Virus record (IMG/VR): IMGVR_UViG_3300033153_010210
Span: 1 to 64,000 of that record
Strand: one strand, 5' to 3'
DNA length: 64,000 nucleotides
DNA from: a virus
The notes under the pieces were generated by a model. The model was not told the DNA's origin. It ran no database searches and worked only from the letters and a program-made list of their open reading frames with translations. Of the stretch, positions 1-64,000 are shown one piece after another. Within the stretch, counting starts at the first letter, position 1, and each line of letters begins with the position of its first letter. The position numbers and the translations under genes were made by a program.

Positions 1-204
1 TGTGAAAGGCTGGATACAATTGAGGGATCGTTTTTATTATCCTGTTATGAAAGAAGTGCATTTAAAATTCCTGACAGCTGGGAAAAGTATCAGATAAAAA
101 CAGTTAAATCGGCGTCACCAAATAAACATAAATGTAAAAGTATAGAAACTGTATATAGAAAAGTAAGTAAGAAGGTGATGGAGCAGGGGTTATTGTTTAC
201 ATAA
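1..204 (+). CDS. Dam-like DNA adenine methylase, C-terminal fragment (copy 1)
   Basis: The window opens inside this gene. The 67 residues seen match the C-terminus of the intact methylase at 1010-1807, including the FLLSCYE segment and the SIETVYRKV strand. The fragment keeps the segment that the next copy has lost, so this copy was probably full length. It ends with TAA at 202-204, 22 bases before the next copy. The methylase class is taken from the full-length relative, because the catalytic DPPY lies outside the window. Confidence 0.8.
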   Translation, partial: CERLDTIEGSFLLSCYERSAFKIPDSWEKYQIKTVKSASPNKHKCKSIETVYRKVSKKVMEQGLLFT

Positions 205-226
205 ATTAATAGAGAGAAGGCGGTAG

Positions 227-928
227 ATGAATAATAAAATACCTTTGAGTTATTATGGTGGGAAGTATAAAATATCTAAGAAACTAATTAAATTATTTCC
301 TCCTCATATAACTTATTGTGAGCCTTTTTGTGGCGGCGCTTCTGTTTTCTGGAATAAATCAAAAAGTAAAATTGAGGTGCTTAACGATCATGATGAACGT
401 CTGATAATTTTTTATAGATGTCTACAAGAAGGTTCTGAGGAGTTTTTAAGAAAAATTGAATATACTCCTTATAGTGAATCTGAACATAAAAAAGCGAATC
501 AAATTTTAAAGAATCATAAACAATATACGCAAGTAGATGTGGCTTGGGCTGTTTTTGTAGGTATAAATCAAAGTTTCTCAGGTTTAGCAGGAGGGACATG
601 GGGGAGAAGGATGAAAAGTGAATGTGGTACGTTAAATTTCTTAAATAAAAAAAAGGTATTACAACAGTTTTTTAAAAGATTAGAAAAAGTTTATATTAGT
701 TGTTGTGATGCTATCAAATGCTTGGATTATTGGGACTCTGAGGATACACTTTTTTATCTAGACCCGCCTTATCCGGAAGCGGATCAAGGTCATTATTCTG
801 GATATACTGTAGAAGATTTTAATAGACTGTGTGAAAGGCTGGATACAATTGAGGGATCGTTTTTATTATCCTGTTATGAAAGAAGTGCATTTAAAAATCG
901 GCGGGGTTTAATAGATGTAAAAGTATAG
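227..928 (+). CDS. Dam-like adenine methylase, C-terminally truncated (copy 2)
   Basis: Class D12 N6-adenine methyltransferase. It has the SAM-binding motif CEPFCGGASVF near residues 31-41 and the catalytic DPPY near residue 179. It follows the intact paralogue closely until about residue 223. There a deletion of about 40 bases, between AAA-containing short repeats, shifts the frame and the protein ends in an unrelated tail (NRRGLIDVKV). The lost sequence, including the SIETVYRKV strand, persists untranslated up to about 987. The core motifs survive, but loss of the C-terminal strands probably impairs folding. It may be a decaying duplicate. The start ATG follows an AGAAGGCGG Shine-Dalgarno site. 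Confidence 0.75.
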   Translation: MNNKIPLSYYGGKYKISKKLIKLFPPHITYCEPFCGGASVFWNKSKSKIEVLNDHDERLIIFYRCLQEGSEEFLRKIEYTPYSESEHKKANQILKNHKQYTQVDVAWAVFVGINQSFSGLAGGTWGRRMKSECGTLNFLNKKKVLQQFFKRLEKVYISCCDAIKCLDYWDSEDTLFYLDPPYPEADQGHYSGYTVEDFNRLCERLDTIEGSFLLSCYERSAFKNRRGLIDVKV

Positions 929-1009
929 AAACTGTATATAGAAAAGTAAGTAAGAAGGTGATGGAGCAGGGGTTATTGTTTACATAAATCAGTAAAAAAG
1001 GGATAATAA

Positions 1010-1807
1010 GTGGATAATAAAATACCTTTGAGTTATTATGGTGGGAAGTATAAAATATCTAAGAAACTAATTGAATTATTCCCCCCTCATACAACTTATT
1101 GTGAGCCTTTTTGTGGCGGAGCTTCTGTTTTCTGGAATAAACCAAAAAGTAAAATTGAGGCGCTTAATGATCATGATGAACGTCTGATAATTTTTTATAG
1201 ATGTTTACAAGGGGGTTCTGAGGAGTTTTTAAGAAAAATTGAATATACCCCTTATAGTGAAGTCGAATATAGAAAAGCAAATCAAATTTTAAAGAATCAT
1301 AAACAACACACACAAGTAGATGTTGCGTGGGCTATTTTTGTAAGCATGAATCAAGGTTTTTCAGGTATAGCAGGAGGGGGATGGGGCAGAAGCAAAAAAG
1401 ATGAACGTAATGCATTAAATTTCTTAAACAAGAAAAAAATGTTGCAACAATTTATTAAAAGATTAGAAAAAGTTTATATTAGTTGTAGTGATGTAATTCA
1501 GTGTATAGATTATTGGGACTTTGAGGATACACTTTTTTATCTAGACCCGCCTTATCCCGAGACTGATCAAGGTCATTATTCTGGATATTTAATGCAGGAT
1601 TTTAATATATTGTGTGAGAAGTTGAATACTATTAAAGGTTCTTTTTTATTATCCTGTTATGAAAAAGCAGCGATGAAAGTTCCTGATAATTGGGAGAAAT
1701 ATCAGATAAAAACAGTTAAATCGGTGGGGCCAAACAGATGTAAAAGTATAGAGACTGTATATAGAAAAGTAAATGAAAAGATGAAAAGACAAATTTTCTT
1801 TATATAG
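1010..1807 (+). CDS. dam: Dam-like DNA adenine-N6 methylase, intact (copy 3)
   Basis: Predicted to transfer methyl groups from S-adenosylmethionine to adenine N6 in DNA, protecting phage DNA from restriction or marking it. The YYGGKYK start, the SAM-binding CEPFCGGASVF (residues 31-41) and the catalytic DPPY (179-182) are in the order typical of the D12/Dam class. The length of 265 residues is close to T4 Dam (259). The start is GTG at 1010, chosen because it aligns with the ATG of copy 2 and follows AAAAAAGGGA. It is the only complete one of three tandem copies. The target site cannot be read from the sequence. Confidence 0.9.
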   Translation: MDNKIPLSYYGGKYKISKKLIELFPPHTTYCEPFCGGASVFWNKPKSKIEALNDHDERLIIFYRCLQGGSEEFLRKIEYTPYSEVEYRKANQILKNHKQHTQVDVAWAIFVSMNQGFSGIAGGGWGRSKKDERNALNFLNKKKMLQQFIKRLEKVYISCSDVIQCIDYWDFEDTLFYLDPPYPETDQGHYSGYLMQDFNILCEKLNTIKGSFLLSCYEKAAMKVPDNWEKYQIKTVKSVGPNRCKSIETVYRKVNEKMKRQIFFI

Positions 1808-1833
1808 AAACAACAATAGATAGGAGGGAAAAC

Positions 1834-2820
1834 ATGTTTAAAAAATGGAAAGATATTGAAAATAGTTGTAAAGAGAAAATGATTAAAAAATTTTTTAATA
1901 CGTATACTTTTGAAGATGAAATTTTTCAAGTGACAGAAAAAATTCATGGTAGTAATCTGTCAATTATCTTTTACCCTGACGGGCATAGAGAATATGCTAG
2001 ACGTAGCGGAGTATTAAAAGATGAAAACTTTTATAATTATAAAGAAGCCTTTAAAAAAGAAAACAATCCTGACCTTTATATTTTTCTTAATGCGATTCAA
2101 CAATTTGCAATAAAAAATGGACAGATAATACAACTTATAGGAGAGCTTTTTGGTAAAGGAGTACAAAAGGGAATTTATTATGGAGAGGGAATTTATTGGC
2201 GCTGGTTCGGTACATACGCAAACGAAGAATTTCTAGCAGTAGAAGATGAGGAGCTTTTGTTGAGTAAAATCGAGGATTTAGGATTTGATGTGTATCCGGA
2301 TAAAATTAGAGTGCCGCTTCTCTGTTTATTTTCTAATATAAGTTCAGCTAAAGATTTTATAGATCAAGTAAAACAAATAGACTTGGAGAAAGATAGTTTA
2401 TTAACTCCTCCAGGATATAACAAAAAGAACATAGCTGAAGGTGTTGTTATACGACCTTATAATCGAAATTATGCGATTAATCATCAATGGTTTCTTTTTA
2501 AATATAAGCATCCAAAATTTGAGGAAATTATAATGGGAAAAAATAAAGCAAAGAAGCCTAAAGTTAAGGTTTCAGAGAAAGTACAGAATATAGCTCAAGA
2601 AATGTGTAGATATGTAAATGAGAACAGGACAGAGAGCCTCTTTTCAAAAGAAGGAGAAATACAAGATGAAAAACAGATAGGAGAATATATCAAATTATAT
2701 TTAGAAGATATATATAAAGATTGCCTTTTAGATTTAAAAGATTTAAAAAAAGAAGAAAAAAAGTATATTAATAAACAGATGACAAACTTGATAGTAAAGG
2801 AATTGAGAAGATGTTTATAG
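1834..2820 (+). CDS. rnl2: RNA ligase, Rnl2 family
   Basis: ATP-dependent RNA ligase that seals nicks through a covalent lysine-AMP intermediate. Motif I is EKIHGSN with Lys36 as the expected nucleophile. A GELFG segment follows at 103-107, motif IV EGVVIRP at 202-208, and motif V FKYKH at 222-226 with Lys223 and Lys225. The length of 328 residues matches T4 Rnl2 (334). The C-terminal third is Lys/Glu-rich and helical, as in that family. The stop overlaps the start of the gp46-like gene by 10 bases, so the two are translationally coupled. Together with PNKP and Rnl1 downstream it forms an RNA repair set. Confidence 0.9.
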   Translation: MFKKWKDIENSCKEKMIKKFFNTYTFEDEIFQVTEKIHGSNLSIIFYPDGHREYARRSGVLKDENFYNYKEAFKKENNPDLYIFLNAIQQFAIKNGQIIQLIGELFGKGVQKGIYYGEGIYWRWFGTYANEEFLAVEDEELLLSKIEDLGFDVYPDKIRVPLLCLFSNISSAKDFIDQVKQIDLEKDSLLTPPGYNKKNIAEGVVIRPYNRNYAINHQWFLFKYKHPKFEEIIMGKNKAKKPKVKVSEKVQNIAQEMCRYVNENRTESLFSKEGEIQDEKQIGEYIKLYLEDIYKDCLLDLKDLKKEEKKYINKQMTNLIVKELRRCL

Positions 2821-4847
2821 AAAATCTTACGATTGAGAACTATGGCGCATTAAAAAATGCGATGTTAGAATTTCAAAAAGGATTCAATATTCTTAGTGGT
2901 TCTAATGGGGCAGGGAAGTCACATATTATTAGAGCATTAGCATATCTCATTCTTAATCACAATGAAGGTAAAATTGAAGATGATTTAAATTGGCATAGTA
3001 ATTCTTTTACTATCCAGACTAAGATTAAATATGGTGGGAAAGATTTTATAATTAAGAATCATTATGATGGAAAAAATGTATTGAAAGAGTTAATAATTTC
3101 CTCTAATGGAAATAAACAGCAGTACAGCGGAAATAAAGATGTAGTGGACGTACTTTCACAATATTTTGATCCTACTTATTCTAAACCGGCTCTTATAGCT
3201 TTTCAGGGTGAAATGGATGTAGTAACAGCAACTCCTGCTAAAAGACGAGAGAGTTTAAAAAATATTTACGATTTGAATTTTCAAAAAGAAATTCAGCAAT
3301 TAGAAGATGAAAAAACGTCATTAGAATTAAAAGTACAGGAATTGGAAAAGCAGATAGCAATTCTTGAAAGTAAAAGCTATAATTTATATAAAAAAGAAAG
3401 ACTCCCTTTTAATGAGAATACATATAAAGAAAAAGAAACAGATGTTAAAAAATTACAAAGTAAGAAACAATCTTTAGAAAATGAGATAAACGATTTTGAA
3501 TCAAAATTACAAAATGTTAATCGATTTAAAAGTTTTTATGAAAGTAAAGAAAGAGAAATTAAAGAATTATTGGACAAGAAAGATATTTTGCAAAGTAAGA
3601 TAAACGAATTAAAAAATGTTATAACTAATCCCAATTATAATGTAGTAGATAAATTAAAAAAACAAATAGATGATATTAAACTCGAAAGGATTAAAGAGGA
3701 TTTCGATATAAATGTTCTTAATTCTAAAAAAGAAAAACTTTATGAAGAAAAAAATGAGCTTAAGAATATAAAAAAGAATATAGAATTGGTGGAAATGGGT
3801 AAGTGCCCGACTTGTGGAGCGGATTTTTCTAATGTCGATATAAATGATTATAAGAGACGTTATGAAGAAAAAGAAGAAATAGTAAGCGCCATTAATAAAG
3901 AAATAGAGGCTATTGAGAAAGATTATAAAACTTGGCAGGAGAAAAAGAAAAAAAACGATAGAAAGAAGGAATTAAAAAATAATTTAATTAATCAACTTAA
4001 ATATGAAGAAAAGAAAATAGAAGATGTTATTAACAGTAGTAAAGAAAGTTTAGAAGAAAGAAGTAATGAATTAGTTAATGTTAATAAAAAAATAGAAGAT
4101 TATGCCGAGGAAAAGGAAGTTTTAAAAAAAGATTTACAAAAGGAGCTTGATCAACTACCAGATGAAGCAGATATAGAATCTAAGAATAAGCAAATTGAGG
4201 ATATAAAAAACAAAATTGATTTAATAAGCCGGGAAATTGAAGAATATAGAACAGTTCTTAATAAGAATAAATGGATAGAGGAAGAAAATAAAAAGATACT
4301 GAAACAAAAAGATGAGGATGAAAAATTAAAGCAAAAGATTAATAAAGATCATGATCATTTATTGAAAGAAGTAAACGAATATAAAAAATCTGTAGATATT
4401 CTAAAAAAGGATTTTCCTAATTATATAATAAACGAACTTAAAAGCGATATAGAAACAGGAATGAATGAAATACTGGATAAAGCATATAACGGAAGATATC
4501 ATGTACAAATAAAAGAAAATCGCAGTGGACTTTCTATTGTATATGGAAACGATAAAGAAATAAAACTTGCAAGCGGAGCAGAAAAAAATTTATTTACCAT
4601 AGGATTTAAGAATGCATTTACGAGGCTGGCAGGATTAAAGGTACTTTTGTTGGATGAATGCGATAACTTCATGGATGAAGATATAGCGAAAAAGACCTTT
4701 GATGTTCTTCAGAATCTTATAGAACAAGAAGCACTTAATCAGGTTATTCTTATTACTCATAAGCAGAGTGTTAAAGAATTACTGGAGGGTGATTATAGAG
4801 CTAGAGTTTTTGAAGTAAAAAATGGTGGGGCATTTTTACTTGAATGA
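2811..4847 (+). CDS. 46: Recombination endonuclease subunit, T4 gp46/Rad50-like
   Basis: SMC-type ATPase that partners the Mre11-like nuclease (16322-17272) in end resection and recombination-dependent replication. Walker A is GSNGAGKS (residues 30-37). Long Lys/Glu-rich coiled coils flank a zinc hook CPTCG starting at Cys332. The C-terminal lobe carries an ABC signature-like segment (KLASGAEKN), Walker B VLLLDE and the D-loop region, ending in an ITHK switch segment. The length of 678 residues is somewhat longer than T4 gp46 (560). Unlike in T4, the partner subunit is encoded 11 kb away. Confidence 0.93.
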   Translation: MFIENLTIENYGALKNAMLEFQKGFNILSGSNGAGKSHIIRALAYLILNHNEGKIEDDLNWHSNSFTIQTKIKYGGKDFIIKNHYDGKNVLKELIISSNGNKQQYSGNKDVVDVLSQYFDPTYSKPALIAFQGEMDVVTATPAKRRESLKNIYDLNFQKEIQQLEDEKTSLELKVQELEKQIAILESKSYNLYKKERLPFNENTYKEKETDVKKLQSKKQSLENEINDFESKLQNVNRFKSFYESKEREIKELLDKKDILQSKINELKNVITNPNYNVVDKLKKQIDDIKLERIKEDFDINVLNSKKEKLYEEKNELKNIKKNIELVEMGKCPTCGADFSNVDINDYKRRYEEKEEIVSAINKEIEAIEKDYKTWQEKKKKNDRKKELKNNLINQLKYEEKKIEDVINSSKESLEERSNELVNVNKKIEDYAEEKEVLKKDLQKELDQLPDEADIESKNKQIEDIKNKIDLISREIEEYRTVLNKNKWIEEENKKILKQKDEDEKLKQKINKDHDHLLKEVNEYKKSVDILKKDFPNYIINELKSDIETGMNEILDKAYNGRYHVQIKENRSGLSIVYGNDKEIKLASGAEKNLFTIGFKNAFTRLAGLKVLLLDECDNFMDEDIAKKTFDVLQNLIEQEALNQVILITHKQSVKELLEGDYRARVFEVKNGGAFLLE

Positions 4848-4983
4848 CAAATTTTTAAAATAACGATTCCGATAATACTCTTATGCTATATAGTGAATTT
4901 TTTAAAAAAAGTATATTTTTTTATTAAAAATTTGGATAAAGAAATATATATTAGACATATAAACGAATAAATTAAAGGAAGAA

Positions 4984-5907
4984 ATGGTGAATATTAAAAA
5001 GCAAAAGTTGATAATGTTGAAAGGGCTCCCCGCATCTGGAAAAACTACTTGGGCAAAGGAACAAATTTTAAAAGCCAATGGATCAATAAAAAGAGTTAAT
5101 AAAGACGATTTAAGAAAGATGATCGATATATCTCAATGGAGTAAAGAAAAAGAATTACATATCCTAAGGATTAGAGACACGATTATATATTATTACCTCA
5201 GTAACGGGTATTCAGTAATTGTAGATGATACAAATTTGAATCCATATCATGAACAACGACTCAGACGAATTGTAAGCGAGTATAATAGTAATGTCAGAGA
5301 GCATTCTGTTGAGTTTGAAGTTAATGATTCTTTCTGTGATGTTGATTATCGAGAATGTATTAAAAGAGATTTGATAAGAGGAAAAGAAGCGGTGGGAGAA
5401 AAGGTTATCATTAATATGTATAGAAAATATTTACATAAGGCACCCGTTCTTATTCCTTATAAAGTTGAATTACCCGACTGTATTTTAGTGGATGTTGATT
5501 GGACTCTTGCTATTCATGAATACCGTGATCCTTTTGATTATTATAAATGCACAGAAGATAAATTAAATACACCAATTGCATCTTTAATAAACGATATTCA
5601 AAATCGACATTCACTATCGTATACAATGATTGTAACAGGTAGAGAGAATATAAAGTATGAATCGGGAGTAACAGTTTGGGATTTAACAAGTGAATGGCTT
5701 AATAAAAATCATATTCGTTATGATAGAATTTTTATTAGAGAAGAAGGAGATCATAGACCTGATTGGATGGTAAAAAAAGAAATGTTTGAAAAGCATATTA
5801 AGGATAAATATAACGTGTTATATGTTATAGACGACAGAAGGCAAACTATAGACATGTGGCGTAAAGAGGGATTGACAGTACTTGATGTAGCTGGTCACGA
5901 TTTTTAA
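4984..5907 (+). CDS. pseT: Polynucleotide 5'-kinase/3'-phosphatase (PseT-like)
   Basis: Bifunctional RNA/DNA end-healing enzyme. The N-terminal P-loop kinase has Walker A GLPASGKT (residues 14-21) and a VDDTNLNP segment at 80-87. The C-terminal HAD phosphatase starts with the acyl-phosphatase motif DVDWT (Asp170 and Asp172) and ends with VIDDRRQT. Domain order and length (307 residues) match T4 Pnkp (301). In T4 it converts the ends left by host anticodon nuclease into ligatable ends. The Rnl1-type ligase follows after 13 bases, which supports that role. The start follows AAAGGAAG. Confidence 0.93.
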   Translation: MVNIKKQKLIMLKGLPASGKTTWAKEQILKANGSIKRVNKDDLRKMIDISQWSKEKELHILRIRDTIIYYYLSNGYSVIVDDTNLNPYHEQRLRRIVSEYNSNVREHSVEFEVNDSFCDVDYRECIKRDLIRGKEAVGEKVIINMYRKYLHKAPVLIPYKVELPDCILVDVDWTLAIHEYRDPFDYYKCTEDKLNTPIASLINDIQNRHSLSYTMIVTGRENIKYESGVTVWDLTSEWLNKNHIRYDRIFIREEGDHRPDWMVKKEMFEKHIKDKYNVLYVIDDRRQTIDMWRKEGLTVLDVAGHDF

Positions 5908-5920
5908 ATGAGGAAAAAAA

Positions 5921-7051
5921 ATGAATCTATATTTACAGAATTTTTTAATTGAGCATCCCAACGATTGGAAGGAAATATTAAAAGAAAAACCTTATGCATT
6001 TAAAGTTATAGAGAAAGACGATTTAGTATTATTTAAATATAATCAGATAGACAGTGATTTTAATATTCCTTTAGTACAGGAGGCACGAGGAATTGTATTT
6101 GATAAAAGCGATTGGAGTGTTATTAAGCACCCTTTCCATAAATTTTTTAACTATGGAGAATCTAACGCAGCCGTTATCGATTGGGGATCAGCTAGTATAC
6201 AAGAAAAAATTGATGGCTCTCTTATCGCATGTTATTTTTATAAAAATGAATGGATGATATCGACTAACGGAACTATCGATGCACGAGATGCAAGTTTACA
6301 GTTTCCCGTTCAATTAAATAAAAAGAAAAAAATAAACTCATTTTACGATCTTGTAGTTTATACACTAGAACAAATGTTTGGACGTGATTATATTTTTGGA
6401 GTTTTCCAGAATATAGATAAAAAGTCAACGCATCTTTTTGAAATAGCAACCCCAATTAATAGGATAGTTGTCCCCTATAAGGATTTTAAAATTTATTACT
6501 TATGTTCAAAGGTAAATAGTACAGGTATCGAATATTACAGTAAACCATTACTTGATAGATTCCCAATTCCGAAAGTATATTCATTTAATTCATTGGAAGA
6601 TTGTGTTAAAGCAGCTAAAGAATTACAATATGATAGTGAGGGCTATGTAATAGTGGATAAAAACTGGAATCGTATTAAAATTAAGAGTCCAGCATATATA
6701 GCTGCGCATCATTTAAGAGGTGAAGATGTCGTAACAGATAAAAAATTACTCAATCTTATTCTTGCTAATGAAGGGAATGAATTTCTTACGTATTTCCCCG
6801 AGTTTAAAGATGCCTATAATAATTTATATAATAGACTTTTACAGTTAAAAACAAGAATGGGGGCGGATGCAAAAAAGCTTGAAGAGATGCAGAAAGGGAA
6901 TAAATCAAGAAAAGAAATAGCTTTATGGGCTAATAAAGAGTGCGTTATACCTGCGTTTATATTTCAATTGCTTGATAAGAAAATTGAAAACATTGATAAT
7001 TTTATATATAATAAATGTAAAGTAGAAAAACTTTTAGAGTATATAAAATAA
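5921..7051 (+). CDS. rnlA: RNA ligase 1 (T4 Rnl1/gp63-like)
   Basis: ATP-dependent RNA ligase expected to rejoin cleaved tRNA anticodon loops after PNKP has healed the ends. Motif I is EKIDGSL with Lys96 as the nucleophile (T4 uses Lys99). Upstream, the conserved ARGIVF segment lies at 55-60. Motif IV is EGYVIVD and motif V is RIKIKSPAY. The total of 376 residues equals the usual Rnl1 length. The C-terminal helical region is also of the Rnl1 type. It is encoded directly after the kinase/phosphatase, as expected of an end-healing and sealing cassette. Confidence 0.92.
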   Translation: MNLYLQNFLIEHPNDWKEILKEKPYAFKVIEKDDLVLFKYNQIDSDFNIPLVQEARGIVFDKSDWSVIKHPFHKFFNYGESNAAVIDWGSASIQEKIDGSLIACYFYKNEWMISTNGTIDARDASLQFPVQLNKKKKINSFYDLVVYTLEQMFGRDYIFGVFQNIDKKSTHLFEIATPINRIVVPYKDFKIYYLCSKVNSTGIEYYSKPLLDRFPIPKVYSFNSLEDCVKAAKELQYDSEGYVIVDKNWNRIKIKSPAYIAAHHLRGEDVVTDKKLLNLILANEGNEFLTYFPEFKDAYNNLYNRLLQLKTRMGADAKKLEEMQKGNKSRKEIALWANKECVIPAFIFQLLDKKIENIDNFIYNKCKVEKLLEYIK

Positions 7052-7076
7052 TATCTTATAGAGGGGGGGATATAAG

Positions 7077-7773
7077 ATGAGAATATTTAATGACAGGGTA
7101 TACGGATTAGAAACTTCTATTGTTGCTAGTGGATATCCGATGCGAGATGTAGTAAAAGAATTTACTCCTGTTCTTTTAGTTAAAGATTCTATAAGGGCTA
7201 GAAAACTTGGAAGATCTAAAAGTAATAGTGGGCATGACTGCTATTTAAAAGGTATCGTAGTGCAAGCCGATATAGAGTTTCCTCTGTATTGGCTTAAACA
7301 GTTTCAGCGATATCATTTCGTTGATATAGTATCAAGTCAATCAACAATGCATCGGATTCTTAGTATGAACATAAAAGAACATTGCAATAAGTGGGTAGAT
7401 GAAGAAGTAATAGATATAGTGAACAAATGGATAACATTATACAATGATTTTGATAATAAATTACAAGAAATTAATAATAATGAAAGATTAACATTTAAAG
7501 AAGCATCTAATATACGCCCTCAAGATAAAATTTATATAGAGGACAAAAAAAAAGGGGGGGGGGGGTGATTGGTATTCTAAAGAAGATATTTATATGAAAA
7601 TAATATCAAATTTGCCTAGCGGATTCCAGATGGTTATGCGTATTACTACTAATTATTTACAATTAAAAACTATTTACCGGCAGAGAAAAAATCACAAATT
7701 ACCAGAATGGCGTATATTCTGTGATTGGATTTTATCATTGCCGGAATTTAAAGAATTAACAGGAGTTCCTTGA
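7077..7773 (+). pseudogene. Conserved phage protein split by a frameshift in an A9G12 tract
   Basis: The first part (7077-7568, 163 residues) ends at TGA immediately after nine A and twelve G. One base fewer in the G tract would continue the reading frame for about 68 more codons to TGA at 7771-7773. That continuation (DWYSKEDIY..., then SGFQMVMRITTNYLQLK) reads like the natural second half of a conserved phage protein, and its stop overlaps the next start as ATGA. The first half has a VSSQSTMHR segment loosely like ThyX-type proteins, but I would not assign that function. This is a real frameshift, a phase-variable switch, slippage-dependent expression, or a homopolymer sequencing error. Confidence 0.7.
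7545..7565 (+). repeat. Homopolymer tract A9G12
   Basis: Nine A (7545-7553) followed by twelve G (7554-7565) inside the coding region. In a genome this AT-rich a run of twelve G is very unusual and prone to slippage. Twelve G gives an in-frame stop, while eleven G would join the two halves of the gene. Confidence 0.95.
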
Positions 7774-8330
7774 TGTGGATACATAAATTTGTTTGGTATA
7801 AAATAACTTGTATTTTTAAAGAAGTAAAATGGTTTTTTCAAAAGTTGCTTAGGGGGTATGATGATTTGTACTTGCGGAATTTTTATTCTTCTTTTGTAAA
7901 AGAAGTATATCCTAAATTTAAAGCCTTTGCAGAAATGGAAAAACGGGGAATAGCAACATGTTATTTTGAAAATCCTAAAGAGACATGTCATGATGACGAG
8001 AGTTTTAAAATAGCTTTTAAAAATTATAATAGTGTATTGAAGAAAATACTATTTGCTTTTGAATGGGTATTATATGATAATGAGTTGTGTGATAAAAAAT
8101 TTAAGAAATATTTTGAAGAGAAGTATGGTAATCCGTATGAAAAGATTGAATCAAATCGACATGAACCGTTAACATATACATTAATAAGTAATGATGGTAC
8201 ACGAAGGAAAGAGTATCTTTTTGATGATAAACCGTTTTATTATAATAGAAAAATGATAAAAGATTTTAATGATAAAGCTGAAGAGGGATTTAAACTTTTT
8301 GGAGAATATTTATTTACCTTTTGGGATTAA
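7773..8330 (+). CDS. Conserved hypothetical phage protein, helical
   Basis: A protein of 185 residues, Trp- and Phe-rich at its N-terminus, then a helical region. It has no known catalytic motif that I can see. Start ATG at 7773 is chosen because AGGAG lies at 7761-7765, and because its ATG overlaps the TGA of the preceding frame-continued gene (ATGA). The middle segment resembles a helical protein common in T4-like and gut phages, but I have no function for it. Confidence 0.75.
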   Translation: MWIHKFVWYKITCIFKEVKWFFQKLLRGYDDLYLRNFYSSFVKEVYPKFKAFAEMEKRGIATCYFENPKETCHDDESFKIAFKNYNSVLKKILFAFEWVLYDNELCDKKFKKYFEEKYGNPYEKIESNRHEPLTYTLISNDGTRRKEYLFDDKPFYYNRKMIKDFNDKAEEGFKLFGEYLFTFWD

Positions 8331-8354
8331 AAAATTTATAAAGGCGGTATACTG

Positions 8355-8747
8355 ATGAATCAAAAAAACAGTGTAAAATTATTTAAGAGATTTACATTTT
8401 TTCATCCTGAAAAGAGGTTGACTGAAAGTCTTATGGCATTTGGATTTGAATGTGGGGATGGGTGGTTTAATATTATTTGGAATTTATGTGAGAAAATAGA
8501 AGAGGAACTTAAGAATCATTCAAGATTAGATGATTTTGTAGTGTTGCAAGTAAAAGAAAAATTTGGCATGTTACGATTTTATACAAATTTTGAAATTGGA
8601 AAAATGAGGAAATATATTGAAGAAGCTGAAAAAGAATCTGCTAATACATGTGAAATTTGTGGGAAAAAAGGAAAATTGAGAGATGATTTAGGCTGGATAG
8701 TTACGCTGTGCGATAAGCATTATAGTGAGAAATTAAACAAATGCTAA
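8355..8747 (+). CDS. Small zinc-binding phage protein
   Basis: A protein of 130 residues. It has a GFECGDGWFNIIW segment, a VKEKFGMLRFY segment, and near the C-terminus a likely zinc site CEICG followed by TLCDKH (C-x-x-C then C-x-x-H). This organisation recurs in small uncharacterised phage proteins, so the family is recognisable but its role is unknown. It overlaps the next gene by 7 bases. AAGGCGG precedes the ATG. Confidence 0.75.
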   Translation: MNQKNSVKLFKRFTFFHPEKRLTESLMAFGFECGDGWFNIIWNLCEKIEEELKNHSRLDDFVVLQVKEKFGMLRFYTNFEIGKMRKYIEEAEKESANTCEICGKKGKLRDDLGWIVTLCDKHYSEKLNKC

Positions 8748-9031
8748 GAATTGTGGTATATGTTAATAAAGATAAAATAGACGAAATACGAATTCGTAAT
8801 ACAATGATTAAGAATGATAAAGGCGAAAATAAGTACATTTTAACTATGCCAAAAGGATACGGGAGTATTGAAGTATGGCATGATAGAATTAAGCCTTGGC
8901 ATATACTTGTAGAAAAAGTGCTTTATGAATTGAATAAGACAAATTATAATAATATTATAAATAGAACGGCAGATAAAATAATTCGATATGTCAGGTATCA
9001 AGAAAACAATAAAAAAAATAAAGGGAATTGA
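8741..9031 (+). CDS. Small hypothetical phage protein
   Basis: A protein of 96 residues starting at an ATG that overlaps the previous gene, implying translational coupling. It begins with a hydrophobic strand (RIVVYVN), has an IEVWHDRIKPW segment and ends in a basic Lys/Asn-rich tail. It is directly upstream of the terminase large subunit, where a small terminase subunit can lie, but I see no helix-turn-helix or other evidence for that role. Confidence 0.65.
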   Translation: MLRIVVYVNKDKIDEIRIRNTMIKNDKGENKYILTMPKGYGSIEVWHDRIKPWHILVEKVLYELNKTNYNNIINRTADKIIRYVRYQENNKKNKGN

Positions 9032-9037
9032 TATATT

Positions 9038-9045
9038 TACTAATA
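9038..9045 (+). promoter_or_regulatory. TACTAATA late-promoter-like box (terminase)
   Basis: TACTAATA followed by TTTT. It lies 4 bases before the GTG of the terminase gene, whose frame is closed by the TAA inside the box. No Shine-Dalgarno site fits, so transcription would begin at or near the start codon. Confidence 0.6.
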
Positions 9046-9049
9046 TTTT

Positions 9050-11095
9050 GTGAATAAAGAAATTTATGAATATTTGTCTCCATACCTATCAGATGATAGT
9101 AGTATACTTTTAAAAGAAGGCTATCTAGATGATAATATTAATGATATTCTTGATTATTTACAAGTATTGCTTACAGATACGTCAATTCCTGATAACGTTA
9201 AAGCCTATAAACTTAGGAATCTATGGCAATTATTCTACAGGATAAGACCTCCTACGGTAGAAGAGTTTCTTACTCCAAAGTGGATAGGCGTAATCGCAGA
9301 CAAGATATATCCACAAGTAAAGGAGGCATTTAAACAGTACATGCAGCCATTAAATGGAAAAAGGGTATTGGCGTTAAGCACCTGTATTGGATGGGGAAAA
9401 ACGACCCTGTCTACACTTATAGCAACATATATTGTTGTTCATTTGCATTATATGAAAAATCCGAAACGATTTTTTAATCTCAATGAAATAGGGGCTATTG
9501 TAATTGCTCTTATGAGCTTCACACAAAGGAAGGTAAACCAGTTATTACTCCAGCCATTTTATACCTTGTTGAAATCTTCTCCAATGTTTGAAAGGGTATG
9601 GAGGGAGGACAGACTTGAAATTAAACAGAAAGAAATCGGTGATAAAAAAATAGCCTATACAAGTGCGGGTAGAATGGGCGCTTTCCAATTTAGTAGAGAT
9701 ATTCATATAACAATTGCAAGCAGTAGAGAAGATTTGCTCGGTATGAATATTATCTTAGGAATTGTTTCAGAAATTTCCTTTTGGATTAATCGTGGAATAG
9801 CTATTGAGGAGATTTGGGGGGCGTTTTCGGATATGAGAGAAAGAGTTAACTCACGATTTGCTCATCGATATTTAAGTGGAGTTATATTAGACAGCTCCCC
9901 ATTAGATCTTTCTACATCCCCTATTGATAAGTGGATTTATGAGGGGGACGCTCAAACCGATCCTGAAGTACTCATCATAAATGCTAAGCATTGGGATATG
10001 TTTCCTGAAAAATACCCAAAGTGGCAGAAAACAAATCAAACTATTCCGGTTTTTAAAGGAGATGCAGCGAGGCCTCCAAAAGTATTAAATGATGAAGAGT
10101 ATGAACGATATGCAAAAGAAGAGATAATAGAATTCCCGATTGATATGGTGGAAGCATTGAAAAACTCAACGGGGTTAAAAAGAGTAGTAGCTGATTTTGC
10201 AGGATGGCCTGCAGGAAGTCTTCCAAAGTTGATAGATGATAAAAGAGTGGTTGAAAATATTTTTACAAATAAACTTAATAATGTTTATACCTCTATTGTA
10301 GCGCCGGACGATAAAGACCCTGAAAAATTAATATGGTACAAAGTAAGGGACTTGTTCTTTATTAAATCAGGACGTTGTTATGAGTTTTATAGGGCCCCTC
10401 ATGCATTACGTACAATTCATATTGATTTAGCTGAAAGCGGTGATATGGCTTGTATAAGCATGTGCCATTTAGAGATTGATATTGATTCGGGTTCAAATAT
10501 TGTAGTAGGAGATTTTACGATACCAATATCCCCCGAAAAGTCTAAAATAAATCTTGACGCTGTATGCAATTTTATACTCGATTTAAAAAAAGAAGGGCAT
10601 ATAAGTTTTTATAAAGTTACTGCAGATCAATATCAAAGTAGTGCTCTTTTACAAAGATTAAAACGGAATAATATAGAAGTTGACAAATTATCAGTTGATA
10701 GAGATACCACTCCCTACAGAGTGGTTATTAGTTGGATATATAATAATAGAATCAGAATTGGAAGAAATGTTATTCTTAAGAATAATTTACTTTCACTTGT
10801 TGAAGTAAAAAATGAAAGGGGGAGAACAAAAATAGATCATACTAATGGTCGAATGGTGTATGAAGATAACGGTGATTGGAACAGATCATTAATGGGAATA
10901 AATGCAAAAGATGCAAGTGACAGTTTTGTTGGTAGTGCTTATACTCTTATAGCAGAACTTGAAAATTCTATTCCACAATACACTTGGAGAGATGAACAAT
11001 CTTTACAAAGTGATCAAAATGATGAAGATGTAGTTGATATGCCTATATTAGAAGAGTTACGTAAGAAGTTTAATTATATTTACTCTGATAATTAA
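9050..11095 (+). CDS. terL: Terminase large subunit (DNA packaging ATPase/nuclease)
   Basis: Packaging motor subunit that pumps DNA into the prohead and cuts it. The ATPase domain has a Walker A-like CIGWGKTT (residues 112-119) and a hydrophobic strand ending in SEISFW as probable Walker B. The C-terminal RNase H-like nuclease starts at the strand IHIDLAESGD and has the later acidic segment TADQYQS. The length of 681 residues is in the range of T4 gp17 (610). GTG at 9050 is the first possible start because an in-frame TAA lies at 9041-9043. There is no recognisable Shine-Dalgarno site. No small subunit was identified. Confidence 0.88.
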   Translation: MNKEIYEYLSPYLSDDSSILLKEGYLDDNINDILDYLQVLLTDTSIPDNVKAYKLRNLWQLFYRIRPPTVEEFLTPKWIGVIADKIYPQVKEAFKQYMQPLNGKRVLALSTCIGWGKTTLSTLIATYIVVHLHYMKNPKRFFNLNEIGAIVIALMSFTQRKVNQLLLQPFYTLLKSSPMFERVWREDRLEIKQKEIGDKKIAYTSAGRMGAFQFSRDIHITIASSREDLLGMNIILGIVSEISFWINRGIAIEEIWGAFSDMRERVNSRFAHRYLSGVILDSSPLDLSTSPIDKWIYEGDAQTDPEVLIINAKHWDMFPEKYPKWQKTNQTIPVFKGDAARPPKVLNDEEYERYAKEEIIEFPIDMVEALKNSTGLKRVVADFAGWPAGSLPKLIDDKRVVENIFTNKLNNVYTSIVAPDDKDPEKLIWYKVRDLFFIKSGRCYEFYRAPHALRTIHIDLAESGDMACISMCHLEIDIDSGSNIVVGDFTIPISPEKSKINLDAVCNFILDLKKEGHISFYKVTADQYQSSALLQRLKRNNIEVDKLSVDRDTTPYRVVISWIYNNRIRIGRNVILKNNLLSLVEVKNERGRTKIDHTNGRMVYEDNGDWNRSLMGINAKDASDSFVGSAYTLIAELENSIPQYTWRDEQSLQSDQNDEDVVDMPILEELRKKFNYIYSDN

Positions 11096-11137
11096 ATTTT
11101 TTTATAAAAAAATTTATATTTTATATACGGGAGAGTT

Positions 11138-11488
11138 ATGAAAGTAAATAAAGAAGGTAAAGAAATATTAGAAAGAATACATTTAATATCGGGAGTTAAA
11201 AAAGATGATGTAATTAGTGTATTGGAATCGTTATCGATTCTTATTGTTTTAAACTATCTTAATAATGATGATACTTATATCCCATTTATTGGAAATTGTC
11301 ATTTAGAATATAAAGGTGATAAAGTAATAGATGGGAAAGCAGAAGCTGTAGTAAAATGTATCTTTAGTGTAGATGATTTTCTTCTCCGTAACATCGGCCA
11401 AATAGAAGATGGTATTTCGGTTGATGCAGAAAAAATTCTTAAAAGGAAGATTTACTCTACATTAGGCGAATATCTAAACAAGGAGTAA
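11138..11488 (+). CDS. Hypothetical small protein
   Basis: A protein of 116 residues between the terminase and the helicase loader. The N-terminal half (GVKKDDVISVLESL then YIPFIG) looks loosely like the helices and start of the arm of an HU/IHF-type DNA-binding protein, but the similarity is weak and I do not assign it. The start follows GGGAGAG. The upstream spacer is AT-only sequence. Confidence 0.7.
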   Translation: MKVNKEGKEILERIHLISGVKKDDVISVLESLSILIVLNYLNNDDTYIPFIGNCHLEYKGDKVIDGKAEAVVKCIFSVDDFLLRNIGQIEDGISVDAEKILKRKIYSTLGEYLNKE

Positions 11489-11528
11489 TAATTAAAAATT
11501 TTTAAAGAAAAAGAGATACTTTTGAAAA

Positions 11529-12272
11529 ATGAAACTACCGAAATTTAGACCTTGTGTAAAGTGTGATAACGGATACATATATAGTACAAATTCATTTAAT
11601 GAACCTGTAGTTACAATTTGCTCATGTTTACAGAAATATCAGTATCAAATAAATCTGTTACAGAAATTAGAAAAAGCCAATATATTTCCTTCTCAATTTC
11701 TCTTGAAATATGATATAGATAACGATTATATCGGGCCTGATAAACAAGGTAATATACCAAAATTGAAAAAATTTATAAGGGAATTTAAGGACACTTTTTA
11801 TGATAAAACTCTGTATATATACGGAAAAGTTGGAACTCAAAAAACAACAGTTGCTAATTGGATAGCAAAAGAGTTGATAGAGAAAGGCGTAAGTGTTTAT
11901 TTTACTTTTTTAAATGATTTAATAAAAGAATTGCAAGAAAATACTTTTAGTGAACTTGATTTGGAAGATAAATACTATGATTGTGATTGTCTTATTATAG
12001 ACAGAGCTTTTGGTAGGGATAAAGTTACCATTTATAAAAGTGGATATCAAATTCCGTTCTTAGATAATTTCCTTCGTAGAAGAATAGATCAATTAAATAA
12101 AGCAACTATTATTATATCAAATGATGCAATAGAGAATATATCTAAGAATGGATTTAACGAGGATATTCAAAGTTTGATCGAAAGAAAAACGAAACCGATT
12201 AAGTCAGTTTTTCTTTTTGAAGATTATTATGGAATTAAAGATGATTTTGGAACATTAAAGTTATGGGAATAA
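11529..12272 (+). CDS. DnaC-like helicase loader ATPase
   Basis: Predicted AAA+ protein that loads the replicative helicase encoded immediately downstream (1 base gap). The N-terminus has a Cys cluster (CVKC then CSC, residues 9-34) like the zinc site of DnaC/DnaI-type loaders. The P-loop reads YGKVGTQKTT, with Gln where Gly is usual. The Walker B strand CLIIDR has Arg where Asp or Glu is usual, and a sensor-1-like IIISND follows. The degenerate motifs suggest altered or lost ATP hydrolysis. Function is inferred from fold cues plus the adjacent DnaB. Confidence 0.75.
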   Translation: MKLPKFRPCVKCDNGYIYSTNSFNEPVVTICSCLQKYQYQINLLQKLEKANIFPSQFLLKYDIDNDYIGPDKQGNIPKLKKFIREFKDTFYDKTLYIYGKVGTQKTTVANWIAKELIEKGVSVYFTFLNDLIKELQENTFSELDLEDKYYDCDCLIIDRAFGRDKVTIYKSGYQIPFLDNFLRRRIDQLNKATIIISNDAIENISKNGFNEDIQSLIERKTKPIKSVFLFEDYYGIKDDFGTLKLWE

Positions 12273-12273
12273 T

Positions 12274-13695
12274 ATGAACGAAAAAAGTATTGTTTATCTT
12301 GAACAAAATATATTATCGTGTTGTATTGAAAATCCTAGATATATTTTTGATATTGATAGTAAGTTTTTTTTATCCGAAGAAGGGGCTGAGTTATTTAAAA
12401 CATTTAAGAATCTTTATATTCGGGATTTACCAATTAATAAAAGAAATATTTTAATTGATTTAAGCAAAAAAAATAAATCAATACAAGAAACTATTATTGA
12501 TAGTTTATTTGATCTTAATGTTGAAAAAGATGAGTCAAATTTTCAAAAATACCTTAAAGATTTAAAAGAGCAACGATTTAAGTTTAATGTTATAAAACAA
12601 ATAATTCCTAGTATGCTTAAAGAAAGCTCTAAAGCAGAGGTTTCAATTGGCGAAATAACCGAACTTGTTCAAAGTATACAAGAAGAACTTTATGAATTAA
12701 ATAAGAAAGAAACAAAGTTGTATACTCCTGATCGTATGTTTAGTGATTATGAATTAACTTTGTATTCAAGGCAGGATACTGTATTTGATTATAGTACAGG
12801 CGATAGTTATTTAGATAGCATGCTATTAGAAAAATTCCAACCAGGAAGAATAACAACAATATTTGGCCCTAGCGGAGTGGGTAAAAGTGCTTTTGCCTTA
12901 TTTCTTGTAAATAGACAGATGCATAAGATGATTCCTAGTATGTATTTCACTCTTGAAATGACGTACGAATCTACTATGGATAGATTAGTTGCACAAATAT
13001 TAAATATTCCTGTAAAAGAACTATACCCACAAATATATAGTAGAGATAACATTGAAGAGGTAAATCATTCAATTATTCAACAGGTAAGAGAGTTAAAAGA
13101 AAGATTTAAAGATTCGCAATTTTTTGAGCTTATTGAAGAGGATTCTTTGTACATTCATAATATTGAATCACTGATACGGGATTTTAAAGTTAAAAGTAAA
13201 GTTGATTATGTAATCGTAACGATTGATTTGTTAACTATGTTAAAAGAATTTAACGAGGGAAGTAAAAGTAAAGCGGATAAATATGAAGATGCTATGAATT
13301 TATTACATGAGATGGCAAGAAGAAATAATGTTCATATAGTGGGGGTAGTGCAGGGAAGAAGACAGAATGAAAGAGTTAATATTACAAGCATAGATCAATT
13401 AGAAAGATTTAGACCCCAATCACAAGAAATAAAAAATTCGGGGGCTATTTATGAAAGATCACGAACAATATTGGGCATATTTAGAAAGAAGCACTTTGCT
13501 AATTTATATCTTCCAAATGATCCTAATACATCTATAATGCCAGATATAATGGAAATTGATATTTTAAAACAGAACATGGGGGCAACAGGACGTATAAACT
13601 ATTTGTTTGAACCTGAAACATATAGATTTATGAAAATTGTAGATAATGTAGAAGAGATAGAAAATTCAGGAGAGGGAAATGAAGATATTAGTTAA
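12274..13695 (+). CDS. dnaB: Replicative DNA helicase, DnaB-like
   Basis: Hexameric 5'-3' helicase for phage DNA replication. The N-terminal region (residues 1-130) is helical, like the DnaB N-domain. The RecA-like C-domain has Walker A GPSGVGKS near residue 198, the YFTLEM segment, a Walker B strand DYVIVTIDLL, a GVVQGRR segment and a late basic SGAIYERSR segment matching DnaB motifs. The length of 473 residues is typical. Its loader is encoded just upstream, so the two probably act as a pair. The ATG directly follows the loader stop. Confidence 0.9.
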   Translation: MNEKSIVYLEQNILSCCIENPRYIFDIDSKFFLSEEGAELFKTFKNLYIRDLPINKRNILIDLSKKNKSIQETIIDSLFDLNVEKDESNFQKYLKDLKEQRFKFNVIKQIIPSMLKESSKAEVSIGEITELVQSIQEELYELNKKETKLYTPDRMFSDYELTLYSRQDTVFDYSTGDSYLDSMLLEKFQPGRITTIFGPSGVGKSAFALFLVNRQMHKMIPSMYFTLEMTYESTMDRLVAQILNIPVKELYPQIYSRDNIEEVNHSIIQQVRELKERFKDSQFFELIEEDSLYIHNIESLIRDFKVKSKVDYVIVTIDLLTMLKEFNEGSKSKADKYEDAMNLLHEMARRNNVHIVGVVQGRRQNERVNITSIDQLERFRPQSQEIKNSGAIYERSRTILGIFRKKHFANLYLPNDPNTSIMPDIMEIDILKQNMGATGRINYLFEPETYRFMKIVDNVEEIENSGEGNEDIS

Positions 13696-13755
13696 AAAAT
13701 TTTTAAAAAAAATTTATATTATAATTAAAGAAAAATCTTTTTAAGGAGTGTAAAA

Positions 13756-14613
13756 ATGAATAATTTTAATTCTGTACAAGGACTTGATCTTAATCAAGTC
13801 AAACAAAGTATAGCGTTTCCTATTTCACGTATGGATTTAGTAACAGAAAATCCACATGAGGAAACAAAATTTCAACTAGTACGGAGGGAAGATACGGGGA
13901 GGAAGTTAGGTATTATTAGAAAAAATCATCCCACTATTCCATATCCGGATGTTATGGATTGGCTTACTGCTGAATTTGATAACGCTGAAGTAGTATATAA
14001 ACTTCGAGATTCGGTAGTAAAAAATGATGGGTCATTATTTCAAGAATATCTTTTTGATTACAATATTGAACCGCCAGATGGTGAGGATATCTCCCCTCTT
14101 GTTATAGTAAAATCAAGTTACGTAGGCCCCCCGCTTGATATATACTTCGGCACCTATCGATTTGTGTGTAGTAATGGAGTAATAACAGGGGAAACAATTG
14201 AAAAAATTCACATTAATGCACGATCCTCCGATATTCTTAATTCATCTATTCGAGATGATATAAGAGTGTCCTTAGATAAATTTGAAAGAGTAGCGGGGCT
14301 GTATAAAAATCTTACTCATGAAAAATTTAATCCATATCTTAATGCAGTCATTGCCAATATGTATATTTCAACTGGAGTTAAGAAAGTAATTCTTAAAGAA
14401 CTTCAAAAACAAGGCAGTGTTGAATTATTAAAAGAAAAAATTAAAGCTGAAGACTTTAATGAAAATTTTAGAGAAAATCTATTCAATATAATAAATGAAA
14501 TTACCGCATGGGAATTTTACAATATTGTAACTAATATTGCCACAAGAAAGAGTAATACTGTAGCGGCTCGATTAGGAAATTACATAAATATTTCTAAGGT
14601 ATTTAGAATTTAA
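13756..14613 (+). CDS. DUF932-like phage protein
   Basis: A protein of 285 residues with the hallmark FGTYRFVCSNGVITGE segment, which resembles the phage/plasmid DUF932 family of unknown function. The following helical region ends in a short basic tail. It starts with ATG after AAGGAGTG. It ends nine bases before the tmRNA-like RNA. In other phages such proteins occur near replication and recombination genes, as here, but no activity is established. Confidence 0.75.
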   Translation: MNNFNSVQGLDLNQVKQSIAFPISRMDLVTENPHEETKFQLVRREDTGRKLGIIRKNHPTIPYPDVMDWLTAEFDNAEVVYKLRDSVVKNDGSLFQEYLFDYNIEPPDGEDISPLVIVKSSYVGPPLDIYFGTYRFVCSNGVITGETIEKIHINARSSDILNSSIRDDIRVSLDKFERVAGLYKNLTHEKFNPYLNAVIANMYISTGVKKVILKELQKQGSVELLKEKIKAEDFNENFRENLFNIINEITAWEFYNIVTNIATRKSNTVAARLGNYINISKVFRI

Positions 14614-14621
14614 ATAGAATT

Positions 14622-14733
14622 GGGGATGCAATTGGTTCGACTGTTAAAATAACACGGGGAGAGATACGATGCTCTCCCCGTGCTTTAAAAGACGACTTTA
14701 ACTAGGACGAGGGTTCAAGGCCCTCCATCTCCA
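14622..14733 (+). ncRNA. Miniature tmRNA-like RNA with an alanine tRNA-like domain
   Basis: Both ends of a tmRNA tRNA-like domain are present. The acceptor stem GGGGATG (14622-14628) pairs with CATCTCC (14726-14732) over 7 base pairs. It includes a G3.U70 wobble and discriminator A (14733), the alanine identity signals. The D-like segment TTGGTTCGAC (14632-14641) matches the tmRNA consensus. The T arm is GAGGG (14709-14713), loop TTCAAGG, CCCTC (14721-14725). A P2-like stem GTTAAA/TTTAAC (14643-14648/14697-14702) encloses an 11-bp hairpin (14653-14663/14672-14682). The total is about 112 bases against roughly 350 for normal tmRNA, so there is no room for four pseudoknots. CCA is not encoded. 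GCTTTAAAAGAC up to TAG at 14703 could encode a seven-residue tag, but nothing proves it. Confidence 0.8.
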
Positions 14734-14749
14734 AAAGTAGAGAAGTAAT

Positions 14750-15010
14750 ATGGTGTGTTTAGAGGATAAAGATAAAGATACTGCACTTACAAAAGTGGCG
14801 ATAGGATTTACTCAAGCCGGCAATACTTTAGGAACTACTTCAGATATGGAGGAGTTAACATTGGAGGTGGAAAGTCAGTATGGCGATATTTCTAAGGGGG
14901 GACTTTTTTTTGTTCTAAGAACTAATACAGGATGGAGTTTTGATAATATTAACGATATTGAACAAACGATAAGAAAATTATGGAGTAAATTAAAAAATAT
15001 AAAAATTTAA
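14750..15010 (+). CDS. Small hypothetical protein
   Basis: A protein of 86 residues beginning 17 bases after the tmRNA-like RNA. It has no recognisable domain. It is mildly acidic, with a possible strand GGLFFVLRTNTGW and a basic C-terminal helix. The ribosome site (AGAGAAG) is moderate. It is probably a real small phage gene because the frame is open and fills the gap between the RNA and the next promoter box. Confidence 0.55.
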   Translation: MVCLEDKDKDTALTKVAIGFTQAGNTLGTTSDMEELTLEVESQYGDISKGGLFFVLRTNTGWSFDNINDIEQTIRKLWSKLKNIKI

Positions 15011-15036
15011 ATTTTTAAATAAAAAATTGAACCACA

Positions 15037-15044
15037 TACTAATA
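15037..15044 (+). promoter_or_regulatory. TACTAATA box before the SLOG gene
   Basis: TACTAATA followed by TATTGT, then AAAGGTGG and the ATG at 15065. An AATTTTTAA element lies about 18 bases upstream of the box. Confidence 0.55.
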
Positions 15045-15064
15045 TATTGTAAAAGGTGGTTTTT

Positions 15065-15499
15065 ATGCTTAAGGCGATTGTAACAGGATCAAAAAATTTT
15101 AGTGATTATAAATTTCTCGAGGATATAATTGATGAAGTTTTATTTGAGATATACGTTTTTTCAAAAGGATTTAATTATGTTGAAATAGTGTCAGGAACAT
15201 CTTCTAAAGGGGTTGACAGTCTTAGTGTACAGTATGCAAAGAGTAGAAATTATCAAATTAAACAATTTCCAGTACAATGGGATTTATATGGTAGAAGAGC
15301 GGGAATATTACGCAACAATGAAATGGCAAAGTATTTATACAGAAATATATACGAGCACAAAGGGCTTGGAATTTGTATATGTTTTTGGGATGAAAAAAGT
15401 AAAGGCACTGCCAATATGATTGATACTGCAAAGCAGTATAATATTCCTACTTATGTAATAAATTATAATTCCCTAGAATGGGATGAGGAGGAAATATAA
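15065..15499 (+). CDS. SLOG-family nucleotide-binding protein (DUF2493/YspA-like)
   Basis: A Rossmann-like SLOG protein predicted to bind a nucleotide or nucleotide-derived ligand. It has the early VTGSKNF loop, then VSGTSSKGVDSL, the RRAGILRNNEMA segment and the late GTANMIDTAKQYNIP, all in the usual order for DUF2493 proteins, which are common in phages. The ATG at 15065 is preferred over the upstream GTG at 15056, because AAAGGTGG (15052-15059) lies at the right distance only for the ATG. The substrate is unknown. Confidence 0.8.
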   Translation: MLKAIVTGSKNFSDYKFLEDIIDEVLFEIYVFSKGFNYVEIVSGTSSKGVDSLSVQYAKSRNYQIKQFPVQWDLYGRRAGILRNNEMAKYLYRNIYEHKGLGICICFWDEKSKGTANMIDTAKQYNIPTYVINYNSLEWDEEEI

Positions 15500-15639
15500 T
15501 GGGAGATAAGGTGAAACTTAATGAAAAAGAAATAACTCGAGAAGAATTAGAAAAAAAGAAAGAAGAGATCGCAAACATGTCAGGAGCTCGAATAGTTGAA
15601 GTCCGACCCGGAGAATTCAAGATTAGACTTTACGATTAA
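15499..15639 (+). CDS. Small hypothetical protein, 46 residues
   Basis: ATG overlaps the stop of the preceding gene (TAATG), and GAGGAGGAA lies just upstream. It encodes MGDKVKLNEKEIT, then a Lys/Glu helix and a short C-terminal strand ending KIRLYD. The overlap and strong ribosome site make it a likely real gene, with unknown function. Confidence 0.6.
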   Translation: MGDKVKLNEKEITREELEKKKEEIANMSGARIVEVRPGEFKIRLYD

Positions 15640-15667
15640 TTTTTTTTTAAAAAGGAAATCAGAAAAC

Positions 15668-16045
15668 ATGGAAAAAAAAGAAGAAAAAAATAGAATAAAA
15701 AAATTTGAAAATGATCCGCCTAAAAATTTATATTCTAGACTTGCATATCGATACCTTTTTAATAGATTAAAGACGTATATTCGAATTGTTATGGTGCATA
15801 AAAAAACTGAAGAAGAAGCAAAAGCTGAAATATATCGACATCTTGTTCGCTATATGCTTAAAATACAAGAATGTATAGATCAATTTGAAAAGGATTTAGA
15901 AAATTTATTAGAGGATGGCGACAGAGTTTATTTTCCATTAGAAGAGGAATGTATAGAAAAGACGAATGGCAAAATTCAAATAGTTTCAGTTGGAAAAGAT
16001 CAAATTCATAAATGGGTAAAAACTTATAAAAAAAATGAACAATAA
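15668..16045 (+). CDS. Hypothetical helical protein
   Basis: A protein of 125 residues, strongly charged and mostly helical, with a basic N-terminus and a segment RLAYRYLFNRLKTYIR. The ATG at 15668 is preceded by AAAAAGGAAA. A longer frame from 15596 would overlap the preceding small gene and lacks a ribosome site. Function is unknown. Confidence 0.65.
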   Translation: MEKKEEKNRIKKFENDPPKNLYSRLAYRYLFNRLKTYIRIVMVHKKTEEEAKAEIYRHLVRYMLKIQECIDQFEKDLENLLEDGDRVYFPLEEECIEKTNGKIQIVSVGKDQIHKWVKTYKKNEQ

Positions 16046-16069
16046 TAAAAAATTATCATAAAATGTATA

Positions 16070-16077
16070 TATTAATA
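16070..16077 (+). promoter_or_regulatory. TATTAATA variant of the late box
   Basis: One-base variant of TACTAATA, 28 bases before the ATG at 16105. It lies in a short AT-rich intergenic stretch. Confidence 0.3.
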
Positions 16078-16104
16078 TTAAAAATAAAACGGGGGTATCT
16101 AGAA

Positions 16105-16293
16105 ATGAAAAGAACGTTAAATGAAATAACCGCAATCATTAAATTAAAGACCGATTTTGAAAAACTTAAAGCATTATTTATATTGTTGAATATCGATTTT
16201 GAAGTTGCTGGCAATAGTCTGCGCATAGAAAATAGAAGATTTGATTTTGGACCAAAAACTGGAGATTTAACTAATATTGAAGATTGTGAATGA
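16105..16293 (+). CDS. Small hypothetical protein, 62 residues
   Basis: The ATG at 16105 is chosen because GGGGG (16091-16095) precedes it. The upstream in-frame ATG at 16063 has no ribosome site and would cover the promoter-like box. The protein has two predicted helices followed by short strands (LRIENRRFDFGP). No function recognised. Confidence 0.55.
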   Translation: MKRTLNEITAIIKLKTDFEKLKALFILLNIDFEVAGNSLRIENRRFDFGPKTGDLTNIEDCE

Positions 16294-16321
16294 AAAAAAG
16301 AAAGATAGGAGTTAAAATAAT

Positions 16322-17272
16322 ATGAAAAATAAAATTATCATATTCGGTGATGATCATATTCGATATGATGAGCCTTTCTTTAGCGCTAAAAAAGATTATT
16401 TTCAATGGGTAATACAGCAAGATTTTAATAATAAAGATAATATAGCAATTCATGTTGGGGATTTGTTTCATAGTAATCATCCAACTCCTCGTGAGTATGA
16501 TTTAGCGTATTGGTTTTTACAAAAGTTAAGATTTTCTAAAGTATTTATTCTCTCGGGAAATGGTATACATGAATATAACAGAGTAAAAGAGACGTATGCT
16601 ATAAAACCTCTTGATAGAATAGATAATGTAGAAATTATTATTAAACCACAGGAATCGAAGTTAGGTAATCTTAATATTTTATTCCTTCCATGGATTCCAA
16701 GTCGTTATTATAATGACATGACTATGAGGGAGTGGTATGAAGGTCTTCCAGAGAAAGAGTACGATTATATATTTGGACATTTTGCTCACAAAGAATTTTA
16801 CGGAACTGAAATTGATATTTCCCAATTAAAAGGGAAAAAAAGAATGGGGCATATCCATGTGCCTGATGATGAGTATGTTGGAGTAAATACAATTACAAGA
16901 GCAGATGAAAAAGGAATACATTGCAGGCTTAATTGTATTGATATGTTTACAGGAGAGGAAGAACTTATCGAAATTCCCAAATTTTTAGACTATTATGAAG
17001 TAGAATACCCAAATAAATTGCCGGATAATATAGAAGCTCGATATTCGATATGGACGGTTACTAATGCTCCATCAAAAGAAAAAGCTGAACAGAAGTACAG
17101 TTACATTTATATAAAGAATATTGTTCTAGATAATAAAAGTTTGTCCAGGAGCAATAATAAAAATACTAATATAACAGGAAAAAAAGCGTCAATAAGGGAA
17201 TATTTTGATTTCTTTATACAGGACTATGGAATAAGTAAAGAAATAGAAAAAAAATTAAGGAGTGTTATATGA
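16322..17272 (+). CDS. 47: Recombination endonuclease subunit, T4 gp47/Mre11-like
   Basis: Metallophosphoesterase nuclease, partner of the gp46-like ATPase at 2811-4847. Metal-binding motifs appear in order: DDH (residues 9-11), GDLFH near 47, GNGIHE near 81 (GN-x-x-H, where GNHD is usual), GHFAH and GHIH. This is the five-motif calcineurin-like pattern of Mre11. The length of 316 residues is close to T4 gp47 (339). The C-terminal part is Lys/Asn-rich. The ATGA overlap with the next gene implies coupling. A strict TACTAATA sits inside the coding region at 17164. Confidence 0.9.
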   Translation: MKNKIIIFGDDHIRYDEPFFSAKKDYFQWVIQQDFNNKDNIAIHVGDLFHSNHPTPREYDLAYWFLQKLRFSKVFILSGNGIHEYNRVKETYAIKPLDRIDNVEIIIKPQESKLGNLNILFLPWIPSRYYNDMTMREWYEGLPEKEYDYIFGHFAHKEFYGTEIDISQLKGKKRMGHIHVPDDEYVGVNTITRADEKGIHCRLNCIDMFTGEEELIEIPKFLDYYEVEYPNKLPDNIEARYSIWTVTNAPSKEKAEQKYSYIYIKNIVLDNKSLSRSNNKNTNITGKKASIREYFDFFIQDYGISKEIEKKLRSVI

Positions 17273-17478
17273 TTGACATAAAAATAAGAGACGTGGAATT
17301 AGAGTTAACAGAGAAAGAGGCCTGGAATTTATATGATAATTTAAGTAAATTTTTTAAGGAAAAAGAAATGGGAAGTTATAAAAATTTATCGGATACTTCA
17401 AAAGATAATGAATTAAAGGTGGATTTGGAATGTTGGGGAAGCTCGAAAAGTCCATCTGTAAATTTGTATATTAAATAG
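17269..17478 (+). CDS. Small hypothetical protein, 69 residues
   Basis: Starts in an ATGA overlap with the gp47-like gene and so is probably coupled to it. It begins with alternating strands (IDIKIRDVELEL) followed by a TEKEAWNLYDNL helix. This strand-helix layout is common in small phage proteins, but I do not recognise a function. Confidence 0.6.
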   Translation: MIDIKIRDVELELTEKEAWNLYDNLSKFFKEKEMGSYKNLSDTSKDNELKVDLECWGSSKSPSVNLYIK

Positions 17479-17512
17479 CAACTATTAAGAGGGGAGGCAT
17501 TAAAAGTTATTT

Positions 17513-17770
17513 ATGAAAGTATGTAGAGATTTTGAAGTAGGAAAGACAGCATATAGCTATAAATGTAAAATATGTGGATTAAACGAAGACCTTTACTATC
17601 ACATGGACGAGGAAAGACCAAAGAGCTATCAATGTCCTATGTGTAAAACTAAAAATTCAATGTACAGAGTATATGGGAATAATAAAATTATTATTCCATT
17701 TCAATGGGGGACTACAGATAACGAGATAAAATTTGATAAAAGGCCGAGTAGAAGGAAACAATATTTTTGA
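17513..17770 (+). CDS. Small zinc-ribbon protein
   Basis: A protein of 85 residues with two Cys pairs, CKICG (residues 18-22) and CPMCK (42-46), spaced as in FmdB-like zinc ribbons. It ends in a basic tail (RPSRRKQYF). The ribosome site GAGGGGAGG lies about 15 bases upstream of the ATG, which is long, so the true start may differ. It probably binds zinc, and its role is unknown. Confidence 0.65.
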   Translation: MKVCRDFEVGKTAYSYKCKICGLNEDLYYHMDEERPKSYQCPMCKTKNSMYRVYGNNKIIIPFQWGTTDNEIKFDKRPSRRKQYF

Positions 17771-17774
17771 TAAT

Positions 17775-17782
17775 TACTAATA
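17775..17782 (+). promoter_or_regulatory. TACTAATA box before the portal gene
   Basis: TACTAATA followed by TGGTATG. The portal ATG lies 37 bases downstream, behind AGAGG. Confidence 0.55.
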
Positions 17783-17819
17783 TGGTATGTATTAAGATTT
17801 AGTAAAAAAAAGAGGAAAT

Positions 17820-19631
17820 ATGGCAAATAATAGCATAATTGATAAGCTAAAAAGTATATTTAATATTTCCAGTGTAAAGACAAATAGTGGCAATCAGAAA
17901 AGGGTGCATCCAGGATATAGAGATGTTAAAACTGGGAAAATAAAACCGGTTAAGTTCCCCGACGACATATTACGTCTTTATGATTATTGGTTAAAGGATA
18001 CATTTGAAACTTCATCTTCACTTAAAAATAGACTTGAAAGGTATGCGGCTTTATCTTATGCTTATTATAATAACACTATTTTTTCAAAAGCTGTTAATCT
18101 TTATGCCGATGAAACTGTACAAAGTGATGTAAATGATGAAATATTAAGCGTAGAGGCTGATAAAAAAGTAAAAAATTATATATATGATTTTCTAGATAAG
18201 TTGGGAGTTAGAGAAGGGCAGAAATTGTATGACGTGGCCCATAATTTGGTATTATATGGCGACTCCTTTTGGATAAACTCAATTGATTATAGAAAAGGAA
18301 GCGGTTATACAGATAGTACTCCTGTAAATGTAGAGGATATATCAGATAGAATTGAATTTAATGCATCTAATGTAGCAAAAGATCAGAGAAGAAACAATAA
18401 GTTTCTTATTCATATTCAAAAAGATACTCGTCTTAATATTATTTATAAAATGCTGCAAGATACGAAAGAAAATAATGATTATTCTCAATTTTTTAAATCT
18501 TATCTATTTGGTTTTTGGTTATCAAATAAAGTTTATTTGCCTCCTTGGAATGTTAGCCATTTTAGAATGTTTACTACTATGAATGAATTTGCTCCTTTCG
18601 GTAGACCTGTTATGATTAATTGTTTAGGCCCATATAGACAACTTCAAGCCGGGAAAAATCTTATGGCATTAGCAAGACCTTATAATTTCCCAATCAAAAA
18701 ATTTGAAGTAAAAGTAGATGAAAATATGGATCAAGGAGATATATGGGAGGTTGTTGATGAAGCTAAAAGTGAGTATCACAACCTTGGTTATAGTGAAACT
18801 GATAAAGAACAGTTCGCTATGGGTGGTGAAGTGTGGCTTCCTCAAGGCCTTTTAAATATGGATAATATTGAAAGCAGAATGGATCTTGATGCTATTGCAG
18901 ATATTGAAATGCTGCGAGATGATCTTATCATGGGTACGGATATTCCCAAGGGGTATCTAATAGTAGATAGGGCGAGCTTTGGTACAAGTGGTCAGGCTTT
19001 ATTACGACAACATAAACCATTTGCACGTTCAGTGTTTAAGATCCAAACAGTTATTCTGGAACAAATTTCACAATTAATCCGTTTACAATTTGTAATTAGT
19101 AATGATTTTGATTATGATACGCCTTTTGAATTAAGTATGCCGTTTCCTGAAGTTGAGGAGAGTAGTGATAGATTAAGGATGAAGAGTGATACGCTTAGAC
19201 TTGCCAAGGACGTACTAGATAACATAGGGGATGCAATAGGTCTTGAACGAGGAGAGGCGCTGCCTCCCGATGTTGTAAAAGCAGTGTTTTCACAAATTTC
19301 ATTTCTGAATGATGATGATATAATAAAATGGATTGACGATACAATAAAAATGCAACAGCAAAAGCCTGATGAAGGAGAGGAGTCTAAAGACTATATGTTT
19401 GAAAGTAAAAAATTTGCAAATAGGAATAAGATACAGGAACGTTTGACTCCGAAAACAATACGTGAATGCTGGAATAAAGCTAGAAAAAATACAAGAATAT
19501 ATGAAAACATTAGTAACGACAGGCATCATTATAGCTCTTATAATATGAACCCCGATCATAGATTACAATTGGAACTTTTATCAATTGATCCTAAAAAATT
19601 AAAGGAAAAATATGGTATTAATAAGGAATAA
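17820..19631 (+). CDS. 20: Portal protein (T4 gp20-like)
   Basis: Forms the dodecameric ring at the unique head vertex through which DNA is packaged and ejected and to which the tail binds. Recognition rests on the long helical C-terminal half with the characteristic DIEMLRDDLIMGTDIPKGY and ASFGTSGQALLRQHKPFAR segments, the N-terminal RLYDYW start of the core, and the position between terminase and protease/capsid genes as in T4. The length of 603 residues is longer than T4 gp20 (524), with an extended polar C-terminus. AGAGG precedes the ATG by only 4 bases. Confidence 0.88.
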   Translation: MANNSIIDKLKSIFNISSVKTNSGNQKRVHPGYRDVKTGKIKPVKFPDDILRLYDYWLKDTFETSSSLKNRLERYAALSYAYYNNTIFSKAVNLYADETVQSDVNDEILSVEADKKVKNYIYDFLDKLGVREGQKLYDVAHNLVLYGDSFWINSIDYRKGSGYTDSTPVNVEDISDRIEFNASNVAKDQRRNNKFLIHIQKDTRLNIIYKMLQDTKENNDYSQFFKSYLFGFWLSNKVYLPPWNVSHFRMFTTMNEFAPFGRPVMINCLGPYRQLQAGKNLMALARPYNFPIKKFEVKVDENMDQGDIWEVVDEAKSEYHNLGYSETDKEQFAMGGEVWLPQGLLNMDNIESRMDLDAIADIEMLRDDLIMGTDIPKGYLIVDRASFGTSGQALLRQHKPFARSVFKIQTVILEQISQLIRLQFVISNDFDYDTPFELSMPFPEVEESSDRLRMKSDTLRLAKDVLDNIGDAIGLERGEALPPDVVKAVFSQISFLNDDDIIKWIDDTIKMQQQKPDEGEESKDYMFESKKFANRNKIQERLTPKTIRECWNKARKNTRIYENISNDRHHYSSYNMNPDHRLQLELLSIDPKKLKEKYGINKE

Positions 19632-19645
19632 TTTTTAAATCTTTA

Positions 19646-19653
19646 TACTAATA
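19646..19653 (+). promoter_or_regulatory. TACTAATA box
   Basis: TACTAATA followed by TAATATATAA. The ATG of the next gene is at 19703 behind AGGAG. An AATTTTTAA element lies 7 bases upstream. Confidence 0.55.
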
Positions 19654-19702
19654 TAATATATAAAGTATTTAATAGAGAAAAAACATTTTTAGGAGTTGAA
19701 AT

Positions 19703-20092
19703 ATGAGAGAACAAGATTACTTAGTAAGTACAAATGAATTCGCTTCATTAGATGAGCTTGCTGATGCTACCGTGAAATGGTTTCGGAGATATCGCCCTAT
19801 GCATAGATTTGTAAATGCCTCTGCTAAATGGGCGAATAAAGAAAAAACCAAAGCGATTGTCTATTGTGGAGATAGCGGTCATGTGCATGAACTTGTTCTT
19901 AGAGAAAATCCTGAGATATCTTATGCTGACGCTACATTTTATGCCTGGTACCTAGTGAATGAAAGAGAAAAAGTAAGAAGAAAGAGAAATACAATTATTG
20001 AAATTCAAGAAAATATAGAAATTGATCAAGGAGATGAGATTATCATCCTTGAAAAAGGTGATAAAATAAGAATTCTTGATAAAAATAGATAG
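19703..20092 (+). CDS. Hypothetical virion-region protein with C-terminal GDKI module
   Basis: A protein of 129 residues. The N-terminal 95 residues are unrecognised (an ELADATVKWFRRYRP helix, then strands). The last 30 residues form the recurring module of this phage: a strand, IEIDQGDE, then IIILEKGDKIRIL. The same module occurs in the products starting at 22626, 35227, 36094, 36342 and 52610. It lies between the portal and the protease/scaffold gene, so a head-assembly role is possible but unproven. Confidence 0.75.
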   Translation: MREQDYLVSTNEFASLDELADATVKWFRRYRPMHRFVNASAKWANKEKTKAIVYCGDSGHVHELVLRENPEISYADATFYAWYLVNEREKVRRKRNTIIEIQENIEIDQGDEIIILEKGDKIRILDKNR

Positions 20093-20154
20093 TTTTCCCC
20101 TTTTAAAGGAGTTGTTTTGATAAAAAACAAATTAGTGAGAGGATTAAATATACA

Positions 20155-21735
20155 ATGGAAACACGACAAAAGCTGGTTGAAAGTTATGTAGTTAATGGAT
20201 CTAATTTAAAAAAGATTCCCTTAACCGAGTCCACTAAAATTATAGAAAAAGATGGTAAAGAATATAAGTGTAGGGCGGCCTATGAATTGCCGGTGTGGCG
20301 GTTAGGAGAAAAGAATCTTAATGAACGTATCTACAGTAAAGAACTAGCCGAGAAGCTTATAAAAGAAAATCCCGTTACCTTAGGGTTAGCTAATCATCCT
20401 GAAAATGAAGCTGATGTTACTTATACTTTTGCAGTAGAGCGGAATCCGCATATCAAAGAAAATATTTTGTATGTAGATGCATATCTGGTAGGAGATAACG
20501 GGGAGTTGGCTAACGAGATTATCGAAGCGGGGGGAAATATTGGACTTAGTTCTAGTGCGTATGGAGATGTTGATAGTGAGGGGAGAGTACAACTTGAGGG
20601 ATTTGAAATTGAAAGATTTTGCGATTGGGTAGAGATGCCTTCTTATGGAGTATATGCTGGAAAAGAAAATGCTATCGGATCAGAAAAAAATAAGGAAAGT
20701 TTTTCAAATTCTAATACTAATATAATAATAGAAAAAGAAGAAAAAGGTAAAAAGGAGAATAAAAATATGAGTACTGAAAATAAAGAAACTTCTAAAACTA
20801 AGAGCTTAGAAGAAAAGAATCTTAGATTAGGAGTAAGAAACCTTTTTAAAGAAGCTGAAAACAAGGAATCACTTCAAGAGAAACTCGAAGTTTATAAAGA
20901 GGTTATTGACTATTGTGGTGATTCAGAATTTGGTGAAGATTATGTAAAGAAAGCGGCTGAAAAAATTGAAGAAATTCAACAGGAATTATATGAGTTAGCA
21001 GATAAAGGAAAGGAAGTTGATGAACTTAAAGAGAACTCCGAAAAAACTCATAAAGAATTAGAAGAGAAAGTAGAAACCCTTGAAAAGGAAAAATCAGATC
21101 TTCAAGAACAGTATGAAATGGCAACACAGCTTCTTGATGATATGAAAACAAGAGAATCAAAAATTAAAGAAATGTATGAAATGGCAATAGCAGAGAAGAA
21201 CGGAATGGTTTCTGCTGAGGAGTATCAAGAATTGGCGGTATATTTAAAAGGTAAAGAGGAGAAATTGGAAGAATTACTTGAGGAAAATAGAAGATTGAAG
21301 AAAAGAATAAGATTTTATATGCAGGAAACGATGAATCGTAATCGTGTGAAAGAAGTAAACGGAGATGAAAAAGAAGACGAGGATGAAGAAGATGAGGAAA
21401 GAGAGGAAGATAAAGATAAGAAAAAAGAATCTTCATTTGTAAGAAAAAGTAACAGAGAAGCTGACTATCGTTTTGTAAGAGATAATAAACAGGTAAGAGA
21501 TTATTATGAGGATCTCTTGCTTGAAAATCCTAATGTGGAAAAAATTAAAGAAGAAATTCTTGGATGTGGTACCCTTTTTGAAGCACAGAAAAAGTATCTT
21601 AATTTAAAAGATTTGGTAGAGGATATTCCTAATCCAAATTCGATTAAAAGGTTGAGAATGAGCAATATTGAAGAGGAAGATAAGCAATTAAAAAATAGAA
21701 AAACGAGACTTACAATAAGAGAGGGGTGGGTATAA
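20155..21735 (+). CDS. Prohead protease fused to scaffold (T4 gp21 + gp22-like)
   Basis: Residues 1-170 resemble the gp21/S80-type prohead protease. They carry an NLNERIYSKELAEKL helix, His81 in GLANHPE, and Ser132-134 in NIGLSSSAYG as the likely catalytic serine region. From about 205 the protein becomes a long Glu/Lys-rich coiled coil, then a very acidic stretch (residues 402-430) and a basic C-terminus, as in scaffold/core proteins such as gp22. T4 encodes these separately. Here they share a frame, with an internal strong start at 20767. Position directly before the decoration and capsid genes agrees. The ribosome site for the first ATG (GAGAGGA) is about 14 bases away. Confidence 0.82.
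   Translation: METRQKLVESYVVNGSNLKKIPLTESTKIIEKDGKEYKCRAAYELPVWRLGEKNLNERIYSKELAEKLIKENPVTLGLANHPENEADVTYTFAVERNPHIKENILYVDAYLVGDNGELANEIIEAGGNIGLSSSAYGDVDSEGRVQLEGFEIERFCDWVEMPSYGVYAGKENAIGSEKNKESFSNSNTNIIIEKEEKGKKENKNMSTENKETSKTKSLEEKNLRLGVRNLFKEAENKESLQEKLEVYKEVIDYCGDSEFGEDYVKKAAEKIEEIQQELYELADKGKEVDELKENSEKTHKELEEKVETLEKEKSDLQEQYEMATQLLDDMKTRESKIKEMYEMAIAEKNGMVSAEEYQELAVYLKGKEEKLEELLEENRRLKKRIRFYMQETMNRNRVKEVNGDEKEDEDEEDEEREEDKDKKKESSFVRKSNREADYRFVRDNKQVRDYYEDLLLENPNVEKIKEEILGCGTLFEAQKKYLNLKDLVEDIPNPNSIKRLRMSNIEEEDKQLKNRKTRLTIREGWV
20715..20722 (+). promoter_or_regulatory. TACTAATA box inside the protease-scaffold gene
   Basis: TACTAATA followed by TAAT, within coding sequence, 45 bases upstream of the internal scaffold ATG at 20767. 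It is the same sequence that heads many intergenic late units here, which suggests an internal promoter for the scaffold alone. Confidence 0.5.
20767..21735 (+). CDS. Nested in-frame scaffold protein
   Basis: An internal ATG (Met205 of the fusion, product MSTENKETSK...) lies 9 bases after AAAGGAG (20751-20757), one of the best ribosome sites nearby. It is preceded by a TACTAATA box. It would give a 322-residue protein made only of the coiled-coil scaffold part. Nested scaffold genes inside protease genes are known (lambda C/Nu3). A phage needs many more scaffold than protease molecules, which fits extra initiation here. Expression is inferred, not shown. Confidence 0.65.
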   Translation: MSTENKETSKTKSLEEKNLRLGVRNLFKEAENKESLQEKLEVYKEVIDYCGDSEFGEDYVKKAAEKIEEIQQELYELADKGKEVDELKENSEKTHKELEEKVETLEKEKSDLQEQYEMATQLLDDMKTRESKIKEMYEMAIAEKNGMVSAEEYQELAVYLKGKEEKLEELLEENRRLKKRIRFYMQETMNRNRVKEVNGDEKEDEDEEDEEREEDKDKKKESSFVRKSNREADYRFVRDNKQVRDYYEDLLLENPNVEKIKEEILGCGTLFEAQKKYLNLKDLVEDIPNPNSIKRLRMSNIEEEDKQLKNRKTRLTIREGWV

Positions 21736-21737
21736 GC

Positions 21738-22190
21738 ATGGAGATAAAAATGAAAGAAAAAGATAAGATTGATTTTGAGCAGGAAGTAATTGATGCATAC
21801 TATGATTACAAAGAATATGAAGATTTAGAACGGGAAGATGCTATTATAGCTACTGCCAGACTTTTATTGATGAAGCCGAGCGATGTAGAAAAGATTCTTA
21901 TTAAGAATAAAATATATGAAGACAAAAGAATCAGGGCAAAAAAGAAGAAAAGCCGACTTAAAAAAGTTTTGAATGAAGTATCAGATTTCCATGATTTTAA
22001 ATCAAGAGTGTGGATAGAAGGTAAAAAATCTTTAGATTATTATGGAGATCTGGGAGACGTTTTAGAAGAAATTTTTAGAGACTTTACAGAAGAGGAAATT
22101 CGAAACAGTAGAAAAGAATGGGCTATTCTTTTTAGAGGAAGTGTAGTGGCATATATAGACTTTGAAGAAGTGCTAGATGCACTTGAATAA
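21738..22190 (+). CDS. Hypothetical protein in the head gene cluster
   Basis: A protein of 150 residues, highly charged and helical, with a basic stretch (RIRAKKKKSRLKK) in the middle. The ATG at 21738 follows GAGGGG (21721-21726). It begins just two bases after the scaffold stop. No family recognised. Its position between scaffold and capsid genes suggests a head-assembly role. Confidence 0.65.
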   Translation: MEIKMKEKDKIDFEQEVIDAYYDYKEYEDLEREDAIIATARLLLMKPSDVEKILIKNKIYEDKRIRAKKKKSRLKKVLNEVSDFHDFKSRVWIEGKKSLDYYGDLGDVLEEIFRDFTEEEIRNSRKEWAILFRGSVVAYIDFEEVLDALE

Positions 22191-22247
22191 TTAGAGAAAT
22201 TAAATTATAAAAAATGAAACGAAAAAATTATACTTTTAATTTTTATT

Positions 22248-22255
22248 TACTAATA
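22248..22255 (+). promoter_or_regulatory. TACTAATA box
   Basis: TACTAATA followed by CAATATATAG, 40 bases before the ATG at 22296 (GAAGGAG ribosome site). Confidence 0.55.
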
Positions 22256-22295
22256 CAATATATAGAGAAGAGAATAAAAGAAGGAGAATAAAAGT

Positions 22296-22610
22296 ATGAG
22301 TATGGTAACAACTTCTGTAACAAACGGTGTTTCAATGGGATATGTCCATACGGTAACTGCTGCCGATGCAGCGAGTGGCGAAATTATATTTGATTTTCAG
22401 ACAGATTATAACTTAGCTGCTGTGTTTATGGTAACAAATCCCGGAACAAGCGATCCTAATCAAAGTGCTCCAGTAGTTGATCTTGGCGATGCTGAAATAT
22501 CTTACCCTGACGTGGGGCAGGTTAAGATTGCTAATGGTGATTCTACATTTACATTAACTGCTGGATATATGATTCATGTAATAGCTCAAAGACGGTCAAG
22601 TGCTGAATAA
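22296..22610 (+). CDS. Probable head decoration or minor head protein
   Basis: A protein of 104 residues, poor in Lys and Cys and rich in Thr/Ala/Val, with predicted beta-strands throughout. Its composition is unlike the charged non-virion proteins around it and typical of small capsid decoration proteins. It has its own TACTAATA box and AGGAG site and lies two genes before the major capsid protein. The assignment rests on composition and position only. Confidence 0.5.
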   Translation: MSMVTTSVTNGVSMGYVHTVTAADAASGEIIFDFQTDYNLAAVFMVTNPGTSDPNQSAPVVDLGDAEISYPDVGQVKIANGDSTFTLTAGYMIHVIAQRRSSAE

Positions 22611-22625
22611 AAAGGAGGGAGATAA

Positions 22626-23243
22626 ATGAAAGCAATAAAAAGAAAAAACGGCACACATGATACTTTTAAAGCTAAAAGAAAATCTATAATTATCGAAATT
22701 GATAAACCGGTTCGTATTCCTGATACTGATATCATTCTCACGAAAGGGGATAAAATAGAAGTACTTCATGAGGGGGTAGAACAAAGTATTTCTATTACAA
22801 ATGATTGCACCAAAGGAACACTTAGTGTATATGAAAATGACGATGGGGGTCAGTTTGTATCGGGGAATATTGAAATATTTAATTGTCCAAGTGGGGGAAA
22901 AATTACCGCTGATGTAGTAAAAAAAGTCCTTGATTCGGTAGTTAGTGGATTGAAACTTCAAGCACCTGAATTTGAACTAGTTAGTGAAAAAAGAAATAAT
23001 AATAACAGATCGGTTAAAGAATCAATTAGGGGAGATTACATATCATTTGATTATGCCGGGCATTCTTGGCTCTGGCCTGTTGAAGTAGATAAATATGGAG
23101 ATATAGAACTTTCTCTTAATACAATTTCAAGTGAAGATGATTCGAGTGTTGTCTTGTCAGCAGATGATGTTATTGAATTGACTGACGAATATATTTATTT
23201 TGACGATGGAACAAATGTTCCTTATACTCTTGTAAATTTATAA
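22626..23243 (+). CDS. Hypothetical virion-region protein with GDKI module
   Basis: A protein of 205 residues. The recurring module is near the N-terminus (residues about 18-45: IIIEIDKPVRIP, then IILTKGDKIEVL). The rest alternates short strands and ends with an acidic beta-rich region. It follows the decoration-like gene after 15 bases behind GGAGGGA. The module suggests it shares a partner or location with the five other carriers. Function is unknown. Confidence 0.7.
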   Translation: MKAIKRKNGTHDTFKAKRKSIIIEIDKPVRIPDTDIILTKGDKIEVLHEGVEQSISITNDCTKGTLSVYENDDGGQFVSGNIEIFNCPSGGKITADVVKKVLDSVVSGLKLQAPEFELVSEKRNNNNRSVKESIRGDYISFDYAGHSWLWPVEVDKYGDIELSLNTISSEDDSSVVLSADDVIELTDEYIYFDDGTNVPYTLVNL

Positions 23244-23274
23244 AATTATAAAAAAAAACTTTTTAGAAAATTGT

Positions 23275-23282
23275 TACTAATA
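23275..23282 (+). promoter_or_regulatory. TACTAATA box of the major capsid gene
   Basis: TACTAATA followed by TAATGTGG. The capsid ATG is 140 bases downstream, so the transcript would have an unusually long leader for this genome. Confidence 0.6.
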
Positions 23283-23318
23283 TAATGTGGAGGATTAAAA
23301 ATAATTCTTCACTTAACT

Positions 23319-23344
23319 ATTTTCTTTTAAAAATAAAAGAAAAT
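23319..23344 (+). other. Perfect hairpin in the capsid mRNA leader
   Basis: ATTTTCTTTT (23319-23328) is the exact reverse complement of AAAAGAAAAT (23335-23344), leaving a 6-base loop. It lies in the leader between the late box and the capsid start. There is no T-tract typical of a terminator. It may stabilise the mRNA. Confidence 0.5.
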
Positions 23345-23422
23345 ATAGAACTGTTTCTTTCAAATAAACGTTCAAAGTAAAAATTAAAAATCTCAAAAAA
23401 AGAAAGAAGAGGAGAAATTATT

Positions 23423-24862
23423 ATGCGTAGGCAAATGAAGGAAGCCTTTCTCCGGGAGGAGCGAACTGTAGCACTTTCTGAAAGGAAAAGGCATGCAGAT
23501 AGGCTCTTTGAGAAATGGCAGAAAAAAGCAGATATAGGCAAGAATATGGACAAGCTTATGGATACAAATCCAGAGAAAGCCCGTAACTTAGCCATTATTC
23601 TTGAGAATCAGGAGAATCACCTTAAAGCTCTTACTGAGACTCAAATCAGTAATGACTTTCAAACAACTCCTGAAAACGTACTAAGAATTGTACGTCTTGG
23701 ATATCCGAACAGTATACGTGGAGAGATCTTTTTTGATTATCCTATGATTACTGCTCGTGATTCGATTTATTACCTTAGACCGGTATATTCTTCAACTGCA
23801 AGAGGTGCTACCGCTGGTACTGTAACTCACGAGTCTAGCGCTTGGAGATATGCAAATGAAGCTCAGGAGCAGATAATTGACCCTTCTGCGGAAGACTCCG
23901 ATACTGATTATAGCGCTACTCTTAGCGGTTATCCTGTACGTCCTTATACCGTTATCGTAATGATAGACGATAAGCCAGTTGGTTCTGATGATGGTAGCGG
24001 GAATATAACTGGAAGCGGACTTAATCCTGCACTTACAAATAGTATTACCTATTCCACCGGAGCAATTACGTTGAACTTTACCCCTTCTGCTATTACAGGC
24101 GGTGAGGAGATCAAGGTGTACTACAGAACTGATACAGAAGATGAGACTAATGGAAGGGATTATATTAAATCTGTTGAGCTTCAGTTAACTGATTATCAGT
24201 TTAGAGCGCATCCTTATCCTTTATACGTAAGCTGGACTAAGATGGCAGAGCTTCTTCTTGGAACTACTCTTGATATCGATGCTGAAGAGGCGTTGATAGC
24301 AGGGGCTGGTGACGAATTGAAGAAAACATTGGACTTTATGGCTGTTAAGTTCGGATATAGGTACAGCGAGCAGAATGCTATAACTACATTTAATGCTGAT
24401 TGGGCAACTGGAGGTGCAGATAGCGAAAAAGCTCATGCGCAGTCTCTTACTAAAGTTGCAAAACAAGCTGCTAACCAGATTTATTCTGAATTACAGCGCG
24501 GTGGGATTAGTGCATGGGTAGTTGGAAATGATGCATCGGCATTCCTGACTTTACACGATCAGTATACCTCTGATGGTGCACAACCTGAAATAGGTATTTA
24601 TAGAGTAGGTACATGGATGGGGAAGCCGGTTTATCAAGCACCTACAGATGTTATTCCTACCAATGAAATGCTTGGTGTTTGGAGGAATCCAAATGCTGAT
24701 GGTGGGGACTACAGTATAATCTTCGGAACACTGATACCGTTGTACCAGACACAGGTTTTAGAATATAAGGAAGGATATAGCGAAACCGGTCTTTTCCATT
24801 ATGGAGATTGGAAAGCTATTAATCCTAAGTATCTAACTAGAGTTCAACTTCAAAATTTATAA
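23423..24862 (+). CDS. 23: Major capsid protein (T4 gp23-like)
   Basis: Main shell protein, 479 residues (T4 gp23 has 521). The N-terminal 72 residues are charged and helical, like the removable delta segment. LTE at 70-72 fits the T4 prohead protease cleavage rule [I/L]xE. After it come the gp23-type LRIVRLGYPNSI and FDYPMITARDSIYYL segments, then a beta-rich inserted region and a late ISAWVVGNDASAFL segment. It has its own late box, a long leader and a strong terminator, consistent with very high expression. Confidence 0.92.
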   Translation: MRRQMKEAFLREERTVALSERKRHADRLFEKWQKKADIGKNMDKLMDTNPEKARNLAIILENQENHLKALTETQISNDFQTTPENVLRIVRLGYPNSIRGEIFFDYPMITARDSIYYLRPVYSSTARGATAGTVTHESSAWRYANEAQEQIIDPSAEDSDTDYSATLSGYPVRPYTVIVMIDDKPVGSDDGSGNITGSGLNPALTNSITYSTGAITLNFTPSAITGGEEIKVYYRTDTEDETNGRDYIKSVELQLTDYQFRAHPYPLYVSWTKMAELLLGTTLDIDAEEALIAGAGDELKKTLDFMAVKFGYRYSEQNAITTFNADWATGGADSEKAHAQSLTKVAKQAANQIYSELQRGGISAWVVGNDASAFLTLHDQYTSDGAQPEIGIYRVGTWMGKPVYQAPTDVIPTNEMLGVWRNPNADGGDYSIIFGTLIPLYQTQVLEYKEGYSETGLFHYGDWKAINPKYLTRVQLQNL

Positions 24863-24893
24863 AAGTTTAAAGCTTATTTGGGCACTCCTTAAT

Positions 24894-24929
24894 AAAGCCT
24901 GTTCATTCGATTGGACAGGCTTTTTTTTT
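24894..24929 (+). terminator. Intrinsic terminator after the major capsid gene
   Basis: Stem AAAGCCTGT (24894-24902) pairs with ACAGGCTTT (24915-24923), extended inside by three more pairs, loop TTCGAT. A run of nine T (24921-24929) follows. This is the clearest terminator in the window, 31 bases after the capsid stop. Confidence 0.92.
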
Positions 24930-24961
24930 ATTTTTTTTAAATTTTTAAGAAAAATTTCTTA

Positions 24962-24969
24962 TATTAATA
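24962..24969 (+). promoter_or_regulatory. TATTAATA variant of the late box
   Basis: One-base variant of TACTAATA, 15 bases before the small ATG at 24985, with an AATTTTTAA element about 12 bases upstream. It restarts transcription after the capsid terminator if functional. Confidence 0.35.
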
Positions 24970-24984
24970 TAAGGAGCTAATAAA

Positions 24985-25050
24985 ATGAAGAATAAAAAAG
25001 AATGGCTTAACGAAGAAAATTTATATAACGATTTAAAATTTATATTATAG
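24985..25050 (+). CDS. Possible 21-residue small ORF
   Basis: ATG preceded by AAGGAG (24971-24976) at 8 bases and by a late-box variant. It encodes MKNKKEWLNEENLYNDLKFI plus Leu, then TAG. The ribosome site and promoter-like box are as good as those of real genes, but a product this short is unproven. Confidence 0.35.
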   Translation: MKNKKEWLNEENLYNDLKFIL

Positions 25051-25125
25051 TATATCATATATTATTAACTCTCATATTTATAATGAATGTAAGAAAATAT
25101 AAATTAAAGAAAGGATATATTAAAA

Positions 25126-25665
25126 ATGATACCGATAAAAGATAAAGATAATAAAATCAAAAATATAAATCCCGATCGAGTTAAATGGTTTGGAACAGAA
25201 GTAAAGAGAGTATATAAAAAAGACGGAGATTTTAAACGGTTTGAATCACTCACATGGATTCAAACTTATAAAGGTGATAGATTTTACACCGATTTAAGTA
25301 TTGGAAAATTAAAGAAACAGTTTAAATTCTTTCAAAGTGATAAAAAAGTTATTAAAGAATTAAAAAAAGGAAAGTTTGTGAAAGCGATTGAGTGGTGTTG
25401 TGAAACAGTAAAAGAGAGAGGAACAAAAATTCGAAATGATGAAATGAAACAAATACTTGAATCAATACGCCGGCATAGACCTTTCACATTAGATGGTAAA
25501 TATCTATATTATTATATAGATGGAAGAGTATTTAAGGACTCTAGAAATGGGCGGCTGGTTTATGTAGATATTAAGAAAAATATACTTGTTAATGTGAATA
25601 TAGATGGTAAACTCACCGCTAACAAAATAGAAGAGTGGATAATTAAATATAACAGTAAAAAATAA
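25126..25665 (+). CDS. Hypothetical protein
   Basis: A protein of 179 residues, very Lys-rich, with an N-terminal helical half and a strand-rich C-terminal half (YLYYYIDGRVF, then LVYVDIKKNILVNVNI). No family recognised. AAAGGA precedes the ATG. It stands between the capsid terminator and a new TACTAATA box, and so may have its own expression. Confidence 0.65.
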   Translation: MIPIKDKDNKIKNINPDRVKWFGTEVKRVYKKDGDFKRFESLTWIQTYKGDRFYTDLSIGKLKKQFKFFQSDKKVIKELKKGKFVKAIEWCCETVKERGTKIRNDEMKQILESIRRHRPFTLDGKYLYYYIDGRVFKDSRNGRLVYVDIKKNILVNVNIDGKLTANKIEEWIIKYNSKK

Positions 25666-25674
25666 CTCCTTTAA

Positions 25675-25682
25675 TACTAATA
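25675..25682 (+). promoter_or_regulatory. TACTAATA box heading the first repeat-gene region
   Basis: TACTAATA followed by TAGTAAAGGAG, whose AAAGGAG serves the ATG at 25704. No further strict box is seen until 35208, so this may drive the first GxWxx array. Confidence 0.55.
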
Positions 25683-25703
25683 TAGTAAAGGAGTTTGTTA
25701 AAT

Positions 25704-26438
25704 ATGGCCATACTTTCAATTCCCGATAATATTTATGAAAGAATTTTAACTTGTATTGGGTATCCGATTATAAGTGAATCGGATATGGGGCTTACTAAAG
25801 ATCAGATTTTAGACTTACTTATTCTCCCCCCTTTAAAAAATGTTTACTATAAATGGTTTCCAATACTTGAGAGAGAGGATTATAGCACTTCTGCTTCTTT
25901 TGAAATAGATTTTCCAGATGAACAAACCTTTGGGGTAGTTGATATTCGTCTTGTATGGCAAGGAGTTGGAGGAGCGGGTAGAACGGGTAATCCGCTTCTT
26001 GACCAATTTAATATCAGAATAAAAGGGCAAACTCGTAATAAATGGAATACAGGAAACGATTACGGGTATACTCAAGTTTATTACGCTGAACAGGCGTATA
26101 GCAGAGCAAGAATTCAAAATGTTAAAGCTTTAAAACAATGGGTAGATTATACAAATAGAAAAGTGAAGGGGTATACGAATGCTATCGGAAAAATATCTAT
26201 TACCTGGGCTAAATGGGCAAATGATTGGAGCGGTGTACAATTCAAATTTGAAGAAGATGTTATCAAACTTTGTCAATCTTATGTACTTGGATATTTTGGA
26301 AGATTATTAAATCAAGGAACCGGTGATTTACCGACTGAGCTTACTGGAGATGATATGATAAGCAGGAGTGAAGATTTAGAAGAACAAATTATAGAAAAAT
26401 TTAAACAATATAGCAAGGTTGTTATTTTGAGAGGATAG
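25704..26438 (+). CDS. Probable virion structural (neck/head-tail) protein
   Basis: A protein of 244 residues with an N-terminal helical part (LTKDQILDLLILPPLKNVYYKWFP), beta-strands in the middle and a helical acidic C-terminus. ATG at 25704 follows AAAGGAG (25687-25693). The short N-terminal extension from TTG at 25695 is unlikely. The helical start is typical of connector/neck proteins, and the position after the capsid gene fits, but I cannot match it to a specific T4 protein. Confidence 0.6.
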   Translation: MAILSIPDNIYERILTCIGYPIISESDMGLTKDQILDLLILPPLKNVYYKWFPILEREDYSTSASFEIDFPDEQTFGVVDIRLVWQGVGGAGRTGNPLLDQFNIRIKGQTRNKWNTGNDYGYTQVYYAEQAYSRARIQNVKALKQWVDYTNRKVKGYTNAIGKISITWAKWANDWSGVQFKFEEDVIKLCQSYVLGYFGRLLNQGTGDLPTELTGDDMISRSEDLEEQIIEKFKQYSKVVILRG

Positions 26439-26514
26439 TGTGATAAGAATACTTGAAGTTAAGACAAACAGAGTAATTTTAAATTATTAAAATTAGAGAA
26501 AAAAGTTAGTTGAT

Positions 26515-27213
26515 ATGGGAGATTATACTATTAAAGAAGTACTTCAAATTACAGATAAATATTATCCAAATAGATTTACATATAAAGAACGTGATGTAGT
26601 AAAACGTATTGTTATAAAAGAAGTGAAAGAAGTACAACGACATGATATTCCTGGAGGCCCGAGAGTATATACGAAATATGTTATTGAAAGCAAATCATGG
26701 CCACAGTATTATCCTTATTTTACTAGAACAGATAGCAGAGGTAGACGTAGACGCTATCAAAGAAGTGTAGCTCATTATTATGATGTAATATTCGAAACGG
26801 ATAGATTGAGCTTAAATACTAAGAAATGGGTGGGTAGAGTTGGCAGTGGAAAAAAGTGGAATGCTAGACCGCCACAATCGCAAATAAAAAGTTTATATCC
26901 TGAAACAAGGGAAAAATTTAGAAGAAGGGCTAGAGGTAATCAACAAGAATATAAGAGACTTGTAGAAAGACATAAAAGAAGTGCACCGTATCTTGATGTA
27001 GGCGATTATAATAGTAGAGTAAATGGAATTATGGGGGATTTTTGTTTTAGACAAGCTTGGGCATATTACACTCATGGCCATCTATTTGGAAGACAATATT
27101 ATGGTAACGTACCTTCTTCAATTACAAATCCTAACGCTATTGTTTTTTTCGATAAACATCAATTAAATGTAATTGACCAACTTATGAGAAGAGGGATCTT
27201 AAAAGATGATTAA
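26515..27213 (+). CDS. Hypothetical basic protein, probable virion component
   Basis: A protein of 232 residues, strongly basic and Tyr/Arg-rich (RTDSRGRRRRYQRS, REKFRRRARG), with an aromatic middle region (WAYYTHGHLFGRQYYG). No ribosome site is obvious directly before the ATG. It overlaps the next gene by 8 bases. No known family. Its late position suggests a virion protein that may touch DNA. Confidence 0.6.
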   Translation: MGDYTIKEVLQITDKYYPNRFTYKERDVVKRIVIKEVKEVQRHDIPGGPRVYTKYVIESKSWPQYYPYFTRTDSRGRRRRYQRSVAHYYDVIFETDRLSLNTKKWVGRVGSGKKWNARPPQSQIKSLYPETREKFRRRARGNQQEYKRLVERHKRSAPYLDVGDYNSRVNGIMGDFCFRQAWAYYTHGHLFGRQYYGNVPSSITNPNAIVFFDKHQLNVIDQLMRRGILKDD

Positions 27214-27718
27214 GATTATAAATTTTAAAGAAAAGATTTATGGAAATATGGCAATAGTTTTCCATAGAACTAGCGTTTCAGATTTAGTAAATAAAGTTTT
27301 TACAAGTGGATTTAAACCTGGTACAGGAGATAAATATGGAAGAGGATTTTATGCTACTTATGAACTTGAGTCACAAGAGCGACCAGAAATGAAGAAATAT
27401 GGAACCTGGAAAAATGGAACTTGGAGAAATGGAGTCTGAAAAGACGGAACCTGGAAAAAAGGAATCTGGAAAGATGGGATTTGGGAAGACGGAGCTTGGG
27501 AAGGCGGGCAATGGGAAAAAGGAGTTTGGAAAAAAGGTACCTGGGAAAATGGGATTTGGGAGTATGGAACTTGGGAAAATGGAGATTGGAAAGATGGAAT
27601 TTGGGAAAGTGGGGTGTGGAAAGGTGGAAAGATATGGAACCCTCAAACAAAAAAATATCAGTATAGTGACAAAAACCCTTATGATTGCGAATGGAGCTTG
27701 AGTTATTATAAAAGATAA
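27206..27718 (+). pseudogene. ART-like N-terminus fused to GxWxx repeats, interrupted by TGA
   Basis: The N-terminus carries FHRTS (residues 19-23) and KYGRGFYATY (43-52). These resemble the HGT and YGKGIY motifs that form the NAD site of PARP-like ADP-ribosyltransferases, and a known phage protein type with the same start. After only about 65 residues it switches to GTWKN repeats. At 27437-27439 a TGA replaces the TGG expected by the repeat. The frame then continues through about 12 more repeats and the shared cap to TAA at 27718. So it is a nonsense-mutated member, or relies on readthrough. The catalytic C-terminal half of an ART domain is missing. Confidence 0.7.
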
Positions 27719-27751
27719 TAATATTTATGACATAAGGAGGGAGAGTAAAAC

Positions 27752-29044
27752 GTGATTAAAATATTTAAAAACCTGAACCTTCTTGAAAAGAAAGATCACA
27801 TTATAAGAAAAATGCCCAATTTGACTAGTGAGCAGAAGGAAGAACTAATAAACTTTTTCAATAGACACCCAAATTATGAAAATAGGGTCGATTGGAATAA
27901 GTGGAGAACTTTAACATACGAAGATTTTAAAGACATTCTTGAAATTGAATCCAAAACTCAAAGGAAGAAATCCGTTAAGACAAGAGGAATAAAAGGACTA
28001 AAAGAGGGTAAGGATTATATTCAATTGAAGAATTTGCCCGACGATATACAAGGATATATTCCTTTGAATTACGAGGCATCAAAATTTATTGCTTCTAGAT
28101 ATGTAGGAGGCATTGAAGGAAAATGGTGTACTGCATATCAAAAAACCGATAAATATTGGGAAGAATATAAAAGCTACGGGGTAATTTTTATATATTTAAT
28201 CAAAGACAATGAAAAATATGCAATAGCTGTTTATCTCGACAATAAAACTTATGAAATTTATAATAAAGATGACGATAAAATTTCTTTTATAGAAGGCATT
28301 AATATTAAATCAGATATATTAAATGATCGAAATGTTTCTCTTTTTGAAAAAGTAAGAAAAGAAATCGGTTTTGAACATTGGATTACCAAAGCTGAAATAT
28401 CAAAGGATGCTAAGTTTGAATATGGCGAATTTAGGCAAATAGTTTGGTTAGATGGGGCGTGGTATAAAGGGACTTGGTATAACGGAATTTGGAAAAATGG
28501 AATTTGGAAAAATGGAACTTGGGAAGATGGTTCTTGGAAGAGTGGAACTTGGAAGAGTGGAACTTGGAAGTTTGGAACTTGGGAAGATGGAATATGGGAA
28601 AATGGAAATTGGATAATGGGATTATGGGAAGATGGAATTTGGAAAGACGGAACTTGGAAAGATGGAACTTGGGAGGATGGAACATGGAAAAGTGGAATTT
28701 GGAACAAAGGGGGATGGACAAAAGGGATATGGGAAGACGGAATATGGAAAAATGGAATTTGGGGTGGAGGAACCTGGGAAAGTGGAATTTGGAAGGATGG
28801 ATCTTGGATTAAGGGGACGTGGATTAATGGAACTTGGGAATTTGGAACTTGGTATAACGGAATTTGGAAAAACGGAACTTGGAAAGATGGAACTTGGATT
28901 GATGGGGAATGGAAAGACGGAATCTGGAAAGATGGAGTATGGAAAGGTGGAAAAATATGGGATCCTCAAATAGAAAAATATCAATATAGTGACAAAAACC
29001 CCTATGATTGTGAATGGAGCTTAAGTTATTACAAAGAACAATAG
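27752..29044 (+). CDS. GxWxx-repeat protein, family A, member 1
   Basis: A protein of 430 residues. A helical N-terminus (MIKIFKNLNLLEKKDH...) runs to about 65. A mixed domain around 90-200 contains the conserved KWCTAYQKT (Trp125-Cys126) and YAIAVYLDNKTYEIY strands. From about 233 there are roughly 33 five-residue repeats, then the shared cap beginning GGKIWDP and ending EWSLSYYKEQ. WCTA-type domains recur in uncharacterised phage proteins, with function unknown. GTG start behind GGAGGGAG, aligned with its paralogues. It may be virion-associated, as discussed in the findings. Confidence 0.85.
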   Translation: MIKIFKNLNLLEKKDHIIRKMPNLTSEQKEELINFFNRHPNYENRVDWNKWRTLTYEDFKDILEIESKTQRKKSVKTRGIKGLKEGKDYIQLKNLPDDIQGYIPLNYEASKFIASRYVGGIEGKWCTAYQKTDKYWEEYKSYGVIFIYLIKDNEKYAIAVYLDNKTYEIYNKDDDKISFIEGINIKSDILNDRNVSLFEKVRKEIGFEHWITKAEISKDAKFEYGEFRQIVWLDGAWYKGTWYNGIWKNGIWKNGTWEDGSWKSGTWKSGTWKFGTWEDGIWENGNWIMGLWEDGIWKDGTWKDGTWEDGTWKSGIWNKGGWTKGIWEDGIWKNGIWGGGTWESGIWKDGSWIKGTWINGTWEFGTWYNGIWKNGTWKDGTWIDGEWKDGIWKDGVWKGGKIWDPQIEKYQYSDKNPYDCEWSLSYYKEQ

Positions 29045-29076
29045 TATTTATATTATAAAGATGGTGGTTGAGGGGC

Positions 29077-30354
29077 ATGATCAAAATATTTAAAAATTTA
29101 AACTTACTTGAAAAAAAAGATCATATTATAAGAAAAATACCTAATTTGACTAATGAGCAGAAGGAGGAGCTGATAAACTTTTTCGATAAACACCCAAATT
29201 ACGAAAATAGAATTGATTGGAACAGGTGGAGGACTTTAACATACGAAGATTTTAAGGGTATTCTTGAAATTGAATCAAAGACTCAGAAAAAAAAATCCGT
29301 TAAGATAAGTGGAATAAAAGGACTAAAAGAGGGTGAGGATTATATTCAACTGAAAGGGTTGCCCGATGATACGCAAGGATACATACCTCTAAATTACGAG
29401 GCTTCAAAATTTATTGCTTCTAGATATGTAGGGGGTATCGAGGGGAGATGGTGTACAGCATATCAAAAAACTAGGGAATATTGGGAAAAATATACAAGTG
29501 AGAATATAATCTTAATTTATTTGATTAATAATAATACAAAATATGCAATAGCCGTTTATCCAAATAATAAAACTCATAAAATTTATGATAGTGATGACAA
29601 CAAAATTTCTTATATTCCCGGTATTGATATTAACCGAGATATATTAAATAAAAGAAACATTTCTATTTTTGAAAAAATAAGAAGAGAAGTTGAAGACTAT
29701 AAGCATTGGATTCATAAAGCTGAAATATCAAGAGACGCTAGATTCGAAATTGATAAAACAAATCAAGTAATTTGGTACAAAGGGACTTGGGTAGATGGGG
29801 TATGGGAAAGGGGAACTTGGATTAATGGGATTTGGTTTGATGGTTATTGGGCAAAAGGAGCTTGGAAGAATGGAATTTGGAGAGGGGGAACTTGGGAAAA
29901 AGGAACTTGGGAAGACGGAACCTGGGAAAAAGGAATTTGGTATGGCGGGACTTGGAAAGATGGAATTTGGGAACATGGAACTTGGAAAGATGGAACTTGG
30001 AAATATGGAACCTGGAAAAATGGAGTTTGGGAAAGTGGAACTTGGAAAGATGGAGTCTGGAAAAGCGGAACCTGGAAAAATGGAGCCTGGGAAAGCGGAA
30101 CTTGGAAAGATGGAACCTGGAAGCTTGGAATCTGGGAACTTGGGACTTGGATTAATGGAACCTGGGAGTCTGGAACTTGGGAATATGGAACCTGGAAAGA
30201 TGGAGTCTGGGAAGGTGGGGATTGGGACGATGGAAATTGGGAAAAGGGAGTATGGAAAGGTGGAAGGATATGGAATCCAGAAACAGGAAAATATCAATAT
30301 AGCGATAAGAACCCAAACGAATGTGAATGGAGCTTAAGTTATTACAAAAGATAA
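29077..30354 (+). CDS. GxWxx-repeat protein, family A, member 2
   Basis: A protein of 425 residues with the full family A N-terminal region and about 32 repeats, including a segment KLGIWELGTW shared with two family B genes. ATG at 29077 is chosen by alignment with the MIKIFKNLN start of the other members and the GGTGG at 29063-29067. An earlier in-frame TTG at 29068 is less likely. It ends in the common cap (GGRIWNPETGKYQYSDKNP). The stretch before the cap (GGDWDDGNWEKGVW) is nearly identical to member 6. Confidence 0.85.
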   Translation: MIKIFKNLNLLEKKDHIIRKIPNLTNEQKEELINFFDKHPNYENRIDWNRWRTLTYEDFKGILEIESKTQKKKSVKISGIKGLKEGEDYIQLKGLPDDTQGYIPLNYEASKFIASRYVGGIEGRWCTAYQKTREYWEKYTSENIILIYLINNNTKYAIAVYPNNKTHKIYDSDDNKISYIPGIDINRDILNKRNISIFEKIRREVEDYKHWIHKAEISRDARFEIDKTNQVIWYKGTWVDGVWERGTWINGIWFDGYWAKGAWKNGIWRGGTWEKGTWEDGTWEKGIWYGGTWKDGIWEHGTWKDGTWKYGTWKNGVWESGTWKDGVWKSGTWKNGAWESGTWKDGTWKLGIWELGTWINGTWESGTWEYGTWKDGVWEGGDWDDGNWEKGVWKGGRIWNPETGKYQYSDKNPNECEWSLSYYKR

Positions 30355-30373
30355 TAATATGGGGGAGTAAAAC

Positions 30374-31516
30374 GTGATTAAAATATTTAAAAATCTGAAC
30401 CTTCTTGAAAAAAAAGATCACATTATAAGAAAAATACCTAATTTGACTAGTGAACAGAAGGAGGAGCTAATAAATTTTTTCAATAAACACCCAAATTACG
30501 AGAACAGAATTGATTGGAATAAGTGGAAAACTTTAACATACGAAGATTTTAAAGACATTCTAGGGATTGAATCTAAGACTCAAAGGAAAAAATCCGTTAA
30601 GATAAGTGGAATAAAAGGATTAAAAGAGGGCGAGGATTATATTCAATTGAAGAATTTGCCTGACGATACGCAAGGATATATCCCTTTGAATTACGAGGCT
30701 TCAAAATTTATTGCTTCTAGATATGTAGGGGGTATCGAGGGGAAATGGTGTACAGCATACCAAAAAACTAGGGAATATTGGGAAGAATATAAAAGTGATA
30801 GGATAATTTTTATATATTTAATCAAAGACAATGAAAAATATGCAATAGCCGTTTATCCTGACAATAGAACTTATGAAGTTTATGATAAAAATGATAACAA
30901 AATTTCTTATATTCCCGGTATTGATATTAAACGAGATATATTAAATAAAAAAAATATTTCTATTTTTGAAAAAATAAAAAGAGAAGTTGAAGACTACAAG
31001 CATTGGATTTATAAAGTTAAAATATCAAAAGACGCTAGATTTGAAATTGATAAGACGAATCGGGTATTTTGGTATGAAGGGACTTGGATAGATGAGGTAT
31101 GGGAAAGTGGAACCTGGAAAGATGGAACTTGGCTTGATGGTTATTGGACAGATGGAACTTGGGAGAATGGAACCTGGGAAAATGGTACTTGGGAATATGG
31201 AATCTGGGAAAATGGGGTTTGGAAAGACGGAATTTGGAAAGATGGAACTTGGTTGAAGGGGGTTTGGAAAGAGGGAATTTGGAAAAATGGAGTTTGGGAA
31301 AATGGAACTTGGGAAGATGGGACATGGGAGGATGGGTTTTGGGAAAATGGAATCTGGAAAGATGGAACTTGGAAAGATGGAACTTGGAAGGATGGAATCT
31401 GGAAAGACGGAGTGTGGAAAGGTGGAAAGATATGGAACCCTCAAACAAAAAAATATCAGTATAGTAACAAAAACCCCTATGATTGTGAATGGGGTTTAAG
31501 CTATTACAAGAAATAA
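30374..31516 (+). CDS. GxWxx-repeat protein, family A, member 3
   Basis: A protein of 380 residues. The family A N-terminal domain is complete with KWCTAYQKT. The repeat block is shorter (about 23 units), and its second unit reads DEVW instead of DGVW. It ends in the common cap. GTG start behind GGGGGAG, only 19 bases after the previous stop, so the array is probably one transcript. Confidence 0.85.
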   Translation: MIKIFKNLNLLEKKDHIIRKIPNLTSEQKEELINFFNKHPNYENRIDWNKWKTLTYEDFKDILGIESKTQRKKSVKISGIKGLKEGEDYIQLKNLPDDTQGYIPLNYEASKFIASRYVGGIEGKWCTAYQKTREYWEEYKSDRIIFIYLIKDNEKYAIAVYPDNRTYEVYDKNDNKISYIPGIDIKRDILNKKNISIFEKIKREVEDYKHWIYKVKISKDARFEIDKTNRVFWYEGTWIDEVWESGTWKDGTWLDGYWTDGTWENGTWENGTWEYGIWENGVWKDGIWKDGTWLKGVWKEGIWKNGVWENGTWEDGTWEDGFWENGIWKDGTWKDGTWKDGIWKDGVWKGGKIWNPQTKKYQYSNKNPYDCEWGLSYYKK

Positions 31517-31552
31517 TAATACTTATATTATAAAAATGGGGGGTTGAGGGGC

Positions 31553-32341
31553 ATGATCAAAATATTTAAAAATTTGAACCTTCTTGAAAAAAAAGATCAC
31601 ATTATAAGAAAAATGCCCAATTTAACTAGTGAACAGAAGGAAGAAATAATAAATTTTTTTAATAAGTGTCCAAATTACGAGAATGGAATTGATTGGAACG
31701 AGTGGGAAACTTTAATATATGAAGATTTTAAGAATATTCTTAAAATTGATCCCAGAATTCAAGGAAGGGAATTTGTTAAAATAAGCGGAATAAAAGAATT
31801 AAAGAGGGGTGATGATTATATTCAATTGAAGAAAGCCCCTAATAATGTGCAAGAATACACCCCCTTAGATTATAAAGCGTCAAAATTTATTATTTCTGAA
31901 AAAGAAATCGGTTTTGAGCATTGGATTACCAAAGCTGAAATATTAAAGGAGGCTAAATTTAAATTTGATGGGCCTACACAAATAATTTGGTTAAGTGGAA
32001 CTTGGAAAAACGGAACTTGGAAAAACGGAACTTGGAAGGATGGGATTTGGGAAAACGGAACCTGGCAAACTGGAACTTGGGAAAATGGAACTTGGAAAAA
32101 CGGAACTTGGGAAGACGGAATTTGGAAAAATGGAACTTGGAAATTTGGAACTTGGAAAGGTGGGGTTTGGAATGATGGGATTTGGGTAATGGGAATTTGG
32201 AAAGATGGAAATTGGAAAGATGGAGCATGGAAAGGCGGGGAGATATGGAATCTAGAAACAAGAAAATATGAATATAGCGATAAAAACCCATACGAATGTG
32301 AATGGAGTTTAAGTTATAGAAAGTTTCCATATCAATATTAA
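31553..32341 (+). CDS. GxWxx-repeat protein, family A, member 4, internally deleted
   Basis: A protein of 262 residues. It keeps the helical N-terminus to about residue 110 (ASKFI), then jumps to EIGFEHWITKAEI. That omits about 95 residues including the WCTA domain that all other family A members have. The junction region matches member 1 best. About 16 repeats and the common cap follow. The frame is intact, so a shortened protein is made. ATG at 31553 is chosen by alignment with MIKIFKNLN. Confidence 0.85.
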   Translation: MIKIFKNLNLLEKKDHIIRKMPNLTSEQKEEIINFFNKCPNYENGIDWNEWETLIYEDFKNILKIDPRIQGREFVKISGIKELKRGDDYIQLKKAPNNVQEYTPLDYKASKFIISEKEIGFEHWITKAEILKEAKFKFDGPTQIIWLSGTWKNGTWKNGTWKDGIWENGTWQTGTWENGTWKNGTWEDGIWKNGTWKFGTWKGGVWNDGIWVMGIWKDGNWKDGAWKGGEIWNLETRKYEYSDKNPYECEWSLSYRKFPYQY

Positions 32342-32354
32342 AAAGAGGTGTGTT

Positions 32355-32588
32355 GTGGAAATAATAAATGAAGAAGAATTTAGAATAGATTATAGCAATT
32401 TTTATATAGCATATAATAAAACTCAAGATTTATGGTATGCACGACATGAGAATGAAGATTTATATGAAGAAGATGTTATTATTGATATAGAAAATTTAAA
32501 AGATGAACCGGTGGAGCTATTTGATGGCTTTATACTTGATATACAAGAATTTAAAGAAATAGAGGGGCTAAAAAATACGATCATTTAG
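32355..32588 (+). CDS. Small acidic hypothetical protein
   Basis: A protein of 77 residues, strongly acidic, starting at GTG behind GAGGTG. It interrupts the repeat array between family A members 4 and 5 and has no repeats itself. The sequence (YSNFYIAYNKTQDLWYARHENEDLY) looks folded rather than random. Function unknown. Confidence 0.6.
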   Translation: MEIINEEEFRIDYSNFYIAYNKTQDLWYARHENEDLYEEDVIIDIENLKDEPVELFDGFILDIQEFKEIEGLKNTII

Positions 32589-32672
32589 TACTAAGATATG
32601 AAAAGATAGATTAAGATGATGCTTGGTTAGAAAAATGATTACAATTTTTGAATTTTAAGAAAAAACTTATAG

Positions 32673-32696
32673 AGTTTAAGTTATAATAAAAAATAG
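32673..32696 (+). pseudogene. Remnant of a repeat-gene 3' end
   Basis: Encodes SLSYNKK then TAG, matching the final residues (SLSYYKK or SLSYRK) of the repeat proteins, in otherwise non-coding sequence before member 5. The match is short. It suggests that a repeat gene once ended here. The rest of 32589-32721 holds TACTAAGA (32589-32596), a weak variant of the late box, and nothing else recognisable. Confidence 0.4.
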
Positions 32697-32721
32697 ATTA
32701 GAGAGATATGCGGTATAAAAG

Positions 32722-33954
32722 ATGGTTAGAATATTCAAAAATTTAAATTTATTCGAAAAGAAAGATCATATTATAAGAAAAATGCCCAATTTGACTAGTG
32801 AACAAAAAGAAGAGCTGATAAATTTCTTTAGTAGGCATCCTAACTATGAAAATAGAATTGATTGGAATAAGTGGAAAACTTTAACATACGAAGATTTTAA
32901 AGACATTCTAGGAATTGAATCAAAGACTCAAAGAAAGAAATCTGTTAAGATAAGTGGAATAAAAGGATTAAAAGAGGGCAAGGATTATATTCAACTGAAA
33001 GGGTTGCCTGACGATATGCAAGGATACATTCCTTTAAACTATGAGGCATCAAAATTTATTGCCTCTAAATATGTAGGAGGCATCAAAGGAAAATGGTGCA
33101 CAGCATATCGAAAAAGTAAGGAATATTGGGAAAAATATACAAGTAAGAGTATAATCTTAATTTATTTGATTGGTAATAATACAAAATATGCAATATCCGT
33201 TTATCTAGATAATAGAACTTATGAAATTTATGATAGTAAGGATAACAAAATTTCTTATATTCCCGGTATTGATATTAAACGAGATATATTAAATAAAAGA
33301 AATATTTTTATTTTTGAAAAAATAAGAAGAGAAGTTGAAGACTACAAGCATTGGATTTATAAAGTTAAAATATTAAAAGGCGCTAGATTTGAAATTGATA
33401 AGACAAATCAAGTAATTTGGTATAAAGGAATTTGGATAGATGGAGTATGGGAAAGGGGAACTTGGGTTAATGGAGTTTGGCTTGATGGTTATTGGACAGA
33501 TGGAACTTGGGAAGACGGAACTTGGAAAGAGGGGACTTGGGAAAAGGGAACCTGGAAAGACGGAACCTGGGAAAAAGGAATTTGGTATGGCGGGATTTGG
33601 AAAGATGGGATCTGGGAATTTGGAACTTGGAAAGATGGAACTTGGAAAGGGGGGACTTGGGAAAAGGGTACTTGGGAAGACGGAACTTGGGAAGATGGCT
33701 TCTGGGAAAACGGAACTTGGGAAGATGGGACTTGGCTGGAGGGGGTTTGGAAAGATGGAACTTGGGAAGACGGAACTTGGGAAGATGGAACTTGGAAATA
33801 TGGAGTCTGGGAAGGTGGAGTTTGGAAAGATGGAATTTGGGAAAGTGGAGTGTGGGAAGGTGGAAAGATATGGAACCTGAAAACAAAAAAATATAAATAT
33901 AGCGATAAGAACCCATACGAATGTGAATGGAGTTTGAGTTATTACAAAAGATAA
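32722..33954 (+). CDS. GxWxx-repeat protein, family A, member 5
   Basis: A protein of 410 residues starting MVRIFKNLNLFEKKD. Full family A N-terminal region with KWCTAYRKS, about 29 repeats rich in EDGTW and EKGTW, and the common cap. It lacks a strong ribosome site (only GAGAGAT upstream). It follows a gap that carries the remnant of another repeat gene. Confidence 0.83.
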   Translation: MVRIFKNLNLFEKKDHIIRKMPNLTSEQKEELINFFSRHPNYENRIDWNKWKTLTYEDFKDILGIESKTQRKKSVKISGIKGLKEGKDYIQLKGLPDDMQGYIPLNYEASKFIASKYVGGIKGKWCTAYRKSKEYWEKYTSKSIILIYLIGNNTKYAISVYLDNRTYEIYDSKDNKISYIPGIDIKRDILNKRNIFIFEKIRREVEDYKHWIYKVKILKGARFEIDKTNQVIWYKGIWIDGVWERGTWVNGVWLDGYWTDGTWEDGTWKEGTWEKGTWKDGTWEKGIWYGGIWKDGIWEFGTWKDGTWKGGTWEKGTWEDGTWEDGFWENGTWEDGTWLEGVWKDGTWEDGTWEDGTWKYGVWEGGVWKDGIWESGVWEGGKIWNLKTKKYKYSDKNPYECEWSLSYYKR

Positions 33955-33987
33955 TAATATTTATGGCGTAAAAAGGGAGAATAAAAG

Positions 33988-35175
33988 ATGATTAGAATAT
34001 TTAAAAATTTAAACTTACTTGAAAAAAAAGATCATATTATAAGAAAGATGCCCAATTTGACTAGTGAGCAGAAGGAAGAGCTAATAAACTTTTTCAACAA
34101 ACATCCAAATTATGAAAACAGGATTGATTGGAACAAATGGAAAACTTTAACTTATGATGATTTTAAAAATGTTCTAGGGATTGAATCTAAAACTCAGAGA
34201 AAAAAATCTGTCAAAACAAAAGGAATACGGGGATTAAAGGAAGGCGAGGATTATGTTCAATTAAAAGAACTTCCAAATAATGTAGAGGCATATATTCCTT
34301 TAAATTATGAGGCTTCAAAATTTATTGCCTCCAAATATGTAGGGGGTATCGAGGGAAAATGGTGTACTGCATATCAAAAAACCGATGAGTATTGGAAGAA
34401 ATATACAAATGAGAGTATAATCTTAATTTATTTAATTAGTAATGATACAAAATATGCAATAGCCGTTTATCCAAATAATAAAACTCATAAAATTTATGAT
34501 AGTGATGATAACAAAATTTCTTATATCCCTGATATTTATATTAACCGAGATATATTAAATAAAAGAAACATTTCTATTTTTGAAAAAATAAGAAGAGAAG
34601 TTGAAGATTATAAGCATTGGGTTCATAAAGCTGAAATATCGAAAGACGCCAAATTCGAAATTGATAAGACAAATCAAGTAATTTGGTACAAAGGGGTTTG
34701 GATAGATGGATTATGGGAAAGGGGAACCTGGAAAGATGGAACTTGGGAATATGGAATCTGGAAAGATGGTATCTGGGAAAAAGGAATCTGGAAAGATGGT
34801 ATTTGGGAAGACGGAACTTGGAAATTTGGAACTTGGGTATACGGAATTTGGATAGATGGAACTTGGGAAAACGGAACTTGGAAGAAGGGAACCTGGGAAG
34901 ATGGAGTCTGGGAAACCGGAACTTGGGCGAAAGGAACTTGGGAAGATGGAATCTGGAAAGATGGGGTTTGGAAAGATGGAACCTGGGAGTCTGGAACTTG
35001 GGAATATGGAACCTGGAAAGATGGCATCTGGGAAGGTGGGGATTGGGACGATGGAAATTGGGAAAAGGGAGTATGGAAAGGTGGAAGGATATGGAGTTCA
35101 AAAACAGAAAGATATGAATATAGTGTAAAAAATCCTTATGACTGTAAATGGAGTTTAAGCTATAAAAAACGTTAG
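33988..35175 (+). CDS. GxWxx-repeat protein, family A, member 6
   Basis: A protein of 395 residues with the full N-terminal region and about 26 repeats. The last repeats before the cap (ESGTWEYGTWKDGIWEGGDW) are almost the same as in member 2, although the central repeats differ, which points to exchange between copies. ATG follows AAAAGGGAG. It is the last gene of the first array. The next unit starts at a TACTAATA box. Confidence 0.85.
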   Translation: MIRIFKNLNLLEKKDHIIRKMPNLTSEQKEELINFFNKHPNYENRIDWNKWKTLTYDDFKNVLGIESKTQRKKSVKTKGIRGLKEGEDYVQLKELPNNVEAYIPLNYEASKFIASKYVGGIEGKWCTAYQKTDEYWKKYTNESIILIYLISNDTKYAIAVYPNNKTHKIYDSDDNKISYIPDIYINRDILNKRNISIFEKIRREVEDYKHWVHKAEISKDAKFEIDKTNQVIWYKGVWIDGLWERGTWKDGTWEYGIWKDGIWEKGIWKDGIWEDGTWKFGTWVYGIWIDGTWENGTWKKGTWEDGVWETGTWAKGTWEDGIWKDGVWKDGTWESGTWEYGTWKDGIWEGGDWDDGNWEKGVWKGGRIWSSKTERYEYSVKNPYDCKWSLSYKKR

Positions 35176-35207
35176 ATTGTAAATAATTAAAGTTTTATTT
35201 GCTTAAT

Positions 35208-35215
35208 TACTAATA
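35208..35215 (+). promoter_or_regulatory. TACTAATA box
   Basis: TACTAATA followed by TAATAGAACGA and the ATG at 35227 with no clear ribosome site. The transcript leader would be only a few bases. Confidence 0.55.
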
Positions 35216-35226
35216 TAATAGAACGA

Positions 35227-35679
35227 ATGGGAAATAGTATGGAAAATAAAAAGATAATAGAAGAATTCAACAGGCTTCTTAAAGTAAGACTCTATAAGCA
35301 AGGAGAAAATCAGTGGCGCCTTGTACCGGTGCAAAAACGTGATGGTACACAAATTAGAAGAGGAGAAATTATATTCAGAGGAGATGAAGAAAAGCTTAAA
35401 TTACTTCTCCGTAGATTAAAAGCTAAAGATAATGAAACCGATCCGCCGTCGGTAAAGAATAGAACATATCAACAAATGATAGACGGAGCAAAGGATAAAA
35501 GCGATCCGTGGATTTGGATCGAACTAAAAGATTGGAATAAATATAGAAATAATAATAAGATAACTACTATGGAAAATTATAAAACTTTAAATCTTGAAAT
35601 TAATAAACCGGTAAAAATAGAACAGAAAGACGGGGCTCTTATTTTAGAGAGAGGGGATAAAATACGTATATTACAATAA
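35227..35679 (+). CDS. Hypothetical protein with C-terminal GDKI module
   Basis: A protein of 150 residues (138-146 if a later ATG such as 35239 is used). The N-terminal part is basic and helical-to-strand (KKIIEEFNRLLKVRL). The last 30 residues are the recurring module (LNLEINKPVKIEQ, then LILERGDKIRIL). It is the first of three consecutive genes in the inter-array segment, two of which also carry the module. Role unknown. Confidence 0.7.
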   Translation: MGNSMENKKIIEEFNRLLKVRLYKQGENQWRLVPVQKRDGTQIRRGEIIFRGDEEKLKLLLRRLKAKDNETDPPSVKNRTYQQMIDGAKDKSDPWIWIELKDWNKYRNNNKITTMENYKTLNLEINKPVKIEQKDGALILERGDKIRILQ

Positions 35680-35709
35680 AACAGAATACATAGGTGGATA
35701 ATATTAATA

Positions 35710-36072
35710 ATGAAAGCTATATTTAAAGTTTATGAACAAGAGACATTGGAGAATTATTTTAAAAAAGAACTAACATGGACTCTTTCAGAAAAGTTAGAAT
35801 ATAATATTGCTATACAGAATCAAACAAAAATCATAAATTTTAGCGATATTGATAATATAAAACTTATACTTTTTTCAAGTACAAATAATGAAATATTTAA
35901 AGTAAGAATTAGCACTTCTACAGATACTATAACATTTACAGTAGATGATATATTCTTATTTACCCCGACCGACTTAATGATAAATAGTATAACAGAAATA
36001 GCATTGGTTGAGGAATTGGGCAATGAAGTAGAGGTAAAAACGATATTTTATGGAGAATTACAAGAAAGCTAA
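35710..36072 (+). CDS. Hypothetical beta-rich protein
   Basis: A protein of 120 residues with alternating hydrophobic and polar residues (IKLILFSSTNNEIFKVRIST), suggesting a beta-sandwich. No module or repeat. AGGTGG precedes the ATG. It lies in the late segment between two module-bearing genes, so it may be a small virion protein. Confidence 0.6.
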   Translation: MKAIFKVYEQETLENYFKKELTWTLSEKLEYNIAIQNQTKIINFSDIDNIKLILFSSTNNEIFKVRISTSTDTITFTVDDIFLFTPTDLMINSITEIALVEELGNEVEVKTIFYGELQES

Positions 36073-36093
36073 ATTATAAAAAAGGATTATAAT

Positions 36094-36342
36094 ATGACAG
36101 ATATTGAAATTTTTTTACAAAGAAACATGGACAGGATGGATAGGGACACGTTGATAGGGGTGATGGCCGATAAATTTAATTTGAGCTTGGAACAAGCAGA
36201 AGAAATAATTATGGAAAGGGAAAAAATAAGAAAAAAAGAATCCCTTATAACAGTAACAAGATCTTTTTTAATAGAGACGAATAATATAGTTTTTGCTTTA
36301 GAAAAAGGGGATAAAATTAATATATTACATAGAGTTGAGTAA
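36094..36342 (+). CDS. Small protein with C-terminal GDKI module
   Basis: A protein of 82 residues: an N-terminal helical half (DTLIGVMADKFNLSLEQAEEII) and then the recurring module (VTRSFLIETNNIVFALEKGDKINIL). This is the smallest carrier and shows that the module can stand almost alone. Its stop overlaps the next ATG (TAATG), so it is coupled to the fused repeat gene. Confidence 0.7.
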   Translation: MTDIEIFLQRNMDRMDRDTLIGVMADKFNLSLEQAEEIIMEREKIRKKESLITVTRSFLIETNNIVFALEKGDKINILHRVE

Positions 36343-37319
36343 TGCCATTACCAGAACCAAGAAAAGATGAAAGTAAACAAGATTTTATTAGTAGATGTGC
36401 AGGAGACAGCACAATGAATAGTGAGTTTCCTGATCAAAAACAAAGACTTGCGGTTTGTTATAGTCAATGGAAAAAACAAAAAAAAGAAGAAATTATAAAA
36501 CAAATAGAAAAGAAAAAAGAGAATGTAATTGAAATAACTAGACCGGTGAAAATAGAACAAAAAAATAAGATTATTTTCTTAGAAAAAGGGGATAAGATTA
36601 CACTATTAGAAGTGTCTCCTTTAAGAGAGTTTAATAATTTTTTTATAGAAGCAAGTATTTCAAGTGATGCAATAATCGAATGGGATCAAAGGAATGATAC
36701 CCCAACCTGGAAGAGGGGAATTTGGGGAAGTGGAACATGGAAAGAAGGAGATTGGGAAAATGGAACTTGGAAAGATGGAACTTGGAAAGATGGAACTTGG
36801 GAACTTGGAATTTGGGAGAGGGGGACTTGGGAAGATGGTATTTGGGAAAGCGGTATTTGGAAAAGTGGGACTTGGAAAGATGGTACTTGGAAAGGTGGAA
36901 CTTGGATAAAAGGAACCTGGGAATTCGGAACTTGGATAGAAGGAACCTGGAGAAAGGGTACTTGGAAAAATGGAGTTTGGAAGTATGGAACTTGGTATGG
37001 TGGGATTTGGGAAGATGGAATTTGGATGTATGGAGTTTGGAATGATGGAATCTGGAAAAATGGGACTTGGAAAGATGGAACCTGGGAAAATGGAACTTGG
37101 TTATACGGAACATGGGAAAGCGGAACTTGGAAAGATGGAACTTGGGAAAATGGAACTTGGAAAGATGGAACTTGGATCGACGGGGTATGGATAGACGGAA
37201 TTTGGGAAGGTGGAGTATGGAAAGGTGGGAAAATATGGAATCCTAAAATAAGAAATTATGAATATAGCAACAAAAATCCATACGAATGTGAATGGAGTTT
37301 AAGTTATATGAAGAGGTGA
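36342..37319 (+). CDS. Three-part fusion: Cys phage domain + GDKI module + GxWxx repeats
   Basis: A protein of 325 residues. Residues 1-45 contain DFISRCAGDSTM and QRLAVCYSQW, a two-Cys motif often seen in phage head proteins. The GDKI module follows at about 62-90 (VIEITRPVKIEQ, then LEKGDKITLL). After it come about 34 GxWxx repeats and the common cap (GGKIWNPKIRNYEYSNKNP). It is the only gene that joins the module to the repeats, and so links the two unusual families. ATG overlaps the upstream stop. Confidence 0.83.
   Translation: MPLPEPRKDESKQDFISRCAGDSTMNSEFPDQKQRLAVCYSQWKKQKKEEIIKQIEKKKENVIEITRPVKIEQKNKIIFLEKGDKITLLEVSPLREFNNFFIEASISSDAIIEWDQRNDTPTWKRGIWGSGTWKEGDWENGTWKDGTWKDGTWELGIWERGTWEDGIWESGIWKSGTWKDGTWKGGTWIKGTWEFGTWIEGTWRKGTWKNGVWKYGTWYGGIWEDGIWMYGVWNDGIWKNGTWKDGTWENGTWLYGTWESGTWKDGTWENGTWKDGTWIDGVWIDGIWEGGVWKGGKIWNPKIRNYEYSNKNPYECEWSLSYMKR
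36706..37232 (+). repeat. GxWxx-encoding 15-bp repeats in the fusion gene
   Basis: About 34 tandem 15-bp units, mostly GGAACTTGGAAAGAT-like, encoding G-x-W-[K/E]-[D/N]. Same unit and phase as in the two large arrays. Confidence 0.93.
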
Positions 37320-37327
37320 TTGTTATT

Positions 37328-37915
37328 ATGAATAAGAAAATAAAAAAAATTTCTCCATACGTACAAGAACTCGTAAAATTGACTGGCAAAAAGGTAAGTG
37401 AAATAGAAAAACTTTGGGATAAAGCAAAAAAAATTGCAAAAGATATGTACGGAATCGAAGAAAAAGATTTTAAAGAAACGCATTATAGATTTATGGTTGA
37501 TACAGTAAAAAACATGCTGGGATTTAATGAAAATAAGTCTCTTGTTGTTGAATTTATAAATTCAGAAAAATCAGCTAAAGAATTTATTCAAGAAGCTATT
37601 ACTACAACAAGTGATTTTCCCCAACTTTGGAAAAGCCATATTAAATCGGAAGAAGATGAAGATGATGAAATAAATGTTGGTGAAGAAATAGATAAAATTG
37701 TTAAACAAACAGAAATCGAAGATAATTATAATGACGGGTCAAATAAAAAAATAGTGTATGATATAGAACAATTAAAGAAATTTCCTATTGAGGAAGTATA
37801 TAAAATAGAGGAAGGTATCACGATGGAAATTAAGCTGCCCAATGGAAAGCGAAAATATATTAAAGCGGAGTCGATAGAAAAAGCAAAAGAAGAAGGATGG
37901 TGTATAGGGGATTAG
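37328..37915 (+). CDS. Hypothetical virion-region protein
   Basis: A protein of 195 residues. The ATG at 37328 follows GAGGTGA. An upstream ATG at 37292 lies inside the repeat gene and lacks a ribosome site. The N-terminal helical half contains VQELVKLTGKKVSEIEKLWDK and the middle has FINSEKSAKEFIQEA, segments I have seen in uncharacterised T4-like phage proteins. The C-terminus is an MEIKLPNGKRKYIKA strand pair. Function unknown. Confidence 0.65.
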   Translation: MNKKIKKISPYVQELVKLTGKKVSEIEKLWDKAKKIAKDMYGIEEKDFKETHYRFMVDTVKNMLGFNENKSLVVEFINSEKSAKEFIQEAITTTSDFPQLWKSHIKSEEDEDDEINVGEEIDKIVKQTEIEDNYNDGSNKKIVYDIEQLKKFPIEEVYKIEEGITMEIKLPNGKRKYIKAESIEKAKEEGWCIGD

Positions 37916-37940
37916 TTTAAAAAAATGTAAAAAAAGTATA

Positions 37941-37948
37941 TATTAATA
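37941..37948 (+). promoter_or_regulatory. TATTAATA variant directly before an SD-less start
   Basis: TATTAATA ends two bases before the ATG at 37951, which has no Shine-Dalgarno site. This resembles the TACTAATA-start arrangement at 9050 and 54749. Confidence 0.35.
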
Positions 37949-37950
37949 AT

Positions 37951-38511
37951 ATGAAAAACACACTTGAAAAATATGTAGAATTTGTACAAGAGCAAATTCA
38001 AAAGTATCACAGATACTCCCAACTTATAAATTATGATGCCGGGGAAATAAATCCTGAAGCAATTAATACAGCACTTGCTCAATATAATGACATATTACTT
38101 ATGCTTATCTCAGAATACAATAGATTAAAAGCGGATGCGCATGATGTTGAGGTTGAATATCAAATATGGTGGGATGATAAATTTACTTCTATGCGTAGGC
38201 AATTAAACCCACCGGATATTGTTGCCTCTAAATGGCTTTCTAAGAGTGAAATAGAATCAGAAACTCGAGCTCAGTATTCTAAAGAATATAGAGAATGGCA
38301 AGATAAATTATTTCAAGCACAACAGAAGAAAGCTTTTTTAGGACAATTATTGGACTCATGGAAAAAAATGGATTCAATTCTTATCACAATTAGTACAAAT
38401 CTAAGAGCAGAAATGCGTTCTCTATCACTTGATAATAGACTGATGTATAAAAAAGAAGAATTAGCGAGCTCTTCCACTCCAATAAGACGGGAAAAAATCA
38501 TTAAAAAATAA
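37951..38511 (+). CDS. Hypothetical helical protein
   Basis: A protein of 186 residues, almost entirely helical and Gln/Glu-rich, ending in a basic tail (PIRREKIIKK). The arrangement of a helix (REWQDKLFQAQQKKAF) and a following SWKKMDSILITISTNLRAEMRSL helix is faintly like the UvsY recombination mediator of T4, but the similarity is too weak to assign. There is no ribosome site, and a late-box variant abuts the start. Confidence 0.6.
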   Translation: MKNTLEKYVEFVQEQIQKYHRYSQLINYDAGEINPEAINTALAQYNDILLMLISEYNRLKADAHDVEVEYQIWWDDKFTSMRRQLNPPDIVASKWLSKSEIESETRAQYSKEYREWQDKLFQAQQKKAFLGQLLDSWKKMDSILITISTNLRAEMRSLSLDNRLMYKKEELASSSTPIRREKIIKK

Positions 38512-38523
38512 TTGTAAACCTAT

Positions 38524-38531
38524 TACTAATA
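38524..38531 (+). promoter_or_regulatory. TACTAATA box
   Basis: TACTAATA followed by TACTATAG, 30 bases before the GTG at 38562. Confidence 0.55.
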
Positions 38532-38561
38532 TACTATAGACATTAGAAATAGGTTAGCTTA

Positions 38562-39080
38562 GTGGGGTATCAAGATAAAATTTCCTCTACATTTGCGCAA
38601 TGGACTCGCAATATAAACGATTATAAAATCCAGCAAAGTGGATTTGAAGGTCAAGTTATTCGTCTTAAGACAACAGCAAACATGTACGGGGACGAAACAG
38701 AGTGGGAAATAGTTTCTCATGACATTGTAACTGTTTCACTTTCTATTCCAGGTGAGATTCCTTTAACAAGATTGCGAAAGGACGTAACTGAAGAAGTTCC
38801 AGAAATTAAAAATGTTTTTCTTTACGATATATTGCCTATTACAGGCAGTTCACGTTTTGAAGATAATATAGAGAAAGATGATTTACTTATACATAAAATA
38901 TATACTGAAAGGGAAAAAGATTCATACTATCTTGTACTTAAAGTATCTGAAATTCAAGGGAATATATCAATTAAGCAACTTATTAGAAAATCTTTTTCTT
39001 GTGCTCCATATAATGGATCCCTTCCACAAAAGGTACAAGATATTATCGATAGTTATATAGAAGATGAGGATAAAATATAA
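38562..39080 (+). CDS. Hypothetical virion protein
   Basis: A protein of 172 residues starting at GTG, with AGGTTAG as a weak ribosome site. It is beta-rich in the middle (EWEIVSHDIVTVSLSIPGEIPL) and acidic at the end. Its stop overlaps the next ATG (TAATG). Its place between late box and large structural-type gene suggests a neck or tail component, with no specific homologue recognised. Confidence 0.55.
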   Translation: MGYQDKISSTFAQWTRNINDYKIQQSGFEGQVIRLKTTANMYGDETEWEIVSHDIVTVSLSIPGEIPLTRLRKDVTEEVPEIKNVFLYDILPITGSSRFEDNIEKDDLLIHKIYTEREKDSYYLVLKVSEIQGNISIKQLIRKSFSCAPYNGSLPQKVQDIIDSYIEDEDKI

Positions 39081-40432
39081 TGACTACAGGGGAAAAATTA
39101 AAAAAAAATTTAGGTCTTGAAAAATTAAAATATGTTAAAATAAGTAGGGCAGTTTTGTCTTCGTATAGAATTTTATTTGTTTGGTACGATAGTTACAGGC
39201 CTACAATGCCTATAACCAATCACAGAATAAAAAAGTTTCCGTGGATAGCTCATATTTTTCATGGAACCGACTTATACCACAATACAAATAAAATAACAGT
39301 TTTTACTCCAGCTATTAATATAGAGGATTATAATGGTGCTATTAGAGGGTCACTAATTATTCCTGTTAATCTAGCGGGGGATAGATTTATTAATAAGAAA
39401 CAATTTACAAAAATTTTTGAAAGTAAATTGAATGAGAAGTTTGTTGATTATATCAAAAGCGTATTCAATAATAAAGAGTATACAATTTATGTAAACCCCA
39501 CTGCTAAAGAAGTAAAAGAAATACATAAAGAAGACCCTGATAATCCGGGAATGCGGGGCATATTCCTTTCAAATATTAATAAAGTATTCGTTGCTAATTC
39601 AAATTTGTTACATAAAAGTATAAAAAACTATTTAGAAAAGCTTTATTCTCCTCTTAATCTTAATGAATATGGATTATATTTCACAACTGATAGCAGAATA
39701 GAAACAATAATAATAGAATGTATAAGCGATGACGCATTTAAAGAATTTGTATCTAGTGATTTTTATAATAAATTTCTTTTAAATTATGAAATCGAGTTAA
39801 AAGAAGTGCTACTTGAGAAACAATCTATATTACTTGGAGAGAGGGCTTTAAAAGAATTTGTAACACTTAATGATTTAAAAAGTGTTGATACTATTAGTAA
39901 TTTTACACAAGTATGGAGAAAAGATAGGAATCGAGTTATGGGCGCAGAGAATATAACTGCTAAACTTATTGATTGTGTTATAGATGAAGCTGATAGAAGT
40001 GTTACATTTCAATTTCTTACTGAAGCGACAGAATTGGGGAATGATCCCGAGACTTTTAAAATAAAGCGTAATAGAAGCAGAACGTATGAAATACAAATTA
40101 AAATACTTGAATTTTTTGATTGGCTAGATGCATTTGAAGGTGAAAAAATAGGACGAAAAGAAATAAATGAAATTTTAGAAGTAAGTAATGTACAAATATT
40201 TAGTACAAGCCCATCTTTTCATTGGCAAGGGATGAATTATAATCTTTCTCAAATAGATGCAAGTATATATCCAACTGACATTCCAAATTCAGTATGGGGG
40301 CCACGACATGGCGATCCTAGTGGATATTTTCTTGACAAACACACTTATGGATTACTAAGACAAATTTCATTTTTTGCACAACAAATGGGAAGTATGTTAA
40401 CTGGTAAACTTCAAAGAAGAGGGCTAATATAA
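39080..40432 (+). CDS. Conserved phage protein, probable virion component
   Basis: A protein of 450 residues. Its C-terminus (NLSQIDASIYPTDIPNSVWG, then HGDPSGYFLDKHTYGLL and QMGSMLTGKL) looks like an uncharacterised protein type of T4-like and jumbo phages. The N-terminal part mixes strands and helices without a known motif. It is coupled to the preceding gene by a TAATG overlap. I expect a structural or assembly role but have no direct evidence. Confidence 0.6.
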   Translation: MTTGEKLKKNLGLEKLKYVKISRAVLSSYRILFVWYDSYRPTMPITNHRIKKFPWIAHIFHGTDLYHNTNKITVFTPAINIEDYNGAIRGSLIIPVNLAGDRFINKKQFTKIFESKLNEKFVDYIKSVFNNKEYTIYVNPTAKEVKEIHKEDPDNPGMRGIFLSNINKVFVANSNLLHKSIKNYLEKLYSPLNLNEYGLYFTTDSRIETIIIECISDDAFKEFVSSDFYNKFLLNYEIELKEVLLEKQSILLGERALKEFVTLNDLKSVDTISNFTQVWRKDRNRVMGAENITAKLIDCVIDEADRSVTFQFLTEATELGNDPETFKIKRNRSRTYEIQIKILEFFDWLDAFEGEKIGRKEINEILEVSNVQIFSTSPSFHWQGMNYNLSQIDASIYPTDIPNSVWGPRHGDPSGYFLDKHTYGLLRQISFFAQQMGSMLTGKLQRRGLI

Positions 40433-40507
40433 TATTTTAAGATTTTTTTACTAAAATATCATAGGAATATAATATTTAAAATTGTTATAATAGAGAGGAT
40501 AAGAATA

Positions 40508-41083
40508 ATGATCAATATTATAAGAGAAATTAGATTTAGCAAATACTTTCCTTTTGTGGTTAATAAAGATTCGTTGAAACATTTTCAAGCAAATTTTAAA
40601 CTAGATCCGTCTATTGTACAGATACAAAATGACGAAGGCGAATGGGTGAGCTTAGATACTATAATAGATAAAGAAAAAGGGCTGAAATATACTGTAGATA
40701 TTAAAAAGGTGTCTGGAGGCAAACGAGTACCGGTTAATCGAGGTAATATTATAGACGAGATAAAAGTTTTTGTACATGTAGTTACTTTTTCAAATGATTT
40801 TACAACTATGAGGAATTTAAAAGGCAATTTTGGCATTATGGTTTTTTCAACTGTTGCCAGAATTTTAATAGAGTTTCAAAAGAGGTATTCAACGCAATTT
40901 CAATGTTTTACATTTACTCCAGCACATCCTAAATTAGAAGGTGTTTATGAAATATTAGCTAGAGAATCCGAAAAACAAGGAGACCTGGTATATATAAATA
41001 GTAATATTGGAAGATCATCAAAAAAATGGTATTTATTAAATAAGAAACTTTGGAAAAAATATACACAAATTAAAGGAGTTTAA
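40508..41083 (+). CDS. Hypothetical protein with MI-type basic N-terminus
   Basis: A protein of 191 residues beginning MINIIREIRFSKYF, similar in kind to the MIKI starts of the repeat proteins, with IRE at 6-8. The remainder is an alpha/beta protein ending in a Trp/Lys-rich tail. GAGAGGAT precedes the ATG. A weak late-box variant, TACTAAAA, lies at 40449-40456. The intergenic stretch 40433-40507 holds nothing else recognisable. Function unknown. Confidence 0.6.
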   Translation: MINIIREIRFSKYFPFVVNKDSLKHFQANFKLDPSIVQIQNDEGEWVSLDTIIDKEKGLKYTVDIKKVSGGKRVPVNRGNIIDEIKVFVHVVTFSNDFTTMRNLKGNFGIMVFSTVARILIEFQKRYSTQFQCFTFTPAHPKLEGVYEILARESEKQGDLVYINSNIGRSSKKWYLLNKKLWKKYTQIKGV

Positions 41084-41085
41084 TT

Positions 41086-42639
41086 ATGAGATTTATAACA
41101 CGAGAGATAAGATCTCTAGCGAAGATTCATCCTAGAAGGATTGATGAAGCTTTTCAAGTTCATTCGTTAAAAAAAGCAGCTAAGAATATATTCAGTTATC
41201 TAGGTAAAAAGGTAGGTTGGCGAGAACTTGTTGGTATATCTGAAGATATAATGGTTCCAACATATTATTCGTTAACAGGTATAGGTAATTTTGTAGGATT
41301 TGAAGCATATCTTACTTCTGGTGGAAAAATAAGATTGGATTTTTCTATTAAAGATGGATCAGGAAAAGTATATTCAGTATCGTGGTTTGAAAAACCTGCT
41401 AGAAAAGCAACTAAATATATTAAAATTCCCCCGCAATTTAACATAGTTGAAGTGTTAGATCATGTAATTGTCGCATTAACTGGTGAATATAGTCAATTGT
41501 TTTCAGAATCTATTTCTTTCAGAGAAAGAGTTAGAAAATTTGATTTTGTAAGAGAGTGGTTGACGAACACTCCAGATAAAGGACGAATCTATAGTGAAAT
41601 TAAGAGAAGAGGAACCGATTGGGACGGTTTATTAGTTCAATATTATGAATATCACGAGTCTAAAGGGCAACCGCGTTCTAAAGTGAGCTTAAATAAAGTA
41701 ACTTTTCAAGTTTATTGTAGTAAAATTTTCAAGGAGGAGGGGCAAGAAAATTTAAGTAATAGTATACCTCATGTAAATGTTTCGGCTGGGGTAGAAGAAC
41801 AAGCGGTTAGTAGCGATGTTGAGTCAGAAAACCTATTCCAAAATGAGCTTTTAGAAAATGAGCATATTGAAAAATTTGAGTATTTAAAATTTCAATTATA
41901 TAATATTAAAAACGGGGATCCGAATACGTTATCTTTATATATTTATGGGAGAGGTGGAATTGGAAAAAGCTACTGGGCAAAAAAGATATTAGGCGATTTA
42001 CCCAATACTTATTATACTAAAGGCAAGATAAAAGGATATCAAGGCCTTCTTCAATTGCTCTACGATCATAAAGATAATGAAATATTGATATTAGATGATA
42101 TAATTAGCAAAGAGGATATGAAAAATACCACAATTGAAAACATTTTAAAAGCTGTACTAGATCCAGAACCTCCTAGACGAGTAAAAGTTGAAAGAAGGAT
42201 ACCTAGTTCAGAAATAAGTTCTGCAGAAGCTCCGATATCAGGTGAAGAGGACATAGTTGATTTTACATCTGAACAAGGAATAATTGTTGAAGATAATTTA
42301 TATAATTTTGAATTTAATTCAAGAGTAGTTTTTATTACAAATTATCCTGAAAAACCGCAAGCCTTTGGTGACCGTGTTTTAAGTATATCTATGTTATTTT
42401 CTGATACGCAAGTGGCCGATATTATAAAAAACGTTTTGGATAAAATTGAACCCGTAGATGTAGGAATAGAGAATAAACAATTTATTCTAAATTGGTTGCA
42501 AGAAAGATATAGAGGAAGACGTAAATTACAACAATTGAGTTTTCGTGTTTTTCAAAAGGTGTTGAGCATATATATGGGTGCTAAACATCTGGGTGGGAAT
42601 AAATGGCAGAAATGGGCTTTTTATGAATTAGCTTCATAA
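41086..42639 (+). CDS. AAA+-type P-loop ATPase
   Basis: A protein of 517 residues. Residues 1-240 hold an uncharacterised N-terminal domain beginning MRFITREIRS. The ATPase core has Walker A YGRGGIGKSY near 286-295, Walker B EILILDD, an acidic inserted loop and a sensor-1-like RVVFITNYP, then a helical C-terminus. The pattern matches an uncharacterised phage ATPase type with a conserved FISN/FITN strand. It sits among late genes just before the second repeat array, not with replication genes. AAGGAG precedes the ATG. Confidence 0.75.
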   Translation: MRFITREIRSLAKIHPRRIDEAFQVHSLKKAAKNIFSYLGKKVGWRELVGISEDIMVPTYYSLTGIGNFVGFEAYLTSGGKIRLDFSIKDGSGKVYSVSWFEKPARKATKYIKIPPQFNIVEVLDHVIVALTGEYSQLFSESISFRERVRKFDFVREWLTNTPDKGRIYSEIKRRGTDWDGLLVQYYEYHESKGQPRSKVSLNKVTFQVYCSKIFKEEGQENLSNSIPHVNVSAGVEEQAVSSDVESENLFQNELLENEHIEKFEYLKFQLYNIKNGDPNTLSLYIYGRGGIGKSYWAKKILGDLPNTYYTKGKIKGYQGLLQLLYDHKDNEILILDDIISKEDMKNTTIENILKAVLDPEPPRRVKVERRIPSSEISSAEAPISGEEDIVDFTSEQGIIVEDNLYNFEFNSRVVFITNYPEKPQAFGDRVLSISMLFSDTQVADIIKNVLDKIEPVDVGIENKQFILNWLQERYRGRRKLQQLSFRVFQKVLSIYMGAKHLGGNKWQKWAFYELAS

Positions 42640-42656
42640 AATCAAAGAGAAAAAAA

Positions 42657-43010
42657 GTGAAAAGAAAATTAGAAATTTATATGTATAGTAACAACTGGGT
42701 TTTTGATGAACCAGGGGTTTGTGAAAAAGAACCGTTTGTTATGGGCAGTTCAGAAATTATAACAAATGTAGCAAAGAAAAAAGGTATTAAAAATTTACGA
42801 GAGAAAGTTTTGTTACTTATATTTAGCGATTCTCCTTTTCAAGGGGCAGATTGTAAATTATTTTGGGATGGTGAATCTTTAAATGGTAATTGGTATGTCA
42901 ACTCTGAAACAAATGAAAAAGGATGGCTATGTCCGGTGTTATTATATTATTTTAATAAAGCACCAGAGAATATTTATTTTTCTGTAGAAGAAAAAATAAA
43001 TTGTTATTAG
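42657..43010 (+). CDS. DUF6717-like small protein
   Basis: A protein of 117 residues starting at GTG. It has the order FDEPGVCEKEPFVMG, then LLIFSDSPFQGADCKL, then GWLCPVLLYYF and APENIYF, which I associate with a small uncharacterised family (DUF6717). The family name is from memory and should be treated as tentative. No catalytic residues are evident. It lies between the AAA+ ATPase and the second repeat array. Confidence 0.6.
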   Translation: MKRKLEIYMYSNNWVFDEPGVCEKEPFVMGSSEIITNVAKKKGIKNLREKVLLLIFSDSPFQGADCKLFWDGESLNGNWYVNSETNEKGWLCPVLLYYFNKAPENIYFSVEEKINCY

Positions 43011-43029
43011 CAAACAAGGGGATTGATTG

Positions 43030-44502
43030 ATGATCATTATAAGAAAATTAAATGAATATTTATCAGGATTTGATTATCGTCTTCCTGATGACCCCGAATT
43101 GATTTTATACGATTTCTATTTCTTAACTACTTACGGGAACGATATAGAAACAAATATGCCTGAGGCGGACTTCGCAATAAAGGAGGCTTCTGATAAAATT
43201 GTAGAGAGTCTTCATGCCCACATGTTAAAGGCAGTAAAATATGCGCTATGTAGTGAAATTAGACATATTTTCGATGGATTAAGAGATATTGAATCTCTTG
43301 AAGAATTAGCAAAAATGGATAAAAAAATAAATAGATTTGTTAATTCATATTCTAGAAATTATGAATTAAGTACTGGTATTGATCTTACGAATCGAGAACT
43401 TCGAGGTGTACTTACAAAAGAAACAGAATCAAGCAGACTAGCCTCTTATGAAGCTATTATTGAAACACAAAAAGAATTAAATATGACAAATATGGAATTG
43501 GCTAAAATTTTTAGTAGCCTGTTTTTAGAATTAGATTGGAAACGTGATTACGGGGGAAGAGCTTGGGATATGATAGTTGATGGATATAAAATGCTTCTGA
43601 AAGCTAAGAGGAAAAATGAAAAAATCATTGCCATCGATCACACTTATGATTTACAGCATAATACTGATACGGTTTTTAATAAACTGCAGATATACTATAA
43701 AGATAGCTCTGGATATGGGTGGATTAGAAGAGCGTTAAATTGGAAAAAGGATGTAGAAGATATTCGTTTTTTTTATGAAAAAGTATCACCTCAACTACGG
43801 AGAATAGTAGCTTTTATAGCGTATAATGTGTACGGACTTACAATGGAAGATAAATCTTATCAGCATAGAGTTTGGACAGGCGGAATTTGGGCGGGGGGAA
43901 CTTGGAATGATGGAATTTGGAAAAATGGGATTTGGAAAGATGGAACTTGGAATGACGGGGCTTGGATTAACGGAACCTGGGAGAAAGGAGCCTGGAGAAA
44001 TGGAATTTGGAAAAATGGAATATGGCAAAATGGAACCTGGGAGCTTGGAACCTGGGAAAATGGTACTTGGGAATATGGAATTTGGGAAAACGGTACTTGG
44101 AAATATGGAACTTGGTTTTACGGAACTTGGAAAAATGGAACTTGGGAAGACGGGGAATGGAAAGATGGGGTCTGGGAATATGGAGTTTGGAAAAATGGAG
44201 TTTGGAAGTATGGAACTTGGTATAATGGAACCTGGGAAAACGGGACTCGAGAAAGTGGAACATGGCTAGAAGGGGTTTGGAAAAATGGAGTTTGGGAAGA
44301 TGGTACTTGGTTGTATGGAGTTTGGAAAGATGGGGTTTGGAATGATGGAATCTGGGAAAATGGGATTTGGGAAGATGGAATTTGGAGAAACGGAGCTTGG
44401 GAGGGTGGCAAAATATGGAATCCTAAAACAAGAGAATATGAATATAGTAATAAAAACCCATACAAGTGTGAATGGAGTTTAAGCTATAGAAAAGAGCGAT
44501 AA
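43030..44502 (+). CDS. GxWxx-repeat protein, family B, member 1
   Basis: A protein of 490 residues. The family B N-terminal domain (about 280 residues) contains LILYDFYFLTTYG, SEIRHIF and AIDHTYDLQHNTD, segments also found in other uncharacterised phage proteins. About 35 GxWxx repeats follow (one reads GTR because TGG has become CGA), then the common cap. ATG at 43030 follows AAGGGG (43016-43021). It starts MIIIRKLNE and is the most divergent of the five members at the N-terminus. Confidence 0.85.
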   Translation: MIIIRKLNEYLSGFDYRLPDDPELILYDFYFLTTYGNDIETNMPEADFAIKEASDKIVESLHAHMLKAVKYALCSEIRHIFDGLRDIESLEELAKMDKKINRFVNSYSRNYELSTGIDLTNRELRGVLTKETESSRLASYEAIIETQKELNMTNMELAKIFSSLFLELDWKRDYGGRAWDMIVDGYKMLLKAKRKNEKIIAIDHTYDLQHNTDTVFNKLQIYYKDSSGYGWIRRALNWKKDVEDIRFFYEKVSPQLRRIVAFIAYNVYGLTMEDKSYQHRVWTGGIWAGGTWNDGIWKNGIWKDGTWNDGAWINGTWEKGAWRNGIWKNGIWQNGTWELGTWENGTWEYGIWENGTWKYGTWFYGTWKNGTWEDGEWKDGVWEYGVWKNGVWKYGTWYNGTWENGTRESGTWLEGVWKNGVWEDGTWLYGVWKDGVWNDGIWENGIWEDGIWRNGAWEGGKIWNPKTREYEYSNKNPYKCEWSLSYRKER

Positions 44503-44520
44503 AACAAAGGTCTGTCAGCA

Positions 44521-46071
44521 ATGATTAAAATAATTCGAGTAAAGCCAAAAATAAAAGAAATCTTCTCAAACTTTGTATACAGAATGCCTGATGATCCTGA
44601 GTTGATTTTATACGATTTTTATTTCTTAACTACTTACGGAAAAAATATAGAAACAAACATGCCCGAAGCAGATTTTGCGATAAACGAAGCGGTCGAACAG
44701 ATTATTGAAAATCTTCATGCACACATGTTAAAGGCTGTAAAATATGCTCTATGCGCTGAGATTCGTCATATTTTTGATTCTACAGCAGCTGAATCATTAA
44801 AGCAATTAGTTGAAAAAAACAAGAACATTGGAACCTTTATCAAGACATATTATAAAAAATATATCACTTTTACAGAAATAAGTAGAACACCGCTTGATTT
44901 CTTACTTGATGATAGATCGGGGGAGGCTGACAGATTAAGAAACGTTCTTTCTAAAGAGACAGATTCAAAAAGAAAAAGCTCATACAGGGCAGTTACAGAG
45001 ACACAAAAAGATTTAAAGATAACAAACTCTGAACTGTCAAAAATATTTGAATACGTATTCTTAAAGCTTGTTTGGCAACCACAATTCGGAGGCCCAGCAT
45101 GGGCCGATATTGCCAAAGCTTATTATAGACTTCTAAGGGCTAAGAGGAAAAACGAAAAAATCATTGCCATTGACCATGCCTATGATTTACAGCATAACAC
45201 CGATACGGTTTTTAATAAGTTGCAGATATACTATAAAGATGGTTATAGTTGGATTAAAGATGCTTTGGATTGGAAAAGAGATGTAAAGGATATTCGATCT
45301 TTTTACAATAAAGTTTCTCCTCAATTAAGGAGAATAGTAGCCTTCATAGCATACAATGTATATGGGCTTACAATGGAGGGAGGAACTCCTCGTTCAGTTG
45401 ATCAAGATAAAATCTGGACGAGGGGGCTCTGGAAGGGGGGAACCTGGACAGGAGAAATTTGGAAATATGGAATTTGGGAGAAAGGAACTTGGAAAGGCGG
45501 GACTTGGAAAGATGGAATTTGGAAAGACGGAACTTGGGAAGATGGAATTTGGAAAGACGGAATTTGGAAAAATGGAACTTGGAAAAATGGAACTTGGAAG
45601 GGTGGAACTTGGGAAAGTGGAAGTTGGAGAAATGGAATTTGGGAAGATGGGATTTGGAAAGAAGGTGATTGGGAAAATGGAACTTGGAAAGATGGATTCT
45701 GGATGTACGGATATTGGAAAAATGGTACCTGGAAGAGCGGAACTTGGAAAGATGGGATTTGGAAAAGTGGAACCTGGAAAAATGGAACTTGGAGATATGG
45801 AACTTGGAAAAGTGGAACTTGGAAAAATGGAACCTGGAGGGATGGGATCTGGGAAAATGGAACTTGGGAAGATGGAACTTGGTTTAAAGGGGTTTGGAAA
45901 AATGGAACTTGGAAAAATGGAACTTGGGAAAATGGATTTTGGAAAGATGGGGTTTGGGAAGGCGGAATATGGAAGAGTGGGGAGATATGGAATCCGGAGA
46001 CAGATGAATATGAATATAGTGATAGAAATCCATACGAATGTGAATGGAGTTTAAGTTATAGAAAAGGATAA
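44521..46071 (+). CDS. GxWxx-repeat protein, family B, member 2
   Basis: A protein of 516 residues starting MIKIIRVKPKIKEIFSNF. Full family B domain with AIDHAYDLQHNTD, then about 37 repeats (one unit is GEIW) and the cap (GEIWNPETDEYEYSDRNP). The upstream leader AAAGGT plus TCAGCA before the ATG recurs before members 4 and 5, so the leader was copied with the gene. Confidence 0.85.
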   Translation: MIKIIRVKPKIKEIFSNFVYRMPDDPELILYDFYFLTTYGKNIETNMPEADFAINEAVEQIIENLHAHMLKAVKYALCAEIRHIFDSTAAESLKQLVEKNKNIGTFIKTYYKKYITFTEISRTPLDFLLDDRSGEADRLRNVLSKETDSKRKSSYRAVTETQKDLKITNSELSKIFEYVFLKLVWQPQFGGPAWADIAKAYYRLLRAKRKNEKIIAIDHAYDLQHNTDTVFNKLQIYYKDGYSWIKDALDWKRDVKDIRSFYNKVSPQLRRIVAFIAYNVYGLTMEGGTPRSVDQDKIWTRGLWKGGTWTGEIWKYGIWEKGTWKGGTWKDGIWKDGTWEDGIWKDGIWKNGTWKNGTWKGGTWESGSWRNGIWEDGIWKEGDWENGTWKDGFWMYGYWKNGTWKSGTWKDGIWKSGTWKNGTWRYGTWKSGTWKNGTWRDGIWENGTWEDGTWFKGVWKNGTWKNGTWENGFWKDGVWEGGIWKSGEIWNPETDEYEYSDRNPYECEWSLSYRKG

Positions 46072-46108
46072 TTATTATTAGAAAGTTATAAAAAGGGAAG
46101 TAATAATA

Positions 46109-47872
46109 ATGATTAAAATAGTTCGAGTAAAACCGAAAATAAAAGAAATTTTCTCAAACTTTGTATATAGGATGCCTAAAGATCCCGAGTTAATTCTGTA
46201 CGATTTTTATTTTTTGACTACTTACGGGAAAGATATAGAAACAAATATGCCTGAGGCTGACTTTGCAATAAAGGAGGCTTCTGATGAAATTGTAGAATCC
46301 CTTCATACCCACATGCTAAAGGCAGTAAAATATGCCCTGTGTGCCGAGATTCGTCATATTTTTGATGCTATAGCAACCGAATCATTGAAACGATTGGTTG
46401 GGGAAAACAAGAATATAGGGGCATTTATTAAAGTGTACTATAGAAAATATCTTGCCTTTATAGAAATAGGTAAAGTACCGCTTGACTTTTTACTCGATGA
46501 TAGATCGGAGGAGGCTGGCAGATTAAGAAACGTTCTCTCTAAAGAAACTGATTTGAAAAGGAAAAGCTCATATAGAGCGATTGCAGAAACGCAAAAAGAG
46601 TTGAAGATAACAAATTCGGAACTGTCAAAAATATTTGAATATTTATTCTTAAATCTTATTTGGTATTCACAATTCGGAGGTTTTGCATGGGCCGATATTG
46701 CCGAAGCTTATTATAGACTTTTAAAGGCTAAGAGGAAAAATGAAAAAATCATTGCTATAGATCATGCCTATGATTTGCAACACAATACCGATATAGTTTT
46801 CAATAAATTACGGCTATATTACAAAGATGGTTATAGTTGGATTAAAAGAGCACTGGATTGGAAAAAGAATGTGAAGGATATTCGATCTTTTTACAAAAAA
46901 GTTTCTCCTCAATTAAAGAGAATAGTAGCCTTCATAGCATACAATGTATACGGGCTTACAATGGAGGGGGGAACTCCTCGTTCAGTTGATCAAGATAGAA
47001 TCCGGACAGGAAGATCCTGGGAGGGAGGAACCTGGACAGGGGGAATCTGGGAAAACGGGACTTGGGAAAAAGGAACCTGGGAAAACGGAACCTGGAAAAA
47101 CGGAACTTGGAAACTTGGAATCTGGGAACTTGGGACTTGGGAAAATGGAACTTGGGAGTCTGGGACTTGGGAATATGGAACCTGGAAAAATGGAGTCTGG
47201 AAAGACGGAGATTGGGAAGATGGAATTTGGAAGGGAGGAATTTGGGAATATGGAACTTGGATGAGTGGAGTCTGGAAATTTGGAACTTGGAAAGACGGAA
47301 CATGGGAAAATGGGGTTTGGGAAAAAGGAATTTGGGAAAAAGGAACTTGGAAAAGTGGAGCTTGGAAGAACGGGGTTTGGAAAAATGGAACTTGGAAAGA
47401 TGGAAGATGGGAAGATGGAATCTGGAAAGATGGAACTTGGGAAGACGGGGTTTGGAAAAATGGAACTTGGGAAAATGGGACTTGGGAAAATGGAATTTGG
47501 TTAGAAGGGATCTGGAAAAATGGAACTTGGAAAAACGGAACTTGGGAATATGGATTCTGGAAAAATGGGGTTTGGAAAGATGGAACTTGGGAAGATGGAA
47601 CATGGGGAGAGGGGGTCTGGAAAGAAGGAATTTGGAAGGGAGGAATTTGGGAATACGGAACTTGGAATAATGGAATTTGGAAATTCGGAACCTGGAATAA
47701 TGGAATTTGGAATAATGGGATTTGGGAAGATGGAGTGTGGAAAGATGGGGTTTGGAAAGATGGAGCATGGAAAGGTGGGGAAATATGGAATCCAAAGACA
47801 AATGAATATGAATATAGTAATAAAAACCCATACGAATGTGAGTGGGGTTTAAGTTATAGAAAAGAGCAATAA
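46109..47872 (+). CDS. GxWxx-repeat protein, family B, member 3
   Basis: A protein of 587 residues with about 50 repeats, one of the two longest. The repeat section begins with RIRTGRSWEGG, where the other members have KIWTGG, so the first unit has decayed. It shares KLGIWELGTW with a family A gene 17 kb upstream. The domain has HNTDIVFNK where the relatives have HNTDTVFNK. It ends in the cap GEIWNPKTNEYEYSNKNP. Confidence 0.85.
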   Translation: MIKIVRVKPKIKEIFSNFVYRMPKDPELILYDFYFLTTYGKDIETNMPEADFAIKEASDEIVESLHTHMLKAVKYALCAEIRHIFDAIATESLKRLVGENKNIGAFIKVYYRKYLAFIEIGKVPLDFLLDDRSEEAGRLRNVLSKETDLKRKSSYRAIAETQKELKITNSELSKIFEYLFLNLIWYSQFGGFAWADIAEAYYRLLKAKRKNEKIIAIDHAYDLQHNTDIVFNKLRLYYKDGYSWIKRALDWKKNVKDIRSFYKKVSPQLKRIVAFIAYNVYGLTMEGGTPRSVDQDRIRTGRSWEGGTWTGGIWENGTWEKGTWENGTWKNGTWKLGIWELGTWENGTWESGTWEYGTWKNGVWKDGDWEDGIWKGGIWEYGTWMSGVWKFGTWKDGTWENGVWEKGIWEKGTWKSGAWKNGVWKNGTWKDGRWEDGIWKDGTWEDGVWKNGTWENGTWENGIWLEGIWKNGTWKNGTWEYGFWKNGVWKDGTWEDGTWGEGVWKEGIWKGGIWEYGTWNNGIWKFGTWNNGIWNNGIWEDGVWKDGVWKDGAWKGGEIWNPKTNEYEYSNKNPYECEWGLSYRKEQ

Positions 47873-47890
47873 AATAAGGAGCTATCAGCA

Positions 47891-49681
47891 ATGATTAAAA
47901 TAATTCAAGTAAAATCAAAAATGAAAGAAATTTTCTCAAATTTTGTATACAGGATGCCCAAAGATCCTGAGTTAATTTTGTACGATTTTTATTTCTTGAC
48001 TACTTACGGGAACGATATAGAAACAAATATGCCTGAGGCTGATTTTGCAATAAAAGAGGCTTCTGATGAAATTGTTGAAAATCTTCATGCACACATGCTA
48101 AAGGCAGTAAAATATGCCCTGTGTGCCGAGATTCGTCATATTTTTGATGCTACAGCAATTGAATCATTAAAACAATTGGTTGAGAAAAACAAGAACATTG
48201 GGGCTTTTATTAAAATGTACTATAAAAAATATCTCACCTTTACAGATGTAGGTAAGGCCCCACTTGATTTTTTACTTGATGATAGATCGGGCGAGGCTGA
48301 CAGATTAAGAAATGTTCTCTCTAAAGAAACCGATTTAAGAAGAAAATGCTCATACAGAGCAGTTACAGAGACACAAAAAGAGTTGAGGATAACAAACTCT
48401 GAACTGTCAAAAATATTTGAATACCTATTTTTGAATCTTGTCTGGCAATCACAATTCGGTGGTTCAGCATGGGCTGATATTGCCAAATCTTATTATATGC
48501 TTTTAAAAGCCAAGAGGAAAAATGAAAAAATCATCGCTATTGATCATGCTTACGATTTGCAACATAATACCGATACGGTTTTCAATAAATTACAGTTATA
48601 TTATAAAGACGGTTATAGTTGGATTAGAAATGCTTTAGATTGGAAAAGGGATGTAGATGATATTCGTTCTTTTTATGAAAAAGTTTCCCCCCAGCTAAGG
48701 AGAATAGTGGCATTTATAGCATACAATGTATATGGGATTACGATGGAGGGGTGGCTTTCCCATTCAGTTGATCAAGATAAAATTTGGACAGGGGGGTCCT
48801 GGAAAGGAGGAACTTGGACAGGAGGGACTTGGGAAAATGGGACATGGGAAAAAGGAATTTGGGAAAACGGTATTTGGGCGGGTGGAACTTGGGTAAGTGG
48901 GGCCTGGAAAGATGGAGTTTGGGAAAGTGGAACTTGGAAATTCGGAACTTGGACGGATGGGACTTGGGAAAATGGAACTTGGGAAAATGGGATTTGGGAA
49001 TATGGAACTTGGAAAGATGGAACTTGGATATATGGAATTTGGAAAAACGGAACTTGGTTATTTGGAACTTGGTATGACGGGATTTGGAAAAAGGGGGTCT
49101 GGATATATGGAACTTGGAAAAATGGAACTTGGGAAGATGGAACTTGGAAAAATGGAACCTGGAAAGATGGAACTTGGAGAAATGGAGTCTGGAAAGATGG
49201 AACCTGGAAAAATGGAGTCTGGGAACTTGGAACCTGGAAAGATGGAGTTTGGGAAAGTGGAATTTGGAAATATGGAACTTGGAAGCTTGGAATCTGGGAA
49301 CTTGGGACTTGGGAAAATGGAATTTGGGAAGATGGGGATTGGGAAGATGGAACCTGGAAAAATGGAATTTGGAAAGGTGGGGATTGGGAAGATGGAACCT
49401 GGAAAGACGGGATCTGGGAACTTGGAACTTGGAAAGATGGAGTTTGGAAAAGTGGAACTTGGGAGGATGGAGTTTGGAAAAGTGGAACTTGGGAAAATGG
49501 AGCCTGGACAATGGGGACTTGGGAAGATGGGATCTGGGAAAATGGAACTTGGAAAGAAGGAACCTGGAAAGACGGGATATGGAAAGGTGGGGGGATATGG
49601 AATCCAGAAACAAAAGAATATGAATATAGTAATAAAAACCCATACGAGTGTGAGTGGAGTTTAAGCTATAGAAAGAGATAA
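47891..49681 (+). CDS. GxWxx-repeat protein, family B, member 4
   Basis: A protein of 596 residues, the longest of the set, with about 53 repeats. Full family B domain. The repeat run includes blocks found elsewhere (KLGIWELGTWENGIW) and internal near-duplications (two GGDWEDGTW or GDWEDGTW blocks), suggesting local expansion. Leader AAGGAGCTATCAGCA before the ATG. It ends in the cap GGIWNPETKEYEYSNKNP. Confidence 0.85.
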   Translation: MIKIIQVKSKMKEIFSNFVYRMPKDPELILYDFYFLTTYGNDIETNMPEADFAIKEASDEIVENLHAHMLKAVKYALCAEIRHIFDATAIESLKQLVEKNKNIGAFIKMYYKKYLTFTDVGKAPLDFLLDDRSGEADRLRNVLSKETDLRRKCSYRAVTETQKELRITNSELSKIFEYLFLNLVWQSQFGGSAWADIAKSYYMLLKAKRKNEKIIAIDHAYDLQHNTDTVFNKLQLYYKDGYSWIRNALDWKRDVDDIRSFYEKVSPQLRRIVAFIAYNVYGITMEGWLSHSVDQDKIWTGGSWKGGTWTGGTWENGTWEKGIWENGIWAGGTWVSGAWKDGVWESGTWKFGTWTDGTWENGTWENGIWEYGTWKDGTWIYGIWKNGTWLFGTWYDGIWKKGVWIYGTWKNGTWEDGTWKNGTWKDGTWRNGVWKDGTWKNGVWELGTWKDGVWESGIWKYGTWKLGIWELGTWENGIWEDGDWEDGTWKNGIWKGGDWEDGTWKDGIWELGTWKDGVWKSGTWEDGVWKSGTWENGAWTMGTWEDGIWENGTWKEGTWKDGIWKGGGIWNPETKEYEYSNKNPYECEWSLSYRKR

Positions 49682-49719
49682 CAAAATAATAAAATTATAG
49701 AAAAAAGGGGTTGCCAGCA

Positions 49720-51153
49720 ATGATTAAAATAATTCGAGTAAAACCAAAAATAAAAGAAATTTTCTCAAATTTTGTATACAGGATGCCTGATGATCCTGAG
49801 TTAATTCTGTATGATTTCTATTTCTTGACTACTTATGGGAAAGATATAGAAACAAACATGCCTGAGGCTGATTTTGCGATAAACGAAGCGGTCGAACAGA
49901 TTATTGAAAATCTTCATACCCACATGTTGAAGGCAGTAAAATATGCCTTGTGTGCCGAGATTCGTCATATTTTTGATGCTACAGCAACCGAATCATTAAA
50001 ACAATTAGTTGAAAAAAATAAGAACATTAGAACCTTTATCAAGACATATTATAAAAAATATATCACTTTTACAGAAATAAGTAGAACACCGCTTGACTTT
50101 TTACTCGATGATAGATCGGGCGGGGCTGATAGATTAAGAAACGTTCTTTCTAAAGAAACAGATTCAAAAAGAAAAAGCTCATACAGGGCAATTACAGAGA
50201 CACAAAAAGAGTTAAAGATAACAAACTTGGAACTGTCAAAAATATTTGAATACCTATTTTTGAATCTTGTCTGGCAATCACAATTCGGTGGTTCAGCATG
50301 GGCTGATATTGCTAAATCTTATTACATGCTTTTAAAAGCCAAAAGGAAAAATGAAAAAATCATTGCCATTGATCATGCCTATGATTTGCAGCATAATACT
50401 GATACGGTTTTTAATAAGTTGCAGATATACTATAAAGATGGTTATAGTTGGATTAGAGATGCTTTGGATTGGAAAAGGGATGTAGAAGATATTCGATTTT
50501 TTTACAATAAAGTATCGCCTCAACTACGGAGAATAGTAGCTTTTATAGCGTACAATGTATATGGGATTACGATGGAGGATAAACTTTATCAACATGGAGT
50601 TTGGACAGGGGGAGCTTGGAAAGGTGGAATTTGGACAGGAGGGACTTGGAAAAAAGGTACTTGGATATATGGAACATGGGAAAATGGTATTTGGGAAGAC
50701 GGAACTTGGGAAAGTGGAACTTGGAAAAACGGAACTTGGAAAAACGGAACTTGGAAATTCGGAACTTGGGTAGACGGAACTTGGAAAAGAGGTACTTGGG
50801 AAAACGGGGTTTGGCAAAATGGAACATGGAAAGATGGAACTTGGATATATGGAATTTGGAAAAGTGGAATTTGGAAAAATGGATTCTGGGAGGACGGAAT
50901 TTGGGAACTTGGAACTTGGGAAAATGGAGATTGGAAGAACGGAACTTGGAGGGATGGGATTTGGAAAGATGGAATTTGGAAAAATGGAATATGGCAAAAT
51001 GGAACCTGGGAAAAAGGAGTTTGGAAAGATGGAGTTTGGAAAGATGGAATTTGGAAAAACGGCAAAATATGGAACTCAGAGACAAGAGAATATGAATATA
51101 GTAATAAAAACCCATACGAGTGTGAGTGGAGTTTAAGTTATGGTAAAAAATAA
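49720..51153 (+). CDS. GxWxx-repeat protein, family B, member 5
   Basis: A protein of 477 residues. The N-terminal domain is closest to member 2 in the segment NKNIRTFIKTYYKKYITF. The repeat start (YQHGVWTGGAWKGG) resembles member 1. So it looks like a mosaic of two relatives. About 31 repeats and the cap (GKIWNSETREYEYSNKNP). ATG at 49720 is chosen by the conserved CAGCA leader. The in-frame TTG at 49711 is rejected. Confidence 0.85.
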   Translation: MIKIIRVKPKIKEIFSNFVYRMPDDPELILYDFYFLTTYGKDIETNMPEADFAINEAVEQIIENLHTHMLKAVKYALCAEIRHIFDATATESLKQLVEKNKNIRTFIKTYYKKYITFTEISRTPLDFLLDDRSGGADRLRNVLSKETDSKRKSSYRAITETQKELKITNLELSKIFEYLFLNLVWQSQFGGSAWADIAKSYYMLLKAKRKNEKIIAIDHAYDLQHNTDTVFNKLQIYYKDGYSWIRDALDWKRDVEDIRFFYNKVSPQLRRIVAFIAYNVYGITMEDKLYQHGVWTGGAWKGGIWTGGTWKKGTWIYGTWENGIWEDGTWESGTWKNGTWKNGTWKFGTWVDGTWKRGTWENGVWQNGTWKDGTWIYGIWKSGIWKNGFWEDGIWELGTWENGDWKNGTWRDGIWKDGIWKNGIWQNGTWEKGVWKDGVWKDGIWKNGKIWNSETREYEYSNKNPYECEWSLSYGKK

Positions 51154-51202
51154 ACTATTTAAATTTAATATTAAAAAATTATTTGATTAAAAGGTAAAAA
51201 AG

Positions 51203-52546
51203 GTGATAAGATTATACTCTCCGGTAAAATTAAATAAAATTAAACTTCAAAAACTACCTTCAAACTTATATTTTTCTTCTAAACCTCATGTTCTTGATAT
51301 TGAAGACTTTATAGAAACTCTCAAAAAATACAATATTTTTGATGTTGTTGTCCTTATGACACGAGAAGAAATAACAGATTATTATTTCTATAATTTATTT
51401 TCTTTTTATGAAAAAAATAATATAAACTTTATTCATTATCCAATCGAAGATTTGGGAATACCAAAGAGCTTAAAAAGTTTTGATCTAGTTATACATAGAA
51501 TAATCGATCTGTTAAATAAAGGTAGAAATGTTATAATTCATTGTAGTGGAGGAGTAGGAAGAAGCGGTCTAGTAATTGTTGGGGTATTAATGAATATACT
51601 TAAAAAACCCCCTAATGTTATTCTAGATGTAATAAGAGATCAAAAATTTATTGTAGAGACTAGAGAACAAGAAATCTTTTTATCTAATTATTATAAAATG
51701 ATAAAGGCATCAACTGAACAGTTTAAAGAACAAGAAGATTCAGAGGTTGTTGATCTTAAAAAAGAAATACTTCAAATTGAACAAGATATAATTAAACTTA
51801 GGGCACAACAGCTTGAAACTGACGATCCCGACGAGATAGAAGATATTAAACGACAAATTGATGATTTGAACCAACAAAAACAAGATATAAGCGATAAAAT
51901 AGTAGATATTAAAGAAAGATTATACAATAAAAAATTGAAAAAATTAAAGGAAGAAATTTCTCTTTTACAAGAAGCTAGAATGATTCCTACATTCCCTGGA
52001 CATGAAATACAAGGGGACGTCTATGATATATGGCAAAATTATAAAAAAGCTATGGAAAAACGCAGACCGGATAGCTATTTGGAATATGACAAATTTGAAT
52101 ATTATCTGGAAACCTCCGCTTCTGTATATAAATATAAGAATAGTTATGTAATTGGACAATATGATGGAAATTTGTTTATTCCAACTCATTTTTCACCTGC
52201 CGGGTTAAAGGAAGGTATTGATATAATTAAATCGATGAAAAAATATGATAACATTGTATTTATAGTTACTAAAGATCTAAAAGATATGTTAAATAAGATG
52301 GGGTTTAAGACTCTTCCTGTTACGATAATAAGACAATTCAGAGGGGTGGATGTTGAAAAGTCGATAGTCTATTCTAATATATTTTACATAGCTGTTGAGA
52401 GAATATGGATGCAATTATTAAGATTGATACAATTTGTAAAAGCTAAATTTAGAAAAGTTACTTTTAATTTAGTAAATAAATTTAAAGATCGATTTGATTT
52501 TGAAGACGATTTTATTATTGATGAAAAAACATTGTATGATGATTAA
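51203..52546 (+). CDS. Protein tyrosine phosphatase-like domain with coiled coil
   Basis: A protein of 447 residues. Residues 20-165 look like a dual-specificity/tyrosine phosphatase: the P-loop HCSGGVGRS has Cys114 and Arg120 in the C-x5-R arrangement, with a likely general-acid Asp83 in HYPIEDLGIP. A Gln/Lys/Glu-rich coiled coil (about 175-255) and a C-terminal region without known motif follow. It starts at GTG behind AAAAGG with the MIRLYS start similar to the array proteins. It probably removes phosphate from protein or RNA ends. The substrate is unknown. This is a rare gene in phages. Confidence 0.78.
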   Translation: MIRLYSPVKLNKIKLQKLPSNLYFSSKPHVLDIEDFIETLKKYNIFDVVVLMTREEITDYYFYNLFSFYEKNNINFIHYPIEDLGIPKSLKSFDLVIHRIIDLLNKGRNVIIHCSGGVGRSGLVIVGVLMNILKKPPNVILDVIRDQKFIVETREQEIFLSNYYKMIKASTEQFKEQEDSEVVDLKKEILQIEQDIIKLRAQQLETDDPDEIEDIKRQIDDLNQQKQDISDKIVDIKERLYNKKLKKLKEEISLLQEARMIPTFPGHEIQGDVYDIWQNYKKAMEKRRPDSYLEYDKFEYYLETSASVYKYKNSYVIGQYDGNLFIPTHFSPAGLKEGIDIIKSMKKYDNIVFIVTKDLKDMLNKMGFKTLPVTIIRQFRGVDVEKSIVYSNIFYIAVERIWMQLLRLIQFVKAKFRKVTFNLVNKFKDRFDFEDDFIIDEKTLYDD

Positions 52547-52571
52547 AAAAAACAAATATTCAGAATAGAAT

Positions 52572-52579
52572 TACTAATA
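52572..52579 (+). promoter_or_regulatory. TACTAATA box
   Basis: TACTAATA followed by TAACGGATAAG, 30 bases before the ATG at 52610 (GAGGGAG site). Confidence 0.55.
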
Positions 52580-52609
52580 TAACGGATAAGTAAAAAGAGG
52601 GAGATACAA

Positions 52610-53119
52610 ATGGCTGATGTGAAAAAAATCATACAAGACATAGAAAGTAAAGACCTTAGTAGTACAAATAAACAACAAGCTGCTTTTGCTGAAATGATAA
52701 AAGGATTAGCTTTTAGTGATGATCCTCTCGCAAACAAATTTATGAAAAAAGTGGATAAAGCAATTACTAAAATTGCTAAAGATGTATTAAGTAAAGAGGA
52801 ATCCTTTAGTAAATTTATTACTATTTCAAAAAGCGTTCATATTCCAGAATCCAATATTATTCTTACCAAAGGAGATAAAATCAGAATTATAGAACAGGAT
52901 AAATGGATTCAAAAAGCTGTAAAGCACCCTGGAGCGTTATCTAAAGCCCTTGGTATACCGGAAGAGGAAAATATACCAGCAGCATTACTCAATGCGATTA
53001 TTAATGCAGAAACCGGAGAGACTATATCAAATCCAACAAAGGTGGGCAAGTCTAGTATCAAAGTAACTACTGAACTTAAAAGAATGGCTAACTTAGCACG
53101 TACCTTAAAAGGGATATAA
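52610..53119 (+). CDS. Virion-region protein with internal GDKI module
   Basis: A protein of 169 residues. A helical N-terminus, then the recurring module at about 66-94 (FITISKSVHIPESN, then IILTKGDKIRII), then WIQKAVKHPGALSKALGIP, a motif widespread in uncharacterised phage proteins, and a helical end. The module core is closest to that of the protein at 22626. Its late box and position near the tail genes suggest a virion or assembly protein. Confidence 0.72.
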   Translation: MADVKKIIQDIESKDLSSTNKQQAAFAEMIKGLAFSDDPLANKFMKKVDKAITKIAKDVLSKEESFSKFITISKSVHIPESNIILTKGDKIRIIEQDKWIQKAVKHPGALSKALGIPEEENIPAALLNAIINAETGETISNPTKVGKSSIKVTTELKRMANLARTLKGI

Positions 53120-53123
53120 CTTA

Positions 53124-53426
53124 ATGAAACAAATTAAAAAAATTTTTCTTTTTATTAAGAAATACTGGTTTGTAGTTGCAACTGTTAGTGGCGTAATAAT
53201 ATTTTTTCTTATTAAATTATTTGCTAATACTTCTGTAAAAAAGAACGAAATAAAGCAAAAAATAGAAGTTATTAAAAAGTCTAATAATGAAACAATTAAA
53301 GAAGTAGAAAAAGAAATAAAACAAATGGATGAGGAAATAGAACAGATAAAAAAGAATAGACGGGAGGTTATTAAAAATAAAAAAGAGCGAGATAAAAAAG
53401 CAAAAAAATATTTTAAGGGAATTTAA
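53124..53426 (+). CDS. Membrane-anchored coiled-coil protein (possible i-spanin-like)
   Basis: A protein of 100 residues: a short basic N-terminus, one strong membrane segment (WFVVATVSGVIIFFLIKLF, about residues 15-33), then a long Lys/Glu-rich coiled coil. This is the layout of an inner-membrane spanin or similar envelope protein with the coiled coil outside the cytoplasm. The next gene encodes an exported protein, which supports an envelope/lysis pair. No holin or endolysin was found nearby, so the assignment is tentative. Confidence 0.6.
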   Translation: MKQIKKIFLFIKKYWFVVATVSGVIIFFLIKLFANTSVKKNEIKQKIEVIKKSNNETIKEVEKEIKQMDEEIEQIKKNRREVIKNKKERDKKAKKYFKGI

Positions 53427-53438
53427 AACAAGAATATT

Positions 53439-53939
53439 ATGAAAAAATTTTTATCATTTTTAATGATTTTATATATCTCATTAAATCATCTTACAGCCGA
53501 AGAAGTAAAAATAGACCATCCCAACCCTAATAAAGACCCAATTGTTCTTATTGTCCCCGATACTTACGAGGAGCTTAAAGAAGCCTATATAGAGATGGCA
53601 AAATTGTATCTTGGGGAACGATACGATTTGGAACAGTGCTTATCGGATCAAGAAAAACTTTTTAAAAATTATGATAAAATAAAAGAAGAGGTTATTACTC
53701 CTCTTATGGATCAACTTAAAAAGAATGAAAAAGCTATTAAAGATATAGCAAATAAAAAAGTAAAAATTGAACCATTTCAATTCGGTATATTTCTTCAAAC
53801 AGGGATAGAACTTAAAAATGAAACAATTATCCATACATTCTACGGAATGCCGTACATACAATTATTTCAAACAATAAATGTAGGGGTATTTATTGGATAT
53901 CCTTTACAGTTAGGAATTGGAGCGGGGGTACAATTTTAG
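53439..53939 (+). CDS. Exported protein with beta-type C-terminus
   Basis: A protein of 166 residues. The N-terminal 20 residues form a signal peptide (MKKFLSFLMILYISLNHLTA, cleavage after Ala20 likely). There is no lipobox Cys. A helical middle is followed by alternating strands near the end (FGIFLQTGIEL, then LGIGAGVQF) with a C-terminal Phe, typical of outer-membrane beta proteins. Only a few strands are present, too few for a barrel on its own. It may act with the preceding membrane protein. The stop is directly followed by the next ATG. Confidence 0.6.
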   Translation: MKKFLSFLMILYISLNHLTAEEVKIDHPNPNKDPIVLIVPDTYEELKEAYIEMAKLYLGERYDLEQCLSDQEKLFKNYDKIKEEVITPLMDQLKKNEKAIKDIANKKVKIEPFQFGIFLQTGIELKNETIIHTFYGMPYIQLFQTINVGVFIGYPLQLGIGAGVQF

Positions 53940-54176
53940 ATGATTAAGATATTTTCAAAGTATGAAAAATTAAAGGAAATACTTAGTAGATATAATGTCA
54001 AAGATTGGAATCGAGTACAGATGCAAATATGGCTTAAATTAGTACAAGATAACATAGTAGAAATGGACGATATGAATAAACTATTCATGTTTGGTCAAAT
54101 ATTTAGTGATTATTTTGATAAATATGGAAAAATAATTCCTTATGATCTAGTAAAGAAAAAATTATCAGAGGTATAA
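53940..54176 (+). CDS. Small hypothetical protein with MIKIF start
   Basis: A protein of 78 residues, helical, starting MIKIFSKYEKLKEIL, very similar in style to the starts of the repeat proteins (MIKIFKNLNLLEKK). LKE at 11-13 could be an [I/L]xE cleavage site. No other domain. ATG immediately follows the previous stop. Function unknown. Confidence 0.6.
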   Translation: MIKIFSKYEKLKEILSRYNVKDWNRVQMQIWLKLVQDNIVEMDDMNKLFMFGQIFSDYFDKYGKIIPYDLVKKKLSEV

Positions 54177-54180
54177 AATT

Positions 54181-54735
54181 GTGGCTATAACCAGGGGATT
54201 CAGAACAGATAGTAGTGGAGTATTTATAACGATGACTTGGGCACATGTACTTGCACATAAAGGGGAGGTATTTGAAGTAAATGATTATGATGTAGATGTA
54301 GACATAGCAGGGCCTAAATACTGGCATTTCAAAACAGCAGATGACGATGAAAATGCGGTTCATTTTCGATATGATGTAACTTGTAATGGTGGTGCAATGA
54401 TAGAGGTCTTTGAAGACTCCACGCTTTCAAACGACGGCACTTCTCTTACTATATTTAACATGAATAGGCAATCTACTAAAACTTCCAGTCTTCTGACTGC
54501 ATATTATGATCCTGCTGTTAGCAGTGACGGAACAAGACTTACTGTTCATGAAATTGGCAGTACGGGAGGCGGGAGCCGTTTTGCAGGTACAGTACCTGGG
54601 TTTCTAGGCGCACTAGAATTTATTCTTAAATCCAATACCTCGTATTTAATAAAGGTAACAGTACGACAAGACGACTCGACTGTGGGCATGAATGTATTCT
54701 TTTATGAATATAACTATACAGACTTAACTTCATAA
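54181..54735 (+). CDS. Probable minor virion protein, beta-rich
   Basis: A protein of 184 residues starting at GTG behind AGAGGT. It is rich in Ser, Thr, Gly and Val with strands throughout. The segment VHFRYDVTCNGGAMIEVFED, then IFNMNRQS, recalls a phage virion protein type seen near tail genes. Its composition, unlike the Lys-rich neighbours, supports a surface or virion location. The specific role is not determined. Confidence 0.6.
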   Translation: MAITRGFRTDSSGVFITMTWAHVLAHKGEVFEVNDYDVDVDIAGPKYWHFKTADDDENAVHFRYDVTCNGGAMIEVFEDSTLSNDGTSLTIFNMNRQSTKTSSLLTAYYDPAVSSDGTRLTVHEIGSTGGGSRFAGTVPGFLGALEFILKSNTSYLIKVTVRQDDSTVGMNVFFYEYNYTDLTS

Positions 54736-54736
54736 T

Positions 54737-54744
54737 TACTAATA
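54737..54744 (+). promoter_or_regulatory. TACTAATA box abutting an SD-less start
   Basis: TACTAATA then TAAT and the ATG at 54749. The TAA inside the box closes the frame upstream, so no earlier start exists. A T4-like spacing would place transcription start at the ATG. Confidence 0.6.
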
Positions 54745-54748
54745 TAAT

Positions 54749-55453
54749 ATGGCAGTAGTATCATCATATTACTCTGATAAAAATTTTCTGAATATAGCAT
54801 ACGCAATTGATCTTTCTCTAATAAGCCATTTCTCATCTATGTTATTTAATAATGATGTTAACAGGGTACAGTATTCTAGCAATGCATACGCCATGAGAAA
54901 AAGAAGCGATAATAATAATGGGCGACTAGATTTACCGTTTTTAAATTTCAAAGCTGTTAGCTATGAACCAGGAGAAAGAGCTTGGTGGAATGCCTCTGCA
55001 TATACAAAAGGCGTTTATATACCCGAATTATCACAAAAAATAAAAATGGCGCCTGTAACAATTGGATATGAAGCATCTATTTGGCTACATAAAGATAGTG
55101 ATTTACGATACGCCTTTAGTGAACTTATCTTTGATGCAGATAATAAAACAATTTTAAATGTTCAACAGGCGACATATATAGATATTAATGGACAAACAGT
55201 ATCTCTTCCTACAGTATTAAATTATACAGGGCTTGATTTTGAACCCGAGTACAATGAACAAGACTGGTTAGAACGGAATAATATTCACAGTGCTAGTTTA
55301 GATTTTGAGATAGGTACATTTGCTATAAAATCAAATGATAATATATGTATCCCCGAGAGAGTATTGTTTAACTTTGCTAATACTAAGGATATGAAAAATT
55401 ATACTTACGATGAAGTATATAACTTTTTAGTTGAAGATTTAAATAGCAAATGA
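54749..55453 (+). CDS. Probable neck/tail structural protein
   Basis: A protein of 234 residues beginning MAVVSSYYSDKNFLNIAYAIDL. It has a mixed beta composition and no known motif. It is placed directly before the tail sheath gene, where tail-completion or neck proteins lie in T4-like phages. It has no Shine-Dalgarno site and starts 4 bases after a TACTAATA box, so the message is probably near-leaderless. Identity is inferred from position only. Confidence 0.6.
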   Translation: MAVVSSYYSDKNFLNIAYAIDLSLISHFSSMLFNNDVNRVQYSSNAYAMRKRSDNNNGRLDLPFLNFKAVSYEPGERAWWNASAYTKGVYIPELSQKIKMAPVTIGYEASIWLHKDSDLRYAFSELIFDADNKTILNVQQATYIDINGQTVSLPTVLNYTGLDFEPEYNEQDWLERNNIHSASLDFEIGTFAIKSNDNICIPERVLFNFANTKDMKNYTYDEVYNFLVEDLNSK

Positions 55454-55474
55454 TTAACTTTTTAATAGTTCTTT

Positions 55475-55482
55475 TACTAATA
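55475..55482 (+). promoter_or_regulatory. TACTAATA box of the sheath gene
   Basis: TACTAATA followed by TAATGTAATA. The sheath ATG at 55520 follows AAAAGGAG. Confidence 0.6.
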
Positions 55483-55519
55483 TAATGTAATATACGTGAA
55501 AAGAAAAGGAGACTAATAT

Positions 55520-57097
55520 ATGGCATTATCAAATAGCTGGAGATTAGATGTTCGTGAAATAGATAAATCTAGTACAGTACGCCTTTCTGTGAATACAACG
55601 GGTGCAATGGTAATACGAGCATCAAAAGGGCCTACTAAACCCGTTTTTATAAATCCTAATAAAGAACAGAGAATTATTAATCTTTTGGGTAAACCTTCGG
55701 TAAGTTATCCTGATGTACAAGAGGTAATAGAATATAATAAGGAAGCCCCGGTGTGGGTTTCAGCTCCCTATGCTGTAAGTGATACTTATGGGGGGGTATT
55801 AGTTTCTTCTACTGGAACAGCTCCATTAGAAAGCGGACTTACTGATTCTGACATAGAAAGCTATACTTTTTCTGAAAGTTCACAATATTTTGTTCTTCTT
55901 TCAAGAAGTCCTTATAAAACTGATGACCTTGCAGTACTTGTAACTCAAACAATATTAAGGGAAAACGAGGCTAATGAGTTAAAAGCATTTGAAATTGAAC
56001 TTTATCAAAAAGATAAGGGCCTTTGGGATTTAAAAAAAGAGTATACGGTATGTTTAGATAGCGAGGGAGTAGACGGATTTGGTAGAGGAATATATATAGA
56101 AGATGTTCTAGAAAACGACGATTTTCTTAAAGTTATAGTAAATGAAAATTATGATACAACGTTGACATTTAATGACGATTCTGAGAAAGTCGAATTTGCT
56201 GGAGGCTCTAGGACAGATCCTACGATTGAAGAGTTGACTGATGGGTGGGATTATTTTAAAAAACCAAGGCAATATGAAGCAAATATTTTTATGGACTGTA
56301 CAGCTGATGATGGTATTCCATCTATTTTTAATAATTTACGAAATAATTATCAAAAATATGCGCACTATATTATAAAACTCCCTATGAGCGAGAATGTATC
56401 CACGGCTATTTCTACTAAACAAGATTACGGAATAGATAACAGGGGATTATCGTTTTCTTGGAATCATGGTAAGGTTAAAAACTTTTATGGCGGATCCTCC
56501 TTTTGGACATCTCTTATAGGAAGAGTAGGTAGAAAATATGCTCAAATGGCGCCCATTTTTAATGGTGGAGCTCCTGCATGGATCGATGAGAATGGATATG
56601 GAGGTCAATTAGGCCCGGGAATAGAGGAAATGGAATTTGACCCTACTGAAACAGAATTGGAACAACTTGATGAGAATGGTATTAATCCTATAATATTAGA
56701 TCCGGGAGTTGGGGCTTTAATAGTATCACAGAGAACTGCCCAATCACCGACCAAACTTTCTGACACTTCTTGGATTGCTCATAGCAGATTGTTCGATTTT
56801 ATACTTAAGAATATAATAGAACAAGTTCTAGTACAACAAATTGTGAAACTTAATGATACACAACATAGGCAAATGGCTAAATCTAAAGGCAACACAATTA
56901 TGGCTTCTATAGCTGCTGAAAATCTAATATCTGATTATGCTATAATTTGTGATGAAACCAATAACACTGATGAAATGTTAGCGCAAAGATATTTTGTATA
57001 TGATGTAATTCTTAAAGTAACTCCCTATTCAGAGCAGATAAGGTTTAACTTTGTTAACATAGGACAAACTGTAGAGGTAAGTGAGTTTGTGGGGTAA
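55520..57097 (+). CDS. 18: Tail sheath protein (T4 gp18-like)
   Basis: Forms the contractile outer tube. The N-terminus (STVRLSVNTTGAMVIRASKGP) is the typical first sheath strand. The variable middle domain is inserted, and the C-terminal domain has the conserved WIAHSRLFDFILKNI region and the final strand that mediates intersubunit handshakes. The length of 525 residues is shorter than T4 gp18 (659) but usual for phage sheaths. It is followed by the tube gene, as expected. It has its own late box and a strong AAAAGGAG site. Confidence 0.9.
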   Translation: MALSNSWRLDVREIDKSSTVRLSVNTTGAMVIRASKGPTKPVFINPNKEQRIINLLGKPSVSYPDVQEVIEYNKEAPVWVSAPYAVSDTYGGVLVSSTGTAPLESGLTDSDIESYTFSESSQYFVLLSRSPYKTDDLAVLVTQTILRENEANELKAFEIELYQKDKGLWDLKKEYTVCLDSEGVDGFGRGIYIEDVLENDDFLKVIVNENYDTTLTFNDDSEKVEFAGGSRTDPTIEELTDGWDYFKKPRQYEANIFMDCTADDGIPSIFNNLRNNYQKYAHYIIKLPMSENVSTAISTKQDYGIDNRGLSFSWNHGKVKNFYGGSSFWTSLIGRVGRKYAQMAPIFNGGAPAWIDENGYGGQLGPGIEEMEFDPTETELEQLDENGINPIILDPGVGALIVSQRTAQSPTKLSDTSWIAHSRLFDFILKNIIEQVLVQQIVKLNDTQHRQMAKSKGNTIMASIAAENLISDYAIICDETNNTDEMLAQRYFVYDVILKVTPYSEQIRFNFVNIGQTVEVSEFVG

Positions 57098-57103
57098 AAT
57101 TTC

Positions 57104-57111
57104 TACTAATA
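57104..57111 (+). promoter_or_regulatory. TACTAATA box of the tube gene
   Basis: TACTAATA followed by TAAAAGAAAGGAG, just after the sheath stop. The tube ATG is at 57136. Confidence 0.6.
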
Positions 57112-57135
57112 TAAAAGAAAGGAGATTTAGAAATT

Positions 57136-57654
57136 ATGAGTATAGAACAGCTATATGATTTAGGAGATGATGCTTTACAGAATTTATTTGAAATGACAAT
57201 AGCTCCTACTCAATATCTATCAGAACTAGCACCTACTTTATTACGTGTTCAAAATTTAACTATCCCTGCTAGTGGTGCAAATAAATATGAAGTTCATTAC
57301 AAAACGGTAATGATAGAGAAAATAGGAGGTAAGCCTGATTCTCCTAAAGAGTTTACTTTTGATATACGAATCGACAGAAATTACTTGGTATATAAAGGTC
57401 TTGTTGCTTGGAAGAATGCGGTTAGTAATACTAAGACAGGTGTTATGATGCCAGATACCGGTGGGTTAAGAGTCCCTATAACAGTATATCCTGTGACCCC
57501 TGAAGGTGATAAAATTACAGGTTTTGGAGAATGGTTATTTGAAGGGTGTTGCCCCACTAATATAAGTGATATTGGATATGATTATAGCTCGGGAGATCCC
57601 ATTACGGTAACAGTTACTATGAGTTTTTTGGCCATGAATGATAACAATTTATAA
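57136..57654 (+). CDS. 19: Tail tube protein (T4 gp19-like)
   Basis: Forms the inner tube of the tail. The length of 172 residues is close to T4 gp19 (163). Recognised by the order LYDLGDDALQNLFEMTIAP, LRVQNLTIPA, the TFDIRIDRNYLVYKGL strand, and a C-terminal region ending TVTMSFLAMND, typical of the tube beta-barrel. It lies 38 bases after the sheath and before a terminator, so it forms a short high-level unit of its own. Confidence 0.9.
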   Translation: MSIEQLYDLGDDALQNLFEMTIAPTQYLSELAPTLLRVQNLTIPASGANKYEVHYKTVMIEKIGGKPDSPKEFTFDIRIDRNYLVYKGLVAWKNAVSNTKTGVMMPDTGGLRVPITVYPVTPEGDKITGFGEWLFEGCCPTNISDIGYDYSSGDPITVTVTMSFLAMNDNNL

Positions 57655-57685
57655 TTTTTTAAAGCCTTTCCATATTTTATTTTTT

Positions 57686-57711
57686 ATCCCTCTTTTTTGA
57701 GGGATTTTTTA
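57686..57711 (+). terminator. Intrinsic terminator after the tail tube gene
   Basis: Stem ATCCCTC (57686-57692) pairs with GAGGGAT (57699-57705), with a loop of six T, followed by a run of T to 57710. It lies 32 bases after the tube stop. Confidence 0.85.
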
Positions 57712-57732
57712 TTCTCCAAGTAAATGAAAAAT

Positions 57733-57740
57733 TACTAATA
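57733..57740 (+). promoter_or_regulatory. TACTAATA box abutting an SD-less start
   Basis: TACTAATA then TAATAGT and the ATG at 57748. The in-frame TAA inside the box closes the frame upstream. No Shine-Dalgarno site. This is the third such case after 9050 and 54749. Confidence 0.6.
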
Positions 57741-57747
57741 TAATAGT

Positions 57748-58359
57748 ATGATTCTATTTAATAAATATCTAAGAAAACTTAGAGCACTCGACATTCAAAA
57801 TCCTAATTTATGGGAATTCTATTTTACTGATAATCAAGATATTCAATTCAATGTGGTTAGTATGTCTTTACCTTTTAAATCGTTAGAATTAGAAAAACAT
57901 AATTCCGGATTACAGTATTACAGATCTTGTTCTTTAGAAGACTCCTTTTCTATTACTTTTAATGAAACCACCGACTTTGCTGTACTTTCTTATCTTAAAA
58001 GATGGTTTAATGAAATATACGATGAGGAAAATAGAGTTTTTAAAAGCGGTGATCATAATAAGATAGGAATAATGAATTTCAGTAAGCATGTGTTTTTTGA
58101 CATTTTTAGCATTCTAGGCTTACCTGTTACACTTAAAGAACTAGAAAAAAATACTCTATCTGTTACATTTTATAATATGCTATTAGCATCTATTGATGCT
58201 ATTGATTTATCTTACGATAATACATCTGGAGGATTTACAGTAAGTGCCGAATTTTCTTCTTCAGAAATTCAATTTGATTTCTCTAATATTAAACAACCGT
58301 TGTCTGCGGCTATAGAGTCTAGAATTTCTTCTGGATTATCAAGTATGAGATTAGAATAA
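57748..58359 (+). CDS. Tube-like or baseplate tail-tube cap protein
   Basis: A protein of 203 residues whose beta-rich order (NLWEFYFTDNQDIQFNVVSMSLPF, here given only in part, then SFSITFNETTD) resembles tail-tube-fold proteins. It may be a second tube-like protein or a tube initiator. It follows the tube terminator and starts directly behind a late box without a ribosome site. The N-terminus MILFNKYLRK is of the MI-type. Identity is inferred from fold-like pattern and position. Confidence 0.6.
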   Translation: MILFNKYLRKLRALDIQNPNLWEFYFTDNQDIQFNVVSMSLPFKSLELEKHNSGLQYYRSCSLEDSFSITFNETTDFAVLSYLKRWFNEIYDEENRVFKSGDHNKIGIMNFSKHVFFDIFSILGLPVTLKELEKNTLSVTFYNMLLASIDAIDLSYDNTSGGFTVSAEFSSSEIQFDFSNIKQPLSAAIESRISSGLSSMRLE

Positions 58360-58373
58360 GGAGATTATAAACC

Positions 58374-59414
58374 ATGAGTGATGAAGTAAAGGATTTCTTT
58401 GTTAACGATGAAGAGAATAAACAGCAAGAGATACAAAAAAGTAAGAAAAAAGATCAAAGATCAGACATCGTACCTAATGACTATATAAAAGTAAAATTAA
58501 GTACCTGTGGAAAACTTTCAGCTCCACCCATTGTTCATGTCAGAGACTATAGCGGGGAGGAGGCTTTTAAGCTTTCGTTGATGAATGATGATAATATGGT
58601 AGAAACTATTATTGATGTAATAAATAATCTTCTATATGAAGATTTTGATGCTGGGAAATTTCACGAGAGGGAAGTAGAAGAAATTTTACTTAATATTCAT
58701 GCCAACTTTTGGGATTCTACCATAAGCTATAATTATGAACCTACTGAGGAGGAGTTAAACGAATTAAAAGAAAGTGATAGTGAAAAATTAAAGAAAATCC
58801 AAAATAGCAATGAGCCCTTAAAAGTAGCTATTCCTATAACTAATATCGAAACTAAACCGTTGCCCGATAATTTCAGTGAGCCTATTTCTATAAAAGATAA
58901 GAATATAAAAGTTCAATTTATACTTCCTAGAATTGAACATATTCTTGAAACCAGCAAATATCTGCAGACAAAATTTGCCCAGGAAGATCAAAAATTTGCT
59001 ACTTTAAAACAAATAATAAGCCATAATGATAGAATGAAAAGAGAGAGAAAATTTAATGAAATAGAATACATTTCAGAAGATAAAATGCAAGAATATAATA
59101 ATTATCAAATTAGAAGAACTAGAGAATATATATTAATACAGCAATCGCTACTGATTAAAAAAATTAATAATCAAAAATTAATAACAATAAATGAAAAAAG
59201 AAAGGCGTATGAACGAATACCTCAGAGATTATGGGATGTCCTGGGAAATATACTAAATAAAGACCTGTTTTTTGGCGTACAAAGAGAAGTAAAAGTCAAA
59301 TCTCCATTAACTAACAAAAAAGTTACTAGGAGGTTTCAATTTCGATTATTGGATTTTATACCGACCCTGGAGTTACAGGACACTTCAGGATATACTATTT
59401 CATTTGGGGAATAG
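58374..59414 (+). CDS. Tail assembly chaperone, zero-frame product
   Basis: A protein of 346 residues, charged and mostly helical, with a disordered Lys/Glu N-terminus, a PPIVHVRDYSGEEAFKLS segment and a basic C-terminal part. It lies between tail tube and tape measure genes, the usual place of tail assembly chaperones. At the end, TTT GGG GAA TAG contains a G4 run from which a +1 shift would add about 42 residues that end exactly at the tape measure start. AAGGAG precedes the ATG. Confidence 0.7.
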   Translation: MSDEVKDFFVNDEENKQQEIQKSKKKDQRSDIVPNDYIKVKLSTCGKLSAPPIVHVRDYSGEEAFKLSLMNDDNMVETIIDVINNLLYEDFDAGKFHEREVEEILLNIHANFWDSTISYNYEPTEEELNELKESDSEKLKKIQNSNEPLKVAIPITNIETKPLPDNFSEPISIKDKNIKVQFILPRIEHILETSKYLQTKFAQEDQKFATLKQIISHNDRMKRERKFNEIEYISEDKMQEYNNYQIRRTREYILIQQSLLIKKINNQKLITINEKRKAYERIPQRLWDVLGNILNKDLFFGVQREVKVKSPLTNKKVTRRFQFRLLDFIPTLELQDTSGYTISFGE

Positions 59415-59538
59415 TAATTTCAGTGAAACATATTTTGATTATATGAGAATGCCAGCTCATATAATTAGAGACAGATTTAAGAAGTGGAAAAAATTAATGG
59501 AAAAACAAAACATAAATAATAAAAGGTTTTCCTTATGA
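59406..59538 (+). other. +1 frameshift extension of the tail chaperone
   Basis: Slippage of Gly codon GGG (59406-59408) to the overlapping GGG (59407-59409) would enter a frame encoding NSNFSETYFDYMRMPAHII and on to TGA at 59536-59538. This TGA overlaps the tape measure ATG as ATGA. The extension has no plausible start of its own (the ATG at 59443 lacks a ribosome site). It fills the 120-base gap exactly, which is the classic arrangement of frameshifted tail chaperones (lambda G/GT), though the shift here is +1. Confidence 0.65.
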
Positions 59539-61850
59539 GTGATAGTATACCAATTTTAACAAGAAGAGAAGATACTCAAAATTTAGGTACAGAGATAGAG
59601 AAGCATCTTTTTGATATATCAGATTCTTTAGGTAGAGTGAAGGAAAGATTTATACAGCAACAGGAGAGAACAGGAATTATTGTAAAAAATGTTCTAGGCA
59701 ATATAACAGATAACTTATTTAAAAAAAGAGAGAAAAAATATGAGATAGTGCCTCCGAATGAAGGACAACTTAAAAAAATGGGGGTCGAGGGCGCCAGTGC
59801 TGTATATTTAGGAGAAAAACTAGATGAAATAATAAAAGAAGATAAAAAAGAAGAAAGAAGAAAAGATGGAAAGGGACTTTTTACTGGTTTGGGTTTGGGG
59901 GCTACTGGGATAGGAGCAGTAGCGGCTAGATTATTTCCTAGTTTAATGAAAGTTCTCCCTTTAGCTGCAATTGCTGGAGGTATAATTTGGATGGTGGTTG
60001 ATGGTATTAAAGCTTCAATAAAGGCTGAAGAATGGGGTGTTAGCAAAATATCCGCTATCCTTGGTGGTGTATTAGGAGGAACGGGTAAAGGATTAGAAAA
60101 TGCATTTAAAAATGCGGGGAAATTTGCATTGCTAGGCGCAGGTATAGGTACACTGATAGCCCCCGGATTAGGTACTATAGCTGGAGGGATTTTAGGCGCT
60201 GCTATAGGAGGGATTCTAGGTTTTATAGGTGGAGAAAAGATAGCTCAAAGCATTGAGAAAATAAAAGAAATAGGCGGCAATGTGTGGGAAAAAGCTAAAG
60301 AAATACTCCCCACTCTAATTGATAATATATTTGGTGGCTTAATCGATAGAATTAAAGAAAAAATAGGTTCAATTAAGGAAATATGGAAGGGCGACGACTC
60401 AATTGGAAGTAAAATAGGAGAAACCATAGGACATATTGTAACTTTTGTTCCCGGGGTTATATGGAAGTGGATCTTAGAAGATATTTGGCCTCCTATATGG
60501 GAAAAAATAAATGAGTATAAAGATGAGCTTTTAGGAATAATTATTTCTCCTTTTACAGGAGCCTGGGAGGCAATTCTAGGATGGAGGGAAAGATTTGGGA
60601 AAATTTGGAAAGACGAAGATAAAACTATTTGGACTAAAATAAAAGAAAGTGCTTTAAATTATATTTCATTTATTCCTCAAATTTTAGGAGGGTTCTTTGG
60701 AGGATTGTTTACTTCAGTAAGAAATTTCTTTAAAAAAGTCTTTGGAAAAGAAGAAGACATAATGAGTGAAAAGGAACAACGTGAAACTTCTAAGGAAACC
60801 GGTTCAATGATATTCGATTTATTTAAAATTATCACGGGTTTTTTAGGAGATATATTCAAAGGATTTCTTTCGGGTATAAGAAGCGGATTGGGATTAGATA
60901 AGGGCTGGTTCCAAGAAAAGATAATTAATCCCATAGTACAAACTATTGGGAACTTAATTTCTAAAGCTATAGAAATAAAGGAGAAAGCGGAAAAGTGGAT
61001 AAAAGATCATATTACTGGGCCTATAGGTAATTTCTTCGGGGGAATAGGGAAAAGAATTTCAATTTTAATACATGGGGGAACAATAGAAGGAGAAGAATAT
61101 GAAGGAGTTGTTAACTGGGTAAAAACACGGTTTGCAGATCCCATAGTTAAATTTTTTAATAATTTAAAGGATAAAGTCGATGAATATAAAACCAAGATAT
61201 CAGACTGGGTAACTACGTATATTATTAACCCCGTGAAGAATTTTTTCAATATAATAGGTGAATTTTTAGCTAAGGCGCAATTAACTGGTGCTAAGTTTGC
61301 CCATCCACTCCAGTTTGGTAAAATAGGAAGAAACATAGAACAACTCCTGGGGCTAGGTTTAACACATTCACAAATACTTAAATTAACAAGTGCAATAGAA
61401 GGCGATATACCCACATCGCTTAAACAAATTGTCTCTGAATTACAAAGGTGGTATGGTGTAGAGGCGAAGAGAAGCTACCTTCAAAGAAAATATGGAATAG
61501 AAGTAAAAGAAACAGAAAACGCTCAAGATGTTATTATTACTCCAGAAGGTAAGCTAATCAGAACTCATCCAGACGATACGCTTATAGCTACTAAAAATCC
61601 AGTAGTAAACGTCGATTCTGAATTTGATAAAGAAATTTCTAGTGATATTAGAAAATTGGAAAGAGAAACATCTTCTACAATAATAGAACAAAATAATAAG
61701 ATAATAGATTTGCTTTCCACAATAGCCGAAAGAACAATAGGAGAACAAAATAATAATGTATTGATTGATAGTAGAGGCGGAGTAGGCAGTGAATTTGATC
61801 CATTCTCTTCAATGCAAATTTTTAAAAAGGGGTTAGCTTATGGCGTATAG
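59535..61850 (+). CDS. Tail tape measure protein
   Basis: A protein of 771 residues, the longest in the tail cluster. A helical charged N-terminus is followed by hydrophobic Gly/Ala-rich segments (about 118-155 and 196-235), then alternating amphipathic helices with Trp-rich repeats (a VTFVPGVIWKWILEDIWPP region) and a polar C-terminus. This is the composition of tape measure proteins, which set tail length and may help DNA cross the membrane. At about 1.5 angstroms per residue it would suggest a tail of roughly 115 nm. Start ATG overlaps the chaperone extension stop. It overlaps the next gene by 11 bases. Confidence 0.8.
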   Translation: MSDSIPILTRREDTQNLGTEIEKHLFDISDSLGRVKERFIQQQERTGIIVKNVLGNITDNLFKKREKKYEIVPPNEGQLKKMGVEGASAVYLGEKLDEIIKEDKKEERRKDGKGLFTGLGLGATGIGAVAARLFPSLMKVLPLAAIAGGIIWMVVDGIKASIKAEEWGVSKISAILGGVLGGTGKGLENAFKNAGKFALLGAGIGTLIAPGLGTIAGGILGAAIGGILGFIGGEKIAQSIEKIKEIGGNVWEKAKEILPTLIDNIFGGLIDRIKEKIGSIKEIWKGDDSIGSKIGETIGHIVTFVPGVIWKWILEDIWPPIWEKINEYKDELLGIIISPFTGAWEAILGWRERFGKIWKDEDKTIWTKIKESALNYISFIPQILGGFFGGLFTSVRNFFKKVFGKEEDIMSEKEQRETSKETGSMIFDLFKIITGFLGDIFKGFLSGIRSGLGLDKGWFQEKIINPIVQTIGNLISKAIEIKEKAEKWIKDHITGPIGNFFGGIGKRISILIHGGTIEGEEYEGVVNWVKTRFADPIVKFFNNLKDKVDEYKTKISDWVTTYIINPVKNFFNIIGEFLAKAQLTGAKFAHPLQFGKIGRNIEQLLGLGLTHSQILKLTSAIEGDIPTSLKQIVSELQRWYGVEAKRSYLQRKYGIEVKETENAQDVIITPEGKLIRTHPDDTLIATKNPVVNVDSEFDKEISSDIRKLERETSSTIIEQNNKIIDLLSTIAERTIGEQNNNVLIDSRGGVGSEFDPFSSMQIFKKGLAYGV

Positions 61851-62589
61851 AATAAAAATACCCGAGGGAAAAAAAGTAACTATAAATAAAAATGGAGAAC
61901 CTTTACTTCCTAATACTCCACTTATCTTAGACGATGACGTAACCATTTCATTATCATCTTCTTTTTCTCCATTTTTAGGAGCTTTATTTTCATCTCCATC
62001 TACTAAAACAGCAAAAATAATTAGTTCATTAGGCGCAATTATAGCTAGAAAATTTGGAGAAGAAAGGGGAGTGTCAACTCAATTAAAACAATTTGGAATT
62101 CAAACTTGGGACTCCACTGATCCTATATCTTTAAATTTAACTTTTTCTTTTTTTAGAGGATTAAGAGGGCTTTATGATGCTAAGAAGGAAGTATACGACC
62201 CGATTATGACTTTATGTGAGTTGCCCTTGCCTTCCTTGGGTGTCTTAGATAGTGTATTAACCGCTCCTGGTCCAACTGGTGCAGAAGCAGTAGAAGAGGT
62301 GGCTTCTTTATTGAGTGAAGAGGCTAAGGCAGCGTTATCCGACCTTACAAATTATTATTCTATAAGAATAGGAAATATAATCTCGATTTCAGGAATAGTT
62401 ATACTTAAAGCAGAGCCCACTTTTACAAGCGAATGTGATGAAAGGGGATATCCCATTTGGGGGCAGATAAACTTAGATATAAATTCAATAGAAACCGCTA
62501 CTGTAGATTTATTAAGAGAAGGCGCTTCTCCTGTAGATAAGATCTCTCCCGAACCAAAGTATACGCCTCCGCCTTTAAGCGGGCCTTAA
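61840..62589 (+). CDS. Baseplate hub/tail-tube initiator-like protein
   Basis: A protein of 249 residues. The C-terminal part (IGNIISISGIVILKAEPTF, then GYPIWGQINLDINSIETA) has the look of tail-tube-fold domains in baseplate proteins that start tube assembly, such as T4 gp48/gp54. The middle has an FSFFRGLRGLYDAKKEVYDP segment. It ends in a Pro-rich tail. It is coupled to the tape measure gene by overlap. Function is inferred from fold-like pattern and neighbours. Confidence 0.65.
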   Translation: MAYRIKIPEGKKVTINKNGEPLLPNTPLILDDDVTISLSSSFSPFLGALFSSPSTKTAKIISSLGAIIARKFGEERGVSTQLKQFGIQTWDSTDPISLNLTFSFFRGLRGLYDAKKEVYDPIMTLCELPLPSLGVLDSVLTAPGPTGAEAVEEVASLLSEEAKAALSDLTNYYSIRIGNIISISGIVILKAEPTFTSECDERGYPIWGQINLDINSIETATVDLLREGASPVDKISPEPKYTPPPLSGP

Positions 62590-62613
62590 TCTTTAGAGGA
62601 GGGCAATTTAGTA

Positions 62614-62925
62614 ATGTTAACACGTTATTCCTTTATGAAAAGCTCAAATACTTTAGCTTCGGATGGTACTTATTATCCCGATCCCTTAACTTTCTCTACT
62701 CAAAAATTTAGATTTACTGAATACGGTGTAGATTATTCTTTAATTGATATTGATATATCCAGATTTGATATATTAATAAGCAAAGTTTATAATAATCAAA
62801 GATACAAAGATTTAATACTCGATATTAATAATATCGATTATATTTGGAATCAAGAAATAGGACGAACAATAATTTTTCCTACTAAATCTGATTTAGAAAG
62901 GTTTATCGAAGATTTTATAGAATAA
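62614..62925 (+). CDS. Baseplate wedge/LysM-like protein (gp53-type)
   Basis: A protein of 103 residues. The C-terminal half (RFDILISKVYNNQRYKDLI, then NNIDYIWNQEIGRTIIFP) fits the LysM-like domain found in T4 gp53 and other baseplate proteins. The family normally has a D-x-I-S-x-K-x-Y-x-D-x-R pattern, seen here in modified form. Ribosome site GAGGAGGG. Its stop overlaps the next start (TAATG). Confidence 0.65.
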   Translation: MLTRYSFMKSSNTLASDGTYYPDPLTFSTQKFRFTEYGVDYSLIDIDISRFDILISKVYNNQRYKDLILDINNIDYIWNQEIGRTIIFPTKSDLERFIEDFIE

Positions 62926-64000
62926 TGAAATACTACGGATATAATATAAAATTAAAAATTAATAAGAGCGTTGATCTCGATGATCCTAGTCTTTACTCTT
63001 TTTCTCTTACAGATAGTATCTTCAACTTACTTAATTTCGGCACTATATCGTTCTATGATATAGGCGGACATTTTAGAGAATTTCTAATATTGGAAAACGG
63101 CAATGAAGTAAATGTAACTTTTGGTAGAGGGGAGACAATTAATAAATGTAATTATAATATAAAAAGTAACAGTATAGATAGAACAGAGAGTACAAATAGT
63201 ATAACAGGAGAAATAAAAACAAAAGTAGAACATGCTTGGGGATCAGCAGATGAAAAAATAAAAAGCATTGCTTACGATGATACGATATCTAATATAATTT
63301 TAAAACTTGCGAATAGCTATCAATTTAAAAATAAAGATATTACTACAACTCACGATAGAGATATTTGGTATCAACCTTTATTAAATGATATTGATTTTAT
63401 ACAACAACAGTTATTGCCTAATGTGTATTCAACTTCAAGTAGCGATACTCCTTTATTTTGTTATACCACATACGATAACAATATTCACCTTATTAGCGCA
63501 AAAGAAATGTTTGACAAAAAACCAGTAAAAGAATTGTTTTTTACTCCTGCATCTTATAAAGAATTTGAAAGCATGATATTTGTTTTAAAACACTGGACTG
63601 TTAATTCTGATGATTATGATAATTTGTTGAATCAAACCATTACTTATATAGATAAAGAGAGCGGTAGTATAATAGAAAAAACAGATAAATTTAAAGATCA
63701 TTTAATAAATAAAAGCGGTAAGTTATTTCACATAGGAGATGATAATCAAGCTAAAGGATACGAAAAATTCTTATATAAAGAAAAAGGGCAAAGAGAAAAT
63801 ATCTATAAAGGACAAATTATTAATAAATTAAAAAAGAATTATTTTATAAATGAGTTGATGATTACCTGCCCCTATGATCCTAATTTAAAAGCAGGAGAAA
63901 CGATAAAGTTAAATATTTTTTTATCTGGGGAGGGAAAGAATCCTGTAAGATCAAAAAGACTCAGTGGAAAATATATAATTGAAGCTAGCGAACAGATATG
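62925..64000 (+). CDS. Baseplate hub protein, 3' end beyond the window
   Basis: Open frame of 358 codons from ATG at 62925 (TAATG overlap with the preceding gene) to the end of the window. It begins MKYYGYNIKLKINKS and continues through NLLNFGTISFYDIGG, then a region of strands (CTYNI-type), a LNDIDFIQQQLLPNVYS helix and a late ELMITCPYDPNLKAGETIKL. The strand-rich domains with an LxPGD-like KAGETIKL element fit gp27/gpD-like hub proteins. The identity is inferred from this and the gene order. Confidence 0.6.
   Translation, partial: MKYYGYNIKLKINKSVDLDDPSLYSFSLTDSIFNLLNFGTISFYDIGGHFREFLILENGNEVNVTFGRGETINKCNYNIKSNSIDRTESTNSITGEIKTKVEHAWGSADEKIKSIAYDDTISNIILKLANSYQFKNKDITTTHDRDIWYQPLLNDIDFIQQQLLPNVYSTSSSDTPLFCYTTYDNNIHLISAKEMFDKKPVKELFFTPASYKEFESMIFVLKHWTVNSDDYDNLLNQTITYIDKESGSIIEKTDKFKDHLINKSGKLFHIGDDNQAKGYEKFLYKEKGQRENIYKGQIINKLKKNYFINELMITCPYDPNLKAGETIKLNIFLSGEGKNPVRSKRLSGKYIIEASEQI

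Follow-up and report, generated by a model that had tools for sequence, protein, structure and literature searches.

Thirteen genes in a viral genome end in long arrays of a five-residue repeat, GxWxx, centered on tryptophan. The window, meaning the whole stretch of DNA analyzed (64,000 nucleotides, positions 1 to 64,000 of IMG/VR virus record IMGVR_UViG_3300033153_010210), places them between the genes for the major head protein and the tail sheath. Here, a gene or product that carries the repeat is called a W gene or W protein. The repeat forms a domain that has had no name; it occurs mostly in phages and is joined to many different N-domains. There is, in our view, about an even chance that the products of the thirteen genes form a family of internal head proteins of the T4 type, which would be packaged by way of a cleaved leader and then injected.

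The repeat and its caps

All 13 genes lie in the three stretches where the initial annotation had put them (seven at 27.2-35.2 kb, one at 36.3 kb and five at 43.0-51.2 kb; Table 1). Twelve are intact. The first, at 27206, is interrupted by an in-frame stop after two units, following which 12 further units and the C-terminal cap (C-cap) continue in the unchanged frame; the sister contig L004 has the same break.

Table 1. Features of the window discussed in the text
Position	Strand	Feature	Remarks
20155..21735	+	gp21-like prohead protease domain, first about 163 residues	BLASTP to T4 gp21
23423..24862	+	Major head protein	phrog_138, E 2.3e-8
27206..27718	+	Broken gene: leader MIKIINFKE and first part of ADP-ribosyltransferase (ART)-like domain (VFHRT...GRGFYATYE)	
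27752..29044	+	WCTA-type N-domain, N-cap, 33 units, C-cap	GTG start
29077..30354	+	WCTA-type N-domain, N-cap, 32 units, C-cap	ATG 29077 favored over 29068
30374..31516	+	WCTA-type N-domain, N-cap, 21 units, C-cap	GTG start; AlphaFold2 model m702c142e3f9a
31553..32341	+	WCTA-type, middle of N-domain deleted; N-cap, 16 units, C-cap	Also given as the gene at 31544
32722..33954	+	WCTA-type N-domain, N-cap, 29 units, C-cap	
33988..35175	+	WCTA-type N-domain, N-cap, 26 units, C-cap	
36342..37319	+	Short different N-part (MPLPEPRKDESKQDFISRC...), GDKI module, N-cap, 34 units, C-cap	No hydrophobic-x-E leader seen; N-part without match in phage collection at E 0.1
43030..44502	+	Helical N-domain (leader MIIIRKLNE), 34 units in two runs, C-cap	
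44521..46071	+	Helical N-domain (leader MIKIIRVKPKIKE), 34 units, C-cap	phrog_20946 (function unknown), E 4.6e-10
46109..47872	+	Helical N-domain, 50 units, C-cap	
47891..49681	+	Helical N-domain, 53 units, C-cap	phrog_20946, E 7.8e-10
49720..51153	+	Helical N-domain, 31 units, C-cap	ATG 49720; AlphaFold2 model m104875eac291
53940..54176	+	Short open frame, 78 aa, same leader (MIKIFSKYEKLKE), without W repeat	
55520..57097	+	Tail sheath, downstream border of the W-gene stretch	phrog_23, E 2.4e-30

Counting G-x-W-x-x in uninterrupted runs of at least three units gives 405 units over the 13 genes, with 12 to 53 per gene and a run of at least 16 in each intact gene. Thus, an earlier hand count of "over 400" stands, while the lower end of its range per gene, 15, falls to 12. 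The "about 18 kb" said to be spent on the repeat was too generous; the 13 genes come to 16.4 kb, and the counted units (405 x 15 bases) to 6.1 kb. When Phe and Tyr are also permitted at the center, Trp still accounts for 100% of units in this genome and 98% in others. The period is five, and no signal was found at a lag of four units, as a four-sided helix would show.

At the level of DNA, a pattern for three successive units occurs 388 times on the forward strand of the 106,054-base record and never on the reverse strand, in a backwards control, or on the forward strand of the 42,054 bases outside the window. The array is not identical DNA copied along, because Gly codons in the counted units differ at their third base (GGA 301, GGG 80, GGT 22 and GGC 2); TGG and the first two Gly bases are constant by the definition of a unit. 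Turnover of the repeat is not observable from the three sister contigs, which match the window at 100% identity in 41113-55678 and depart from it by one base in 22169-36351.

The C-cap is present in 13/13 genes. It had been called near-identical throughout, and it does have variants (EWGLSY twice and KWSLSY once for EWSLSY, and some changes in IWNP). A second cap, on the N-terminal side of the repeat (the N-cap), had been missed; it precedes the repeat in 57/90 test proteins vs 0/1418 control windows. The helical proteins of the window have no clear N-cap (bits 1.2-9.2). Minimal W proteins (for example, L053) begin directly at the N-cap; those of the L053 type are 117-240 residues long, and Pseudomonas phage PspYZU05 has a minimal W protein, gp54.

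Spread and family assignment

In a scan of viral contigs, 152 relatives were confirmed and 80 of them kept; bacterial and archaeal genomes, scanned in a similar way, gave 9. Among the annotations that relatives carry are phosphatidylinositol 4-phosphate 5-kinase-like protein and photosystem II stability factor. No model naming the repeat was found in Pfam (6 and 10 sequences), PHROGs (6) or NCBIfam (10), and no description of a GxWxx repeat system turned up in the literature searched. The initial annotation knew of no such system either, and profile searches, which it had offered as a check, placed the repeat in no characterized family.

By profile, the repeat does not belong with the pentapeptide repeats either, from which its tryptophan had already set it apart; by sequence, that distinction holds. 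The PF00805 model has 0 matches in the record, though it matches in 9/14 control genomes, and a scan of five W proteins and one stub with it likewise gave no match. Proteins of PF00805, which fold as a right-handed quadrilateral beta-helix, are like the W repeat in their five-residue period, in runs of at least eight repeats, and in having a small residue two positions ahead of each large hydrophobic residue. Their consensus, however, has Leu or Phe at the center and A/C/S/V/T/L/I at position i-2 (PMC8145042), whereas W units have Trp and Gly. A second model, PF01469 (Pentapeptide_2), was rejected, as none of its 30 listed matches at E up to 1 lies in a gene frame; three of these 30 were marked over cut-off with neighbors. 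Proteins of Rheinheimera Barba phages annotated as Pentapeptide_2 (L018) are similar in that they have GNWNT pentapeptides with some Trp, but they are Asn-rich and have Trp in only part of their units.

The MORN family, whose consensus has a GxWxxG core, deserves mention because the W repeat has this core as well, and because the best PDB profile match of the repeat (E 0.032) is RSP1, a MORN protein. Even so, membrane- or lipid-related MORN proteins are a most improbable identity for the W proteins. The PF02493 model, which has 23 positions, finds nothing in the record at E values up to 1, and the W period is 5, not 23.

Fold of the rod

The register of the repeat resembles that of pentapeptide-repeat solenoids, and the most likely form of the rod is a beta-solenoid on the plan of a pentapeptide-repeat helix. 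Here, Gly would occupy the small inward position and Trp the large one. A beta-solenoid had been guessed at before, and the predicted structures fit that guess weakly. Both AlphaFold2 models have a mean pLDDT of 54, with parts of the repeats at a local pLDDT of 72-86 and other parts below 60. Solved beta-helices, including the SV2 luminal domains, align with the second model at Z 6.0-6.9 and rmsd mostly 2.5-3.2, where for repeats a VIA-align Z lower than about 13 can reflect no more than a shared arrangement; a second look at both models with VIA-align was middling, and families beyond those listed may fit as well. The repeat also has a weak profile match to the SV2 luminal domains, which are pentapeptide helices. 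A predicted Hokovirus protein superimposes at 1.0 A across 106 columns, though its Foldseek E is 0.027, and neither model, when searched by fold against the PDB, gave a match at E 0.001 or better. Thus, prediction returns a likeness to beta-helices at a confidence too low to settle the fold.

An apparent pentapeptide-like register might also bring to mind a DNA mimic or topoisomerase-binding protein, like Qnr or MfpA. This is very doubtful for a repeat that is only mildly acidic (219 K+R vs 301 D+E in 2025 repeat residues).

Genes for the head and tail

The gene upstream that carries the protease domain aligns with T4 gp21 at 52/180 identical columns (E 6e-8 for the single comparison); it has no Pfam Peptidase_S77 match, and a scan with it found only sister contigs. 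Its long charged C-terminal part is scaffold-like and may act as a scaffold. The major head protein matches T4 gp23 in its N-terminal part only (E 3e-4), where its LTE (residues 70-72) lines up with the LTE ending at residue 65 of gp23, a protein that loses a 65-residue propeptide (PMC9026906). The frame at 17820-19631 looks portal-like by eye; with no PHROG match and no BLAST support, a portal is not claimed. At other loci, a portal, head-tail adaptor, sheath-stabilizer or baseplate gene lies within about 3 kb of the W gene in 6/7 with neighbors tested.

W genes sit among neck and tail genes, as would suit virion structural proteins in which the Trp rod serves as a spacer or decoration of tail, neck or capsid, anchored by the N-domains. 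The GxWxx repeat also terminates proteins of 1,400-2,300 residues in large phages, and because of these proteins a structural role retains some probability; in 7/9 of the loci listed, such a large protein is followed by one starting MASTPLYK or similar. We nevertheless regard this role as unlikely, as some payload N-domains look like enzymes (one is ART-like by motif; another has a weak amidoligase match, E 0.005, under the Pfam cut-off), six paralogues of one kind stand in tandem in the window, and several leaders look like capsid-targeting sequences.

The leader

A leader that starts MIKI and ends hydrophobic-x-E is common to three dissimilar N-domain families of the window, which profile comparison of pairs did not join. 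The pattern M[IV][KRI]I[FIVR], devised after the genes were seen, finds 13 of 591 candidate starts in the window, these being 12 of the 13 W genes and one further ORF.

Statistical tests of the leader are mixed. Between residues 4 and 25, [LI]xE occurs in 12/17 payload-type W clusters vs 119/314 control clusters (p 0.008), and [LI]xEA in 6/17 vs 22/314 (p 0.0014). An early [LI]xE is also found in 8/14 minimal W clusters, so this motif alone does not separate the two types. MKTFTQYITE-A of L094 and MKSFKTYITE-K of L025 match MKTYQEFIAE-A of T4 IPII/IPIII position by position. A leader test by the T4 rule was not significant in strict form (2/54 W vs 10/647 others, p 0.23) and gave p 0.0045 in loose form (6/54 vs 16/647). 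Sharing of the leader with unrelated neighbors reaches significance in only 4/38 loci.

These mixed results, and the minimal W proteins that have no leader, would fit an account in which W proteins are made late, do their work inside the infected cell and stay out of the virion, MIKI being a feature of translation initiation or a recombination seam. Such an account seems improbable to us. By eye, the leader ends [LIFM]xE in 12/13 W genes of the window ([LI]xE in 10/13) despite differing sequences (MIKIFKNLNLLE, MIKIIRVKPKIKE, MIIIRKLNE, MIKIINFKE), and the phage has a gp21-like protease.

Among the roles first offered, that of internal head protein thus gains most, from late-gene position, leader and protease; nothing was found for an adaptor. 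In an internal head protein of this kind, a capsid-targeting leader with its hydrophobic-x-E end would be followed by a swappable payload and a Trp-pentapeptide rod, closed by the C-cap and, in most proteins, by the N-cap as well. During head assembly, the leader would carry the protein into the scaffold core, and the gp21-like protease would cut after the leader Glu. The mature protein would then be packed with the DNA, to be injected and to act on the host. The rod would be a rigid chassis whose length shifts as units are gained and lost.

Payload domains and their exchange

One N-domain occurs elsewhere with leucine-rich-like repeats in place of the Trp repeat. In the ART-like N-domain, aligned against the His, Tyr, Asp set of Tox-ART-HYD2, candidate His and Tyr are found in 4/4 sequences; a candidate Asp is present in 2/3 longer relatives (L012 twice; L083 has Gln) and missing from the window stub. 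No ART model matched this domain in Pfam scans. Profiles of the WCTA, helical and ART-like domains found no clear relative of solved structure, and the WCTA and ART-like domains had no match in the phage collection at E 0.01. A match of WCTA to phosphomethylpyrimidine synthase (E 0.0018) is probably due to chance. The WCTA, SRHPYD-SC and GSCM domains have a common Cys motif by eye; for the pairs WCTA with SRHPYD-SC and SRHPYD-SC with GSCM, profile comparison gives kinship no support.

A broader proposal, which we advance tentatively and hold to be rather less probable than not when all its parts are taken together, is a polymorphic system of injected effectors. Here, capsid-targeted payloads (ART-like, WCTA, SRHPYD-SC, amidoligase-like, helical and others) would be fused to a Trp-solenoid chassis and swapped, a dozen of them in one phage; the solenoid would be exchangeable for leucine-rich-like repeats or SH3-like domains; and in Bdellovibrionales it would be exported by way of N-termini that resemble signal peptides. 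Such export would suggest that the solenoid may be a general module for delivery or target binding.

If these views are correct, they define a widespread protein domain that has had no name, and they take the beta-solenoid to a new extreme, in which a single row of repeats has as many as 53 tryptophans. Many head-packed, injected phage proteins have no known function; leader, N-cap and Trp rod would provide a sequence handle for them.

Comparison with known systems

Further parallels are with proteins that phages package or have been proposed to package. T4 IPI-IPIII and Alt have a short leader that ends hydrophobic-x-E, as most W proteins of the window appear to have, together with a gp21-type protease, and the bodies of T4 internal proteins, like those of W proteins, are diverse (PMC9026906, PMC3012670). 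Unlike T4 internal proteins, W proteins have a common C-terminal repeat rod and many tandem paralogues, and their genes lie inside the head-tail module; their packaging is a proposal here.

Polyvalent proteins are phage effectors with ART domains that have been proposed, as W proteins are here, to be packaged and injected (PMC5512222). The main text of that paper uses the words "tryptophan" and "solenoid" 0 times. Polyvalent proteins are chains of 2-15 domains (PMC5512222), whereas a W protein joins one payload to a repeat rod.

Repeat genes of the window

Translation confirms all 13 genes built on the five-residue Trp repeat GxWxx (here, the W repeat) that the initial annotation had listed: seven in 27.2-35.2 kb, one at 36.3 kb, and five in 43.0-51.2 kb. 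Its figure of over 400 units also stands, at 405 in runs of at least three. The record is 106,054 bases long, the window being its first 64,000; across the whole record a three-unit DNA pattern occurs 388 times on the forward strand and 0 times on the reverse, with no occurrence past the window. The extra open frames that accompany the repeats (see table) are by-products of repeat DNA, and the PF01469 matches are located in them.

The W repeat is a real, widespread domain. The claim that no such system had been described agrees with the searches: no description of the repeat was found in Pfam, PHROGs, NCBIfam or the literature searched.

Features of the record discussed in the text
Position	Feature	Remark
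19703-20092	GDKI-type module carrier	
22626-23243	GDKI-type module carrier	
27206	W gene, ART-like (ADP-ribosyltransferase-like) domain	Domain only ~50 residues, then repeat directly; in-frame stop breaks the reading frame
28258-51115	Many long open frames within repeats	Other frames and opposite strand
31544	W gene	Middle part of N-domain missing
32752	One C/T difference, window versus three sister contigs	Inside gene 32722
35227-35679	GDKI-type module carrier	
36073-36342	GDKI-type module carrier	
36342-37319	GDKI-type module carrier	
40042	Two-base indel, window versus three sister contigs	Inside gene 39080-40432
41086-42639	P-loop NTPase-like protein	RNA_helicase match, weak; leader-like start MRFITREIRSLAKIHPRRIDE-A
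51203-52546	Dual-specificity phosphatase domain (CDKN3 E 1.4e-14, DSPc E 1.5e-11)	Immediately past second W array
52610-53119	GDKI-type module carrier	
53940	Short ORF	Start of the window leader pattern
84001-104000	CMP-sialate synthetase, sialic acid synthase and sugar-pathway enzyme look-alikes (by eye)	Contig stretch L145, minus strand

Caps and exchangeable domains

Altogether, 105 distinct ORFs with W repeats were collected, a few of them out of frame. In many of these, an N-cap, W-[LIV]-x-x-A-x-I-x-x-A...W-x-x-G-x-W, precedes the repeat. Among 90 other W proteins, 57 score at least 12 bits with a profile of this cap built on 13 sequences; none of 1418 control windows does, and of 1800 shuffles retaining the first repeat, 21 do. 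The same profile gives at least 16 bits for the window's six WCTA genes and gene 36342 (sister-contig copies were scored), and nothing convincing for its five helical genes. The C-terminal cap, initially described as shared, does have a common form within the window, GG-x-IWNP...CEWSLSY, but it differs between phages, others of which carry GGYD...GDSPDKW or GKPENA.

The N-domains, for which the labels are our own, are varied. Those of the window are WCTA (six genes), helical (five), ART-like (one, broken), and a short Cys-containing domain (one, gene 36342). Elsewhere, in other loci (L numbers), the repeat is joined to an S[RK]HPYD...W-x-SC domain (L007, L059, L077, L078, L084, L092), a GSCM domain (L009, L010), an amidoligase-like domain (L061; Pfam E 0.005, below the cut-off), and yet further kinds. 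In L023, L024 and L026, WCTA stands without W repeats, joined instead to what by eye are leucine-rich-like repeats, and a 595-kb phage pairs the helical domain with a KOW-like one. Since N-domains and repeats are both swapped, these architectures show the W-repeat proteins as a modular system. Profile comparison joined WCTA to neither the helical nor the ART-like domain.

Distribution

Searching with a single full-length protein yielded 12 loci, of which six came from sister contigs of the window virus. With a repeat alignment, 152 relatives were confirmed and 80 kept, at 71 loci, the first ten coming from those sister contigs. Clear examples from the phage collection are found in large uncultured phages and in PspYZU05 (gp54); 115 Rheinheimera phages gave weak matches, among the matches listed via pentapeptide-annotated proteins. 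In nine loci of large phages (L014, L015, L101-L107), proteins of 1,400-2,300 residues terminate in N-cap and W repeats. A protein starting MASTPLYK or similar comes next in seven; in the other two, the examined stretch stops early or no such start was seen.

Among bacteria and archaea (84,980 genomes), nine loci were confirmed, their peptide patterns slightly different. Three (L112, L113, L115) are in Bdellovibrionales or Bdellovibrionaceae MAGs, and their W proteins have, by eye, signal-peptide-like N-termini. Housekeeping genes lie close to the W genes in two of the three: a Clp-type ATPase, a semialdehyde dehydrogenase and a pseudouridine synthase at L112, and a dihydrodipicolinate synthase at L115. 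Loci L114 and L118 look like genuine relatives, the matches of L116 and L111 seem to reflect low complexity, and L117 and L119 held no ORF passing a four-repeat filter. A passage in a marine long-read study reports "MORN" and pentapeptide repeats as enriched (PMC9238414); part of these, we suspect, are candidate W repeats.

Predicted fold

AlphaFold2 models (from 8 and 5 sequences) had a mean pLDDT of 54; some repeat portions reached 72-86, while others fell below 50, as did the second model's C-cap. In the PDB fold search, neither model had a match at E 0.001 or better. Residues 292-414 of the second model align with beta-helices, a weak fit to the beta-solenoid or sheet proposed in the initial annotation. 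Left-handed-type helices aligned with Z up to 11.5 (rmsd 11), two-partner-secretion and pectate-lyase helices with Z 7.0-7.8 (rmsd 3.1-3.5), and SV2 domains with Z 6.0-6.9 (rmsd mostly 2.5-3.2). Two matches in a predicted viral library had E < 0.001, one to gp54 of PspYZU05 and one to a "photosystem II factor" of a marine phage; these contain the W repeat or have annotations like those of proteins that contain it. A Hokovirus predicted protein matched over 106 columns (1.0 A, 35% identity, E 0.027). The repeat profile aligns with SV2C, placing W opposite Phe and G opposite the i-2 residue (E 0.35-0.94), and with RSP1 more strongly, but in a ragged alignment (E 0.032). Repeat-lag statistics gave no four-unit signal. 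The W repeat is likely to be a beta-solenoid, which may be four-sided or have another number of sides.

Genome surroundings

Upstream of the W arrays are a gp21-like protease carrying a scaffold-like extension and the major head protein, whose LTE at 70-72 aligns with the LTE where T4 gp23 loses its propeptide (65 residues, according to a section of PMC9026906). Downstream are the sheath, two tube-like proteins, the tape measure gene, and a weak baseplate hub match. With head genes on one side and tail genes on the other, both W arrays lie within the structural module of a contractile-tailed phage. Seven other loci (ten proteins, hand-picked, mainly from ORF lists) were tested for such neighbours. 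In six (L008, L056, L059, L066, L089, L009), a portal, head-tail adaptor, sheath stabiliser or baseplate gene lies within ~3 kb of the W gene; L034 had none among the neighbours tested.

Other genes of the virus deserve mention. The phosphatase-domain protein is possibly another host-directed protein. Six different proteins have in common a short module, approximately I-x-[KR]PVxI-x(6-9)-LEKGDKIxIL with variants, C-terminal in some; it may serve as a second tag, for assembly or targeting. The L145 genes may form a surface sugar pathway of the phage.

The leader and T4 internal proteins

Several W proteins begin with a leader, a short stretch ending hydrophobic-x-E. Within residues 4-25, [LI]xE is found in 12 of 17 payload-type W clusters versus 119 of 314 controls (p 0.008; 0.062 when extended to residue 40), and [LI]xEA in 6 of 17 versus 22 of 314 (p 0.0014). 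Clusters of minimal W proteins, which have no payload domain, have them in 8 and 1 of 14, respectively. A strict T4 leader rule matches 2 of 54 W proteins versus 10 of 647 others (p 0.23), a loose one 6 of 54 versus 16 of 647 (p 0.0045). The statistics overall are mixed. The contrast is weakened because many control matches are themselves leader-bearing neighbours.

Of 38 loci, four show significant sharing of the leader between W genes and unrelated neighbours (combined p 0.010, binomial p 0.12); one of the four is L094, where the neighbour that matched may be distantly related. The test detected nothing at L001 and L004, sister loci of the window, since W genes at these two share the leader with one another and not with other genes. 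In the window, M[IV][KRI]I[FIVR] opens 13 of 591 candidate starts, 12 of them in W genes, which belong to three families, plus the short ORF at 53940, a descriptive count for a pattern written post hoc from the genes.

There is a fair case that W proteins are internal head proteins. Those of T4 start MKTYQEFIAE-A (IPII, IPIII) or MKTFKEF...TITE-A (IPI); a section of PMC9026906 assigns residues 4 and 7 of the IPIII leader to targeting, and 8 and 10 to processing. The leader of the window differs from this type, but is common to 12 of its 13 W genes. Other loci come closer to T4: the W protein of L094 starts MKTFTQYITE-A (neighbours, MKTFVEYLTE-A and MKTYKTFMGE-A), that of L025 starts MKSFKTYITE-K (alongside MISFKSFITE-A), and a payload-free W protein of L027 starts MKTYKHLLEE-I.
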